This document shows, piece after piece, positions 1 through 64,000 of a stretch of DNA of 64,000 bases. How positions within the stretch are numbered: the first letter of the stretch is position 1; each line of letters opens with the position of its first letter. Where the stretch lies: assembly GCF_039727615.1 (NCBI RefSeq), contig NZ_CP152474.1, forward strand, positions 3,100,001 to 3,164,000. The letters are read 5' to 3'. The position numbers and the translations under genes are program-made. Under the pieces are notes generated by a model that did not search any database, was not told the origin of the DNA, and was given only the letters and a program-made list of their open reading frames with translations. This DNA comes from Leclercia sp. S52 (GTDB lineage Bacteria; Pseudomonadota; Gammaproteobacteria; Enterobacterales; Enterobacteriaceae).

Positions 1-800
1 ACCTGCGCGAAGTACTGCAAACCGGGCTGCCGCGTCAGGATCAGGAGATCAACTGCCACGGCCGGCTATTGCTCTGTAACACCCTGCCCGTCAGAAGCGA
101 GAATCAGCTAATGGGTGCCATCACTACCTTCCGCGATAAGACCGAGATCAGCCAGCTGCTGCAGCGCCTGGACGGGATGGTGAGCTATCTGGATGTCCTG
201 CGCAATCACTCTCATGAGTTTATGAACAAGCTGCATGTGATCCTCGGGCTGCTGCATATGAAGCACTATGCCAAACTGGAAGAGTACGTCCTGCTGACCG
301 CCAATGCCTGGCAGAGCGACGTCGGCACGCTGCAGCGCAACGTCAAATCACCGGTGGTGGCCGGGTTCCTGCTGAGCAAGATCGGCCGCGCCAGAGAGCT
401 GGGGTTTAGGCTGACGCTCTCCGACGCCTGCCAGGTGCCGGACAACCCGAATGAACAGCAGGTCGCGGGGCTGATCACCGTGCTCGGCAATCTGATCGAG
501 AATGCGCTGGATGCGATGGCCGCGCAGCCCGAAGGGGAGATCGGCCTGCTGCTGCACTATCAACAGGGCTGGCTCAGCGCGGAAGTGAGTGACGACGGGC
601 CGGGCATTGCTCCCGACCATCTGCAGGCCATTTTTAACAAAGGGTTTTCCACCAAAGGGGAAAATCGGGGCGTGGGGCTGTTCCTCGCCCGTCAGCACAT
701 TGAGAACCTGGGCGGGGAGATCGCCGTCGAATCTGAACCTGGGGTGTTTACCCAGTTTTTTGTCCAGCTCCCCTGGGACAGTGAAAGGAAAAACGCGTGA
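1..800 (+). CDS. dcuS: DcuS-type sensor histidine kinase (C-terminal part, cut by window edge)
   Basis: Only the end of the gene is present; the open frame runs in from the window edge. What remains is the end of the cytoplasmic PAS domain and the whole kinase core. The dimerisation/phosphoacceptor helix contains the RNHSHEFMNKLH motif typical of the CitA/DcuS subfamily. The ATPase domain has an N box (NLIENALDAM), a G1 box (DDGPGIAP) and a G2 box (ENRGVGLFLA), and ends in FTQFFVQLPW as DcuS does. Known family members sense C4-dicarboxylates (DcuS) or citrate (CitA/DpiB) in the periplasm and phosphorylate the adjacent regulator. Its stop codon overlaps the GTG start of the regulator, so the two are translationally coupled. 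The match from memory is closer to DcuS than CitA, but the ligand domain is outside the window, so substrate is inference. Confidence 0.85.
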   Translation, partial: LREVLQTGLPRQDQEINCHGRLLLCNTLPVRSENQLMGAITTFRDKTEISQLLQRLDGMVSYLDVLRNHSHEFMNKLHVILGLLHMKHYAKLEEYVLLTANAWQSDVGTLQRNVKSPVVAGFLLSKIGRARELGFRLTLSDACQVPDNPNEQQVAGLITVLGNLIENALDAMAAQPEGEIGLLLHYQQGWLSAEVSDDGPGIAPDHLQAIFNKGFSTKGENRGVGLFLARQHIENLGGEIAVESEPGVFTQFFVQLPWDSERKNA

Positions 801-1522
801 TACATGTTTTGATTGTCGATGATGATGCCATGGTGGCCGATCTTAACCGCCAGTACGTTAACCGGGTGGACGGTTTTTGCTGCTGCGGCGTAGCCACTTC
901 GCTGGCAGAGGCCGGGGTCGTGCTGAACACTCCCGCCCGGCAGGTCGACCTGATCCTGCTGGATGTTTATATGCAGCGCGAAAATGGCCTGAGCCTGCTG
1001 CCGCTTATCCGGGCCTCCGGCCGCGATACCGATGTCATCATGATCACCTCGGCCTCTGATGCCGCCACCATTCAGACCGCCATGCACTATGGCGTGGTGG
1101 ACTATCTGATTAAACCCTTCCAGTTTCCGCGTTTCGAAGAGGCATTGAACGGCTGGCGCGAGAAAAAGGCGCTGATGGCGTCGCATCAGTATCATGACCA
1201 GGCCGATGTCGACCGGCTGCTGCGCGGCGGCGCGCCCGGACTGGCGGACAGTCGACGCCTGCCGAAAGGGCTCACCCCACAGACGCTGCGCACGCTGTGC
1301 CTGTGGATTGATGCCCATCCCGGGACAGAGTTCTCGACCGACGATCTGGCGCATGCAGTCAATATTTCCCGGGTGTCCTGCCGCAAGTACCTGATTTGGC
1401 TGGCTCAGGTCAACATTCTGCACACCAGCATTCACTATGGAGCCACCGGCCGGCCCGTGTATCGCTATCGACTGCGTCCCGAGCAGGTTGCCCTGCTGCG
1501 ACAATATTGCCATCAGGAGTAA
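797..1522 (+). CDS. dcuR: DcuR-type response regulator
   Basis: A 241-residue response regulator. The receiver domain begins IHVLIVDDDAMVADLN and has the phosphoacceptor Asp56 in LILLDVYM; the conserved Lys lies in YLIKPFQ. The C-terminal half carries the DcuR/CitB-type helix-turn-helix, with strongly conserved RRLPKGLTPQTLRTLC and NISRVSCRKYLIWL. In the known family the phosphorylated regulator activates fumarate and dicarboxylate uptake genes. The start is GTG at 797, preceded by a GAAAGGA ribosome site and overlapping the kinase stop. In E. coli K-12 dcuSR is elsewhere, so this may be the ortholog in a different place or a paralogue with another ligand. Confidence 0.85.
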   Translation: MIHVLIVDDDAMVADLNRQYVNRVDGFCCCGVATSLAEAGVVLNTPARQVDLILLDVYMQRENGLSLLPLIRASGRDTDVIMITSASDAATIQTAMHYGVVDYLIKPFQFPRFEEALNGWREKKALMASHQYHDQADVDRLLRGGAPGLADSRRLPKGLTPQTLRTLCLWIDAHPGTEFSTDDLAHAVNISRVSCRKYLIWLAQVNILHTSIHYGATGRPVYRYRLRPEQVALLRQYCHQE

Positions 1523-1685
1523 CGCCCGCAATACAACCACTTCGGGTAAACATCCTGATTTAGCTCACATATATTGTTTTGCAGCGGTAAAGGTCTGTTA
1601 CTTCACATAAGTGGAATGATAAGGTACCCAGCGCACAGGATGTCTGACGAGAAAGCTAGCGGGAAGACTGACTGAGGAGATAAAG

Positions 1686-1776
1686 TGGCGGAGAGAGGGG
1701 GGATTTGAACCCCCGGTAGAGTTGCCCCTACTCTGGTTTTCGAGACCAGTCCGTTCAGCCGCTCCGGCATCTCTCC
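1686..1776 (-). tRNA. serU: tRNA-Ser (anticodon CGA), with one extra G in the T stem
   Basis: A class II tRNA with encoded CCA. The acceptor 5' strand is GGAGAGA, the anticodon loop is CTCGAAA (anticodon CGA, reads UCG) and a long variable arm is present. It sits upstream of mtfA, as serU does in E. coli. The T-stem 5' strand has five G, but its partner strand has six C (read as six G at 1697-1702 on the plus strand). The gene is therefore 91 rather than 90 nt and the helix would carry a bulge. This matches the window-wide G5-to-G6 pattern and is probably a base-calling error. Confidence 0.95.
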
Positions 1777-1869
1777 GTTTTGATGGTTGCCATCATGCCG
1801 GGTAATTTGGCATTTTAACAGACCATAACCGGTCAATTTTGTTCAAGTGACGAGTTTGCGAGCAAAGCG

Positions 1870-2667
1870 ATGATTAAGTGGCCCTGGAAATCGAATGAAT
1901 CCGCCCGAAGCGCGGCGCTGCCGTGGGAAGAGGCGCTGGCGATCCCCGTCCTGTCCACTTTATCGGATGAGGATAAATCGCGTCTGGTGCAGCTTGCCAT
2001 ACGATTCTTACAGCAAAAACGTCTGGTACCGCTACAGGGTTTTGAACTCGACGATCGCAAGAGCACCCGTATCGCCCTGCTCTTCTGCCTGCCGGTACTG
2101 GAACTGGGTATCGAGTGGCTGGACGGTTTCCATGAAGTGCTGATCTATCCGGCGCCCTTTGTGGTGGACGATGAATGGGAGGATGATATCGGTCTGGTGC
2201 ACAGTCAGCGAATGGTGCAGTCCGGCCAGAGCTGGCAGCAGGGGCCGATTATCCTCAACTGGCTGGACATTCAGGACTCATTCGACGCCTCCGGCTTCAA
2301 CCTTATCATTCATGAAGTGGCGCACAAGCTGGACACCCGCAACGGCGATCGCGCCAGCGGCGTCCCTTTTATCCCGCTGCGTGAAGTGGCTGGCTGGGAA
2401 CACGACCTGCACGCCGCGATGAACAATATCCAGGATGAGATCGATCTGGTGGGCGAAAGCGCAGCCAGTATCGACGCCTATGCCGCCACCGATCCAGCCG
2501 AATGCTTTGCGGTGTTATCGGAATATTTCTTCAGCGCGCCCGAGCTTTTCGCCCCCCGCTTCCCGGCGCTGTGGCAGCGTTTTTGCCAGTTTTACCAGCA
2601 GGACCCGCTGCAACGGTTACGTGAAAATGACGGCCCGGGCGGAGATCCCGCTGCGCAAGTACACTAA
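1870..2667 (+). CDS. mtfA: MtfA, DgsA/Mlc titration factor (zinc peptidase)
   Basis: A cytosolic protein of 265 residues, the usual MtfA (YeeI) length. The metallopeptidase signature [10 protein letters not shown] places the zinc ligands at His148 and His152 and the catalytic Glu at 149. Family knowledge: MtfA binds the glucose repressor Mlc (DgsA) and relieves repression of ptsG and related PTS genes; it also has aminopeptidase activity. It lies between tRNA-Ser and tRNA-Asn, the conserved enterobacterial position. A run of six C near 2551 is in frame here (Ala-Pro-Arg codons), so it is a genuine six-base run, unlike the ones noted elsewhere. Confidence 0.95.
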
Positions 2668-2720
2668 ATCAGCACTCTGAGGCTTAATTAATCAATTGAA
2701 TCAGCGCGTTGAATTTAGTG

Positions 2721-2749
2721 TTGACACAAAATAGCGGGGCCATTAACAT
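2721..2749 (+). promoter_or_regulatory. Sigma-70 promoter of tRNA-Asn
   Basis: TTGACA at 2721-2726, a 17-bp spacer and TAACAT at 2744-2749, followed after a GC-rich stretch by the tRNA at 2768. The rest of the gap after mtfA shows nothing else. Confidence 0.75.
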
Positions 2750-2767
2750 GCGCCTCGTTCACACGAT

Positions 2768-2843
2768 TCCTCTGTAGTTCAGTCGGTAGAACGGCGGACT
2801 GTTAATCCGTATGTCACTGGTTCGAGTCCAGTCAGAGGAGCCA
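2768..2843 (+). tRNA. asnT: tRNA-Asn (GTT), copy 1
   Basis: A 76-nt tRNA with encoded CCA and anticodon loop CTGTTAA (anticodon GTT). The sequence is identical to the three other tRNA-Asn copies in the window. Its position after mtfA matches asnT of E. coli. Confidence 0.97.
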
Positions 2844-2851
2844 AATTAAAG

Positions 2852-2886
2852 AAGCCCGCTTAAGGAAACTTAAGCGGGCTTTTTGC
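2852..2886 (+). terminator. Rho-independent terminator of tRNA-Asn copy 1
   Basis: Stem AGCCCGCTTAAG / CTTAAGCGGGCT with a GAAA-type loop, followed by a T run. Nearly the same stem recurs at 6822, 11741 and 17652. Confidence 0.9.
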
Positions 2887-2902
2887 TTTTTAGCCTTTCT
2901 CA

Positions 2903-3235
2903 TCAAGTTAGCAGAGCTCCCAACCTGGCCAGAACTTCATTCATGACATTATCAGGCACTCGTTCCAGCTTTATACCATGACGCGCGCCCATATCTATGG
3001 TCCGGGGCTGATCGCAGCGAATCACGCCCGTAGTTTTCAAGCCCGCTTCATCCAGCGATACGGCAAAACCAGCAGTACGGGCGAACTTGCCGCCGGTAGT
3101 GACCGGAACCACAACAGGCAAGCGGGTAAGATGATTAAACGCAGCCTTCGATACGATCAGCACCGGGCGTTTTCCGCTTTGCTCATGCCCGGCGGTAGGA
3201 TCAAGTGAAACGAGCCAGATTTCCCCTCTGTCCAT
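2903..3235 (-). CDS. PemK/MazF-family toxin (endoribonuclease)
   Basis: A 110-residue protein with the N-terminal MazF/PemK signature RGEIWLVSLDP and GKRPVLIVSKAAFN, then a VVPVTT strand and IRCDQPRTID. These are typical of the CcdB/MazF fold. Known relatives (PemK, ChpB) cut mRNA at specific short sequences. The ATG follows directly after the antitoxin stop, and its ribosome site (AAGGAG) lies inside the last antitoxin codons, so translation is coupled. The toxin frame is intact while the antitoxin frame is shifted. An unopposed toxin would be hard to tolerate, which argues the antitoxin defect is not real or only partial. Confidence 0.9.
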   Translation of the reverse strand: MDRGEIWLVSLDPTAGHEQSGKRPVLIVSKAAFNHLTRLPVVVPVTTGGKFARTAGFAVSLDEAGLKTTGVIRCDQPRTIDMGARHGIKLERVPDNVMNEVLARLGALLT

Positions 3236-3494
3236 TTACAGGATCTCCTTTCCTGCAGCAGGCGCATCAATCCATTCCCGCTCTTCTTCACTGAGTTCGG
3301 CCTGCGGATCGCACTGTGCCAGCAGTTCAGCCAAGGAATAATGCGGGCGCGTTTGCGGTTCAACGATCAGGCAGCCCTTATCAATAGTCACACCGACCTC
3401 ACTGTCTGGTTGCAGGCCCAGTGTTTTCAAAACCGCGGGAGGCACTGCCAGCATAACGGAGCCCCCCACTTTTTTTCAGACGTGTTGTGTACAT
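3236..3494 (-). pseudogene. PemI/MazE-like antitoxin, +1 frameshift as written
   Basis: Translation from ATG at 3494 begins MYTTRLKK, the start of PemI-type AbrB-fold antitoxins. It then shifts frame in a run of seven A followed by GT and six G (plus-strand C run 3462-3467, T run 3470-3476). Removing one base restores a protein of exactly 85 residues, the length of PemI, continuing GGSVMLAVPPAVLKTLGL and ending with the YSLAELLAQCDP toxin-binding region. Without correction only an internal start near 3469 gives the C-terminal part. The N-terminal half should bind DNA and autorepress; the C-terminal half should neutralise the toxin. Confidence 0.85.
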
Positions 3495-3599
3495 AGAATC
3501 CCTCCAGATATTATATTTAAATATAACATCTGGATTTAATGATGTACATTTTCCAGGCAGGATCATTACGCTCTCCTTAGTGTAATGGTTTAGGCAGAT

Positions 3600-3902
3600 T
3601 TAAAGCGCAAAGCCGTAATGGGAGCCATCCGGCAAATCGACCTCGACGCGCAGCTTGCCCCCCGCCGCTTCAACATAGCGTTTCAGGGTAGAGAGCTTAA
3701 TGTCACGCCCGGCCTTTTCCATCCCCGCTATCGTCGGCTGCTTTAAGCCCAGCGCCTGGGCCATTTCGTTCTGCGTTTTATTCACTTTCTCACGCAGTTC
3801 GGCCAGATGGATGTTAAGGAGCATCTCCTCCGCTATAGCTTTGGCGGCCTCCACTACTTCAGGTTTTTCCTCTGCAAGCAGCTGTTCCAGCGTTCTGCCC
3901 AT
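3600..3902 (-). CDS. HigA-like antitoxin (XRE-type helix-turn-helix)
   Basis: A 100-residue protein. A helical N-terminal part leads into an XRE/HTH_37-type helix-turn-helix (NKTQNEMAQALGLKQPTIAGMEKAG shortened: NEMAQALGLKQPTIAGME). It ends with the sheet-forming tail GGKLRVEVDLPDG common in HigA2-type antitoxins. It lies three bases downstream of the toxin gene, in the toxin-first order typical of higBA pairs. It presumably binds the inverted repeat at 4289-4312 to autoregulate. A six-C run at 3658-3663 is in frame. Confidence 0.88.
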   Translation of the reverse strand: MGRTLEQLLAEEKPEVVEAAKAIAEEMLLNIHLAELREKVNKTQNEMAQALGLKQPTIAGMEKAGRDIKLSTLKRYVEAAGGKLRVEVDLPDGSHYGFAL

Positions 3903-3905
3903 ACC

Positions 3906-4259
3906 TCACTCCTTTCCTTCTTTATTGTTCAGATAAGCCGTTAATTCACGATCCGCCAGTGGGATCATCTCCTCATAGAAGCGTTTTTCGTTCCCGGCTT
4001 TGTTACCCGCACAAAGGACGATCCCTGTACGGAACGGATCGAATGCGAAGAATGCCCGCAAGGGCTGACCACCACACTGCACCCGTAACTCTTTCATATT
4101 GTGATAGCGGGAACGCTTGATAGTGTCCGCCCAGGGTCGCGGCAGCAGCGGGCCCTTTGTCTGCAGTATGATTAACGCCGCCAGCATAGCGCTACGTTCC
4201 CGGTCATCCAGCGAACGTAACCAACGATCAAACGTGTCCGTCGTTTCAATCTTCCACAC
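3906..4259 (-). CDS. HigB-like RelE/ParE-superfamily toxin
   Basis: A 117-residue basic protein of the phage-derived Gp49/HigB group (DUF891). It begins MWKIETTDTFDRWLRSLD, has the central MKELRVQCGGQPLRAFFAFDP sheet region (QCGGQPLRAFFAFDP) and then GIVLCAGNKAGNEKRFYEEM, with catalytic-type Arg/Lys residues near the end. Known members are ribosome-dependent mRNA endonucleases. It is first in a two-gene operon with the HTH antitoxin. Activity and partners are inferred from family and gene order. Confidence 0.88.
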   Translation of the reverse strand: MWKIETTDTFDRWLRSLDDRERSAMLAALIILQTKGPLLPRPWADTIKRSRYHNMKELRVQCGGQPLRAFFAFDPFRTGIVLCAGNKAGNEKRFYEEMIPLADRELTAYLNNKEGKE

Positions 4260-4288
4260 AAGTCCTCCCTGATAATATAGGTTAAAAT

Positions 4289-4312
4289 CTATATAGGTTA
4301 AAGCCTATATAG
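4289..4312. promoter_or_regulatory. Inverted repeat upstream of the toxin-antitoxin operon, probable autoregulatory operator
   Basis: Perfect 9-bp arms CTATATAGG and CCTATATAG flank a TTAAAG centre, 30-53 bp upstream of the toxin start. A partial direct repeat of ATATAGGTTAAA lies just before it (from 4276). The position over the promoter fits HigA-type self-repression. Confidence 0.7.
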
Positions 4313-4423
4313 AAATTATCTTTTTTGCTGGAGGAAGAAAGTGTGGTTGCGGAAACCTGGACGAGACTTCGCAAGAAACATCATCATGCAATGTAACGGC
4401 GTTCCTCGCCGGAAGCGGGGTAG

Positions 4424-4444
4424 AAAAAACCCCGCGATGCGGGG
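4424..4444 (-). terminator. Rho-independent terminator of cbl
   Basis: On the minus strand CCCCGC-ATC-GCGGGG is followed by TTTTTTC, just past the cbl stop codon. Confidence 0.88.
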
Positions 4445-4453
4445 TTGGTTGGC

Positions 4454-5404
4454 CTAAATCTGGTAGTCAATCGCCACTTCTTCCGGTTCCATAACCTGCC
4501 GTTTGATCTCATCCACCGACAGCCCGGCGTTGCAGAGCTCGATAAAGCGCCAGACATAGTTGCGCTGCAGCTGGCCGCGCTTAAGGCCGAGCCAGACGGT
4601 GTTGGCATCAAACAGGTGGCGGGTATCGAGGCGCACCAGGCTACCCTGCTCGCGCTCGCCGCCGGACTGTTCCGCCACCAGCCCAATTCCCAGCCCCAGC
4701 TCGACGTAGGTGCGGATCACATCGGAGTCCTGGGCGCTGAGCACCACATCCGGCGTCAGCCCTTTGCGGTTAAAGGCCTCGTCAATACGCGAACGCCCGG
4801 TAATCCCCTGACGGTAGGTAATTAGCGGCCATTTGGCGATATCTTCAAGGGTCAGCGGCGAGACCTGGGTCAGCGGATGGTCGACCGGCAGCAGCAGGCT
4901 GTGATGCCAGCGGAACCACGGGAACGCGGCCAGCAGCGGATCGTTGCTTAAGCGCTCGCTGGCGATACCGATATCCGCCCCGCCGTTTTGCAGCAGGACT
5001 TCAATCTCCTGGGGCGTGCCCTGGATCAATTCCAGACGCACGTCCGGGAACAGTTCGCGGAAGGCCTTGATCACCGGCGGCAGGCTGTAGCGGGCCTGGG
5101 TGTGGGTGGTAGCGATGGTCAACACGCCGGAGGCATCGTTGGTAAAGAGATCGGCCAGACGACGCACGTTGCTGGCTTCATTAAGAATGCGTTCGGCAAT
5201 GGTCAACAGCGCCTTGCCGGGCTCGGTCATACCCAGCAGGCGTTTGCCACGACGAATGAAGATCTCAATGCCCAGCTCCTCCTCCAGCTCACGGATATGG
5301 CGGCTGACGCCCGACTGGGAGGTATAGAGCATGTTGGCGACCTCGGTCAGGTTGTAATCCCGACGGGCCGCCTCACGGATAATTTTAAGTTGCTGGAAAT
5401 TCAC
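4454..5404 (-). CDS. cbl: Cbl, LysR-type regulator of sulfur starvation genes
   Basis: A 316-residue LysR-type regulator. The N-terminal winged helix reads MNFQQLKIIREAARRDYNL and then SQSGVSRHIRELEEELGIEI, characteristic of the CysB/Cbl branch. The C-terminal effector domain is full length. Known role: activates tau and ssu sulfonate-utilisation genes under sulfate limitation, with adenosine 5'-phosphosulfate as the antagonist ligand. It lies downstream of nac with a gap of 96 bases, the conserved pairing in enterics, where nitrogen control by Nac extends to cbl. Confidence 0.93.
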   Translation of the reverse strand: MNFQQLKIIREAARRDYNLTEVANMLYTSQSGVSRHIRELEEELGIEIFIRRGKRLLGMTEPGKALLTIAERILNEASNVRRLADLFTNDASGVLTIATTHTQARYSLPPVIKAFRELFPDVRLELIQGTPQEIEVLLQNGGADIGIASERLSNDPLLAAFPWFRWHHSLLLPVDHPLTQVSPLTLEDIAKWPLITYRQGITGRSRIDEAFNRKGLTPDVVLSAQDSDVIRTYVELGLGIGLVAEQSGGEREQGSLVRLDTRHLFDANTVWLGLKRGQLQRNYVWRFIELCNAGLSVDEIKRQVMEPEEVAIDYQI

Positions 5405-5500
5405 GGTTCACTCCGGCGCATCTGACATGACGCTATTGTTAGAGTGTGCCCGCCGTGAGAACAAATAATAAAAACCCGCAACTTATACCTTTATGGAATA

Positions 5501-6418
5501 TCAACTGACCAGCTGCAGCTCGCGGTTCTCCAGCGACGGACGGCTGACCAGCGACATCAGAATCTCTTTCACCGCCTGCGCCTGCGGCGACAGCGCACCG
5601 CGCGCCGAAACGTTCAGCGACAGCGGCAGGCTCATCGACGGCGAGGAAATCCGCGCCATCCAGCCGTTGGCGGCGCTAGAGAGCGAGCGGGCCGCTGATT
5701 CAGGCAGGACCGTCACACCCATTCCGCTGGCGATAGCGGCGGTCAGCGTGGAGATGGAGTCGATCTCACCGATGATTTTGGCCGTCAGGCGGCGCAGCGA
5801 GAAAGCTTCATCAACGCGCAAACGCACGGCGCTGTAGTCGCGAGGCAGGAACAGATTCATCTCGGCCACCGCGGTTAAATCCACGCTCTGCCCCGGGCAA
5901 TCGCGTGTTCCCACGAGGAAGAGATCTTCTTTCAGCAGCGGCTGGCTGGTGATCCCCGCGACGGGTGAACGGTCATAGAGCACCGCCATATCCAGCTGTC
6001 CGCCGAGCAATTTATCGTTCAGCGCCGAACCGCTGTTCTCATGGAGATAGACCAGCACTTCCGGCAGCTCGGCGCGTACCGCCTGCAGCAGCGGCATCGT
6101 GACCGACGAGGCCGCCGTGCCAGGCGCCAGGCCGATAGAAACTTGCCCGCTCAGCGTCTGTCCGACATTGCCCACTGCCAGCTGCGCCTGTTCGCACTGG
6201 CGCAGAATGGTACGTGCGTGGGTATAGAGGATCTTGCCCGCTTCGGTAGGGGTCACGCCGCGTTTCGTGCGGATCAACAGCTGCTGATCCAGTTCACCTT
6301 CCAGAGTGGCCACCTGCTGGCTCAGTGCCGGCTGTGCGATATGCAACACCTCAGCGGCCTGGGTCAGGCTACCGATATCGACGATTTTTACGAAGTATTT
6401 CAGTCGTCTTAAGTTCAT
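5501..6418 (-). CDS. nac: Nac, nitrogen assimilation control regulator
   Basis: A 305-residue LysR-family regulator starting MNLRRLKYFVKIVDIGSLTQ at 6418. An upstream in-frame ATG exists at 6544 but would extend across the promoter, so 6418 is chosen. The helix-turn-helix is HIAQPALSQQVATLEGEL. The C-terminal domain is full length and ends RELQLVS as in Klebsiella Nac. Known role: couples sigma-54/NtrC control to sigma-70 genes such as hut, put and ure, and represses gdhA. It needs no co-inducer. A sigma-54 promoter and an NtrC-like site are visible upstream. Confidence 0.94.
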   Translation of the reverse strand: MNLRRLKYFVKIVDIGSLTQAAEVLHIAQPALSQQVATLEGELDQQLLIRTKRGVTPTEAGKILYTHARTILRQCEQAQLAVGNVGQTLSGQVSIGLAPGTAASSVTMPLLQAVRAELPEVLVYLHENSGSALNDKLLGGQLDMAVLYDRSPVAGITSQPLLKEDLFLVGTRDCPGQSVDLTAVAEMNLFLPRDYSAVRLRVDEAFSLRRLTAKIIGEIDSISTLTAAIASGMGVTVLPESAARSLSSAANGWMARISSPSMSLPLSLNVSARGALSPQAQAVKEILMSLVSRPSLENRELQLVS

Positions 6419-6473
6419 TTTGCCCCCTGTACGAAATGCGTTGCCGGTTCCGGCGCGAATGTACTGAGGGTTT

Positions 6474-6489
6474 TGCAAGATGCTTGCCA
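6474..6489 (-). promoter_or_regulatory. Sigma-54 promoter of nac
   Basis: On the minus strand the sequence is TGGCAAGCATCTTGCA, with GG and GC at the -24/-12 spacing. It matches the sigma-54 consensus and lies about 55 bases upstream of the nac start. Confidence 0.88.
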
Positions 6490-6604
6490 GTTTTGCGCAG
6501 AGGTCCGATATGTCCGCTAAGTGGCGGAAAATAAGGAAATCCAATCGCTGCCGTCGCTTTTAAACCTGAAACAGCGGTTTATGATCTGCCCCATTCGGGG
6601 TATA

Positions 6605-6621
6605 TACGCACCAAAAACGTG
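6605..6621. promoter_or_regulatory. Probable NtrC enhancer site for nac
   Basis: CGCACCAAAAACGTGCA matches 14 of 17 positions of the NtrC palindrome (GCACCA ... TGGTGC). It lies about 130 bp upstream of the sigma-54 promoter, a normal enhancer distance. The remainder of the 6419-6737 gap holds only this control region and the following tRNA promoter. Confidence 0.7.
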
Positions 6622-6690
6622 CAATCCGCTGTGTAAAACATCAGTTTGCTGATTTTGTCAGCAAACGATCTCAACAGGCGGGATCACCCT

Positions 6691-6719
6691 TTGACAAGTG
6701 CAGGCGACGCCGCTAATAT
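6691..6719 (+). promoter_or_regulatory. Sigma-70 promoter of tRNA-Asn copy 2
   Basis: TTGACA at 6691, a 17-bp spacer and TAATAT at 6714, followed by a GC-rich discriminator before the tRNA. Confidence 0.82.
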
Positions 6720-6737
6720 TCGCCCCGTTCACACGAT

Positions 6738-6813
6738 TCCTCTGTAGTTCAGTCGGTAGAACGGCGGACTGTTAATCCGTATGTCACTGGTTCGAGTCCA
6801 GTCAGAGGAGCCA
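6738..6813 (+). tRNA. asnV: tRNA-Asn (GTT), copy 2
   Basis: A 76-nt tRNA with encoded CCA, identical to copy 1, including about 10 bases before the 5' end. It lies upstream of nac and before ldtA, which fits asnV of E. coli, although a fimbrial operon now separates it from ldtA. Confidence 0.95.
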
Positions 6814-6821
6814 TATTTAAG

Positions 6822-6857
6822 AAGCCCGCTTAAGGAAACTTAAGCGGGCTTTTTTGC
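6822..6857 (+). terminator. Rho-independent terminator of tRNA-Asn copy 2
   Basis: The same AGCCCGCTTAAG / CTTAAGCGGGCT hairpin as at 2852, followed by six T. Confidence 0.9.
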
Positions 6858-6888
6858 TTTGGTGCCAACAGCGTCGGCACCGCCGGGT

Positions 6889-7416
6889 TTACTGGTATTC
6901 GAAAGAAGCCACGATCGCTGAAGAAACGTCACCGGGCATGACTGCTCCTGCCTTCGAATAGACGCGTGCCTGAAGTTTAAAGGTGGTATTTCCCCCTTCA
7001 ACGGCACCGGTTAATGAGCTGTTGTTACTCAGAATGGTTCCCGTGGTTTGCTGAGATAACTCAACGGCAGTATTGGTTGCAGGTTTCGTCGCGTTGTTTG
7101 CCCACATCGTGGCATCTGTTGCGTCCGGGGTGCCGGTAAAGGTCACTTTTACGTTAGTGGTACTTGCCGGACAACCGGTCACCGGTAAATCAAAGGCCGT
7201 CATTGCCGACCCCGTTCCGGCCGCCTCTAAAGAATTCGCCAGAATGGATTGCCCTAAATCCACGTTTAACGCGTCGGAGCCACCGTTAAGCGTTTTACAC
7301 GGAGACGCAATTACTTTTCCGGTGACATTAATACTCACGCTATCTGCCGCGTAAATATTACCCGCAAACAGTACAGCAGAAAGGGACGCGGTCAAATAAC
7401 ATAAACATTTTTTCAT
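6889..7416 (-). CDS. Fimbrial subunit (type 1-like pilin)
   Basis: A 175-residue pilin from ATG 7416, preceded by an AAGGTGG ribosome site; an in-frame ATG at 7434 overlaps that site and is less likely. A lysine-rich signal peptide ends near NIYAADS. The mature part has the pilin hallmarks: VNVTG-like opening (ISINVTGKVIASPC is seen as SINVTGKVIASPC), a second Cys in VTGCPAS, and the C-terminal beta strand SSAIVASFEYQ, whose penultimate Tyr is used for chaperone-usher recognition. It is the last gene of the operon. Its position after the adhesin is unusual for a major subunit, but no other pilin gene is present. Confidence 0.87.
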   Translation of the reverse strand: MKKCLCYLTASLSAVLFAGNIYAADSVSINVTGKVIASPCKTLNGGSDALNVDLGQSILANSLEAAGTGSAMTAFDLPVTGCPASTTNVKVTFTGTPDATDATMWANNATKPATNTAVELSQQTTGTILSNNSSLTGAVEGGNTTFKLQARVYSKAGAVMPGDVSSAIVASFEYQ

Positions 7417-7456
7417 TTTAGCCCACCTTGGCATGATGTTGAGACATTACATAATG

Positions 7457-8414
7457 TCATTGATATGTCAGCGTCAGCGTAGCGGTTGAATTAGCTTCAC
7501 CAACGGTGACTGAATTTCTTGTTTGATAATATCGGGCGGTAATAGGAAATGATTCTCTCCCGCCGCTGGATGTTTTTAACGCAAGCCGGGTATTAATAAT
7601 GAGGGGCTTACCGTCATATAATAACTGCACCCCAACGCCTCGCGCGGTATTAGCGTCTCCTTGATTATTTAATGCCATTACGCTGGCATCACTCACATCC
7701 GGATTTTGTTGCCCGTTCAACGTGACATTTATATTGGCAGATTTATCACAATCTAATCCCAGATTCTGGGTGCTGGTTTTTGCAGGCGTAAATCCCGGCT
7801 CTGTGCCAAAATCCGCTTTTGAAACAGTGCCTATCGGGAACGTTAAATTAGGCGTGGTGATTGAACAGGCCACCTGGGTAACGCCCCCGCCGATCATATT
7901 AATGGTCACTGGCGTAATGCCTGATACCGACCAGGTGCCAATTTGCCCGATACTGAATTGGCCTGACTGAATATCGCCCGTTTTATATAATTTATAACTC
8001 ATTGGGGGGAAGATCCACTGAACCTTCACCCGTATTGTCAGAGGATGGCGGATTGTCCAGATATCCCCATGTCAGATCTACCGCAATAGCCACGCCGGGA
8101 ATATTGGTCGCATAAGCATGGGTAATTGATGTCGCTACGCCACCCAGATAAACCATTTTGTAATAGTTAGTGTTGGTACTCTCACTACACTCCAGCAGCT
8201 TCTGGCCTGTCCCCGTTGAACTTGAATATATCACTGAGCCAACGGGTACATCTCTTTGCACAATAATGTTGTTGGGAGAAAAGCTCAGGGTTTGAGGCCC
8301 TTGCCCGTCGGCGAACTGACAGGTTGCAAACACATTAAAGCTGGAGCACCACAATACCATTATTAGCAAGGCGCCAAAGGTTTTAGCGCCGATAATTTTA
8401 TTTGCATATTTCAT
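7457..8414 (-). pseudogene. Two-domain fimbrial tip adhesin, +1 frameshift as written
   Basis: As written the frame breaks in a run of six G at 8004-8009. The upstream half starts at 8414 with a signal peptide (ends NVFATC) and an adhesin-type receptor domain. The downstream half resumes with YKLYKTGDI, the conserved end of FimH-like receptor domains. It continues with a pilin domain (TQVACSITTPNLTFPIG) and ends in the C-terminal strand STATLTLTYQ. Removing one G joins them into a single 318-residue protein, a normal length for a fimbrial adhesin. The start overlaps the usher stop by 17 bases. The receptor is unknown. Confidence 0.86.
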
Positions 8415-10929
8415 TGCTTAACACCACTCCGGAATCAGCTTCCGCTGCATGAAGCACATAATTAACCCGGCATTGTTCATTCGCCTCCAGGCCCCAACGA
8501 GCCATTAGCGCGCCGCTGTTTTCCAGCCCGGTCAGGTAGACCTGACCCTGATCCCCCACAATAAATCCGGCGGAATTTTTGTCTGTGGCAAGGGTCACCG
8601 TGGCCCCGAAGGGAACGGGTTGTCCATTTTCCCGTGTCAGGGTCATTAATACGCGAGTCCCCACGTTGGCGATATATTTCGCTCTGACCACCGCCCCGCG
8701 CGTGGGAATGACAGTCTGGGTCGTTAATTGCAGCTCAACATCGTCAGGGAGCGTTTCCGTATCCAGGCTCAGGCTATTCTTGCGATACGGCGACACGTTG
8801 CTGGCAACGGTATAACCGCGAAAATCGGTTTTCACGCCGGTCTGGCCCGTGACGCCCACGCCCGGGGCGCCCGGGGCTTTTATCAGCGCAATGGTTTCGC
8901 CAAAAGGTTGCGCCAGCGTCACGCCGTTTGCGTGAACCAGAACACCGCCATTGAGGCCATAGTTCATGCGTTGCATGTTTTCGTCAGTGCTGTAGCCGCC
9001 GGTCACTTCGCCATAGGTTCCGTGATAATCAGTGCTAAGATTACCGGTATGACCCGCTCCGTCATTGCCATACCCTTGCTGCACGCTCCAGCTCAGGGCA
9101 TTTTCCTGCAGCGCCGTGCCGCTCAGACCCACCGTATGGGTTGTGTCCCCTTTCTTGCTGGTATTCAGACTGTAGCTGGCCCAGGTATTACTGAGGAATC
9201 GATCTAAAGGAATACTGACATTGAAAGCCAGGATCCGATCTTTATCGTAGGTTTTCCCGCCGCTGCCCTCTGCGCTCGCATTGTTGCTGGAGGTATAACT
9301 CAGCCCCCAGGTGATGCCGTTCCACGCATTGTTATAGCTGACGCTGTACGAGCTCATCGTCTTGTCAGCATTCCAGTACGCTTCCCGAATTGCGCTGCCG
9401 GTGAGAGAGCCGAAGGCGGGACCCAGCGTCTGACTGAGCGTCACTTCAGCGCGGTTACGCCGATGATCCTGCAACGAATCGCTCGCGCTGTCGGCGTCCA
9501 GCACTTCCTGCATGCCGTAATAGCCCGCGGTAGAGTAGCGATAGCTGGTCGCCGAGAAGTTGGTTCCGGTATCGGTAAAGTTTTTGCTGTAGCGCACGCG
9601 CCAGGCTTGCCCGCTCGTTTTGCTCCTCTTCTCAGGGCTCGACCAGGCCTGGGTAACATCCACGGACAACGCGCCGAATTCCCCCATATTATTACCGACG
9701 CCGATAGCAGAGGACTGATACGGACTGGACGCCTGTATTCCGCCATAAAGCGTGAAGCCCTTCGGCAGACCATAAATGGCGGTTCCCTGCATCAACGGGC
9801 GTTTTTCCACCTGGCTGTCACTGGGACGATACTGGCCGCCCGTCAGACTGTATTTCAGTCGCCCTTCTCGCTGCAGAACAGGCACAGAGGCATAGGGCAC
9901 CACAAACTCATGCTCGCTGCCGTCCGCTTCTTTAACGGTAACATTTAAATCACCGGCACCACCGGTCGGGTACATATCGGTAATTTCAAACGCGCCCGGG
10001 GCAACGTAGCTCTGGTAGATGATGTAGCCATTCTGGCGGATAACCACCTGAGCGTTGCTACGCGCAATGCCGCGCACCACGGGCGCATAACCTTTCTGAC
10101 TATCCGGCAGCATCTCATCGTCGGAGGCCAGTTGACCGCCGCGAAAGGGGATACTGTCAAAGACGTCGGAAGGCGATGAACTGTCGCCGAGCGTCAGCTG
10201 GCTTTTCAAAGGGATTATGTTGCGCTGGGCATAGGTGTAAACCGAATCCCACTGCGCCTTGCCGTCGGTATCGCGGCGCCAGGTGCTGTAATTACGCAGA
10301 CGCCAGGGGCCAATATTGATTCCCGGACGCAGGTTCGCGTACTGGCTATGACTGTTGTTCGTCGTGCTATTTCTGCCCCAGGTGTTATCGCCGCTGATGC
10401 TGTAGTTCAGCAGCAAAGCATTAATCCCTTCGTCCCACATTTCCGGTGCGACATAGCCGCGCGCCTGCGAAGTGAGTGCTGCCTGCGGAAAACTCAACAG
10501 CAGTTTTTGCGCACCAAAGATAAAATCGGCAGACGCCTGAGGAATGGCGGCTAAATTTGCGCATTCGCCTTCTTTATCGAGATCGGGAAAGCGATCGGTT
10601 TTGACCCCATAACTTTGCAGCAAACCTGACGACAGGCAAGGCTGGAGGCTATGATCACCCTGCGTGGTTGCAACCGACCTGAATTCAATTTCCCGGGTAT
10701 CTACCGTCTGATCGTTAACGACCACCTCAACGCGATATTTACCCGGCACCTGCGCGCCACGCGCAAAGGAGGAAAGATCGACGCCTTTCATGGAGGGATC
10801 ACCTACTTCAAGCAGTGCCGGATTAAAATACTCCTCGGCACAGGCGCTCTGCATTACACCGGGCAACGCCAGTGCAATCAAAAAGGCCAGACGAGCCGGT
10901 GGAAACGAGGAGTATAATATTGTGCGCAT
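8398..10929 (-). CDS. Fimbrial outer-membrane usher (FimD family)
   Basis: An 843-residue usher with a signal peptide ending near SACAEE. The N-terminal chaperone-binding domain begins YFNPALLEVGD. The long beta-barrel includes a plug region and the PVVRGIARSNAQVVIRQNGY usher signature (usual GxAxSxAxVxVxQNG form). The C-terminal domains end with paired cysteines. It assembles and exports pilus subunits delivered by the chaperone. It lies between the chaperone and adhesin genes, nine bases after the corrected chaperone stop. Full length, no internal break. Confidence 0.94.
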   Translation of the reverse strand: MRTILYSSFPPARLAFLIALALPGVMQSACAEEYFNPALLEVGDPSMKGVDLSSFARGAQVPGKYRVEVVVNDQTVDTREIEFRSVATTQGDHSLQPCLSSGLLQSYGVKTDRFPDLDKEGECANLAAIPQASADFIFGAQKLLLSFPQAALTSQARGYVAPEMWDEGINALLLNYSISGDNTWGRNSTTNNSHSQYANLRPGINIGPWRLRNYSTWRRDTDGKAQWDSVYTYAQRNIIPLKSQLTLGDSSSPSDVFDSIPFRGGQLASDDEMLPDSQKGYAPVVRGIARSNAQVVIRQNGYIIYQSYVAPGAFEITDMYPTGGAGDLNVTVKEADGSEHEFVVPYASVPVLQREGRLKYSLTGGQYRPSDSQVEKRPLMQGTAIYGLPKGFTLYGGIQASSPYQSSAIGVGNNMGEFGALSVDVTQAWSSPEKRSKTSGQAWRVRYSKNFTDTGTNFSATSYRYSTAGYYGMQEVLDADSASDSLQDHRRNRAEVTLSQTLGPAFGSLTGSAIREAYWNADKTMSSYSVSYNNAWNGITWGLSYTSSNNASAEGSGGKTYDKDRILAFNVSIPLDRFLSNTWASYSLNTSKKGDTTHTVGLSGTALQENALSWSVQQGYGNDGAGHTGNLSTDYHGTYGEVTGGYSTDENMQRMNYGLNGGVLVHANGVTLAQPFGETIALIKAPGAPGVGVTGQTGVKTDFRGYTVASNVSPYRKNSLSLDTETLPDDVELQLTTQTVIPTRGAVVRAKYIANVGTRVLMTLTRENGQPVPFGATVTLATDKNSAGFIVGDQGQVYLTGLENSGALMARWGLEANEQCRVNYVLHAAEADSGVVLSNEICK

Positions 10930-10938
10930 AATGAGTTT

Positions 10939-11617
10939 TTAAATAGCGGCGTGATGGGTCGGTCCGACGCCACCAAAGTCATTGATCAGTTTGAATGTGA
11001 CAGGGCCAGCGCTGACGCCCGCCGGGAGCGAAAACGTCGCCGATGCCCCCCGGGGCTACATAGGTCGGTTCAGGCACGCTTTTTCCCGCGACGGTAATCT
11101 CGTTAAAATTCATATAATAATTTCCCGGATTACTTACCGAAATACGGTTCGCCGCTATTTTCCAAATCAGTTGTTTCGCGAAATCTTCTGGATCATTTCT
11201 TTTCAAGGAAACCGGGCGATAAATTAATTTGATGCGTGTTTTCACCGCAATCTGAAGCGAATTGGCTTTTTTCTCTGCTGCAGGAATGGCCTTGATATTC
11301 AACCAGTACATGGATTCTTTATTGTCCGGCACATTCCCGGCACGGACTATTCTCATCACATTCTCCTGACCGCGATCCAGTCGGTACAGTGGAGGTGTAA
11401 TAATAAAGGGGATTTTCCCGGCGATATTGTCCTGGTTTTCAAACCATGACTGAATAAGATAAGGCACGTTATCCGGATTTGAAACGCCGATTGCCGCTTC
11501 CTTTTTTCCGCCATCGTAAATCACGCGCGTTCCGCCGATATTAATGCCCGCGTGGACTGACGATACGCAAAATAGCACCAGCAAACCTGGCAAAAGGTTA
11601 TTCCAGAAACGTTTCAT
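10939..11617 (-). CDS. Periplasmic fimbrial chaperone (PapD/FimC family), C-terminal frameshift as written
   Basis: First gene of the fimbrial operon. A signal peptide ends at VHAGIN, followed by the two Ig-like domains of PapD-type chaperones: YLIQSWFEN, FIITPPLYRL, and ESMYWLNIKAIP with the conserved Pro. As written the frame shifts in a six-C run at 11046-11051 after PTYVAPGG and ends early at residue 212. Removing one base gives ASATFSLPAG, a continuous second domain and a stop at 10939, for 225 residues. That is the family norm and places the end nine bases from the usher start. In the pathway it caps pilins by donor-strand complementation. Confidence 0.9.
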
Positions 11618-11740
11618 AAAAAACCTGTGGCTTTAATAAGCTGATAAATAAGTCGAGAGAGTATTTATCTTTTCATCAATGCCAACAATGAAAACTCAGC
11701 GTACTTTTATGCTCACAGATGCTTTACCTGCATAAAACGC

Positions 11741-11773
11741 AAAAGCCCGCTTAAGTTGCCTTAAGCGGGCTTG
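11741..11773 (-). terminator. Rho-independent terminator of ldtA
   Basis: A hairpin GCCCGCTTAAG / CTTAAGCGGGC followed on the minus strand by TTTTGCG, just past the ldtA stop. It uses the same stem as the tRNA-Asn terminators. The 11618-11740 stretch between the chaperone start and this hairpin presumably holds the fimbrial promoter; I see no clear boxes. Confidence 0.82.
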
Positions 11774-11791
11774 TTACTTTTACCGTCTGGC

Positions 11792-12745
11792 TTACTGGCT
11801 CGACGTCATCATCAGCGGCGTCGTGTGGGCACCAAAACTGACGTTTACCGGCATGCCCGACCGGCGCTCCAGCGCTCCGCTGACCCGCACGGCATCCACG
11901 TCCGCCCCGTTGAGCTGCGCGCGTAACCCCGGCGTTATCGGCAGCGGCACTTTATTTGTGGATTCAAACTCCGCGCGGTTACGCGACAACGGTTCGTGGA
12001 CCTCTACCCAGCGGCTGCCGTCCGGCTCGGTGGTCACTTTCACCGGCTGATCGATCAGCTGCACGCGCGTCCCGACCGGGACGTTATCAAACAGGTACTT
12101 AATATCGTCGTTGCGCAGACGGATACAGCCCTGGCTGACGCGCAGCCCGATGCCAAAGTTCGCATTGGTACCGTGGATGGCATACAGCCTGCCGATATAA
12201 AGGGCGTACAACCCCATAGGATTATCCGGGCCTGCGGGAACAAAGGCGGGCAGCGTCTTGCCCTCTTTAGCATAGGCGCGACGGGTGTTCGGGGTTGGTG
12301 ACCAGGTAGGCCCGTCCTGCTTGCGCTCAACGGCGGTAACCCAGTTACGCGGCGTCTCCCGCCCGGCTTCACCAATGCCAATCGGGAAGATCTCCACGGT
12401 ATTGCTGCCCGGGGGATAATAGTACAGACGCATTTCCGCCACGTTCACCACAATGCCCTCCCGCACCGTCGGCGGCAGGATGATCTGCTGGGGCACCACC
12501 AGCTGCGAGCCGGATTTCGGTAAAAACGGATCGGCTCCCGGGTTAGCCTCCAGCATATTGCTCAGCCCCTGCCCGTACTGCGCCGCAAAGGCTTCAAGCG
12601 GCAACCTGTTGTCAGCCGGAACGGTGATCGTCTGTGGGCTGCCCACCAGACGACTCCCTTCAGGTGGCAATGGATAGCTCACCGCCAGCGCACTCTGACT
12701 GACCAGTAATGCTGCAAAACAGCCTAAAATAGTCCTGGGACGCAT
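11792..12745 (-). CDS. ldtA: LdtA (ErfK), L,D-transpeptidase
   Basis: A 317-residue periplasmic enzyme with a signal peptide (cleavage near SALAVS) and a LysM-like segment around residues 40-85. The YkuD catalytic domain contains [11 protein letters not shown] (His191) and the active-site motif SQGCIRLRN with catalytic Cys207. Known ErfK-type enzymes attach Braun lipoprotein to meso-diaminopimelate of peptidoglycan. It is transcribed divergently from shiA across a 237-base gap in which I see no distinctive site. Confidence 0.94.
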
Positions 12746-12982
12746 TATTCCCTTCCTCTGTCACTCCACGTATCTGACAAGCATAGCCTTGCTGTTGCGT
12801 TTATAGCCAGATAACAAATCATCATGTCGATAAATATCACCCGTTTAGCTCACGCCGGGATAAAAACGTTTTCAGCTGTCCGCTGTCGGGGTAGTCTCAT
12901 ACCCGTCGCTATTTTCAGGCGACCGCAATGTGAGTGATCTTCTTCCTATACCTATAAGAAAATAACGTCAGACAGGACCACT

Positions 12983-14294
12983 ATGGACACCACCCTCGCT
13001 TCCTCGTCCCCGGACGGGGCCATACCATCGCTCAATCGCGCGCGCCGCGCGGCCCTCGGCAGCTTTGCCGGGGCGGTAGTCGACTGGTACGATTTTCTGC
13101 TGTACGGCATTACCGCCGCGCTGGTCTTTAACCGCGAATTTTTCCCGCAGATCAGCCCGGCGATGGGCACGCTCGCCGCCTTTGCTACTTTTGGCGTCGG
13201 CTTTCTGTTTCGCCCGCTCGGCGGGGTGATCTTCGGTCACTTTGGCGACAAGCTGGGCCGCAAGCGGATGCTGATGCTAACGGTGTGGATGATGGGCATC
13301 GCCACCGCGCTGATTGGTATCCTGCCCTCGTTTGCTACGATTGGCTGGTGGGCGCCGGTTCTGCTGGTCACCCTGCGCGCCGTTCAGGGCTTCGCCGTCG
13401 GCGGCGAATGGGGCGGCGCGGCGCTGCTGTCGGTGGAAAGCGCCCCGGCACGTAAAAAAGCCTTCTACAGCAGCGGCGTGCAGGTGGGATATGGCGTTGG
13501 TCTGCTGCTCTCCACCGGGCTGGTCTCGCTGATCAGCACCTTCTCGACCGACGAGCAGTTTCTGAGCTGGGGCTGGCGGATCCCGTTCCTGTTCAGCATC
13601 GTGCTGGTGCTGGGTGCTTTGTGGGTGCGTAAAGGGATGGACGAGTCCGCCGAATTCGAGCAGCAGCGTCAGCAACCTGCAGAGAAGCGCCGCCTGCCGG
13701 TGATGGATGCGCTGATCCGCCATCCGGGGGGCCTTTCTGAAAATCATCGCCCTGCGCCTGTGCGAGCTGCTGACCATGTATATCGTCACGGCCTTTGCCC
13801 TGAGCTACTCCACCCAGAACCTCGGCCTGCCCCGCGAGCTGTTTCTCAATATTGGCCTGCTGGTGGGCGGCATCAGCTGCCTGACCATCCCCTGCTTTGC
13901 CTGGCTGGCAGACCGCTTTGGCCGCCGCCGGGTCTATATTACCGGCGCGCTAACCGGGGCCCTCAGCACCTTCCCGTTCTTTATGGCCCTTGAAGCCCAG
14001 TCGGTATTCTGGATTGTGGTGTTCGCTATCCTGCTGGCAAATATCGCCCATGACATGGTGGTGTGCGTCCAGCAGCCGATGTTCACCGAGATGTTTGGTG
14101 CCAGCTACCGCTACAGTGGCGCGGGTGTCGGCTATCAGGTGGCGAGCGTGGTCGGCGGCGGGTTTACGCCCTTTATTGCCGCCGCGCTGGTGACCTTCTC
14201 CGGCGGCGACTGGCACAGCGTGGCCATCTATCTGCTGGCCGGTTGTCTGCTCTCTGCCGCCACGGCGTTGCTGATGAAACAGGCTTCATCCTGA
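12983..14294 (+). pseudogene. shiA: ShiA shikimate transporter, +1 frameshift as written
   Basis: A major facilitator superfamily metabolite:H+ symporter. The N-terminal half reads AALGSFAGAVVDWYDFLLYG and carries the GHFGDKLGRKRML loop motif and the RAVQGFAVGGEWGGA helix. The frame shifts in a run of six G at 13726-13731. With five G the protein continues HPGAFLKIIALRLCELLT into the C-terminal half (second loop WLADRFGRRRVY) and gives 436 residues, the ShiA length. As written the first half ends at 13993 and the second half could only restart internally, so a functional 12-helix transporter would not form. Confidence 0.9.
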
Positions 14295-14364
14295 TACTTT
14301 TGTTTCACATCCAGGTGACATACTATCGGTGAACGCCGTACACCTGTGGAACAAGGAGACAGAG

Positions 14365-15819
14365 ATGAATAATAAGGGCTCCAGCCTGACCCCGGCTCAG
14401 GCACTGGATATGCTGGATGCGCTGTACGACCAGGCAGTTAACGCCCTGCGCAGCGCCATCAGCGAGTATATTAAAGACGGAACGCTCCCCGATGCAGAGG
14501 CCAGAATGAATGGCCTCTTTGTTTATCCATCACTTTCAGTGACCTGGGATGGTAGCGCCACCAATACGCCGAAGACCCGCGCCTATGCGCGCTTTACCCA
14601 CGCCGGATGCTATTCCACCACCGTGACCCGCCCGACGCTGTTTCGCCCGTATCTGGAAGAGCAGCTGACGCTGCTGTATCAGGATTACGGCGCCCACATC
14701 ACCGTGGAGCCGTCGCGCCATGAAATCCCCTATCCGTACGTTATTGACGGCTCAGAGCTGACGCTGGACCGCTCCATGAGCGCGGGCCTGACGCGTCACT
14801 TCCCGACTACCGAGCTGTCGCAGATCGGCGATGAGACCGCCGACGGGATCTACCATCCGGCGGAGTTTTCCCCGCTGTCGCACTTTGACGCCCGCCGCGT
14901 CGATTTTTCGCTGGCGCGCCTGCGTCACTACACCGGTACCCCGGCAGAACATTTCCAGCCGTTCGTGCTGTTCACCAACTACACCCGCTATGTGGATGAG
15001 TTTGTGCGCTGGGGCTGCAGCCAGATCCTCGATCCGGACAGCCCGTACATCGCCCTCTCCTGCGCGGGTGGGATCTGGATCACCGCCGAAACCGAAGCCC
15101 CGGAACAGGCCATCTCCGACCTGGCGTGGAAGAAGCACCAGATGCCGGCCTGGCACCTGGTGACCGCCGACGGTCAGGGCATTACCCTGATCAACATCGG
15201 CGTGGGCCCGTCGAACGCCAAAACCATCTGCGATCACCTCGCGGTGCTACGACCGGACGTCTGGCTGATGATTGGCCACTGCGGCGGGCTGCGTGAAAGC
15301 CAGCTGATTGGCGATTACGTGCTGGCCCACGCTTACCTGCGTGACGACCACGTGCTGGATGCGGTGCTGCCGCCGGACATCCCGATCCCGAGCATTGCCG
15401 AAGTGCAGCGGGCGCTGTACGACGCCACTAAAGAGGTGAGCGGCATGCCGGGCGAAGAAGTTAAGCAGCGTCTGCGCACCGGGACGGTGGTCACTACCGA
15501 CGACCGGAACTGGGAACTGCGGTATTCGGCGTCGGCGCTGCGCTTTAACTTAAGCCGCGCGGTGGCTATTGATATGGAGAGCGCGACCATTGCTGCCCAG
15601 GGTTATCGCTTCCGCGTGCCTTACGGCACCCTGCTGTGCGTCTCGGATAAGCCGCTGCACGGCGAAATTAAGCTCCCCGGACAGGCGAACCGTTTTTACG
15701 AGGGGGCGATCTCCGAGCACCTGCAGATTGGCATTCGCGCCATCGACCTGCTGCGTGCCGAGGGGGATAAGTTGCACTCGCGTAAATTGCGTACCTTCAA
15801 CGAGCCGCCGTTCCGCTAA
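14365..15819 (+). CDS. amn: Amn, AMP nucleosidase
   Basis: 484 residues from ATG 14365, which follows an AAGGAGA ribosome site; an in-frame ATG at 14329 lies upstream of that site and is rejected. The N-terminal domain is specific to AMP nucleosidase. The C-terminal phosphorylase-like domain includes NIGVGPSNAKTICDHLA, the IGHCGGLRES nucleobase/ribose pocket and AIDMESATIAAQGYRFRVP. The enzyme hydrolyses AMP to adenine and ribose 5-phosphate. It follows shiA in the same direction, as in E. coli, and ends in the highly conserved RKLRTFNEPPFR. Confidence 0.97.
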   Translation: MNNKGSSLTPAQALDMLDALYDQAVNALRSAISEYIKDGTLPDAEARMNGLFVYPSLSVTWDGSATNTPKTRAYARFTHAGCYSTTVTRPTLFRPYLEEQLTLLYQDYGAHITVEPSRHEIPYPYVIDGSELTLDRSMSAGLTRHFPTTELSQIGDETADGIYHPAEFSPLSHFDARRVDFSLARLRHYTGTPAEHFQPFVLFTNYTRYVDEFVRWGCSQILDPDSPYIALSCAGGIWITAETEAPEQAISDLAWKKHQMPAWHLVTADGQGITLINIGVGPSNAKTICDHLAVLRPDVWLMIGHCGGLRESQLIGDYVLAHAYLRDDHVLDAVLPPDIPIPSIAEVQRALYDATKEVSGMPGEEVKQRLRTGTVVTTDDRNWELRYSASALRFNLSRAVAIDMESATIAAQGYRFRVPYGTLLCVSDKPLHGEIKLPGQANRFYEGAISEHLQIGIRAIDLLRAEGDKLHSRKLRTFNEPPFR

Positions 15820-15837
15820 TCATAAAAAAGGAAAGTT

Positions 15838-17604
15838 ATGCAAACCACATCCCCGCTCTCTGCCCTGCGCCAGTGGCTGGAAACCCAGGCGCTGGACGGC
15901 ATCATCGTGCCGCGTACCGATGCCTTTCAGAGCGAATATTGCCACCCTCATGACGATGTTCTCGCCTGGCTGACCGGTTTTGACGGCTCGGCGGGCCACG
16001 CTCTGATCCTGCGCGATCGCGCCCTGTTGTTTGTCGACGGACGCTATCAGGTGCAGGCCCGCGAACAGGTCGATCTGGCTGAGATTGAGATCCTCCATCT
16101 GCACAACGATCCGCTGGCGGAGTGGCTGGATCGGCACGTCGAAGCGGGTACCCGGATTGCGTTTGAAGCGCTGCTGATGACCAACGCCCAGTATGAGGCG
16201 CTGAACGCCAGCCATTGCGAACCGATCGCCCTGAACGATTCGCCGTTCGACAACCTGTGGCACGATCGCCCGGCCCCGCCCGTCGGTGCGATCCGCGAAA
16301 TGCCGGTTGAGATCAGCGGCGAGAGCAGTGCCGACAAACGCCAGCGCGTCGCCGCCCTCCTTGCCCGGCAGAATGCCGATTATCTGGCTATCACCCAGCC
16401 GGACAACATTGCCTGGCTGCTGAACGTGCGCGGCAGCGATATTCCGATGAGCCCGGTACCGAACTCGTTTGCCCTGCTGAGCCGCGACGGCGCGGTGGAG
16501 TGGTTTGTTACGCCAGAGAAAACCACCGGGCTCTCCGCATCGCTGCTGGAGAGCCTGACGCAGGCCCCTGAAGCCGATTTTCTGTCGCGCAGCCAGCTGC
16601 TGTGCGCGGGTAAACGGGTGATGGTGGATGCCGATTCAGCGCCTGTCGCCCTGCGCTTTGCCGTTGAGCCGCACGGGGAGATCGTCTGGCACGCCAATCC
16701 GATCACCGCCATGAAAGCGCATAAAAACCCGACCGAGCTGGCGGGCTACCGCGACAGCCACCAGCAGGATGGCGTGGCATGGGTCAACTTCCTGGCCTGG
16801 CTGGCGCAGGAGGTACCGCGTCGCGAGGCTGCGGGCAATCCGCTTACCGAGCTGGAAGCGCAGGCCCAGCAGCTGGCGTTCCGCCAGCAGCGGCCGGGCT
16901 TTATCGAGCAGAGTTTTGCCACTATTTCCGCCTCGGCCAGCAATGCGGCGATGTGTCATTACCACTCCAGCGAGCAGACCAATGCCGCCATTACCCGCGG
17001 CCATTTTTATCTGAACGATTCCGGCGGTCAGTACCACAATGGCACCACCGACGCCACGCGCACCCTGGCCTTCGGCCCGCTGAGCGCCCAGTGTCGTCTG
17101 CACTACACCGCGGTGCTGAAAGGCTTTTTATCGCTTATCTCGCTGCAGTTCCCTTCCGGCACCTGCGGACATCAGATTGATGCTTTTGCGCGGCGCGGGC
17201 TGTGGGAGCTGGGGCTCGATTTTGATCACGGTACCGGACACGGCGTGGGCCATCAGTTGCTGATCCATGAGAACCCGCAGCGTATCGCGAAGAAGGTCAA
17301 TCCGTGGCCGCTGGTGGCGGGCAATATCATCACCATCGAGCCAGGCTATTATCTGGCCGATGAGTATGGGATCCGCATTGAAAATCAGGTGGAGATTGTG
17401 GAGAGCCGGCCGGGCTTCTGCCGCTTCGCGTCCCTGACCCTGGCACCGATCGACCTGAGCCAGGTGGAGCTGCATCTGCTGAGCGAAAAAGAGATCCAGT
17501 GGCTGGATGCGTATCACCAGCAGGTACGCGAGACGCTCTCGCCGCACGTTAACAGCGATGCACGTGCATGGCTGGTTGCGGCGACGGCACCGGCACACAG
17601 GTAG
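15838..17604 (+). CDS. M24-family aminopeptidase P (Xaa-Pro aminopeptidase)
   Basis: 588 residues with the three-domain layout of the long aminopeptidase P type: two creatinase-like N-terminal domains (about 1-140 and 160-290) and a C-terminal pita-bread metallopeptidase. Metal ligands are visible as Asp394 and Asp405 (DSGGQYHNGTTDATRT), His468 (DHGTGHGVGH), Glu501 (ITIEPGYY) and Glu515 (GIRIENQ). No signal peptide, so probably cytosolic. It should remove N-terminal residues preceding proline. The ATG follows AAAGGAAAG 18 bases after amn, so it may share its transcript. K-12 has yeeN in this slot instead. Confidence 0.9.
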   Translation: MQTTSPLSALRQWLETQALDGIIVPRTDAFQSEYCHPHDDVLAWLTGFDGSAGHALILRDRALLFVDGRYQVQAREQVDLAEIEILHLHNDPLAEWLDRHVEAGTRIAFEALLMTNAQYEALNASHCEPIALNDSPFDNLWHDRPAPPVGAIREMPVEISGESSADKRQRVAALLARQNADYLAITQPDNIAWLLNVRGSDIPMSPVPNSFALLSRDGAVEWFVTPEKTTGLSASLLESLTQAPEADFLSRSQLLCAGKRVMVDADSAPVALRFAVEPHGEIVWHANPITAMKAHKNPTELAGYRDSHQQDGVAWVNFLAWLAQEVPRREAAGNPLTELEAQAQQLAFRQQRPGFIEQSFATISASASNAAMCHYHSSEQTNAAITRGHFYLNDSGGQYHNGTTDATRTLAFGPLSAQCRLHYTAVLKGFLSLISLQFPSGTCGHQIDAFARRGLWELGLDFDHGTGHGVGHQLLIHENPQRIAKKVNPWPLVAGNIITIEPGYYLADEYGIRIENQVEIVESRPGFCRFASLTLAPIDLSQVELHLLSEKEIQWLDAYHQQVRETLSPHVNSDARAWLVAATAPAHR

Positions 17605-17614
17605 TCTGGCTGAC

Positions 17615-17637
17615 GCCCTCACCCACCGGGTGAGGGC
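17615..17637. repeat. Perfect inverted repeat after the M24 peptidase gene
   Basis: GCCCTCACCC and GGGTGAGGGC around a 3-base loop, immediately after the stop codon. It resembles a REP-like palindrome and has no clear T run, so it may be an mRNA-stabilising or weak termination element. Confidence 0.6.
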
Positions 17638-17651
17638 GAACCTGAAAAAGC

Positions 17652-17685
17652 AAAAAAGCCCGCTTAAGTTTCCTTAAGCGGGCTT
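17652..17685 (-). terminator. Rho-independent terminator of tRNA-Asn copy 3
   Basis: The GCCCGCTTAAG / CTTAAGCGGGC stem followed on the minus strand by TTTTTTGC. It may also serve the convergent M24 gene. Confidence 0.88.
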
Positions 17686-17693
17686 CTCAAATA

Positions 17694-17769
17694 TGGCTCC
17701 TCTGACTGGACTCGAACCAGTGACATACGGATTAACAGTCCGCCGTTCTACCGACTGAACTACAGAGGA
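17694..17769 (-). tRNA. asnW: tRNA-Asn (GTT), copy 3
   Basis: A 76-nt tRNA identical to the other copies but on the minus strand. It lies just downstream of yeeO on the same strand and has its own promoter, as asnW does in E. coli. Confidence 0.96.
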
Positions 17770-17787
17770 ATCGTGTGAACGGGGCGA

Positions 17788-17816
17788 ATATTAGCGATGC
17801 CACCTGGCGATGTCAA
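17788..17816 (-). promoter_or_regulatory. Sigma-70 promoter of tRNA-Asn copy 3
   Basis: On the minus strand TTGACA, a 17-bp spacer and TAATAT, followed by the same GC-rich CGCCCCGTTCACACGA discriminator seen at copy 2. Confidence 0.82.
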
Positions 17817-17849
17817 AGGCAGAATGCAGATTTTGCATCGTTTGCCGAT

Positions 17850-19406
17850 TTATTCCCCAGTTTGAACATTTGCTACCCGTTCCGGGGCAATAACTGCCAC
17901 CTTATCGCGCTGTGGTCGCGGATATTTCTTCAGCCAGCGCCCGCTGACCATGCGCCAGTAGAACAGTGCCCCGCGTACCGCCCAGTCGAGGAACATCCCC
18001 AGCCAGACCCCGACCACGCCCATCCCCAGCATGATCCCCAGCGTATAACCCGCGACCACGCGGCAGCCCCACATCCCGAGCATCGAGACCCACATCGCAA
18101 AGCGAGCATCGCGCGCCCCTTTCAGCCCGGCAGGCAACACCCACGAGGCGGCCCAGATCGGCATAAAGGCCGCGTTCAGCCAGAGCAGGATCACCACCAC
18201 ATCCTTTACGTCCTGCTCATGGGTGTAGAACGACGCCAGTAGTCCGGCGAAGGGGGCGGTGCCCCAGGCAATGGCGGTCAGGCCGATGGTCGAAAGCCAG
18301 AAGACATGACGCAGCTGGCGCTCCGCCTGGCCGATCTGACCCTTACCGAGCCGTTTACCGGTGATAATGGTGGAAGCGGACCCGAGGGCGTTACCCGGCA
18401 GGTTGATCAGTGCCGCGACGGAAAAGGCGATAAAGTTCCCGGCAATGACGTCGGTACCCATCCCGGCCACAAACATCTGGGTCAGGAGTTTACCGCCGTT
18501 GAACAGTACTGATTCAATACTGGCGGGCACGCCGATGCCCATCACTTCCCAGATGATGGCGAAGTTGAGCGGCTTGAAATAGCTCTTGATGCTGATGCGC
18601 AGCGACGGGTTAAACCCGACCGCCAGCACGACAATGATGGCGACGGCACCGATATAGCGCGAGATGGTCAGCCCGAGTCCCGCCCCGACAAAGCCGAGCC
18701 CGTCCCAGGAGAAGAGGCCGTAAATCAGCACGCTGCTGATCATAATGTTCAGGATGTTCATCCCGCCGTTAATCAGCAGCGGAATTTTGGTGTTCCCTGC
18801 CCCGCGCAGCGCCCCGCTGCCAATCAGCGCAATCGCCGCAGCCGGGTAGCTCAGCACCGTCATCTCAAGGTACGACAGCGCCAGCGCTTTCACCTCACCG
18901 GTCGCCTCGCCGGCCACCACGTTAATGATCTCTTCACCGAAATAGTGGATCACCGCCGCCAGAATAATAGAGAACAAGGTCATGATCACCAGCGACTGGC
19001 GGGCTGCAGCCCTCGCCCGTCGTGGGTCACGTTTCCCCAGACTAAAAGCCACCACCACCGTGGTCCCGAGATCGATGGCCGCAAAGAACGAGATGATCAC
19101 CATGTTAAAGCTGTCGGCCAGCCCGACGCCCGCCATCGCCTCTTTGCCGAGCCAACTGACCAGGAAGGTGCTGAGCACCCCCATCAGCAGGACGCAGGTA
19201 TTTTCCAGAAAGATAGGCACGGCAAGTGGGGTGATTTCACGCCAGAAGAGAACCTTGTAGCTCTTACGTTTGGCATACCAGGGCGTGCGCATCACGGCCT
19301 GGCGTAAAGCGGAGGTGACGTTCAAAATGGACCTTAGCGAGAAAAGTTGAAACTCCATTTCAAATGATGAGGGAGAAATGCAGATCCTGCAAAGTATTTC
19401 CCACAA
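17850..19406 (-). CDS. yeeO: YeeO, MATE-family exporter
   Basis: 518 residues with twelve predicted membrane helices in the MATE/MOP layout: two homologous halves, the first with VPIFLENTCVLLMGVLSTFL and GLADSFN, the second with PASIESVLFNGGKLLTQMF. The family exports cationic and aromatic compounds by Na+ or H+ antiport. E. coli YeeO has been reported to export dipeptides and flavins. It is flanked by tRNA-Asn copies on both sides, as in E. coli. The exact start is uncertain: in-frame ATG codons also occur at 19358 and nearby. Confidence 0.9.
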   Translation of the reverse strand: MWEILCRICISPSSFEMEFQLFSLRSILNVTSALRQAVMRTPWYAKRKSYKVLFWREITPLAVPIFLENTCVLLMGVLSTFLVSWLGKEAMAGVGLADSFNMVIISFFAAIDLGTTVVVAFSLGKRDPRRARAAARQSLVIMTLFSIILAAVIHYFGEEIINVVAGEATGEVKALALSYLEMTVLSYPAAAIALIGSGALRGAGNTKIPLLINGGMNILNIMISSVLIYGLFSWDGLGFVGAGLGLTISRYIGAVAIIVVLAVGFNPSLRISIKSYFKPLNFAIIWEVMGIGVPASIESVLFNGGKLLTQMFVAGMGTDVIAGNFIAFSVAALINLPGNALGSASTIITGKRLGKGQIGQAERQLRHVFWLSTIGLTAIAWGTAPFAGLLASFYTHEQDVKDVVVILLWLNAAFMPIWAASWVLPAGLKGARDARFAMWVSMLGMWGCRVVAGYTLGIMLGMGVVGVWLGMFLDWAVRGALFYWRMVSGRWLKKYPRPQRDKVAVIAPERVANVQTGE

Positions 19407-19475
19407 AAATATGTTGGTAATTGCGTCAAACTGACGACGGAATCAGCAGTTGATCGAAATCGGGTAAGATCAGGT

Positions 19476-19503
19476 TTGACAAAAGTTTTTTCGCCGCTAA
19501 GAT
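19476..19503 (+). promoter_or_regulatory. Sigma-70 promoter of tRNA-Asn copy 4
   Basis: TTGACA at 19476 and TAAGAT at 19498 with a 16-bp spacer, upstream of the tRNA at 19520. Confidence 0.7.
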
Positions 19504-19519
19504 AACGCTCCACAACGAT

Positions 19520-19595
19520 TCCTCTGTAGTTCAGTCGGTAGAACGGCGGACTGTTAATCCGTATGTCACTGGTTCGAGTCCAGTCAGAGGAGCCA
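19520..19595 (+). tRNA. asnU: tRNA-Asn (GTT), copy 4
   Basis: A 76-nt tRNA with encoded CCA, identical to the other three copies. Upstream and downstream flanks differ from copies 1-3. Confidence 0.96.
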
Positions 19596-19602
19596 CATTT
19601 AA

Positions 19603-19628
19603 GAAGCCTGCTTTCGAGCAGGCTTTTT
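19603..19628 (+). terminator. Rho-independent terminator of tRNA-Asn copy 4
   Basis: Stem AAGCCTGCTTTCGAGCAGGCTT followed by T5. It differs from the CCCGCTTAAG hairpin of the other copies. Confidence 0.88.
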
Positions 19629-19654
19629 GCTTTTCTGAATCAGCTACAGTAACA

Positions 19655-19687
19655 AAAAGGCCCTCTGTCACCAGAGGGCCTTTTTTT
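19655..19687 (-). terminator. Terminator after tmaR, bidirectional
   Basis: AAAAAGGCCCTCTG / CAGAGGGCCTTTTTTT, a strong hairpin with A and T runs on both sides. It lies between tRNA-Asn copy 4 and the convergent tmaR. Confidence 0.9.
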
Positions 19688-19700
19688 CATTCACCGGCAA

Positions 19701-20036
19701 TTATTCGCCTTTGGCTTCGGCGTGCTTCATCTCGCCCATGACTTTCAGCTTTTTCGAGATTTCACGACGTTCTTTAGAGATCTCAGCATTCTTGATGATG
19801 TAGTCGTCGACGCGGTCTTCATAGTCGCTTTTCATGCTGGCGATGATGCCCTGAATGGCTTCAACGCTCATGCCTGGCTTGATGTAATCGCTCAGGTTAT
19901 CCAGCAGCAGAACACGCTTCTGGTTGTCACGGATCTTCTTCTCAACGTCCTGGATTTCACGTTGCAGTTTGTTCTTGCGGCGGAACAGGCGGACGAATTC
20001 CAGAACATCCTGGAAAGAAGGCTTGGTAGTTTCCAT
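19701..20036 (-). CDS. tmaR: TmaR (YeeX), PTS enzyme I polar-localisation protein
   Basis: 111 residues, highly charged and almost wholly helical, with coiled-coil heptads through [21 protein letters not shown] (seen at about residues 18-38) and [13 protein letters not shown] near the end. It is nearly identical to E. coli YeeX, renamed TmaR because it clusters at the cell pole and recruits PTS enzyme I there, controlling sugar uptake. It sits between asnU and yeeA. The gap to yeeA (20037-20203) shows nothing distinctive beyond a likely promoter. Confidence 0.94.
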
Positions 20037-20203
20037 TTTTACACCCCTGATAATGTGAGATTCGGATTCGTTTAAACAACCGCGATGCCGTTAACCTTAC
20101 TGACAGCGATTGCTGATGACAATAATTTTTCCTTTGTCCCTATCATAACCTCAATTTCTGCTGAATCGAAGCAGCAGGCAACACAACCGCGCATGGCCGC
20201 TTT

Positions 20204-21262
20204 TTATTTGCGCAATGCCCGGCAGATAAGATGTGACAACAGCTCCAGCTGCCGCGCAAGTTCCATGCTCAACCATACATAGCCGTGAATGGGCGTTTCC
20301 GCCACGTTTTCACTGGGTCGATCGTTGATCAGCTGGCGCAGCTCGGCAACAATTTCATTCAGCCGCTCGGTATTGGCCAGAATAGGCTGCGGATTACCTT
20401 CGTAGAGCGCATGGGCGATGGTGAGCAGCGTCTGCTGTGTCATTTGCTGCGTCTCTTTTAAGGTCCGGGCATTCAACAATACAAAGTGGCTTGCCCGGGA
20501 GGCCCAGTGGGCATTGATTTGCAGCTCTAGCATGCAGACCAGATTGCGGCTGACGGTCTGGATCGCTTCGAAGATAGCTTTCTGAATATGGGTCTCTTTG
20601 CTGGCCGGGGTAATCAGGCCGCGCATTTTGACCACGTCGTTGAGGATAGTTTGCAGGTGTTTTTCCAGTCGCGGACGCTCCACCAGGTTGGGGGAAAAGC
20701 CTGCCTGGTAAACCCGGTTAAAAGCGGTGACGTAGTTCGCCATCTGGATACGCCAGTGCAGAAACGCCCGCTGCGGCCAGATACCGGTAAACAGCATCGC
20801 CAGCAGGGAACCGAGGATCACGTCGCCGCTTCGCCACAGCGCAGTATGCATATCCCCGGTTGGCGCGCCTATTACCACCGCAAGGGTGATACCAATCAGC
20901 AGCGACTGATAGGGCCGCTTGCCCAGCGCCAGCCAGCCGCAGAGGAACATCGCTGCCGCGCACCACAGCAGCATCAGCGGCAGAGAGATAAGCTCCAGCT
21001 TCAGGGCAATCAGCCCCAGCGCCGAGCCCAGAATAGTGCCGCCAATACGCTCGAACGCCCGCGGCACCACGTTGCCCCAGAAGGAGATGGGCCCCATGAT
21101 AACCACCAGGGTAATCAGCGGCCATGTCCCTTCCGGCACGTCCAACAGACGCACCAGTAAAAAGGTGAGGATAAACGCCAGCGCGATACGGCATCCGTGT
21201 ACGATGCGGTAATGGCGATACAGTCGAATTTCAAAAGGCGTCAGATTTTTGTCGGGGCGCAC
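20204..21262 (-). CDS. yeeA: YeeA, FUSC-family inner-membrane protein
   Basis: 352 residues. The N-terminal half has about six membrane helices (IALAFILTFLLVRLLDVPEG near the start, GPISFWGNVVPRAFERIGGT loop), a hallmark of the FUSC/aromatic acid exporter superfamily. The C-terminal half is a soluble helical domain. Relatives export aromatic carboxylic acids, but YeeA itself has no settled substrate, so a transport role is family-based inference. It is in the conserved tmaR-yeeA-sbmC order. Confidence 0.9.
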   Translation of the reverse strand: MRPDKNLTPFEIRLYRHYRIVHGCRIALAFILTFLLVRLLDVPEGTWPLITLVVIMGPISFWGNVVPRAFERIGGTILGSALGLIALKLELISLPLMLLWCAAAMFLCGWLALGKRPYQSLLIGITLAVVIGAPTGDMHTALWRSGDVILGSLLAMLFTGIWPQRAFLHWRIQMANYVTAFNRVYQAGFSPNLVERPRLEKHLQTILNDVVKMRGLITPASKETHIQKAIFEAIQTVSRNLVCMLELQINAHWASRASHFVLLNARTLKETQQMTQQTLLTIAHALYEGNPQPILANTERLNEIVAELRQLINDRPSENVAETPIHGYVWLSMELARQLELLSHLICRALRK

Positions 21263-21301
21263 ACGCTCTCCAGCATTACGGCAAACCCTGATTGTACTGT
21301 G

Positions 21302-21334
21302 TTTTCTGCCGGAGCGGTGGCACCCGGCAGAAAA
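21302..21334 (-). terminator. Terminator after sbmC
   Basis: TTTTCTGCCGG / CCGGCAGAAAA hairpin in the gap between the sbmC stop and the yeeA start. T and A runs on both sides suit termination of minus-strand sbmC. Confidence 0.7.
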
Positions 21335-21364
21335 ACCCTCTGAAGAGTGAGCATACCTGCGGCG

Positions 21365-21838
21365 TTACACGACCCGATTTTGTACCGGAATAAACATCTC
21401 GATATCCCAGTAGCCGTCGGCGTTACCGTCGTTCAGGTAACGTTCGAAGCAGGGTTTTGGTGCGATCTGGTAATTGCCATCTTCGAGCAGGCTGTCGAAG
21501 AACAGGTTCCACGGGGTGGCGAAGTCAAAATTCTCAACGCGGGCGGTGGCTACTGCGTACTCGCCCTCGGCCACCTCGGTGAGGATCACCCCTTCGCTGT
21601 TGGCGGGAACGACAAAATCATCCGGCACGGTGACAACCGTGTCGCAACGTAACTTTTCAGCCGGCACTTCATCAGGATTATCGTAATAGACCGCCACCCA
21701 CTCCAGCGGCTGAATATGCTTACCATCAACCCACATCACCAGTTGCTCAAAACCCTGCTTAACCGTTTGCTCCCAGGGGCCAACCATATGAAAACCGGCG
21801 ATTTTGCGTTTGTTCTGGTGCTTGATGCTGTAGTCCAT
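21365..21838 (-). CDS. sbmC: SbmC (GyrI), DNA gyrase inhibitor
   Basis: 157 residues, the exact E. coli length, with the GyrI-like fold (begins [20 protein letters not shown], ends [12 protein letters not shown] region). Known role: binds gyrase and protects DNA from gyrase-trapping toxins such as microcin B17 and CcdB. An SOS box lies just upstream, matching its known LexA control. Confidence 0.95.
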
Positions 21839-21854
21839 GCTGCCTCCGATTGGT

Positions 21855-21874
21855 TACTGTATATACATACACTG
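21855..21874. promoter_or_regulatory. LexA (SOS) box of sbmC
   Basis: TACTGTATATACATACAC matches the LexA consensus CTGT-N8-ACAG except for the last base. It starts 17 bases upstream of the sbmC start, overlapping the likely promoter. Confidence 0.8.
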
Positions 21875-21959
21875 TAATGCAGAGAAAAGCGGTTTAACAA
21901 TGATGATCTGTCTATTATGCGAGCAGGCTCGCACAGTCGCCAGCCTGCTCATCCTGCCG

Positions 21960-23126
21960 TCAGGCTTTGTGGTGCAGATAGTCGCTCAGACGTGAGAACA
22001 TCCCACCTTTACCGACGCTTTCGAGAGTCACCAGCGGCCAGTGGGCGACCACCTTATCGCGATCGTATAGCTCAATCTCCCCCACCCGCTGATGCGCGGC
22101 AATCGGCGCTTCCAGCTCTTTTTTATCCAGCACATATTTGGCTTTAATGTTTGGCAGCTCCGCCTTCGGCAGCGCCAGCCAGAAGTCCTGATCGGTTCCC
22201 AGCGAAATCTGCTCTTTATCGCCGTACCAGATGCGCTCGATGCCAACCTGTTTTCCGTTACGCAGGATCTGCACGGTATCGAAGTTCTGCTGCCCCCAGT
22301 GCAGGAGCTTACGCGCCTGATCCTCGCGCCCTTTCGGGCTTTCAGCCCCCATGATGACGGCAATCAGGCGGCGCTGACCGTCCACGGCCGAGGCAATAAG
22401 GTTAAAACCGGCCCCGGAAGTGTGCCCGGTTTTCAGGCCATCGACGCTGAGCGATTTATCCCACAGCAGGCCGTTACGGTTCTGCTGCGTGATGCCGTTC
22501 CAGGTCAGGCTCTTCTCGCTATACATGTGATAAAACGCCGGCTCACCGTGGATGATGGCGCGGGAGAGCACCGCCAGGTCGTACGCCGAGCTGTGCTGGC
22601 CCGGCGCATCCAGACCATGTACCGTTTCAAAATGGGTATCGCGCAGATTCAGCTTTTTGACGTAGTCATTCATCATAGTGACGAACTGCGGCTGCCCGCC
22701 CGCCACGTAATCGGCCAGCGCCACGCAGGCGTCGTTGCCGGAATCAACAATCAGGCCGCGGCTGAGGTCGCGCACCGAAACCTGCTCGCCCGCCTTCAGG
22801 AACATCAGCGAGGAGCCGTCAAAAACCGGATTGCCCTTGGCCCAGGCATCCTGACCGACCGTGACCATATCGTCCGGAGTGATGCGATGGCTGTCGATGG
22901 CGCGATCCACCACATAGCCGGTCATCAGCTTGGTCAGGCTGGCCGGATTGCGCTGCACGTGTTCGTTACCCGCCGTTAAAATCTGCCCTGTCGTGTAATC
23001 CATCAGCACCCAGGAGCCTGCCTGGACGGCTGGCGGCTGCGGCGCATAGTTAATCGGATCGGCAGCCAGCGCGGAAGAAATGCTCAAAGTGAGTAAAGAA
23101 ACAGCAATAAACAGACGGCGTTTCAA
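21960..23126 (-). CDS. dacD: DacD, D-alanyl-D-alanine carboxypeptidase (PBP6b)
   Basis: 388 residues. A signal peptide ends at SSALAADP. The penicillin-binding triad is complete: Ser63 in SLTK, SGNDA (SxN) and KTGHT (KTG). The C-terminal beta domain and the amphipathic tail (MFSRLSDYLHHK) used for membrane association follow. It trims pentapeptides in peptidoglycan. A GAGCAGGCT inverted repeat at 21921-21950 beyond the stop lacks a T run and may be a weak terminator. Confidence 0.95.
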   Translation of the reverse strand: MKRRLFIAVSLLTLSISSALAADPINYAPQPPAVQAGSWVLMDYTTGQILTAGNEHVQRNPASLTKLMTGYVVDRAIDSHRITPDDMVTVGQDAWAKGNPVFDGSSLMFLKAGEQVSVRDLSRGLIVDSGNDACVALADYVAGGQPQFVTMMNDYVKKLNLRDTHFETVHGLDAPGQHSSAYDLAVLSRAIIHGEPAFYHMYSEKSLTWNGITQQNRNGLLWDKSLSVDGLKTGHTSGAGFNLIASAVDGQRRLIAVIMGAESPKGREDQARKLLHWGQQNFDTVQILRNGKQVGIERIWYGDKEQISLGTDQDFWLALPKAELPNIKAKYVLDKKELEAPIAAHQRVGEIELYDRDKVVAHWPLVTLESVGKGGMFSRLSDYLHHKA

Positions 23127-23336
23127 CGGTATATCCTCAGGTCATTTAAAATCGTTGCCCTTTTTACGGAAGTTTTCCGCTGGATACCTGGAATAATTGC
23201 AAAAAAATGTGACAGCACGCAGGTTTTTCCCGGACGATTCCTCGCAAATTTGCAGGCTGACGGCGCTTTTCCTTCGGCGTGCCAGGCCGGATGGTTTACC
23301 ATAGTGGTGTCACTCATAAACAGGATGGTATTACTG

Positions 23337-24761
23337 GTGTCTGACTCCGCCGCGCTGCCTACATTTTTATTCCACGACTACGAAACCTTTGGCACCAGCC
23401 CCTCGCTGGATCGCCCTGCCCAGTTCGCCGCGATCCGCACCGATGCCGATTTCAATATCATCGGTGAGCCGGAGGTGTTCTTTTGCAAACCCGCCGATGA
23501 CTATTTGCCCCAGCCAGGCGCGGTGATGGTTACCGGCATCACCCCGCAGGAAGCCCGGGAAAAAGGGGTAAATGAAGCGGAGTTTGCCCGTCGCATTCAT
23601 GACCTGTTTACCGTGCCCAACACCTGCGTGGTGGGCTACAACAACGTGCGCTTCGATGACGAAGTGACCCGGCATATTTTTTACCGCAACTTCTACGATC
23701 CCTATGCCTGGAGCTGGCAAAACAAGAACTCGCGCTGGGATCTGCTGGATGTCATGCGCGCCTGCTATGCCCTGCGCCCTGAAGGTATCAACTGGCCCGA
23801 CAACGAGGACGGGCTCCCCAGCTTCCGCCTTGAACATCTGACCCGCGCGAACGGCATTGAACACAGCAATGCCCATGACGCGATGGCGGATGTCTACGCC
23901 ACTATCGCCATGGCGAAGCTGGTGAAGACCCAACAGCCGAAGCTGTTTGAGTACCTGCTCAGCCATCGCAGTAAGCAAAAACTCACCACCCTGATTGACG
24001 TGCCTCAGATGAAGCCGCTGATGCATATCTCCGGGATGTTCGGCGCCTGGCGCGGGAATACCAGTTGGGTGGCCCCGCTGGCCTGGCATCCGGAAAACCG
24101 CAACGCGGTGATTATGGTGGATTTGGCCGGGGATATAACTCCCCTGCTGACGCTGGACAGCGACAGCCTGCGCGAGCGGCTCTACACCCCGAAAGAGGCG
24201 CTGGGAGATGATGCCGCCGTACCGGTCAAGCTGGTGCATATCAACAAGTGCCCGGTGCTGGCCCCCGCCAACACCCTGCGCCCGGACGATGCCGAACGGC
24301 TGGGAATCGACCGTCAGCACTGTCTGGATAACCTGAAAAAGCTGCGGGAAAACCCGCAGGTGCGCGAAAAGGTGGTGGCGATTTTTGCCGAAGCGGAGCC
24401 GTTCGTCCCGTCAGAGAACGTCGATGCCCAGCTCTATAACGGCTTTTTTAGCGACGCTGACCGCTCTGCCATGAATATCGTTTTGCAGACCGATCCGCGT
24501 AATCTGCCCGCGCTGGATATCACCTTTGCCGATGGGCGTATCAACAAGCTGATCTTTAACTACCGCGCCCGCAATTTCCCCGGCACGCTGGATGAGGCCG
24601 AGCAGGAACGGTGGCTGCAGCATCGCCGCAACGTGTTTACTCCGGAGTATTTGCAGGCTTACGCTCAGGAGCTGGAGATGCTCTACGGTGAGTATGAAGG
24701 CAATGCTGAAAAACAGGCGCTGTTGAAAGCGCTGTATCAGTATGCGCAGGAGATAGTGTGA
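23337..24761 (+). CDS. sbcB: SbcB, exonuclease I
   Basis: 474 residues from GTG 23337, one fewer than E. coli SbcB; an in-frame ATG at 23325 is the alternative. The DEDDh active site is seen as FLFHDYETFGT (Asp, Glu), the YNNVRFDDE segment and SNAHDAMADVYAT (His, Asp). The SH3-like and C-terminal helical domains are complete. It degrades single-stranded DNA 3' to 5' in recombination and repair. It is divergent from dacD. Confidence 0.93.
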   Translation: MSDSAALPTFLFHDYETFGTSPSLDRPAQFAAIRTDADFNIIGEPEVFFCKPADDYLPQPGAVMVTGITPQEAREKGVNEAEFARRIHDLFTVPNTCVVGYNNVRFDDEVTRHIFYRNFYDPYAWSWQNKNSRWDLLDVMRACYALRPEGINWPDNEDGLPSFRLEHLTRANGIEHSNAHDAMADVYATIAMAKLVKTQQPKLFEYLLSHRSKQKLTTLIDVPQMKPLMHISGMFGAWRGNTSWVAPLAWHPENRNAVIMVDLAGDITPLLTLDSDSLRERLYTPKEALGDDAAVPVKLVHINKCPVLAPANTLRPDDAERLGIDRQHCLDNLKKLRENPQVREKVVAIFAEAEPFVPSENVDAQLYNGFFSDADRSAMNIVLQTDPRNLPALDITFADGRINKLIFNYRARNFPGTLDEAEQERWLQHRRNVFTPEYLQAYAQELEMLYGEYEGNAEKQALLKALYQYAQEIV

Positions 24762-24771
24762 TCTGAGAAAA

Positions 24772-24808
24772 TAAAAAAGCCGGAGGCGATGTCTCCGGCT
24801 TTTTTTTG
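24772..24808. terminator. Bidirectional terminator between sbcB and plaP
   Basis: AAAAAAGCCGGAGGCGATGT-type hairpin (AAGCCGGAG / CTCCGGCTT) with A6 before and T8 after, between convergent genes. Confidence 0.9.
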
Positions 24809-24811
24809 CTT

Positions 24812-24838
24812 TGCCCGGCGGCGCGATGCTTGCCGGGC
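24812..24838. repeat. REP element
   Basis: GCCCGGCGGCGC and GCTTGCCGGGC arms, the enterobacterial REP palindrome with its G-rich mismatch, located in the convergent gap next to the terminator. Confidence 0.8.
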
Positions 24839-24849
24839 CTGAAGATTTA

Positions 24850-26208
24850 TTATGCTACGTCTTCGTACTGAGGAACCGGGTTGCGGAAGCTTTTGGTTAC
24901 GCATGCCAGGTAAATCAGACCGATACCACCCCAGATCAGACCCAGAACCATTGAGCTCTCTTCCAGGTTGATCCACAGCGCACCGACGGTCAGCGCACCA
25001 CATACCGGCAGCAGCAGGTAGTTGAAGTGGTCTTTCAGCGTTTTGTTGCGCTTCTCACGGATCCAGAACTGAGAGATCACGGAGAGGTTAACAAAGGTAA
25101 AGGCAACCAGCGCACCGAAGTTGATCAGCGCAGTCGCGGTAACCAGGTCGAAGTTAATCGCCAGCAACGCAATGGCACCCACCAGCAGCACGTTCCATGC
25201 CGGGGTACGCCATTTCGGATGAACATAACCGAAGAAGCGAGTCGGGAATACGCCATCACGGCCCATCACGTACATCAGACGGGAAACGCCGGCGTGTGCC
25301 GCCATACCGGATGCCAGAACGGTCACGCTGGAGAAGATCAGCACGCCCCACTGGAAGGTTTTACCGGCAACATACAGCATGATTTCCGGCTGTGACGCGT
25401 CCGGATCTTTGAAGCGAGAGATATCCGGGAAGTACAGCTGCAGGAAGTAAGAGGCACCGATAAAGATGATGCCGCCAATCAATGCTGTCAGGAAGATAGC
25501 ACGCGGGATCACACGCTCAGCGTCTTTGGTCTCTTCAGACAGCGAAGAGATACCGTCGAAGCCGAGGAACGAGAAGCACAGGATGGTCGCACCGGTGATC
25601 ATCGGCACGACATGCGCGCCTTCAGACCAGAACGGACGGGTGCTGGTCAGCGTACCTGCGCCTTCACCGTGAGAAACGCCGTAAATGATCAGACCGACGA
25701 TCACCGCCACAATACCCATCTGCAGGATAACAATCAGGGTGTTGAAGTTGGCCACGGTCTTGATGCTGCGCAGGTTAGAGATGGTCATAAAGGCCACCAG
25801 CGCCACAACGAAGATCCACGACGGTACGGAAGGCACCAGCGCTTCGAAGTAAATTTTTGCCAGAAGGATGTTGATCATCGGCATGAACAGGTAGTCCAGC
25901 AGGGATGACCAGCCCACCATAAAGCCAACTGCCGGGCTAATGGACTTCTGAGCATAGGTGTACGCAGAGCCTGCGGACGGGAAGCGGCGAACCAGCTTGC
26001 CGTAGCTCAGCGCGGTAAAGAGGATCGCGATCAGCGCAAAGGCATACGCCGTTGCAACGTGACCGTCAGTGAGGCCTGAAACGATACCAAACGTATCGAA
26101 CAGCGTCATCGGCTGCATATAGGCAAGGCCCATCATAACAACCGGAATCAACGTAAGCGTTTTACGTAATTCCACGCGAGAGGTTTTTGGAGTTGCGTTA
26201 TGCGACAT
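24850..26208 (-). CDS. plaP: PlaP, low-affinity putrescine importer
   Basis: 452 residues, twelve membrane helices, amino acid-polyamine-organocation family. The N-terminal motif [20 protein letters not shown] and the [20 protein letters not shown] loop are typical of PlaP/YeeF. In E. coli it imports putrescine and supports surface motility. It ends convergently with sbcB. The 26209-26475 gap towards yeeY holds its promoter region but no feature I can name with confidence. Confidence 0.93.
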
Positions 26209-26475
26209 AGTTATTCTCCTTTACGGTGAATACCGCCACGTAAGCGAATGATTGCCCCATTTCTTTCTTCCTCAGCGACAACAACTGTCGGATTTTAGTA
26301 AATATCTATCCGGTACGAAGCCCGGCCTCTTGGATTTAATGGTTTTCTTACATGCAAAAAAAAATAATCGACGCCTTTTATATCGTCGATTATTCCATGT
26401 TTGCTGCGGCGCATTTTCCCTAAATGATAGCGAAAATGCAAGAGATCGAAAGGCATCCTAAAGTTAAATTTTTAT

Positions 26476-27411
26476 TTAATCACCTGATTTCTCAGCGACG
26501 CCCTGCGCATAAACGGCAGCGATAGCACTATTTGCTAAAATTTCTTGTCGCCACCATGCACTGGCAAGCCCCGCAGTCTGGTCATTCCAGCCAATCCATA
26601 CGGAATCATAACTGGATTGCGCGATAACCTGTTTCTCGACCAGCGCACCGCTTTCAATAAAACGCTGGGCTAAATAACGCGGCAGATAGCCACAGCCTAA
26701 GCCGCTAATTTGCAGCTCCAGCTTGGTTTTAAAATCAAATACGGTAATGGCTTCCTGATCGTCCAGGAGCTGCGAAGAGGCCGCACTGCCCGGTAATGAA
26801 CTGTCACCCACCACAATCGCGCGATAATTTTTAATCGTCCGGCGGTTTACCGGCTCCGGCTCCTGGGCCAGCGGATGGTGTGGAGCGACAACGAATACCT
26901 GTTCCAGTTGCCCAAGACAGGCAAAGCCAAAATCGCTGAGCTGCGGTGGCTCGTGCAGCGCGCCGACAACGATATCTGCCCGCCCCTGCACCAGTGACTC
27001 CCAGGAGCCGGCTAACACACCATTGATAAACTTGAGACGGGTAACGCTGTGTCGCTCGTAAAAGGCCTCGATAAGCGGTGCCAGCAGGGAAAACGGAAAG
27101 GTATCATCCACACCAATAATCAGCTCGTTTTCCCAGCCCTGATGCAGTTTTACGGCCTGCTTTTCCAGCTCACGTACCGTATGCAATACGTCCCGCCCTT
27201 TCTCCAGCAGCATCTGCCCGGTGCGGGTAAAGCGCGCCCGGTGGCCGGAGCGGTCGAGGATCTGAATATTGAGATCGCTTTCGAGCTTATGAACGGTGTA
27301 GCTGAGCGCTGAGGGGGTTTTAAAGAGCTTCGCCGAGGCCGCAGCAAAGCTCCCCTCCTTTTCCAGTGCATCAAGGATAATAAGGACATCCAGCAGCGGT
27401 TTCATGCTCAC
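26476..27411 (-). CDS. yeeY: YeeY, LysR-type regulator
   Basis: 311 residues. The N-terminal helix-turn-helix (SFAAASAKLFKTPSALSYTV) belongs to LysR and the C-terminal half is a full effector domain. Target genes are not settled. It follows yeeZ closely and the two may be co-transcribed. The start is preceded by an AAGGGGGGTGAGC ribosome site containing a non-coding run of six G. Confidence 0.9.
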   Translation of the reverse strand: MSMKPLLDVLIILDALEKEGSFAAASAKLFKTPSALSYTVHKLESDLNIQILDRSGHRARFTRTGQMLLEKGRDVLHTVRELEKQAVKLHQGWENELIIGVDDTFPFSLLAPLIEAFYERHSVTRLKFINGVLAGSWESLVQGRADIVVGALHEPPQLSDFGFACLGQLEQVFVVAPHHPLAQEPEPVNRRTIKNYRAIVVGDSSLPGSAASSQLLDDQEAITVFDFKTKLELQISGLGCGYLPRYLAQRFIESGALVEKQVIAQSSYDSVWIGWNDQTAGLASAWWRQEILANSAIAAVYAQGVAEKSGD

Positions 27412-27446
27412 CCCCCTTGTGGTGCGCTTACGCTCCGCCAGCGGCG

Positions 27447-28274
27447 TTACTCCATAGGCATAACCAGCGGATCGGGAAAGAGATACTCAAATCCCAGTTC
27501 ATGACAGATGCGGTTCCCATCAATCAATTTGCCCTTCCCCTCTCCAGGGGCATCGTGGAAGTGCGGCGGCGCCAGGCCGAGCTGACGCGACATCACCGGA
27601 TAAAATGTACTGCGTGCAGGATGAGAGGGCGCACATATATTATAGATGTGCCCGCCTTTCGGGGCCTGTAATAACAGGGTAATTGCGCCGATCACGTCTT
27701 CAAGGTGCACGAGATTGACGCCATGTTGTCCGTCAGGCGCTGATTTCCCTGCAAAAAAACGACCGGGATGGCGACCGGGCCCCACCAGCCCCGCAAGGCG
27801 TAATATATCCACCTGAGTGCCGGGTAAATTATGCAGCCAGTCTTCCAGCTCTTTTAAAACCCGCCCGCTGGCCGTTACCGGCTGGCGCGGCATATTCTCT
27901 TTTACGGCACCTTCGACATCGCCATATACCGAAGTGGAACTGGTGAAAATAATGCGGGGAATATGGTGCGCGAGGGCGCTGTCGACAATTTCCTGTACCG
28001 CCTGCAGATAATAAGACTCGCCCGGCCCGGTACGGCGCGCCGGCAGCGTAATTACCAGCGCATCCACATCACCCATCAGCGTATCCAGATCGTCGGTATC
28101 GCACACCAGCTCTGGCTCCAGGCGCAATTGAACGCTCTCGATGCCGCACATCCGCGCCGCCTCGACCCCATCCGCTGTGGTTTTACTGCCGGTGACCTCC
28201 CAGCCCCGCGCCAGTAGCGACATGGCCAGCGGCATTCCAAGCCATCCCAGACCGACAATTGCGACCTTTTTCAT
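27447..28274 (-). CDS. yeeZ: YeeZ, NAD(P)-dependent epimerase/dehydratase-like protein
   Basis: 275 residues with a Rossmann fold: dinucleotide motif VAIVGLGWLGMP at the N-terminus and an extended SDR core with FTSSTSVYGD. The usual Tyr-x-x-x-Lys of active extended SDRs is not evident, so catalysis is uncertain. It is orthologous to E. coli YeeZ and divergent from the his operon. Confidence 0.9.
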   Translation of the reverse strand: MKKVAIVGLGWLGMPLAMSLLARGWEVTGSKTTADGVEAARMCGIESVQLRLEPELVCDTDDLDTLMGDVDALVITLPARRTGPGESYYLQAVQEIVDSALAHHIPRIIFTSSTSVYGDVEGAVKENMPRQPVTASGRVLKELEDWLHNLPGTQVDILRLAGLVGPGRHPGRFFAGKSAPDGQHGVNLVHLEDVIGAITLLLQAPKGGHIYNICAPSHPARSTFYPVMSRQLGLAPPHFHDAPGEGKGKLIDGNRICHELGFEYLFPDPLVMPME

Positions 28275-28380
28275 GCGTTTTCTCCTGACTTTTACGCCTC
28301 TGCTGTAAGGCTACGCCAGCCATGCGCAACTGACAATTGATAGCGCCAATATGAAATCATTTAATGATAAAAAAAAGCCC

Positions 28381-28410
28381 TTGCTTTATGTAGCGCAAGT
28401 GGTTTAGGTT
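28381..28410 (+). promoter_or_regulatory. Promoter of the his operon
   Basis: TTGCTT at 28381 and TAGGTT at 28405 with an 18-bp spacer, matching the known hisp1 layout, about 40 bases before the leader peptide. Confidence 0.8.
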
Positions 28411-28448
28411 AAACGACATCACATGAATAAGCATTCATCGAGAATTTT

Positions 28449-28499
28449 ATGACACGCGTTCAATTTAAACACCACCATCATCACCATCATCCTGACTAG
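28449..28499 (+). CDS. hisL: His operon leader peptide
   Basis: A 16-codon leader MTRVQFKHHHHHHHPD with seven consecutive histidine codons. Ribosome stalling on these codons when charged tRNA-His is scarce prevents formation of the downstream terminator. It matches E. coli hisL. Confidence 0.97.
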   Translation: MTRVQFKHHHHHHHPD

Positions 28500-28562
28500 T
28501 CTTTCAGGCGATGTGTGCTGGAAGACAGTTAGATCTTCCAGCGGTGCATGAACGCAAGAAAA

Positions 28563-28599
28563 AGCCCCCGGAAGATCATCTTCCGGGGGGCTTTTTTTT
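28563..28599 (+). terminator. His operon attenuator, with one extra G
   Basis: The left arm AAGCCCCCGGAAGAT has five C, while the right arm ATCTTCCGGGGGGCTT has six G (28585-28590), followed by T8. The expected perfect hairpin is broken by a bulged G, the same G5-to-G6 change seen in coding genes. The alternative pairing segments lie between 28499 and 28560. Confidence 0.93.
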
Positions 28600-28644
28600 G
28601 GACCGTGTTCAGGCAAGTTACAACAGGATCATGAGGAACCGACA

Positions 28645-29544
28645 ATGTTAGATAATTCACGTTTACGCATAGCTATGCAGAAATCAGGTCGTCTTAGCGA
28701 CGATTCCCGCGAACTGCTGGCCCGCTGCGGCATTAAAATCAACCTGCACACCCAGCGCCTGATCGCGCTGGCAGAGAATATGCCGATTGATATTCTGCGC
28801 GTGCGTGACGACGACATTCCGGGCCTGGTGATGGACGGCGTGGTGGATCTGGGCATCATTGGCGAAAACGTGCTGGAAGAAGAGCTCCTGACCCGCCGCG
28901 CGCAGGGCGAAGACCCGCGCTACTTCACCCTGCGCCGTCTGGACTTTGGAGGCTGCCGCCTGTCGCTGGCCACCCCGGCTGACGAAGCCTGGGACGGCCC
29001 TGCCGGGCTGAACGGCAAGCGTATCGCCACCTCCTACCCTCACCTGCTGAAGCGTTACCTCGATCAGAAAGGGGTGCAGTTTAAATCCTGCCTGCTGAAC
29101 GGCTCAGTGGAAGTGGCACCGCGTGCCGGTCTGGCTGATGCGATTTGCGACCTGGTCTCCACCGGCGCCACCCTGGAAGCCAACGGCCTGCGCGAAGTGG
29201 AAGTGATCTACCGCTCCAAAGCCTGTCTGATCCAGCGCGACGGCGAAATGCCGGAAGCCAAGCAGCAACTGATTGACCGCCTGCTGACCCGTATTCAGGG
29301 GGTGATCCAGGCCCGCGAATCCAAATACATCATGATGCACGCCCCGACCGAGCGTCTGGATGAGGTGATCGCTCTGCTGCCGGGCGCGGAACGTCCAACC
29401 ATTCTGCCGCTGGCTGGCGATCAGCAGCGCGTGGCGATGCATATGGTCAGCAGCGAAACCCTGTTCTGGGAAACCATGGAAAAACTGAAGGCGCTGGGCG
29501 CCAGCTCAATCCTGGTGTTACCAATTGAGAAGATGATGGAGTAA
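28645..29544 (+). CDS. hisG: HisG, ATP phosphoribosyltransferase
   Basis: 299 residues, long-form (homohexameric) HisG. Begins [20 protein letters not shown]; the phosphoribosyl pyrophosphate loop ([18 protein letters not shown]) and the C-terminal regulatory ACT-like domain ([18 protein letters not shown]) are present. First enzyme of histidine synthesis: ATP plus PRPP to phosphoribosyl-ATP, feedback inhibited by histidine. Confidence 0.97.
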
Positions 29545-29549
29545 CAGCC

Positions 29550-35055
<5,506 letters not shown>

Positions 35056-35062
<7 letters not shown>

Positions 35063-35667
35063 CAGAGCAACAACGTGCGCAGCTGGACTGGGAAAAAACC
35101 GACGGTTTGATGCCGGTGGTCGTGCAGCACGCGGTATCCGGTGAAGTACTGATGCTGGGTTATATGAATCAGGACGCCCTGGCGAAGACCATCGACAGCG
35201 GTAAAGTAACCTTTTTCTCGCGCACCAAACAGCGTCTGTGGACCAAAGGCGAAACCTCCGGCCATTTTCTGAACGTGGTCAGCATCACTCCGGACTGCGA
35301 TAACGATACCCTGCTGGTGCTGGTGAACCCCATCGGGCCGACCTGCCACCTGGGCACCAGCAGCTGCTTTGGCGATGCCAGCCACCAGTGGCTGTTCCTG
35401 TATCAGCTTGAACAACTGCTGGCTGAGCGTAAAACTGCCGACCCGCAAAGCTCTTATACCGCGAAGCTCTATGCCAGCGGCACCAAGCGTATCGCGCAAA
35501 AAGTGGGGGAAGAAGGTGTAGAGACGGCCCTGGCCGCGACCGTGAACGATCGCGCTGAGCTGACAAATGAAGCCTCTGACCTGATGTACCACCTGCTGGT
35601 TCTACTGCAGGATCAGGATTTAGATTTAACCGCCGTGATTGAGAACCTGCGTCAGCGACACAAATAA
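35056..35667 (+). CDS. hisI: HisIE, PR-AMP cyclohydrolase / PR-ATP pyrophosphatase
   Basis: 203 residues, two fused domains. The N-terminal cyclohydrolase has metal-binding cysteines and [11 protein letters not shown] plus [12 protein letters not shown]. The C-terminal pyrophosphohydrolase has the acidic helix [11 protein letters not shown] and [14 protein letters not shown]. Catalyses steps two and three of the pathway. Last gene of the operon. Confidence 0.97.
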
Positions 35668-35694
35668 AAAAACCGGGGAAACCCGGTTTTTTTT
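35666..35694 (+). terminator. Terminator of the his operon (shared with wzzB)
   Basis: AAAAAAACCGGG / CCCGGTTTTTTTT hairpin, directly at the hisI stop, in the convergent gap with wzzB. Confidence 0.92.
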
Positions 35695-35711
35695 CAGCTT
35701 GCAGGCCTGTA

Positions 35712-36692
35712 TCAGGCTTTGGTCTGGTAGTTGCGCATGGCGTTACGGGCCAACACAACGCCGGAGCCAAGGATACCGCCCAGCAGTACCGCAAGGATAA
35801 GCACGATTGAACGTTTCGGGCTATCGCGGCGAATCGGCAGGTCCGGCTTCATCACGTAGCGATACGCATGGATGGTTGTCGGATCGATTTTCAGTTTCTC
35901 GATATCCAGCAATTTCTGTTTGTTTTGGTAGTAGCTGTCGGAGAGCGTCAGCGGACGTGAAGATTCATGCGCAATCATGGATTGCAGCGCTTCGGTACCT
36001 AACAGGAACATGGTTTCCTGAGTAACGTCCTGTGTCTGCTGAATTTTCGGGCTGGTAATGTTCGCAGCCTCAGCGTACTTCAACGCTTCTGTAATCTGCT
36101 TAATACGCAGATCTTTTTGCTCCTGAGCGATAGTTTCCTGGTTGCTCAGTACGTCCTTCAGGGTCGCGACCTGCTGCTTGATGTTATCGTTGAGATCAAC
36201 TTCAAGCTCTTTTTGGATCTGCTCATCAACCTGCTGAATATACTGCGCCACCTGCTTTTGCGCTGCCTCAGCCGAACCGTTTACGTAGCTGATGCTTAAG
36301 GGTAACGATTGGCCTTTTACAGACTGTTCGATGACCAGTTTTTCCGGATCGGCTTTGTTTTCCAGGGTCTGAGATAACGCAGAGAAAGAAGCGTTATAGC
36401 GAGTAATCACGCTCTCCTGAATATCCGTTAATTTTGGAGCATTAGCACCATAAAGAATATTAAGCGCGTTGCTGTAACTGCCTATTTGGGCGGCATCCGG
36501 CTGGGTGATGATCGCTGTGGAAGTCCACTTCTCTTTGGCAAATACCATGTAAACGCCGGCAAGAATCAGAGCGATGGCGACAAACGCAGCAATGATCCAT
36601 TTCCCCCGCCACAGCTGTAACAATAGATCAATGAAATCAATCTGTTCAGGGTCATTGCTTCGCATGACCGCGTTATTGTTGTTGTGCGTCAT
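35712..36692 (-). CDS. wzzB: WzzB, O-antigen chain-length regulator
   Basis: 326 residues from ATG 36692, which follows an AAGGATT ribosome site. Two membrane helices flank a periplasmic helical domain: helix one at about 32-52 (WIIAAFVAIALILAGVYMVF) and helix two near the C-terminus (IVLILAVLLGGILGSGVV), the latter preceded by a Pro-rich segment. The polysaccharide co-polymerase family sets modal O-chain length with Wzy. It is convergent to his, as in E. coli. Confidence 0.95.
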   Translation of the reverse strand: MTHNNNNAVMRSNDPEQIDFIDLLLQLWRGKWIIAAFVAIALILAGVYMVFAKEKWTSTAIITQPDAAQIGSYSNALNILYGANAPKLTDIQESVITRYNASFSALSQTLENKADPEKLVIEQSVKGQSLPLSISYVNGSAEAAQKQVAQYIQQVDEQIQKELEVDLNDNIKQQVATLKDVLSNQETIAQEQKDLRIKQITEALKYAEAANITSPKIQQTQDVTQETMFLLGTEALQSMIAHESSRPLTLSDSYYQNKQKLLDIEKLKIDPTTIHAYRYVMKPDLPIRRDSPKRSIVLILAVLLGGILGSGVVLARNAMRNYQTKA

Positions 36693-36886
36693 ATAATCCT
36701 TAGAAGGCAAAAAAGCGCAAATAATAAAGTTTCAGATATAGTTTATCGATTGTTTTCGGATTTTCTATAGGAATCCGATGAGCCATATCGAAAATATGAT
36801 GTTTGGTAACCCTGCGCATCGCGTTATCATACCCTAAATCCGGTACTTAACGCACCGGACATGATAAGTAACAGATGAGGACAGTT

Positions 36887-37891
36887 ATGAAATTTCTGGT
36901 CACTGGCGCAGCAGGCTTTATCGGCGCTCATGTCAGCAAGCGGCTCCTGGATGCCGGACATCAGGTTGTGGGTATCGACAACCTCAATGACTATTACGAT
37001 GTGAACCTGAAGCAGGCGCGTCTTGATCTGCTCACCTCCGCGAACTTCAGCTTCCATAAGCTTGAACTGGCCGACCGCGACGGCATGGCAGCCCTCTTCG
37101 CCGCTGAAAAATTCGATCGGGTGATCCATCTCGCTGCCCAGGCGGGCGTACGTTACTCCCTGGACAACCCGCATGCTTATGCAGAAGCCAATCTGGTGGG
37201 TCATCTGAACGTGCTGGAAGGCTGCCGTCACAATAAGGTGCAGCACTTACTGTACGCCTCATCCAGCTCCGTTTACGGATTGAATCGTAAGATGCCGTTC
37301 TCGACCGACGACTCCGTGGATCACCCGGTTTCGCTGTACGCCGCGACCAAAAAAGCCAACGAGCTGATGTCGCACACTTACTCCCATCTGTACGGTCTGC
37401 CAACCACTGGCCTGCGCTTCTTTACCGTCTACGGCCCGTGGGGTCGTCCCGACATGGCGCTGTTTAAATTCACTAAAGCAATGGTGGAAGGCAAAAGTAT
37501 CGACGTCTATAACTTCGGTAAGATGAAGCGCGATTTCACCTATATCGATGATATTGCTGAAGCCATTGTCCGCCTGCAGGATGTGATCCCTCAGGCAGAC
37601 AGTGAATGGACGGTGGAGTCTGGCTCCCCGGCAACCAGTTCTGCGCCTTATCGTGTCTATAACATTGGTAACAGCTCGCCAGTAGAACTGATGGACTACA
37701 TTACTGCGCTGGAAGAGGCGTTAGGCATTGAAGCGGATAAAAACATGATGCCGATTCAGCCAGGTGATGTGCTGGAGACCAGCGCGGATACCACAGCGCT
37801 GTATGAGGTTATCGGTTTTAAACCGCAGACCTCGGTTAAAGAGGGCGTGAAGAACTTCGTGGACTGGTATCGCGAGTTTTATAAGGTTTAA
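36887..37891 (+). CDS. UDP-glucuronate 4-epimerase (Uge/Gla-type SDR)
   Basis: 334 residues from ATG 36887 (ribosome site GAGGAC); an in-frame ATG at 36875 is less likely. Extended SDR: NAD motif VTGAAGFIGAHVSKRL, catalytic Ser in YASSSSVYG, Tyr-x-x-x-Lys in YAATKKANE and the family-specific TVYGPWGRPDMAL. It converts UDP-glucuronate to UDP-galacturonate. It faces tail-to-tail with ugd, whose product is its substrate. It is common in Klebsiella and Enterobacter for core or O-antigen galacturonate; which of these it feeds here is inference. Confidence 0.9.
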   Translation: MKFLVTGAAGFIGAHVSKRLLDAGHQVVGIDNLNDYYDVNLKQARLDLLTSANFSFHKLELADRDGMAALFAAEKFDRVIHLAAQAGVRYSLDNPHAYAEANLVGHLNVLEGCRHNKVQHLLYASSSSVYGLNRKMPFSTDDSVDHPVSLYAATKKANELMSHTYSHLYGLPTTGLRFFTVYGPWGRPDMALFKFTKAMVEGKSIDVYNFGKMKRDFTYIDDIAEAIVRLQDVIPQADSEWTVESGSPATSSAPYRVYNIGNSSPVELMDYITALEEALGIEADKNMMPIQPGDVLETSADTTALYEVIGFKPQTSVKEGVKNFVDWYREFYKV

Positions 37892-37923
37892 AAAAAAGCC
37901 CGGCGAGTATGCCGGGCTTTTTT
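37891..37923. terminator. Bidirectional terminator between the epimerase and ugd
   Basis: AAAAAAAAGCCCGGC / GCCGGGCTTTTTT hairpin in the convergent gap. Confidence 0.92.
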
Positions 37924-37937
37924 CTGGTGTCGATGAA

Positions 37938-39104
37938 TCAGTCGCTACCAAACAGATCGCGGGTATAAACCTTATCCGCCACGTCAGACAGCTCCTCCGC
38001 CATCCGGTTAGAGATAATCACATCCGCTTCCTTCTTGAAGGCATCCAGATCCCGAACCACACGTGAATGGAAGAATTCATCTTCTTTCATTACTGGTTCA
38101 TAAATGATGACCTGAACGCCTTTCGCCTTAATACGCTTCATAATCCCCTGAATCGAGGAGGCACGGAAGTTATCCGAACCGCTCTTCATGATCAGGCGAT
38201 ACACACCAACGACTTTCGGCTGACGCGCCAGAATGGAGTCGGAGATGAAGTCCTTGCGCGTGCGGTTAGCATCCACAATCGCAGAAATTAAGTTATTTGG
38301 TACGGACTGGTAGTTAGCCAGCAGCTGCTTGGTGTCTTTCGGCAGACAGTAGCCACCGTAACCGAAGGACGGGTTGTTGTAGTGGTTGCCGATACGCGGG
38401 TCGAGGCATACGCCTTCGATGATCTGACGGGTATTCAACCCCAGGCTCTCAGCGTAGCTGTCCAACTCATTGAAATACGCGACACGCATTGCCAGGTAGG
38501 TGTTGGCAAAGAGTTTGATGGCTTCAGCTTCCGTCGCATCGGTAAACAGGACATTGATGTCCTTTTTGATGGCGCCTTCCTGCAACAGGGCAGCAAAACG
38601 TTCCGCGCGCTCCGAGCGCTCACCAATGACGATACGTGACGGGTGCAGGTTATCGTACAATGCCCTGCCCTCACGCAGAAACTCAGGTGAGAAAATGACA
38701 TTATCGATACCCAGCTCTTCTTTAATCGATTGGGTAAAGCCAACAGGAATGGTCGATTTGATGATCATCACGGCGTTCGGGTTAATCGCCGTCACATCCT
38801 TGATCACCGCCTCTACGCTTGACGTGTTGAAATAGTTTGTTTTTGGATCGTAATCGGTTGGCGTCGCAATGATCACAAAATCCGCACCGCTGTAGGCGTC
38901 AACTTTGTCGGTGGTTGCGCGGAAATTCAACGGCTTATTGGTCAGATAGTCCTGGATCTCTTTATCCACGATTGGCGAGATCTTCTGGTTAAGCATATCC
39001 ACTTTGGCCTGCACGATGTCCAGGGCCACCACTTCATGGTGCTGTGCAATCAGGATCCCGTTAGAGAGACCCACATAACCTGTTCCGGAGATTGTTATTT
39101 TCAT
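37938..39104 (-). CDS. ugd: Ugd, UDP-glucose 6-dehydrogenase
   Basis: 388 residues. N-terminal Rossmann motif [12 protein letters not shown]; catalytic Cys in [12 protein letters not shown]; central and C-terminal domains complete. Oxidises UDP-glucose to UDP-glucuronate for colanic acid, UDP-galacturonate and modified lipid A. The 252-base gap to gnd contains its likely promoter (a TATAAT on the minus strand around 39235) and the gnd terminator. Confidence 0.97.
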
Positions 39105-39301
39105 TGAATTAACTTCTTTAAGTTAAGTTTCGGGAGCGACAACCGCCCCACCGCAATAAGCAACTTTTGGGGTTTTTACCTCGTATGCTGAGTTGATGTC
39201 AAGGCGAATGGCTGGCTGCAGAAAGGGACAATTATAGTGGTTTATGCTGCAGTATAGCCTGTCGGATGAACCAGGTGAGGCAACACGGGGATATTACAAA
39301 T

Positions 39302-39332
39302 AAAAAAAACCCGGTGACGTTCACCGGGTCTC
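39302..39332 (-). terminator. Terminator after gnd
   Basis: On the minus strand ACCCGGTGA / TCACCGGGT followed by a run of eight T. Confidence 0.9.
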
Positions 39333-39356
39333 GCTACATGACTGAGTTAAATCAGA

Positions 39357-40763
39357 TTAATCCAGCCACTCGGTGTGGAACACACCTTCTTTATCGGTAC
39401 GCTTATACGTGTGCGCGCCGAAGTAGTCGCGCTGCGCCTGAATCAGGTTAGCAGGCAGAACGGCAGCACGGTAGCTGTCGTAGTAAGCGACTGCAGCAGA
39501 GAAGGTTGGCACCGGAATACCGTTCTGTACTGCGTAAGCCACAACGTCACGCAGCGCCTGCTGGTAATCATCAGCAATCTGCTTGAAATATGGAGCCAGC
39601 AGCAGGTTAGCGATGTTCGCATTTTCAGCGTACGCATCGGTAATTTTCTGCAGGAACTGAGCACGGATGATGCAACCGGCACGGAAAATCTTCGCGATTT
39701 CACCGTAGTTCAGATCCCAGTTGTTCTCATCAGACGCGGCACGCAGCTGAGAGAAGCCCTGCGCATAGGAGACGATTTTACCCAGGTACAGTGCACGACG
39801 GACTTTCTCGATAAATTCTGCTTTATCACCTGCCAGCTTCGCCTGTGGACCGGTCAGCACTTTAGATGCTGCAACACGCTGCTCTTTCAGAGAAGAGATG
39901 TAACGTGCAAAGACCGATTCGGTGATCAGTGACAGTGGCTCGCCCAGATCCAGTGAACTCTGGCTGGTCCATTTACCGGTACCTTTGTTCGCGGCTTCAT
40001 CAAGAATCACATCAACGAGGTATTTACCCTCTTCATCTTTCTTGGTGAAGATGTCTTTGGTGATGTCGATCAGGTAGCTGCTCAGCTCGCCGTTGTTCCA
40101 GTCGGTGAAGGTCTGCGCCAGTTCATCGTTGGAGAGGTTCAGGCCGCCTTTCAGCAGAGAATAGGCTTCTGCGATCAGCTGCATGTCACCGTATTCGATA
40201 CCGTTGTGAACCATCTTCACATAGTGACCCGCACCGTCCGGACCGATATAGGTTACGCACGGCTCACCGTCTTCAGCAACGGCAGCGATTTTGGTCAGGA
40301 TTGGTGCGACCAGCTCATAAGCATCTTTCTGACCGCCAGGCATGATAGATGGGCCCTTCAGCGCGCCCTCTTCACCACCGGAAACACCGGTACCGATGAA
40401 GTTGAAGCCTTCAGCTGACAATTCACGGTTACGACGAATGGTGTCGTGGAAGAAGGTGTTACCGCCATCGATAATGATGTCGCCTTTTTCCAGATACGGT
40501 TTCAAGGAGTCGATGGCCGCATCTGTGCCAGCGCCTGCTTTCACCATTAACAGGATACGACGAGGCGTTTCCAGAGATTCAACGAACTCCTGAACCGTAT
40601 AGAAAGGAACGAGTTTTTTGCCTGGGTTCTCGGCAATCACTTCTTCGGTTTTATCACGGGAGCGGTTGAAAACGGAGACGGTATAACCACGGCTTTCGAT
40701 GTTGAGCGCCAGGTTGCGCCCCATCACTGCCATACCGACGACGCCGATCTGTTGTTTGGACAT
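39357..40763 (-). CDS. gnd: Gnd, 6-phosphogluconate dehydrogenase
   Basis: 468 residues. NADP motif [19 protein letters not shown]; substrate-binding signature [13 protein letters not shown]; catalytic Lys in [14 protein letters not shown]. Pentose phosphate pathway enzyme, here the usual downstream boundary of the O-antigen locus. The 40764-40915 gap to wzy shows nothing distinctive. Confidence 0.98.
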
Positions 40764-40915
40764 TACATACTCCTGTCAGGTGTGTTTAAGACGATTCTAC
40801 ATCGCGAATCACAATAACAAAATCGTCTTTTTTTTAACAAATAAAAATTATCGATATGCTAGTTTTCAGCTACAAAGGCAACAATTGCAAAATCAGGATA
40901 TTAAATGAGCAATGA

Positions 40916-42025
40916 TTAAGAAGACTTTTTATTTGAATTTATAGCCATTGCAATGACAAATATTCCCATTGGGGTATACAGGAAGGGATTAGTAATGGAA
41001 ACGCCTGCTGCAAATATCAGTGCGCATACGATCTGCAACTTACGAATCGTATACGATTTAATAAGTGTGCTTAGCGATAAAATAACGATTGGTATTGCTG
41101 ATAAAACTAAACCAAATACGCCTGTTTTATACAATAACTCCAGCGGAACAACTTCAATCCTTCCTCTATCAAGTATCTGTGTGCCAAACCCATGCCCAAA
41201 AATTGAGGCTAAGCCATCCATAGCACCTATAACAAAATTGAAATCATTTACCCTGACTGAATCTGAGTCACCGGCCCTATCTCCAACAAGGATCATCAAC
41301 GCAAAACCCGCAGCAAGCGCGAGGCCTATATAAGCAGCATTTTTCATTGCGCCATTTAGACGTAAGCTTGCAAGTAATACCGCTATACCAGCAAATAAAA
41401 AAACACCTCTTGTTTCAGTTAAAAACAGTGCAACCATCGAAAATACAAACAGGAAGTATTTTTTCTCTATAAAGAAAAACAGTGCCCCAATACCAATAAA
41501 GAAAAATGATTTTGCGAAAAATGCGCCACTTGGTCTAAATATAAACTCTTGTGTCAATGAAAAAGAGTTATACAAAGAGTTAAAGTTTAATACTCCGCCT
41601 TTCAATAAAAGCACATAACATATGTAAACGACAGAAGCAAACACACTAAATATTTTTGTTGCTGAGATAAAGATGGTTAATGAATGCTCAGTAAGTTTAT
41701 CGTTCAAACTACATAAATAGAAAAGTATAAATATATATAAATATGGCTGTAAATCAAACGCAATATCGCTTAACCCATTACCATTTAGGACACCTATCAA
41801 ACAACCATAAATTGGCAAAGCTAGTATCATTAGTATTGTAACTAATGAACCGTTTTTGAATCTGGCATTTAAACTAACCAAATTGAGTGCAAATATAAAA
41901 ATAGCGATAGCAAAAAGAAAATAGCGAAGCGGTGGTAAGTTAAATGGGTCAAGTAATCTCCCCCCACCGCCAACAACAATCTCAATTGTAAGGAGTGTTA
42001 TGAAAATTTTATTAATCTGATTCAT
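40916..42025 (-). CDS. wzy: Wzy-type O-antigen polymerase
   Basis: 369 residues, very hydrophobic, about ten to eleven membrane helices, with a larger periplasmic loop in the second half (GDRAGDSDSVRVNDFN ... GHGFGTQ). This layout and position, last in the O-antigen cassette, fit Wzy. AT-rich with codon use unlike flanking core genes. The assignment rests on topology and context since Wzy proteins share little sequence. A six-G run at 41961 (plus-strand C) lies in frame in GGGGRLLDP. The 42026-42286 gap contains no feature I can identify. Confidence 0.8.
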   Translation of the reverse strand: MNQINKIFITLLTIEIVVGGGGRLLDPFNLPPLRYFLFAIAIFIFALNLVSLNARFKNGSLVTILMILALPIYGCLIGVLNGNGLSDIAFDLQPYLYIFILFYLCSLNDKLTEHSLTIFISATKIFSVFASVVYICYVLLLKGGVLNFNSLYNSFSLTQEFIFRPSGAFFAKSFFFIGIGALFFFIEKKYFLFVFSMVALFLTETRGVFLFAGIAVLLASLRLNGAMKNAAYIGLALAAGFALMILVGDRAGDSDSVRVNDFNFVIGAMDGLASIFGHGFGTQILDRGRIEVVPLELLYKTGVFGLVLSAIPIVILSLSTLIKSYTIRKLQIVCALIFAAGVSITNPFLYTPMGIFVIAMAINSNKKSS

Positions 42026-42286
42026 CGTTTTTTCTCAAAATAACTACCATCCATACGAAAAAGTACTTTCTGCTATCATACTTACTCTTACTTGTACGTT
42101 AACGATGAAAGATTTTTATAAAAAAAGCTTTTCTTGAGTACATTATTAAAAATTTTAGACTCACAGATAAATCACTCTTATTGCAGGAATGCAATGTTCA
42201 ATAATAATCTAATACCATAAATAAATTTAATTGAGTCGCTATCCTTTTGGATAACGCAAGTAAATGTAATTAAGAGACACGTTAAA

Positions 42287-43180
42287 TTAAATTTGATTTA
42301 AAGCAAGCAATATCATCAAAGTGATTTTATCGCGTAACCGGCGCCTGTATTTGAAGGCCTGAAGAGCTAAACTAAGACGATCAGGATAGTTATTATTCAT
42401 TTTCTTATATATTACTTTAACATCGCTATTATTGAATAATATCATAAGCTTGTTGATTTCTTTTCTATACCATTTCCCCTTAACTAAACTTAATCTTTTT
42501 TTCCATGCAGAAAAGGAATTATTTGCACCAACTTGGTTTGATTCATGTTGGCGATAGAGCATCGAGGGAGAAGAGTCGATGTACCAGAGATAGTTATTTT
42601 CTCTGGCATAAGCATATAACAACCAATCATGTAACTCAACAGCCTGCGCCCCACTTGTATTCCTGAGAAAATAAATAAAGTGAGTTGCTAATTCTACTGT
42701 AAAGACATAAGTACAGCCAGGCCCGGCAGCTTCAAAAAAATGATCGTATCTTACCTGCGGCTGTGCCTTATCAATTAATTTCTGACTACTATCGTTTCCA
42801 AAAGCAATGACATTGCTTGAATAAGCGTGACATGCTTTGTTTTTTAAGGCTGCAATCGCATTTTTTAATTTATCGACGTACCAAATATCATCTTGATCTG
42901 CAAACGAGATAAAATTGTAATTTTCACAAGGTACATTTAATAAAAGATGATAAAAATTTTTCCCTGCTGAACCATATCTATTACCGTAGGGTAAGAAATG
43001 GATGTTTGGTAATAACTGATATTTATCCTTAAGATATTCAAATGAATCATCAGTAGACAAATCGACACTTATATAAAGATCAAGTGAAACATCATCTTGT
43101 TTTAAAATACTTTCAATTTGCTCATCTACCCAGTTTCTTCCATTGTAGACGGCAAGTAATACAGCTATTTTTTCCATCAT
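42287..43180 (-). CDS. Family 2 glycosyltransferase
   Basis: 297 residues. GT2 (GT-A) fold: KIAVLLAVYNGRNWVDEQIESIL at the N-terminus, and the DxD-like FADQDDIWYVDKL motif with a catalytic-region HDWLLYAYA. It resembles rhamnosyltransferases of O-antigen clusters (RfbF/RfbG-type 'ADQDD' group). Acts in the cytosol on the undecaprenyl-linked O-unit. Donor and linkage are not determinable here. AT-rich. Confidence 0.82.
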   Translation of the reverse strand: MMEKIAVLLAVYNGRNWVDEQIESILKQDDVSLDLYISVDLSTDDSFEYLKDKYQLLPNIHFLPYGNRYGSAGKNFYHLLLNVPCENYNFISFADQDDIWYVDKLKNAIAALKNKACHAYSSNVIAFGNDSSQKLIDKAQPQVRYDHFFEAAGPGCTYVFTVELATHFIYFLRNTSGAQAVELHDWLLYAYARENNYLWYIDSSPSMLYRQHESNQVGANNSFSAWKKRLSLVKGKWYRKEINKLMILFNNSDVKVIYKKMNNNYPDRLSLALQAFKYRRRLRDKITLMILLALNQI

Positions 43181-43222
43181 TCAAATCTCATAACAATGCT
43201 TTAAAAGTTTATTTTATTAATA

Positions 43223-44123
43223 TTATTTTTTATGTACCCGTGGGTTTTCACCCCTCACATTGCGTAAGCCATCGAGCAAGCCAGCAATAAATGTATACGC
43301 ATACTCTTTTTTTGCTTTTTTGAGTGAGAATGAGAAGGAAAGAATGGACTACTGAAAACAGAACTTCCCGAGCGGCTAAAAGCTTTGGTACATGCGGGTA
43401 CCTTACTAAATGAATCGAGTTTCTTACCCGATAATAACGCCGATTGGCGCTATGTACAGGCACACAAAAGCCCATAAAATCAAAGCTTTTATCACCAATT
43501 GAATGCAGCATTTTGGCTTGTGGGATGACATGGACTTTTATTCCATGTGAAAAACATCTCAAACACCATTCTGTGTCAACATAGTCAATGAATAGAGCAG
43601 AGTCCATCACGCCAACTTTATTAAAAATATCGCTACAAACGATTGTACCCGATGAAATTACTGTTGAAGTAGTAAATACTGCGTTCTTACCATGTGAATA
43701 ATGCTTAACGCGCCGTCCATTTTTCTTTATATCAGTGATGGCGTACTCAAAGCCTTTTTGTTCATCATAGAATACAGGCGCACAAATCTCATACTGATTA
43801 TTTTCCATTGGCGCTTTTAATGAAGCAATAAAATCATTTTCAATCTTACTATCTTGATCGAAGAAAATAATATATTTGTAGGCTTTCTTCAGGCACTCTG
43901 TAATTCCAATATTTTGAGCCTCAGCAATCCCTTTATTACCGCCAAGGGAAATATAAAAGCAACCTTCATTAGCTTCAAGTATTCCATTTTTATAAGTACT
44001 ATTATCAATAACAATAGCATCACAAGACTGATGTTCTAATCCTTTTATTAATGATATAACACGATCATTATTAGGGTTATATGTCACTATAACAGCACAT
44101 GTATTATTATTTTTTAGACTCAT
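43223..44123 (-). CDS. Family 2 rhamnosyltransferase, C-terminal frameshift as written
   Basis: A GT2 enzyme of the RfbN/rhamnosyltransferase type: CAVIVTYNPNNDRV, the GGNKGIAEAQNIGI motif, FFDQDSKIE (DxD-like) and DYVDTEWCLRC. As written it ends at 43248 after 291 residues with an unrelated tail. Dropping one A in the A-runs on the minus strand (plus-strand T runs 43307-43313 or 43316-43321) gives an EYAYTFIAGLLDGLRN tail ending at 43223. That makes 299 residues, which looks native for this family. Likely transfers L-rhamnose; the acceptor is unknown. Confidence 0.82.
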
Positions 44124-44200
44124 TACTTAAACCAATATCTCAAATATGAAGGTTGCGTATATAAATACATATTAAAATGAAGTTATTTTAAGATAATTGA

Positions 44201-45286
44201 CTAACTTTTATTTTTAGCAACAACATCTTTAATAGCTTCAAGATAAGCATAACCATGTTTTTCGTCTGGTTCCAGATATGTACCTTCAGCCCATTCATTC
44301 CATGCGTTAATAAATAAATAAGGCGTCTCAGCAGACTGCGACTTATCATATAGCTTTTCGAGGTTCTGTTTGAAAACTTCAGGACTACTACCACGCATAA
44401 CTAAATATTTATTTTTCTTACGCGCCGTATTATCCCAATCAACGAATGCACCAGGATAAACAGTTCTGGAAAAATCTTTTTCTAAAATTTTGTTCCATAC
44501 CGCTTGGTAAGATAATACTTGTTCGGCAAATTTAGTTTGTAACTTTTCATTTGAAATTTGCTTAATACGGGTGAAGACTTTTCTTGGTAAAGCACTTACC
44601 CCACCCATACTATGTCCGAAGGTACACATAGGTTCAAAATTGACAGCGGCATCAAAATTAAGTTTACGCTCATCGCGGGAGAAGCTTGTCAGCATGGTGA
44701 CAAAATGAATGTCACCAAACGAGGTCTTTTTAGCAAGTTCTCGCCAGTAATTGATCCAGTCAGCGCAGCGTTCAAAACTTGCTGAACGGTAGAGCAAAAA
44801 TACCGGCTTACCGTTATGTTTCATATAGCGCTCATCTTCAAAGAAGGGTTTCAGATAATTGAAATGCTCTAACCAATCTTCTTCGTTGCCATAATCCTGA
44901 GGCATAATGACATCACGATGACTACCATCCCAACTTCTTGTCCAGGGTTCATTTGCCCATGCGAACATGAAGGGTAGATTTATATCTGTATTTTCTAACA
45001 GGAGCTCAGCTGGTTTATCCAGGAGTCTTTTCCCGTTAAACCAGTAGTGATAAAAACAAAAACCATCAACATGGTATTTTTCAGCTAACGATGCTTGCCA
45101 TTCTAAAGTCTCTTTATCGAGAAGATTGTAATAATTAGCATTCATCGGCACTCTAGGCTGGTAATGATTCTTAAATAATGGTGTCGCTTTTTTTACATTC
45201 GTCCATTCGGTAAAACCTTTCCCCCACCATTTATTATTTTCTTCTATTTCATGAAATTGTGGGAGATAAAATGCTAAAACTTTCAT
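44201..45286 (-). CDS. WbsX-like glycosyltransferase (GH99-like fold)
   Basis: 361 residues. The WbsX/GH99-like family is shown by KVLAFYLPQFHEIEENNKWWG, GKGFTEWTNVKKA, CFYHYWFNGKRLL, FAWANEPWTRSWDG and the C-terminal INAWNEWAEGTYLEPD. Members occur in O-antigen and capsule clusters and are treated as glycosyltransferases, though the fold is that of a glycoside hydrolase. Its exact reaction is unproven. AT-rich, between wzx and the rhamnosyltransferase gene. Confidence 0.85.
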   Translation of the reverse strand: MKVLAFYLPQFHEIEENNKWWGKGFTEWTNVKKATPLFKNHYQPRVPMNANYYNLLDKETLEWQASLAEKYHVDGFCFYHYWFNGKRLLDKPAELLLENTDINLPFMFAWANEPWTRSWDGSHRDVIMPQDYGNEEDWLEHFNYLKPFFEDERYMKHNGKPVFLLYRSASFERCADWINYWRELAKKTSFGDIHFVTMLTSFSRDERKLNFDAAVNFEPMCTFGHSMGGVSALPRKVFTRIKQISNEKLQTKFAEQVLSYQAVWNKILEKDFSRTVYPGAFVDWDNTARKKNKYLVMRGSSPEVFKQNLEKLYDKSQSAETPYLFINAWNEWAEGTYLEPDEKHGYAYLEAIKDVVAKNKS

Positions 45287-45399
45287 CAGAATTTCCTTTA
45301 TATTAACTACTTAAATTCAATGACTCAAAACGATCAATTTAATAAACTTTAAAGCTCATATACCTAGCGTTATTAATTATCTAAATGGGATTATTATGT

Positions 45400-46611
45400 T
45401 TATTTAGCTAAACGATAGCAATATCGAATAAACAAACAAGAAATAATCGTCTCTGTAATTAAAACACTAATAGTCACTCCATAGACTGGTGCGTAATGTA
45501 TAAACGCAATAGCCATAAGAATATGCAAAATACTTATTCTTATATATGTATTTCGTACCATAGCTGTATGGTCATTGATAATCAACCACCATTGACCAAA
45601 AACAATACCAACAGAAACAATAAATGGCAAAGGCGACATCACAAGTAGAATAGAGGATGCAACCCTATACTCTTCGCTAAAATAAAATAAGGATACTGGA
45701 TATCCAATCACAGCAATTGAAGCTGAGACAAACAATCCGAATAAGATAAACTTTTTACCGTATAAGCTCAGAATATCTTTGAAATCAGAGCCTTTACTTA
45801 CCAACGAACTTACTCTTGGGAACAGGGCTTGCTGAACAGGAGTAAGCAGGCCTTGGGCAGCGACCCTGAGTTTATCTGCCGCCGAGAAATAGCCAGCATA
45901 CACGGGGCCGGCAAAATAACCAATGATAATGACGTTTAGGGTGGTATAAAAACTGATCGTGATATTTGATATAAATAGGTCAAACCCACCTTTCAGTGAA
46001 GCCAGGACATCTGACATCCCACACTTCGTAAACGCCACCATTTTATTTTTACCTATATACACCATAGCGATAATCCCTGAAACAAACATTCCAAGAGATT
46101 GACTGAAAATTGCCAGGCCAATATCATTCGAGTCTCTTACTAATAAGAAGACCGCAACAAGAGAGAAACATTTAGCGATAGTGGTACTGATAACAATACC
46201 TTGCATTTTTTCCAACCCCTGGAATAACCAGATAGGAAAAAAAACAGTGCCAAGAACAGCAAACATCCCGCAGAAGAATAGCTTGACGTAAATGTCCAAC
46301 CCGAATATCAGCGAATATACGACAGCTATAAGTAAGAATATTAAAAACAGTAAAAACTTAGATATAGTCGTTACTGTATATATTTTATTGAGCAAGTTTT
46401 GATTTTCTTTGTTTTTCGCAATCAATAAAGTTGCGCTAAAGTTAAACCCGTAATCGACAAAAATTATAGTATATTGAATCCATGCTTGTACCATTGACAT
46501 GACACCGAAATGTTCAGCGCCAAGAACCCTCATTAAATAGGGCAAAGTCAACAAAGGGAACAAATAATTAGATGCCTGAACAAAATACAGTAAGAATATG
46601 TTTTTTTTCAC
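45400..46611 (-). CDS. wzx: Wzx O-antigen flippase
   Basis: 403 residues, about twelve membrane helices, MOP/Wzx superfamily: starts KKNIFLLYFVQASNYLFPLL then LPYLMRVLGAEHFG, the classic Wzx N-terminal motif; AADKLRVAAQGLLTPVQQAL in the second half. Flips undecaprenyl-linked O-units across the inner membrane. AT-rich. The 46612-46778 gap to rfbA contains no further gene. Confidence 0.9.
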   Translation of the reverse strand: MKKNIFLLYFVQASNYLFPLLTLPYLMRVLGAEHFGVMSMVQAWIQYTIIFVDYGFNFSATLLIAKNKENQNLLNKIYTVTTISKFLLFLIFLLIAVVYSLIFGLDIYVKLFFCGMFAVLGTVFFPIWLFQGLEKMQGIVISTTIAKCFSLVAVFLLVRDSNDIGLAIFSQSLGMFVSGIIAMVYIGKNKMVAFTKCGMSDVLASLKGGFDLFISNITISFYTTLNVIIIGYFAGPVYAGYFSAADKLRVAAQGLLTPVQQALFPRVSSLVSKGSDFKDILSLYGKKFILFGLFVSASIAVIGYPVSLFYFSEEYRVASSILLVMSPLPFIVSVGIVFGQWWLIINDHTAMVRNTYIRISILHILMAIAFIHYAPVYGVTISVLITETIISCLFIRYCYRLAK

Positions 46612-46778
46612 TTATTACTATTCTCATTTTTAAATTTACTGAAAGCCTGCATCATTTTTATAACACAAGCCTTCAGTTAATTAAAAACTCTGTGCTTTTT
46701 AAACGATATTCTGAAAATCCTTTTTGATGTTCAGACATCATTTAAAAAGTCAAATGGCCACGACGACGTTACACTACA

Positions 46779-47657
<879 letters not shown>

Positions 47658-47709
47658 TTCATCATCTCTTTATGTGCAAAATGCCCGTAAACGGGCATTA
47701 AATTTAAGG

Positions 47710-48609
47710 TCAGACCGCAGTAGTCGTAAACAGCTCGGCCAGCATGCGTTTTACCCCGATATCCCATTGAGGTAATACCAGGTCAAAGTTTTGCTGGAAT
47801 TTTTCCGTGTTCAGACGGGAGTTATTCGGGCGACGTGCAGGGGTAGGATAAGCACTGGTAGGAACAGCGTTGAGCTTTGTAATTGCCAGCTCAATGCCAG
47901 CCTTACGCGCTTCGTCGAAGACCAGGGCGGCATAGTCGTGCCATGTGGTCACGCCACCCGCAACCAGATGGTAGAGCCCTGCAACGTCGGGTTGCTTCAG
48001 CGCGACACGAATCGCATGCGCCGTGCAGTCGGCCAGCAGCTCAGCGCCTGTTGGTGCGCCAAACTGATCGTTAATGACCGACATCTCCGCGCGTTCTTTT
48101 GCAAAACGCAGCATGGTTTTCGCAAAGTTATTTCCTTTGCCTGCATAAACCCAACTGGTGCGGAAAATTAAGTGACGAGCACAATTTTCCTGCAGCGCTT
48201 TTTCACCGGCCAGTTTGGTTTCGCCATACACGTTCAGTGGTGCGGTGGCATCGGTTTCTCGCCACGGATTTTCGCCGTTACCCGGAAAAACATAATCGGT
48301 GGAATAGTGAACTACCCAGGCACCAATTTTAGCGGCTTCTTTGGCAATGGCTTCAACGCTCGTGGCATTCAGCAACTGCGCGAATTCTGCTTCTGACTCG
48401 GCTTTATCTACGGCGGTATGGGCCGCCGCATTCACGATCACATCAGGTTTAATGCGTCGTACGGTTTCCGCCACGCCTTCTGGATTACTGAAATCACCGC
48501 AATATTCGCTGGAGTGAACATCGACGGCAATCAGGTTACCTAACGGCGCGAGCGAACGCTGCAACTCCCAGCCCACCTGCCCTGTTTTGCCGAACAAAAG
48601 GATATTCAT
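47710..48609 (-). CDS. rfbD: RfbD (RmlD), dTDP-4-dehydrorhamnose reductase
   Basis: 299 residues, SDR with NILLFGKTGQVGWELQRSL; catalytic STDYVFPG and Tyr-x-x-x-Lys in YGETKLAGE. Last step of dTDP-L-rhamnose synthesis. Its stop adjoins and its start overlaps the rfbB stop by one base. Confidence 0.96.
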   Translation of the reverse strand: MNILLFGKTGQVGWELQRSLAPLGNLIAVDVHSSEYCGDFSNPEGVAETVRRIKPDVIVNAAAHTAVDKAESEAEFAQLLNATSVEAIAKEAAKIGAWVVHYSTDYVFPGNGENPWRETDATAPLNVYGETKLAGEKALQENCARHLIFRTSWVYAGKGNNFAKTMLRFAKERAEMSVINDQFGAPTGAELLADCTAHAIRVALKQPDVAGLYHLVAGGVTTWHDYAALVFDEARKAGIELAITKLNAVPTSAYPTPARRPNNSRLNTEKFQQNFDLVLPQWDIGVKRMLAELFTTTAV

Positions 48610-49694
48610 TACTGACGTTCCCCGTAGTTCTGTTCAATCCACGATTGATAGTTGCCGCTTTTCACGTTCTCCACCCACTGGGTGTTGGCCAGATACCACT
48701 CCACCGTTTTGCGGATCCCACTCTCGAAGGTTTCCTGCGGCTTCCAGCCTAACGTCTGGCTAATCTTATCGGCATCGATGGCATAACGACGGTCATGGCC
48801 CGGTCGATCGGTCACGTAGGTGATTTGATCGCGATAAGAGCCCTCTTTCGGCACGATTTCATCAAGCAGATCGCAAATAGTATGAACCACATCGAGGTTT
48901 TGTTTCTCGTTATGGCCGCCGATGTTGTAGGTCTCGCCCGGTTTACCCTGGGTTACCACTGTATAGAGCGCACGCGCGTGATCTTCAACATACAGCCAGT
49001 CGCGGATCTGATCGCCCTTGCCGTAAATCGGCAGTGCTTTTCCGTCCAGGGCGTTCAGGATCACCAGCGGGATCAGTTTTTCCGGGAAGTGATAAGGACC
49101 GTAGTTATTCGAGCAGTTGGTGACGATGGTCGGGAAACCGTAGGTACGCAACCAGGCGCGCACGAGGTGATCGCTTGAGGCCTTCGAGGCTGAATACGGG
49201 CTGCTTGGTGCATAGGCCGTGGTCTCGGTAAACAGCGGCAGCTCAGTAGACGCTGGGTGTTCGTCCGGGTGCGGCAGATCGCCATACACTTCGTCAGTGG
49301 AGATGTGGTGGAAACGGAAGGTTTTTTTCGCTTCTTCGCCAAGCGTAGACCAGTATGCACGAGCCGCTTCCAGCAGCACGTAGGTGCCGACGATATTGGT
49401 CTCGATAAACGCTGCCGGGCCGGTAATCGAACGGTCAACGTGACTCTCCGCCGCCAGATGCATAACGGCATCAGGCTTGTGCTCGGCAAAAATACGATCC
49501 ATTGCCGCTTTATCGCAAATATCTGCATGCTCGAAAACGTAACGCGGGCTGGTGCTCACGTCAGCCAGAGATTCCAGGTTACCGGCGTAGGTCAATTTAT
49601 CGACATTAACCACTGCATCCTGGGTGTTTTGAATAATATGTCGGACCACCGCCGAGCCGATAAAACCGGCACCACCAGTAACAAGAATTTTCAC
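48609..49694 (-). CDS. rfbB: RfbB (RmlB), dTDP-glucose 4,6-dehydratase
   Basis: 361 residues. NAD motif [16 protein letters not shown]; catalytic [11 protein letters not shown] and [29 protein letters not shown] substrate loop. Converts dTDP-glucose to the 4-keto-6-deoxy sugar. First gene after the JUMPstart leader. Confidence 0.97.
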
Positions 49695-49767
49695 GCGTTA
49701 TTTTCCGTTAAATGAATACATTGGGATATTGGATTGCTGAAAATTTGTTAAACCAAAAATTCAGAAA

Positions 49768-49806
49768 TCAGACACGCTACCGCCCCTGGCTTTACAGCTA
49801 CCAGTG
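49768..49806 (-). promoter_or_regulatory. JUMPstart leader with ops element
   Basis: On the minus strand the sequence reads CACTGGTAGCTGTAAAGCC, then AGGGGCGGTAGCGTG, the conserved JUMPstart block. It ends with the ops motif GGCGGTAGCGTG (49773-49784), which recruits RfaH to allow RNA polymerase to read through the long O-antigen operon. About 75 bases upstream of rfbB. The rest of the 49695-50068 gap is AT-rich leader plus the galF terminator. Confidence 0.93.
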
Positions 49807-49982
49807 CACTGAGCATGATCATAATATAGAGGTATTTTGCCGCCTGACCCCGGCATAATCGCGACAGGGTTGCGCGCAAATCAATTAATAATTGTCGTCT
49901 TAAATGCTTGCAGAAACAAGGGAAAAAATCAGGCCAGCAACACAAAAAAACAGCAATTAACTGACTGAAATTTAAGAATATA

Positions 49983-50048
49983 TTTAAAAAGAAAACGGCA
50001 GTGTCATTCTCATGGCTAATGAAAGCCTGGAATGATCCACCGCCGTTT
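49983..50048 (-). terminator. Terminator after galF
   Basis: A long hairpin on the minus strand: AAACGGCGGTG pairs with CACTGCCGTTT, extended by TCATTC / GAATGA inside, followed by TTCTTTTT. Confidence 0.8.
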
Positions 50049-50068
50049 AGACAACGACCAACTAACTG

Positions 50069-50965
50069 TTAATCGTTGGTTAAAAGTTTCTTCATGCTTT
50101 CACGGAACTTCTGCCCTTCTTTCAGGTTACGAAGGCCATATTGTACAAAGGCTTGCATGTATCCCATCTTCTTACCGCAGTCGTAGCTGTCGCCGGTCAT
50201 CAGCATGGCATCGACAGACTGCTTCTTCGCCAGTTCCGCGATCGCATCCGTCAGCTGAATACGATCCCAGGCGCCTGGTTCGGTACGCTCCAGCTCAGCC
50301 CAAATTTCAGCGTTGAGCACATAGCGGCCCACGGCCATCAGATCGGAGTCGAGCGTCTGCGGCTGATCCGGTTTCTCGATAAACTGAACGATACGGCTGA
50401 CTTTACCTTCTGAATCCAGCGGCTCTTTAGTCTGAATCACCGAGTATTCGGACAGGTCGCCCTTCATGCGCTTCGCCAGCACCTGGCTGCGGCCGGTCTC
50501 GTTGAAACGCGCCACCATGGCTGCAAGGTTGTAGCGCAGCGGATCGGCAGAGGCGTTGTCCAGAATGATGTCCGGCAGCACAACCACAAACGGGTTATCG
50601 CCAACCACAGGACGTGCGCACAGGATAGAGTGACCCAGCCCCAGCGGCTGCGCCTGGCGGACGTTCATAATGGTTACGCCCGGTGGGCAGATGGACTGTA
50701 CTTCCGCCAGCAGCTGGCGCTTAACGCGCTGCTCCAGAAGGGCTTCAAGTTCGTAGGAGGTGTCGAAATGGTTTTCTACCGCATTCTTTGAAGAATGGGT
50801 CACCAGAACGATTTCTTTGATCCCTGCAGCAACAATCTCGTCGACGATGTACTGAATCATCGGCTTGTCAACGATCGGCAGCATCTCTTTAGGAATGGCT
50901 TTTGTGGCCGGGAGCATATGCATGCCAAGACCGGCTACCGGAATAACCGCTTTCAAATTAATCAT
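50069..50965 (-). CDS. galF: GalF, UTP-glucose-1-phosphate uridylyltransferase subunit
   Basis: 298 residues. Nucleotidyltransferase of the GalU/GalF family: [24 protein letters not shown] has Met-His where GalU has Gly-Thr-Arg at the catalytic loop, the usual GalF difference. GalF is thought to modulate GalU activity more than to catalyse strongly. It marks the upstream border of the O-antigen locus. The 178-base gap to wcaM holds its promoter. Confidence 0.95.
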
Positions 50966-51143
50966 ATTTCTTCCACCTTAAAATGGTTGCCGAATTATAG
51001 CTCTTTAGCCTGGTTTCGCCAGCACGATTTGCTACAAATCAAGCGTAGATGTTACGCCGGTGCCGTACGAATACCAGTGGATGCAGTCTGAATCCGCGCG
51101 CTTTAATTCCAGGAATCCTCGCAAAATGCCGTCTGGTTAATAT

Positions 51144-52529
51144 CTAGCGCTTCGGCAGATTAAAATTCAGCCGTTCCGTATTAATTGTATGCTGATCGAT
51201 GCGGTCGATATCCACCGAACTTTGGCCCTTTTCATTAATCGCGTTAATGTTCGCCAGTGAAAGCAATGTCTCTTCACGGGCCATAAATTTGCCGCGCACG
51301 TCTTTGCGCAGATCAAAATTCAGCGTCAGGGCCGGCCCGATCTCAGAGTGCTGCATCACATTGATATTGCGCATGAAAAGATGCTGCGGTTTATTATGTA
51401 ACTCAAGCGTGGCGCGTTTCATCTCAAGATTGGTGATCGCCACGAACGAGGTGGCATTGCCGGAGGAGATCTGTATTCCGCGCAATTTCCGCGCAAGATT
51501 CTGGTTGTCGAGATGAATATTGTTGAGGCGAAAGTTCTGCGGTATCGACAAATAGTCGCCTTTAATCACGCCGTAGCCAATTAACATGCCTGCGCTGTCG
51601 CTCATTTCAACATTATCGATGACAAAATTATCGCAGCCATATATTGCTACCGTGGCGTTATCAATCCCCGCTTTCTTGCTGAAGTCCGGGGTGATATCTC
51701 GGGCTTTAACATTACGGATAATAAAGTGTTTACCATTCTCGACATGCACGAGCTGGCGGCAGTTGCTGCCGGTGATATTGGCGACCACAAAGTTCTTCAC
51801 CGCCTGGTCTTCCGGGTAGGCATTGTTGTAGGTACTGCCCGCCAGGCCAATGCCGATCCCCCAGTTGATTTTCCCGTTGGTGCAGTCGATGTGGTCGATA
51901 ACGTGGTCTGAGATCAGGATGTTCTGGTCATTGATCGCCACGTTCCACTCAATGGCATCGCCCTGCAGATAGCTGAAGTGGCAGTTGGTGATTTTGGCGC
52001 CATCCACCTGGTTGTGGAAACCCTGACGCAGGATCGCATAGTTGGCTTTGGTCACCCGCAGATTGTCGATCAGCAGGTTGCGCATCACCCGTGGTTTTTT
52101 ACCGCCGATGTAGATCTGGGTTACCGGCCCATAGCCACTCATCGCCAGCCCCTGGATCACGCAGTCGGAGCCGCGAACGTCAAGGGTGATGTTTTCGCTG
52201 CGCCCCTCCCCTTCACCAATCACTTTACTGCCATCCTGCAATACCAGACGTCCCCGCCCGTTGCCGGTCAGCGCGCCGCGAATACGCAGGGTTTTGCCTT
52301 CGGGGATAAAAATAGCGGTGTTGATGTTGTCGCAGGTGAGCCCGGCTGGCACCACCACGGTGTCGCCGTCGGCGAAGGCCTTTTTGAACGCCGCGATCCA
52401 GTCACGGTGATTGTAGCGACTGATGTCCACCGTGGCGCTGCTCGCTGCGGCCCGCACGCCGATCAGCGGTGCGGCGGCCAGTACGGAACAGGTGGTGACA
52501 AACGCGCGTCGCGTCATCTCTTTCGGCAT
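51144..52529 (-). CDS. wcaM: WcaM, colanic acid biosynthesis protein
   Basis: 461 residues. A twin-arginine-like signal ([19 protein letters not shown]) precedes a right-handed parallel beta-helix of repeated strands (for example [29 protein letters not shown]). Required for or associated with colanic acid production, exact reaction unknown; the beta-helix suggests polysaccharide binding or lyase-like activity. Last gene of the wca operon. Confidence 0.93.
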
Positions 52530-52542
52530 ATCGCCTCCCTTT

Positions 52543-53763
52543 TTAAAGCGTCTGTAGCAGAGTGGCTAACTGCCGGTTGATCAGGTGTTGATTAAAATCG
52601 GTCTCCACTTTCCGCCGCGCATTGTGCAGCACGGGCGAGAGCTCATGGTCACCCAGCGCCGCAAAGCGCTCCAGCTGCCCGGCCAGCGCCTCGGGATTAT
52701 TCTCTTCCACCAGCCAGCCGGAGTGGCCGGGCTCGATCAGTTCAGGGATCCCGCTGTGTACCGTGGAAACCACCGGGATCCCCACCGCCATCGCCTCCAT
52801 TAGCGCCACCGGGATGCCTTCCATATCGCCATCCGTGCCGGTAACTGACGGGAGTAAAAAGACGTCGGCGGCATCGAGCATGGCTTTGACCTCATGGCTG
52901 GGCTTGAATCCCGGCATCTCGACATAGTCTTCCAGTTCATACTGTTCGATCAGGGTGCGCAGGCGGCGCTCCCAGGGGCCAATGCCCAGAATGCGATAGC
53001 GAAAAGCCACCCCGCGCGCTTTCAGCTGACGACAGGCTTCGATCGCCACATGCAGCCCTTTTTTCTCGGTCAGGCGCGCCACAGAGATGATCTGCAGCGG
53101 GCTGCCCGGCGTCTTCACCGGACGTTGGGTAAAACGCTGCATATCCACGCCCATGCGCGAGACGGTAATTTTCTCAGGCGGGCAGCCCATGTTTTTCAGA
53201 CGCCCGGCCCAGAGATCGCTGATCGGCAGCATCATATCGCCGCGCTGAAACAGGCGTTGATACTCCGGGGTATAGTGCGCCAACACTTCCCGGCTGGAGA
53301 TGTCGATCCCGTGAAACACGGTGGCGATTTTCCCTTCGATAACCCCCAGCTCGCGCAGCTTGGCGGCCGTTACGCCCGCTGGCCCAAAGTGGGCGATAAA
53401 CACATCCGCGCGCCAGGGGCGCACCGTCTGGCCGCAGATGGCGGAGAGGATCAGGTTGCGCGACTCGGCACCATAGCGGGAAACATTCAGCGCCTTCCAG
53501 GTGCCCGGGCGATGCAGCCCGCGCAAGGTCTGGCGGGTGCGATAGCCCAGCTTCGCCAGCTTTCCCTGTGGCTCATCCTGCAGCCATCGGGTTTTGCTGG
53601 CCAGGTCGTACTGCGTCCAGGCGGCGTGGGTATTTTGCGTGTCGCCCTTCTGCAGGGCGACAATCTCCACGTCATAACCCATATCGATAAACGCGGTGAT
53701 CTGGTTCAGCACAAAGGTTTCAGACGAGAGCGGGAATTTCAGTAAGAAGAAACCAACCTTCAT
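52543..53763 (-). CDS. wcaL: WcaL, colanic acid glycosyltransferase (GT4)
   Basis: 406 residues, GT-B fold family 4. C-terminal donor-binding motif [25 protein letters not shown] (E-x7-E pattern [10 protein letters not shown]) and FHGIDIS in the N-terminal half. Transfers galactose to the colanic acid repeat in published models. Overlaps wcaK by four bases. Confidence 0.94.
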
Positions 53764-55040
53764 TTGCCCTCCCCGACCCGATCCAGCACCGATTTCACCA
53801 TCCTGATGCCGTTTTCACGTTCGGCTTTCACCGCTACCGCCAGGCGTTCGTTGATGGCCGGCAGCTGGCCCAGGGTGTCACCCACCATCGCGCCCAGGGA
53901 GCCATCCAGCAGATGACGGATATCCACCGCCATCTCCGGCATGCCCAGCTGCTGCATGATCCCGGCGGACTTGTGTTCGTAGTTAATGGCGATGGCCGGC
54001 GTGCCAAAGTTCATGGAGATGATCGCCGAATGCAGACGGGTCCCCACGGTCAGATCGCAGGCCCCCAGCAGTTTGCCCATCTCGAGGTCGTTGAGTTCGT
54101 CCATTACCACGTGGTAGCGCGACGGATCGCTGACGTGCTGGCGCAGGTTGAGCGCCACCATGCGGTCATCTTTGTTGTAGCTGTCAATTCCGGTACAGGT
54201 GGAGAGCGCCAGCACCTGATAGCCGCTGTCCAGCACACGGTTCACCACTTCGGCAAAGGCCTTTTCGTAGGCCGCCTGGGTGGTGCCCAGACGTTTGTCG
54301 AACGGGGCCAGTTCGCGCAGGGTAATGGCGACGGTTTTTTGCTGCCCCACCACGTTCAGCCAGTGCTGCACGGCATAGCTCGGGGTAAAGTTCGTCTCCT
54401 GATGATCCACCAGCCAGGCGGTATCCACACCCTGCTCCACTTTGGTGGTATCGATCTCGCTGCGCTGCATCAGATTCAGGCTGACCGACTCACGCAGGAT
54501 CAGGGCATCGCAGTGGCCAAACACATAGTTGGCCAGCTGGTTGAACTGCGGATCCTGGAACGGCCCAACGCTGTGGCCGACCATAAACAGCGGCTTTTTC
54601 GCCATGAAGGTACAGAGCGCATGCTCGAACTGCGGCACGCCGTAGAGGTCAACGAAGAAGGAGCCGCCCACCTGGATGATGGCGTCGTAGCCGGAAAGCA
54701 GACGGACAAAATCGGTAAAGCCCTGGGCGATGGCGATATTGCGCAGCTTGCCGGTGTCGGTCACGCGGGACAGCAGCACCTGGTGCTGATAGCGGCGGCG
54801 CAGCACCTTTTTCACGCGCCCCATCACGCCTGCGGCACTGTTATGCTGTTTCATCTGGCTGTAGAGCGGATCGCCCATCACCGGGCGGTTCAGCAGCCAG
54901 GAGGAGCTCACCGGGTAGCGGCTCATCACATCGACCTCCGTCTCCGGCGACAGAGCGTAAATGGCATCCAGCAGGCCGCGCAGAATGGCGCTGTCACCAC
55001 GGTTACCACAGGTATGGTTGCCCAGAATCAGTAATTTCAT
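53760..55040 (-). CDS. wcaK: WcaK, polysaccharide pyruvyl transferase family protein
   Basis: 426 residues. Starts KLLILGNHTCGNRGDSAILRGLL, the pyruvyltransferase-family opening, and has the conserved IGTRLHSAIISMNFGTPAIAI region (seen as VGTRLHSAI and GTPAIAINYEHK). Believed to add the pyruvate ketal to the terminal galactose of the colanic acid unit. Confidence 0.94.
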   Translation of the reverse strand: MKLLILGNHTCGNRGDSAILRGLLDAIYALSPETEVDVMSRYPVSSSWLLNRPVMGDPLYSQMKQHNSAAGVMGRVKKVLRRRYQHQVLLSRVTDTGKLRNIAIAQGFTDFVRLLSGYDAIIQVGGSFFVDLYGVPQFEHALCTFMAKKPLFMVGHSVGPFQDPQFNQLANYVFGHCDALILRESVSLNLMQRSEIDTTKVEQGVDTAWLVDHQETNFTPSYAVQHWLNVVGQQKTVAITLRELAPFDKRLGTTQAAYEKAFAEVVNRVLDSGYQVLALSTCTGIDSYNKDDRMVALNLRQHVSDPSRYHVVMDELNDLEMGKLLGACDLTVGTRLHSAIISMNFGTPAIAINYEHKSAGIMQQLGMPEMAVDIRHLLDGSLGAMVGDTLGQLPAINERLAVAVKAERENGIRMVKSVLDRVGEGK

Positions 55041-55055
55041 AATGACCTCTTAAAA

Positions 55056-56534
55056 TTAGCCTGCGCGAAGCAGCGTTTTTATCTTTTCGTTGCGGCAGAA
55101 CTGACGCTTTATTTCCACCACCAGCGCATTACGCGACAGCACGATCATCACCGCGAAGGCCAGCGCACCGGCTGCCACCTGCACCGCCAGCAGCGCTGCC
55201 AGCGGCAGATGGCCGTCAAGGGCTAGCCCTAAGCCATAGCTCACCGCCAGCGTCGGCAGCGACAGGTAAAACGGCAGCCACAGGCTCAGGATGTACTGAC
55301 GATAGCTGGAGCCCAGCACGGGCTTAATCATCACGAAGTAGCTCAGCACGGTGTTGATGATTTGCACCAGCAGGAAGCCCAGCGTTACCCCCATCGCGCC
55401 GGCCAGATGGCCGCCGATGACGATCGCCGGAATAAACAGGAATGTCTTAAAGACGTTAAATTTGAAGCTGATATCGACGCGGGCTTTGGCCATCAGCAGG
55501 GAACCAATCGGGTTACCGACGGAGCGCAGCAGCCCCACCACGCACAGCAGCTGCAGGATCGGCACAATGCTGATCCACTTTTCACCGAACACCAGCGGCA
55601 CCAGATTGCCGGAAACCACCATCAGCCCCAGCAGGGTCGGGAAGTTAATGATCCCCACCACCGACAGCAGCTTGTAGAAGTTGATCCGCAGCTTGTCGGT
55701 GTCATCCTGAATTTTGGCAAACGCCGGGAACAGTACGCGGGTGATGATCGGGTTGAGCTTCATCGGCGGTACCACCGCCACGTTGTACGCCAGGTTATAG
55801 CCCCCCGCCACGCTGGCACCGAGGATACGCGCCAGCACCAGCGTCGAGAGGTTGGTGTTGACGTAGTTGATGATGCTGTCGGCGGTCAGCCAGGCGCCGA
55901 AGCGCAGGTTGGACGACACCGAAGAGAGCGAGAAGTGGAAACCGGGACGGTAAATCTTGCGGCCAAAGTAGCCGAACAGCAGAGTGCGCACGGCAGAGTT
56001 CACCAGATAGCCGAGGATGGCGGTCATCGCCAGCGGCCAGAAATGGGCGCTCACCACGGTAAAGGTAAATCCGGCCAGCACCGCGCTGGTCTCGATCATA
56101 CCGATTTTGCTGAACTCCAGCTCCTTTTGCATCAGCGCGCGGAACTGCTGCCCGTGTGGGATCACCACAAACGCAAACGACAGGGCGCGCATCAGCGGGG
56201 CCAGCTCCGGGTTGTTCAGCGCGCCAGCGATGGCATCGCTCAGCAGAAACAGCGCCACGAACACCAGCACCCCAAGGCCAACGTTCAGCCAGTAGAGGGT
56301 AGTCAGCTCCAGCTGGCTGATCTCCTTACGCTGAATAATCGAGTTGGCGATGCCGAAGTCCGACAGCGTATCGGCCAGGGCGATGATCACCAGCGAGACC
56401 GTCAACAGGCCAAACTGGTGGTTATCGATAATGCGCGCCAGCACCGTCATCTGTACCAGGCCGAGGCCGATGATGATCACCGTGGCGATAGCCGACCACT
56501 TTGCCCCGCTGAGAGTTTTTTCACGTAAGCTCAT
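55056..56534 (-). CDS. wzxC: WzxC, colanic acid flippase
   Basis: 492 residues, the E. coli length; twelve or more membrane helices, PST/MOP family. Starts LREKTLSGAKWSAIATVIIIG. Exports undecaprenyl-linked colanic acid units. A six-C run at 55801-55806 is in frame (Ala-Gly-Gly). It follows wcaJ directly. Confidence 0.95.
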   Translation of the reverse strand: MSLREKTLSGAKWSAIATVIIIGLGLVQMTVLARIIDNHQFGLLTVSLVIIALADTLSDFGIANSIIQRKEISQLELTTLYWLNVGLGVLVFVALFLLSDAIAGALNNPELAPLMRALSFAFVVIPHGQQFRALMQKELEFSKIGMIETSAVLAGFTFTVVSAHFWPLAMTAILGYLVNSAVRTLLFGYFGRKIYRPGFHFSLSSVSSNLRFGAWLTADSIINYVNTNLSTLVLARILGASVAGGYNLAYNVAVVPPMKLNPIITRVLFPAFAKIQDDTDKLRINFYKLLSVVGIINFPTLLGLMVVSGNLVPLVFGEKWISIVPILQLLCVVGLLRSVGNPIGSLLMAKARVDISFKFNVFKTFLFIPAIVIGGHLAGAMGVTLGFLLVQIINTVLSYFVMIKPVLGSSYRQYILSLWLPFYLSLPTLAVSYGLGLALDGHLPLAALLAVQVAAGALAFAVMIVLSRNALVVEIKRQFCRNEKIKTLLRAG

Positions 56535-56535
56535 G

Positions 56536-57930
56536 TTAGTACGCCGCTTTGTTCACAAAGCCCTTGAAGACGGTGAGAAACACGATTTTGATATCGAACC
56601 AGAGGCTCCACTCGCGGATGTACTCCAGATCGAATTCAATACGTTTTTCCATCTTCTCCAGGGTGTCGGTTTCACCGCGCCAGCCGTTGATCTGCGCCCA
56701 GCCGGTGATGCCCGGTTTCACTTTATGGCGCAGCATGTAGCCTTCAATCAGGGCACGATACTGCTCGTTATGGGCCACCGCGTGCGGACGCGGGCCGACA
56801 ATCGACATGCCCCCGGTCAGGACGTTGATAAACTGCGGCAGTTCGTCGAGGGAGGTGCGGCGCAGGAAGTTACCGACGCGGGTAACGCGCGGGTCGTTTT
56901 GCGTCGCCTGGGTCACCACCTCGTCGTTTTCCATCACCTTCATGGAGCGGAATTTCCACACCATGATCGGCTTACCGTCCATGCCGTAGCGGGTCTGGCG
57001 GAAGATCACCGGCCCCTTAGATGTGAGCTTCACCGCCAGCGCAATGGCGCAGAGTACCGGGGAGATCAGCAGCAGAATCATCGAGGAGAGAACGATGTCC
57101 TCCACGCGCTTCAGCACCCGGTTGAGCCCGGAGAGCGGCGTGTCATACAGCGGCACCACCGGTACGCCGTTCACCTCTTCAATGCGGGAATGCAGGATGT
57201 TAAAGGTGAAGACATCGGGGATCAGGATCACCGAGCAGGTGGTATCCGCCAGTTTACGCATCAGGGTTTTGATTCTGGCTTCATCGCTCATCGGCATGGC
57301 AATGTAGACGTTATGGATCTTGCCAGCTTTGGCATCGTCAACCAGCTGAGAATAGTTACCGGCCCAGTCAGCAGAGACACCGCCAGGCTGCGCGTCGTGA
57401 TAAACCCCGACCACGTCAAACCCCAGCCACGGCTCCTTACGAAAGCCGTCGAGCAACGCCAGCCCGGCCGGCATACTCCCGGCCACCGCCACCCGGCGAG
57501 TGTTGTAGCCGCGGTTACGAAGCCAGCCCGCGCCGTAGCGGATCAGCGATCGGCAGACCACCATTCCCACGCTGGTGAGCAGGTACCAGGCAAAATAGGT
57601 AGCAAAGCGATTATCAAAATCATTGTTGAAGGCCACCAGCCCGAAGCTGAAGACCAGGCTTAAGGTCCAGTTCTGCAACAGCAGCAGGAGCTCGGTGGCA
57701 ATCTTGACGCCACGCCATGAACGGTAGAAGTCGGTCATCCCGCCGATCATCTGGAAGACTACCAGCGCGATCAGCGCCATCAGCAGGTGCATGTAGAGGA
57801 AAGGCAGCCCGCTGAGTTTACACACCATCCACAAGCCACCGAACATGATGGTGATATCAGAAAAACGCTGCACCATAGAGATTAACGATGCATTCGTTTT
57901 GGCTCGCTCGCGCTTTTTTAGATTTGTCAT
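56536..57930 (-). CDS. wcaJ: WcaJ, undecaprenyl-phosphate glucose phosphotransferase
   Basis: 464 residues from ATG 57930 (MTNLKKRERAKT), equal to E. coli WcaJ; an upstream in-frame start at 58104 would overlap cpsG and is rejected. Four to five N-terminal helices, a CoA-binding-like middle and the C-terminal sugar transferase domain (LKRVEDIVLSSMILLLISPV, KFRSMK, RRTSLDELPQFINVLTG, KPGITGWAQINGWRGET). Transfers glucose 1-phosphate to undecaprenyl phosphate, the first step of colanic acid assembly. The 57931-57980 gap to cpsG contains a six-C run. Confidence 0.96.
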   Translation of the reverse strand: MTNLKKRERAKTNASLISMVQRFSDITIMFGGLWMVCKLSGLPFLYMHLLMALIALVVFQMIGGMTDFYRSWRGVKIATELLLLLQNWTLSLVFSFGLVAFNNDFDNRFATYFAWYLLTSVGMVVCRSLIRYGAGWLRNRGYNTRRVAVAGSMPAGLALLDGFRKEPWLGFDVVGVYHDAQPGGVSADWAGNYSQLVDDAKAGKIHNVYIAMPMSDEARIKTLMRKLADTTCSVILIPDVFTFNILHSRIEEVNGVPVVPLYDTPLSGLNRVLKRVEDIVLSSMILLLISPVLCAIALAVKLTSKGPVIFRQTRYGMDGKPIMVWKFRSMKVMENDEVVTQATQNDPRVTRVGNFLRRTSLDELPQFINVLTGGMSIVGPRPHAVAHNEQYRALIEGYMLRHKVKPGITGWAQINGWRGETDTLEKMEKRIEFDLEYIREWSLWFDIKIVFLTVFKGFVNKAAY

Positions 57931-57980
57931 CGTTGTTCCTGTTTCAGGGTCCCCTCCCCCCGTCGGGAGAGGGGCAAGGA

Positions 57981-59354
57981 TTACTGATTCAACAGCGCCA
58001 TAATGTCCTGCGTTCGCGCCGCCATCAGCGCCGCATCGGCGCGGGATTCCACGTTCAGGCGCACCACCGGCTCGGTGTTTGACGAGCGCAGGTTGAAGCG
58101 CCACTGAGGGAAGGTCATGCTGATGCCATCGGTACGGTCGATCTCCAGCGCGTGCAGGGCAAAGTGGTGCTCCACGCGGGCAATCGCCTCGGCCGGTGCC
58201 GCGAGCGTGCTGTTGATCTCCCCGCTCGCCGGGAAGGCCGCCATGCGGTCACGCACCAGTTCACCCAGCGACTGGCCCTTCAGGCACAGCAGTTCGGTGA
58301 CCAGCAGCCACGGGATCATCCCGCTGTCACAGTAGGCAAAATCGCGGAAGTAGTGATGAGCGCTCATCTCGCCACCGTAAATGGCATCCTCTTCGCGCAT
58401 CCGCTCTTTGATGAACGCATGGCCGGTTTTGGACATCACCGGTTGACCGCCCGCCGCAGCCACCACGTCCACGGTGTTCCAGGAGAGACGCGGATCGTGG
58501 ATGATTTTCGCCCCTGGGTTTTTCTCAAGGAAGGCTTCCGCCAGCAGACCGACAATGTAGTAACCCTCGATAAACTGCCCTTTTTCATCGAACAGGAAGC
58601 AGCGGTCGAAGTCGCCGTCAAAGGCGATGCCCATGTCCGCGCCGTGCTCAATGACCGCGTTGCGGGTATCGGCCCGGCACTCAGGCAGCAGCGGGTTCGG
58701 GATGCCGTTCGGGAAGTTACCGTCCGGGGTGTTATGGACTTTGACGAAGGTCACCGGCACGTTAAGCGCCTTAAAGCGGGCCTCCAGGGCATCCACCACC
58801 GGGCCTGCCGCGCCGTTGCCGGAGTTGATCACCAGCTTCAACGGCTTGAGGTTCGCCAGGTTGATGTAGCCCAGCAGGTGGTCGATATAGGCCTCGCGCA
58901 GCTCAATTTTTTTATAGCTGCCACGTTTGGCTTCGTTCACCGGCGGGAAGTCGTTGGCTTCTGCCAGACGCTGGACGTCGCGCAGGCCGGTGTCACCGCT
59001 GATCGGGCGGGCACCCTCGCGCACCAGCTTCATGCCGTTGTAGTCCATCGGGTTATGGCTGGCAGTCACTTCGATCCCGCCGTCAACGCCTAAATGGAAG
59101 GTGGCAAAGTAGATCTCTTCGGTACCGGACAGACCAATGTCCAGCACGTCGACGCCCGCGTCCTGCAGCCCTTTCGCGAGGGCCAGCTTCAGGGCTTCGC
59201 TGGTCAGACGCACGTCGCCGCCCAGCACAATGGTTTTCGGCTTTAAATATTCGCCGTACGCGCGGCCAATGCGCCACGCAATGTCTTCATTCAGCTCTTC
59301 ACCGAGCTTGCCGCGAATATCGTAGGCTTTAAAACAGGTTAATTTTTGCATCAT
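57981..59354 (-). CDS. cpsG: CpsG (ManB), phosphomannomutase
   Basis: 457 residues. Alpha-D-phosphohexomutase: phosphoserine in [14 protein letters not shown], metal loop FDGDFDRCF, sugar loop [10 protein letters not shown], phosphate-binding [11 protein letters not shown]. Makes mannose 1-phosphate for GDP-mannose. Confidence 0.96.
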
Positions 59355-59416
59355 TACCCCTTATTCAGGCAACAGTTGGCCCGACCCGGACAGGGCCAAT
59401 TTAATTTTTTGTTTTC

Positions 59417-59446
59417 GTAGGCCCGGTAAGCGCAGCGCCACCGGGC
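59417..59446. repeat. REP element between cpsB and cpsG
   Basis: GTAGGCCCGGTAAGCGCAGC and GCCACCGGGC form the enterobacterial REP palindrome in the intercistronic gap of the colanic acid operon. Such elements can stabilise upstream mRNA. Confidence 0.85.
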
Positions 59447-59460
59447 AAAATGCGTGAGGA

Positions 59461-60897
59461 CTACACCCTGCCGTACCTGTCCTCAAAGCGGACGATATCG
59501 TCCTCTTCCAGGTACGAGCCGGAGCGCACTTCAATCAGATCGAGAGGGATTTTCCCCGGATTTTCCAGGCAGTGGGTTGCCCCCAGCGGGATGTAAATGG
59601 ATTCGTTTTCACCCAGCAGCGTCTCCACCTCGTCGATGGTCACTTTGGCGGTACCCGCCACCACCACCCAGTGCTCGGCGCGGTGATGGTGCATCTGCAC
59701 CGACAGCCCCTCGCCCGGTTTAACGGTGATGCGTTTCACCTGGTAGCGTTCGCCCTCGTCAATGGAGTCGTATTTGCCCCACGGACGGTAAACTTCGCGG
59801 TGAATGTGGTGCTCATGGCGGCCATCGGCCTTAATCTGCTCCACCACTTTTTTGACATCCTGCACCGCATTGCGATCGGCAATCAGCACCGCATCTTTGG
59901 TCTGCACCACCACCAGATCCTTCACCCCGACGGTGGTCACCAGCCCGGATTCGGCGTAGACGTAGCTGTTCTCGGTTTTATGGCTGATCACATCCCCGTG
60001 ATGGACGTTGCCTTCCGGGGTCTGGGCGCTGATTTCCCACAGTGAGGACCAGGAGCCGACATCGCTCCAGCCTGCATCCATCGGCACCACCACCGCATCG
60101 GCGGTACGTTCCATTACCGCGTAGTCCACGGACTCTTCCGGGCAGGCGAGGAACGCGGCTTCATCGACGCGAATAAAGTCCAGATCCGGGTCGACGGTGG
60201 CCATGGCCTGCTGGCAGGCGTGCAGGATATCCGGGCGGTACTTCTCCAGCTCTTCCAGATAACGTCCGGCGCGGAACAGGAACATGCCGCTGTTCCAGTA
60301 ATACTCACCGCTGGCAACGTAGGCCTGAGCGGTTTCCATATTCGGTTTTTCGACAAACTGCGCCACGTCAAAGGCCAGGCTGTCGCCCTCGCCAGGCGTA
60401 ACGTTGCCACGGCGAATGTAGCCATAGCCGGTTTCCGGCAGATCCGGCACGATGCCGAAGGTCACCAGTTTACCGCTTTCGGCATAAGGAATAGCAGCGC
60501 GCACGGCGTCGCGGAAGGCCTCTTCCTGCTGGATCACGTGATCCGCCGCCAGCACCAGCATCAGCGGATCGCAATCCGGGCTGCTGCGCTGCGCCGCCAG
60601 CGCCGCCAGGGCGATGGCCGGGGCGGTGTTACGGCCGGCAGGCTCAAGAATGATGTTTTCGGTCAGCTTGTTCAGCTGACGCAGCTGCTCGGCGACGATA
60701 AAGCGGTGCTGTTCGTTACAGATCACCACCGGGCTTTCACAATTCACGCCATTCAGACGGTTGACCGTCGTCTGCAGCATGGTGAGCTCCCCTTTCAGGC
60801 AGAGGAACTGTTTTGGATAGAGCACGCGGGAGAGCGGCCACAACCGGCTGCCAGAGCCACCTGCCATTACCACCGGGTACAACGTATTTTTACTCAT
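59461..60897 (-). CDS. cpsB: CpsB (ManC), mannose-1-phosphate guanylyltransferase
   Basis: 478 residues. N-terminal nucleotidyltransferase with [20 protein letters not shown] and the [10 protein letters not shown] region; C-terminal cupin ([18 protein letters not shown]), the type II mannose isomerase-like domain. Makes GDP-mannose. Three bases after wcaI on the operon. Confidence 0.96.
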
Positions 60898-60900
60898 GAT

Positions 60901-62124
60901 TTATCCCCGAATATCTGCAATAAACTGGCTCAGCACGTTCTCTTTCTCGAGCGTGCGTTCGGCATAGTCACGGGCTACCGTGTTCTCTTTGGGCATCGTC
61001 AGCGCCTGTTCGATCCCGGCCACCAGCGCGGGCACCGACTCGGGCTCAACGCACACTGCGATCCCCGGCAGGTTGTCGCACAGCTGGCCCAGCTCGGTGT
61101 GGGCTTCGGCGGTGATCACCGCGTTGCCGCCCACCGCCAGAATATTGGTCAGTTTTGACGGCAGGACCGCATCCGCCGCGCCGCGCTTTTGCACCACCAG
61201 ATGGCAGTCGGCCATCTTCAGCAGCGCCGGTAAGGCGTCGTAAGACTGCAGCGGGAAGAACTGAACGTTCTGCAGGCCGCGCTCGCGGGCCATTTTCTCC
61301 AGCCGCGCTTTGCCGCCACCCTGGCCGACAATCACAAACTGCCAGGGCTTATCGCTGAGCGCTGCGGCGGCGTCGATGACGTTCTCCAGCCCCTGCTTCT
61401 CACCGATGTTGCCGGAATAGAGAACAATCTTTTGCGCCTCAGCCAGACCCAGCTGTGCACGCAGTGCCGCCACGTCTTCAGGTGTGACGTCGCGAAAACG
61501 CGCCACTTCGGACCAGTTAGGGAAGAAGATCACCTTCTCCGCCGCCACGCCCTTCTCCTGCGCCTTGTTCATCATCGAGCGGGAGATGGTCGAAACATAA
61601 TCCACGTTGTGCAGGCCGCTGCGCTCAAAGGCGCTGGCCAGTTTCGCGACTTTGCCGCCCTTGCCTTTGCCCGCCATGCCCAGTCCGAGCATGGCGTCCA
61701 CTTCATAATCCTGAATGTGCAGCAGGGTGCGGGCCCCGGAGAGCTTGCCCAACAGGCGCATGCCCGGGGTGCAAAACAGGGTCGGCACCACGCCGATAAT
61801 GCGATCCGGCTTCCAGCGACGTTGCGCCATCAGCGGGAAGAAACTGCTCAGGGCAAAGCTGCCCAGATGAATCAAACGCTTTAAGGTCGAGGGCTGCTTC
61901 GGCACGTACAGCGGGCAGCGCCAGACGGTGGCGGCCCCCTCTTCACGGCGGTAGCGCCAGCTTGAGTAGCGCTCACCCACCTGCCACTCCGGGTAGTAAG
62001 GTGGGGCCGTAATGACCCGCACCTCGTGACCCTGGCTGGCCATCCACTCCACCATCTCGCCGGTGTATTTACCGATACCGGTCAGCTCGGGGGAGTAGTT
62101 AATTCCGTACACGAGGATCTTCAT
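60901..62124 (-). CDS. wcaI: WcaI, colanic acid glycosyltransferase (GT4)
   Basis: 407 residues, GT-B fold: [21 protein letters not shown] at the N-terminus and the [19 protein letters not shown] motif in the C-terminal domain. Published models assign it fucosyl transfer to glucose of the colanic acid unit. Overlaps wcaH by four bases. Confidence 0.95.
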
Positions 62125-63563
62125 AGTCCCGGCACCCCAGCCTGATCCAGGAAGTAGGCCCGGCTGTTGTCATGCACGTTATCGCTTGCCAGCAGGACAT
62201 CCGGTTTTAGCCAGCGGTAGTCGTCGTGCTGAGAATCAGGCAGACGCAGGTCTGCCTGATTCACCTGCAGGCGATAGCCGATCACCACGTAGTGGGTGGT
62301 GAAATCGGTGCCGGAAAAGTTATCGTCATAGAAGTGCTGCCAGACCCCGTAAAACTGGCCCGCCGTCATCGGCAGGCGCAGCCCCAGCTCCGCCTCAGTA
62401 AGACGCGCAAAGGCATTTTCCAGCGTCTCGTCTTTCTGCACTCGTCCGCCCGGCACGAACCAGAAGCCCTGCGCCGGACGGTTGGTGCGTTGCCCGAGCA
62501 GAAACTCGCCCCGCTCGTTCTCCACAATCAGATCGATGGAGATCAGCGGAGTGGAACGCACAACAGTGGCAAAATCTTCCTGACTTAAAAACATATCTAC
62601 CCCCCGGAAGCGCTGCTGATTTTCCAGGAACCACTGGTAAGTGCTGGCCAGCCCTGCGGCCAGCGTCACCTCGTGGAACCAGCCCAGCTGATGCAGACGG
62701 GTCACATCCAGCAGCTTGCGCGGCGTGCCGTCGGGTTTGCTGGCATCGAAGGCCACGCGCCCCTTGTACCCCACCACCTGAGCGATGGTCTCAGCCAGCT
62801 CGCGAATGGTGCAGTCCACCCCGGTGCCGACGTTAATGTGCGACAGCATCGGCTCGGTGTTCTCCTGCCACACTTCGCGGGCCAGCTCCATCACGTGAAT
62901 GCTGGCGGCAGCCATGTCATCCACGTGCAGGAACTCGCGCATCGGCGTGCCGCTGCCCCACACCACCACTTCCGGCGCGTTGCTGACGGTCGCCTCGTGA
63001 AAACGACGCAGCAGCGCCGGGATCACGTGCGAGTTGCTCGGGTGGAAGTTATCGTTCGGGCCGTACAGGTTGGTCGGCATCACCGAGCGATAGTCGCGAC
63101 CGTACTGGCGGTTATAAGATTCGCACAGCTTGATCCCGGCAATCTTGGCGATGGCGTACGGCTCGTTGGTGGCTTCCAGCGTGCCCTGCAGCAGCTCGCT
63201 CTCGGCGATCGGCTGTTTCGCCATCTTCGGATAGATACAGGAGGATCCGAGGAACAGCAGCTTGTTCACGTTATGCAGATGCGCAGCGTGAATGATGTTG
63301 CTCTCGATCATCATGTTTTCGTAGATGAAATCCGCCGGGTAGGTATTGTTTGCAACAATACCGCCCACTTTTGCCGCCGCCAGATAGACCTGATCGATGC
63401 GCTGTTCGGCAAAGAAGGCCTGTACCGCGCCCGCATCCAGCAGGTTCAGCTCATCACGGTTGCGCAGCACCAGTTCGACGTTGCCGCGCTGCTCCAGCTG
63501 GCGGACAATCGCGGAACCCACCATCCCGCGATGACCGGCAACAAAAATTCGTTGTTTGCTCAT
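62121..63563 (-). CDS. fcl: Fcl (GDP-L-fucose synthase) fused in frame to WcaH (GDP-mannose mannosyl hydrolase) by an extra base
   Basis: Residues 1-321 are Fcl: [20 protein letters not shown]-binding, catalytic SSCIYP and [11 protein letters not shown] (Tyr-x-x-x-Lys). From residue 324 the protein is WcaH: starts [17 protein letters not shown], Nudix box [22 protein letters not shown] shortened to [13 protein letters not shown] plus TEAELGLRL. In E. coli these are two genes. Here the junction is a run of six G (plus-strand C 62600-62605); with five G, Fcl ends at TAG and WcaH starts at ATG 62594. So fcl is really 62597-63563 and wcaH (gmm) 62121-62594. A genuine bifunctional fusion is less likely. 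Confidence 0.92.
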
Positions 63564-63565
63564 AC

Positions 63566-64000
63566 TCAGGACTCCAGCGCGATGGCAACCTCGTAGCCAT
63601 GGGACTTGAGCAGGGAGTGTTTCTTCGCCGCTTCAAGATCGTGGGCAACCATCTCGGACACCATCTCCTGCAGGGTGATTTCCGGCTTCCAGCCCAGTTT
63701 TTCGTGCGCTTTGCTTGGGTCGCCGAGCAGGGTTTCCACTTCAGCAGGACGGAAGTAGCGCGGGTCAACCTGAACAATCACATCGCCCGGCTTCACGCCC
63801 GGTGCATCATGACCGGTGACGGACACCACGATACCCTTCTCTTCCACGCCGGTGCCTTCGAAGCGCAGTTTGATACCCAGCTGGGCCGCCGCCATCTCAA
63901 CGAACTGACGCACGGAGTACTGAACGCCGGTGGCAATCACGAAGTCTTCGGGTTTTTCCTGCTGCAGCATCATCCACTGCATTTTCACGTAGTCTTTGGC
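63566..64000 (-). CDS. gmd: Gmd, GDP-mannose 4,6-dehydratase (C-terminal part, cut by window edge)
   Basis: The last 145 residues of Gmd, open to the window edge, with [40 protein letters not shown] and [13 protein letters not shown]. First step of GDP-fucose synthesis. Two bases separate its stop from fcl. Confidence 0.95.

Follow-up and report, generated by a model that had tools for sequence, protein, structure and literature searches.

The window analysed here is a 64-kb stretch (G000:C1:3100001-3164000) on the single 4,932,897-base contig of the genome under study (G000), which has a completeness of 99.96% and stands as the one for its species. It carries a tRNA-Ser gene, a PemI-like antitoxin region adjoined by a PemK-like toxin frame, fimbrial adhesin-like and chaperone genes, shiA, the his attenuator and hisB, a family 2 glycosyltransferase gene and, near its end, fcl and wcaH (Table 1). 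An earlier note on this DNA had listed eight runs of six G or C that break or distort features, together with one extra A, and had attributed them to homopolymer over-calling in the assembly. All eight six-base runs are indeed present at the coordinates it gave. The window as a whole holds 15 G/C runs of six rather than eight, 32 of five rather than about two dozen, and none longer.

Table 1. Features at which run length or reading frame in the window was compared with the closest relative, G019.
Feature	Position	Strand	Observation
tRNA-Ser (1686-1776) T stem, six-base G run	1697..1702	-	length unlike G019
PemI-like antitoxin region (name from the earlier note)	3462..3476	-	T run 3470-3476 differs from G019
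Fimbrial adhesin-like gene, broken frame	8004..8010	-	pieces 7457-8029 and 7992-8414; G019 frame intact
PapD-like fimbrial chaperone gene, broken frame	11046..11051	-	intact frame in G019
shiA (shikimate transporter), broken frame	13726..13731	+	run one base longer than in G019
Intergenic six-base C run, not in the earlier note	27411..27416	.	length unlike G019
his attenuator region, six-base G run	28585..28590	+	differs from G019 and G002
hisB, broken frame	32157..32162	+	longest sense stop-free stretch 279 aa, 369 in G019
Family 2 glycosyltransferase gene, net one-base difference	43307..43321	-	at 43315 relative to G019; exact base uncertain
Six-base C run outside genes, not in the earlier note	57956..57961	.	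length unlike G019
fcl and wcaH run	62600..62605	-	both read as one 480-aa frame, 62121-63563

To place these runs in context, we compared G000 with its relatives G019, G002, G006, G009 and G018. G019 is the closest of the 40 relatives searched (94%), with 93.7% identity over the 374 kb that could be aligned within the 464 kb around the window (region 1). Of 14 six-base G/C runs in the window alignable with G019, eight exceed their G019 counterpart by one base and six have an equal span. Six of the eight runs in the earlier note belong to the longer class; at the other two loci the difference adjoins the listed run. The remaining two of the longer class, 27411-27416 and 57956-57961, are outside genes and absent from the earlier note. 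At the PemI-like locus the C run (3462-3467) matches G019 in length, and it is the adjoining T run that is longer in the window, while at the adhesin site the aligner places the length difference at 8010, next to the run at 8004-8009. The proposed extra A at 43307-43321 survives as a net one-base difference whose base identity is uncertain. Three A/T runs that had gone unlisted are also longer than in G019 (3470-3476, 19681-19687 and 37890-37897) and one is shorter (35666-35672). The statement that all changes are insertions applies to the listed loci; over the whole window, in clean alignment context, there are 12 extra and 4 missing single bases relative to G019.

Individual sites in the window differ in how much they reveal. 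The his attenuator alone is not telling, because its six-base span is shared by 15 of 80 named relatives (64 differ and one is longer). Likewise, 50 of the 60 named relatives aligned at 27411-27416 have the same six-base span, and the length of this run may therefore be natural, as judged from these alignments. The span of the hisB run is unlike that of 78 of the 80; the nearest of these named loci is that of Leclercia sp. 29361, with 92.4% identity over 4.2 kb of his DNA. The 480-aa fcl/wcaH frame contains epimerase and NUDIX domains, and in G019 the GDP-mannose mannosyl hydrolase match lies on a separate frame. The loss of hisB and of an antitoxin, which had been offered as an argument for artefact, is no proof of it, since both are dispensable in many conditions.

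To analyze run lengths more quantitatively, we counted single-base gaps over region 1 after dropping alignments between G000 and G019 shorter than 1000 bases or no more than 88% identical. The sequence under study is the longer one at 188 gaps and the shorter one at 67 (102 and 33 in clean context); 162 of these 255 gaps cannot be described simply as a run of at least three differing by a single base, and they include ordinary divergence and gaps placed beside a run. Runs were then classed by inferred run length in the comparison of G000 with a relative, excluding any run whose six flanking columns on each side contained a gap or more than three mismatches. For G/C runs, an extra base in G000 relative to G019 occurs in 2/6986 runs of three, 1/1405 of four, 36/277 of five (two of them exceeding by two bases), 17/35 of six and 2/3 of seven, and a base is missing in one run of length five (n = 277) and in none of length six (n = 35). 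For A/T runs, an extra base is found in 6/648 runs of five, 15/189 of six and 12/52 of seven (one of them exceeding by two bases). Missing bases number zero to two per run class throughout region 1, and among G/C runs of at least five in the 464 kb the ratio of extra to missing is 55 to 1, which when tested was far beyond chance. The frequency of extra bases climbs with run length, becoming noticeable from a length of about five in G/C runs and six in A/T runs, as over-calling would lead one to expect; the A/T runs of eight break this trend, with an extra base in 0/19.

The same excess appears against a second relative and in a second part of the chromosome. Relative to G002, G000 has an extra base in 18/146 G/C runs of five and 6/12 of six. 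As a control we compared G002 with G019, which represent two other species assigned to the same genus and neither of which is suspect: extra bases were found in 0/125 and 0/7 G/C runs of five and six, with one missing, and in 2/111 A/T runs of six. In region 2 (740-900 kb of G000), an extra base occurs in 8/74 and 5/9 G/C runs of five and six and in 11/71 and 1/14 A/T runs of six and seven, while the control pair there (G019 against G002) shows extra bases in 0/63 and 0/11 G/C runs of five and six, again with one missing, and in 1/12 A/T runs of seven. The pattern described for the window is thus present but was drawn too narrowly: it extends into region 2 and into the rRNA operons, with the same direction in all three.

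These comparisons bear on the idea that G000 merely has slightly longer runs and some true pseudogenes through ordinary species divergence. The natural variation at the his attenuator and at 27411-27416 is in its favor, and single adhesin or antitoxin losses are common in nature. In the control pair, however, none of the G/C runs of five or six is lengthened, and the direction in G000 is almost entirely one-sided; over the regions examined this explanation is already contradicted, and we regard it as extremely improbable.

A true mismatch-repair-deficient mutator, in which the insertions would be real products of replication slippage, is a more specific biological alternative. In published mismatch-repair-deficient lines of P. 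aeruginosa, 96.3% of indels fall in G:C runs, with a peak at runs of six, and insertions are 3.32 times as common as deletions (PMC4702332). G000 likewise shows indels of G:C runs, with insertions exceeding deletions, and this resemblance (G:C runs of 5-7, more insertions than deletions; PMC4702332) is what speaks for a mutator. It is also why we rejected the plus-one bias as a criterion by itself: the bias that the earlier note had counted toward artefact is shared, in that published spectrum, by mismatch-repair-deficient lines (PMC4702332).

Sequence context and strand separate these possibilities further. At G/C runs of five, the presence of an extra base depends on the next base on the C-reading strand (27/95 before T and 3/137 before A, p = 3e-9), as a read or consensus error would give; this next-base effect was not seen at G/C runs of six. 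No difference between G and C runs was detected in region 1, which was placed within a single replichore on the evidence of negative GC skew alone (15/119 and 21/158 at length five, 7/10 and 10/25 at length six, p = 0.15), nor at length five in region 2 (7/49 and 1/25, p = 0.25). The extra bases therefore follow the neighboring base strongly, without a detectable strand preference, and at G/C length five it is context and not replication strand that goes with them, as expected of over-calling. The published mutator lines show a 4.2-fold leading/lagging bias of run indels (PMC4702332), and the absence of such a bias from the G and C runs of five in region 1 argues against a mutator.

The distribution relative to genes is less simple. 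Runs of five are affected more often outside genes (9/27) than inside (35/324, p = 0.003), as are A/T runs of six (13/66 and 13/194, p = 0.004); G/C runs of six go in the opposite direction (1/6 outside and 21/38 inside), which is not significant. When only the T context is considered, the difference persists (8/13 and 19/82, p = 0.008), so that it is only partly due to the neighboring base. An excess outside genes is what selection on real mutations would give; it favors a mutator and counts against pure over-calling. It could also arise from natural length change outside genes or from gene-guided correction. It does not rescue the mutator explanation, because essential genes and rRNA, described below, are also affected. 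A mixed explanation would make a subset of the longer runs, chiefly those outside genes, real expansions of this lineage superimposed on over-calling, with a mild true bias toward lengthening of G/C runs; we consider this unlikely.

To evaluate the consequences for reading frames, we used as queries 345 open frames of at least 100 aa from G019, of which 320 were covered over at least 90% in G000 and were counted; the other 25 were covered less or had no match. These frames were picked by length, so some may not be genes, and at least one, lying over hisB, is antisense; the hisB sense frame was checked separately. In G000, exactly one base is inserted in 47 of the 320 and exactly one is missing in 4; counting every gap whose length is not divisible by three, 67 frames are affected. 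For these frames, G002 (n = 216) shows 4 lone insertions and 6 lone losses, and 90 with some gap of that kind, its divergence being larger. With 212 G002 frames as queries the asymmetry recurs in G000 (20 inserted, 3 missing) and is absent from G019 (4 and 4). Thirty-three of the 47 lone insertions sit in runs of at least six (28 G/C, 5 A/T); the other 14 are not aligned in a long run, in some cases owing to placement of the gap next to one. Thirty of the 47 affected frames were scanned for family, and six had none, one being the antisense frame over hisB; those named include exoX, ptrB, cmoA, a pyruvate kinase, shiA, alkA, thiD, apbC, galS, radD and ada. None of the named frames among these 30 is known to be essential in E. 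coli. A verdict based on broken nonessential genes alone was therefore rejected, and clusters of essential genes were then examined on purpose.

The queries were 144 genes of E. coli K-12, 78 of them essential; eight of the 78 had no match and one was covered over less than 80%, leaving 69. The low-coverage query was rpoB, probably cut by the edge of the analysed stretch. In G000, five of the 69 essential genes are split between reading frames: murD, tsf, cdsA, dnaE and tilS. The same is true of 7 of 60 other genes, including fhuB, which has four frame changes in the same direction. All 36 essential genes tested in G019 and G002 are in a single frame in both, and the contrast (5/36 and 0/36, p = 0.054) is borderline when taken alone; the splitting of essential genes is decisive for biological, not statistical, reasons. 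Compared with G019, murD, tsf, cdsA, dnaE, tilS, coaE, ilvI, hofB and dgt each have exactly one extra base and none missing, and these nine bases lie in, or within eight alignment columns of, a run of 6-7; the four extra bases of fhuB lie near runs of six to eight. The single dnaE match in G000 has an open frame of 1069, compared with 1166 in G019, G002, G009 and G018, and murD is in two pieces, whereas those four relatives have it as a single frame of 471. Both genes were found once, with no second copy. Two genes counted as one frame in this tally nonetheless carry a lone inserted base relative to E. coli: coaE, listed above, and rplX.

In E. coli, loss of functional DnaE, MurD, CdsA or EF-Ts is lethal. 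The cell as written, with essential genes split, could not live, which indicates that the extra bases are assembly errors. This counts against a mutator, whose genome must still support viability; dnaE and murD have no second copy.

The insertions might instead be real, with slippage during transcription or translation at the runs restoring the products, a phenomenon described for long A tracts in certain reduced genomes. In G000, such rescue would be needed on up to one in seven long frames (47/320), at short G/C runs, and at four separate frame changes in fhuB; it would be of no help to rRNA, and the control pair of relatives lacks any such excess. The probability that we assign to this explanation is negligible.

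The rRNA operons allow a comparison within G000 itself, whose 16S and 23S genes are each present in eight copies. Run-length differences among them occur at nine sites, every one an extra base in a G/C run, in 1-4 of the 8 copies (at one site the copies split 4 to 4, and the shorter form served as reference). Extra bases are present in 3/232 G/C run copies of four, 8/64 of five and 9/24 of six (20 cases), rates similar to those found elsewhere in the chromosome. No base is missing from any G/C run in the rRNA of G000, and none of its 744 A/T run copies changes length. The only other length difference is one gap pair, which looks like a natural stem variant; paired stem-like variants also occur in the 16S of two of four relatives (G002, G006, G009 and G018). 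In 30 of the 32 16S copies of those four, which were the copies compared, there is no run-length difference. That rRNA copies within one genome hold unshared insertions is a further point against a mutator. Together, the comparison of rRNA operons within one genome and the examination of essential genes separate artefact from mutator without reads.

The earlier note had proposed checking mismatch repair, and the genes prove to be intact in the sense that can be read from the DNA: mutS (853 aa), mutL (617 aa), mutH and the proofreading gene dnaQ are open, match their models over nearly the whole length and score above curated cut-offs. An open frame is not a proven active protein, and the set covered these four genes; the finding nevertheless speaks against repair deficiency. 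A broken repair gene would have been an ambiguous test, because over-calling might break such a gene on paper too. Taking strand, viability, rRNA and repair genes together, we judge a mutator to be highly improbable.

We conclude that the extra bases are almost certainly systematic homopolymer over-calls in the G000 assembly, as the earlier note had proposed on other grounds. What settles this reading is that essential genes are split, that rRNA copies differ only by gaining bases in G/C runs, and that mutS, mutL, mutH and dnaQ are open. Essential, rRNA and dispensable sites are all affected, as over-calling regardless of function would predict, with unequal rates inside and outside genes. The pattern is real in the file, not in the organism. 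On this reading, either the reads or the consensus step would have overcounted by one base in a share of runs set by their context, and accurate reads would not have been used to correct run lengths. If the 47 long frames, 33 of them with insertions in runs of at least six, that were found in about 374 kb are extrapolated to the whole 4.93 Mb, some 430 to 620 genes would be broken on paper only. Any inference from G000 about pseudogene numbers, antitoxin or fimbrial losses, rRNA microheterogeneity or hypermutation is consequently unsafe.

It is instructive to compare these results with known systems. G000 shares with the P. aeruginosa mutator spectrum the concentration in G:C runs of 5-7 and the predominance of insertions (PMC4702332). 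It differs in that the P. aeruginosa changes are real, while G000 has broken essential genes, open repair genes and no strand bias (PMC4702332). Over-calling can thus mimic the published indel signature of mismatch-repair loss, and that signature alone should not be taken to mean a mutator. The homopolymer-length errors of long-read bacterial assemblies, such as those treated in the Kastor paper (PMC12007338), resemble those in G000 in being single-base, tied to homopolymers and responsible for many genes broken on paper, and in both cases completeness understates the damage (BUSCO in PMC12007338, 99.96% in G000). In contrast, the part of that report considered here emphasizes deletions after homopolymers in a nanopore R9.4 assembly, whereas those in G000 are almost all insertions, with an onset at G/C runs of five (PMC12007338). 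With 454 pyrosequencing there is a likeness only: in the data cited from PMC3116506, insertions are the commonest error and are partly homopolymer-dependent, with insertions at 0.541% and deletions at 0.359% in full-length reads, figures that refer to reads, while those for G000 refer to an assembly.

The frequency of over-long G/C five-base runs, those longer in Leclercia sp. S52 than inferred from its closest relative used for comparison (G019), depends strongly on the neighbouring base. Across contig positions 740-900 kb and 2.94-3.40 Mb, 27 of 95 five-base G/C runs are over-long when the next base on the C-reading strand is T, and just 3 of 137 when it is A. This dependence may be a fingerprint of the sequencing platform or consensus model. 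Across the two regions the over-long share of five-base runs is also higher outside genes than inside them, an excess for which the neighbouring base accounts incompletely.

The stated completeness of the assembly is 99.96%, yet a lone inserted base is present in 47 of the 320 long conserved frames. Within a single gene, fhuB, four frame changes were found, all in the same direction. The PemK/MazF-like toxin frame is open and adjoins the disturbed region of the PemI-like antitoxin; an open toxin beside a broken antitoxin would be an odd pairing if the antitoxin break were real. The natural length of the G run in the his attenuator varies among the named relatives, with five bases in 64/80 and six in 15/80.

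Coordinates of the features discussed
Feature	Coordinates	Strand
Four tRNA-Asn(GTT) genes	window 2768-19595	
PemK/MazF-like toxin frame	window 2903-3235	
Disturbed PemI-like antitoxin region	window 3462-3476	-
his attenuator G run	window 28585-28590	
fhuB	within contig 740001-900000	

Because four tRNA-Asn(GTT) genes lie within 17 kb, and the stretch of the more distant control genome G002 compared with the window gave no usable alignment around 3658, 8004 (adhesin-like gene) and 11046 (chaperone gene), the tRNA-Asn interval may be an integration hot spot.
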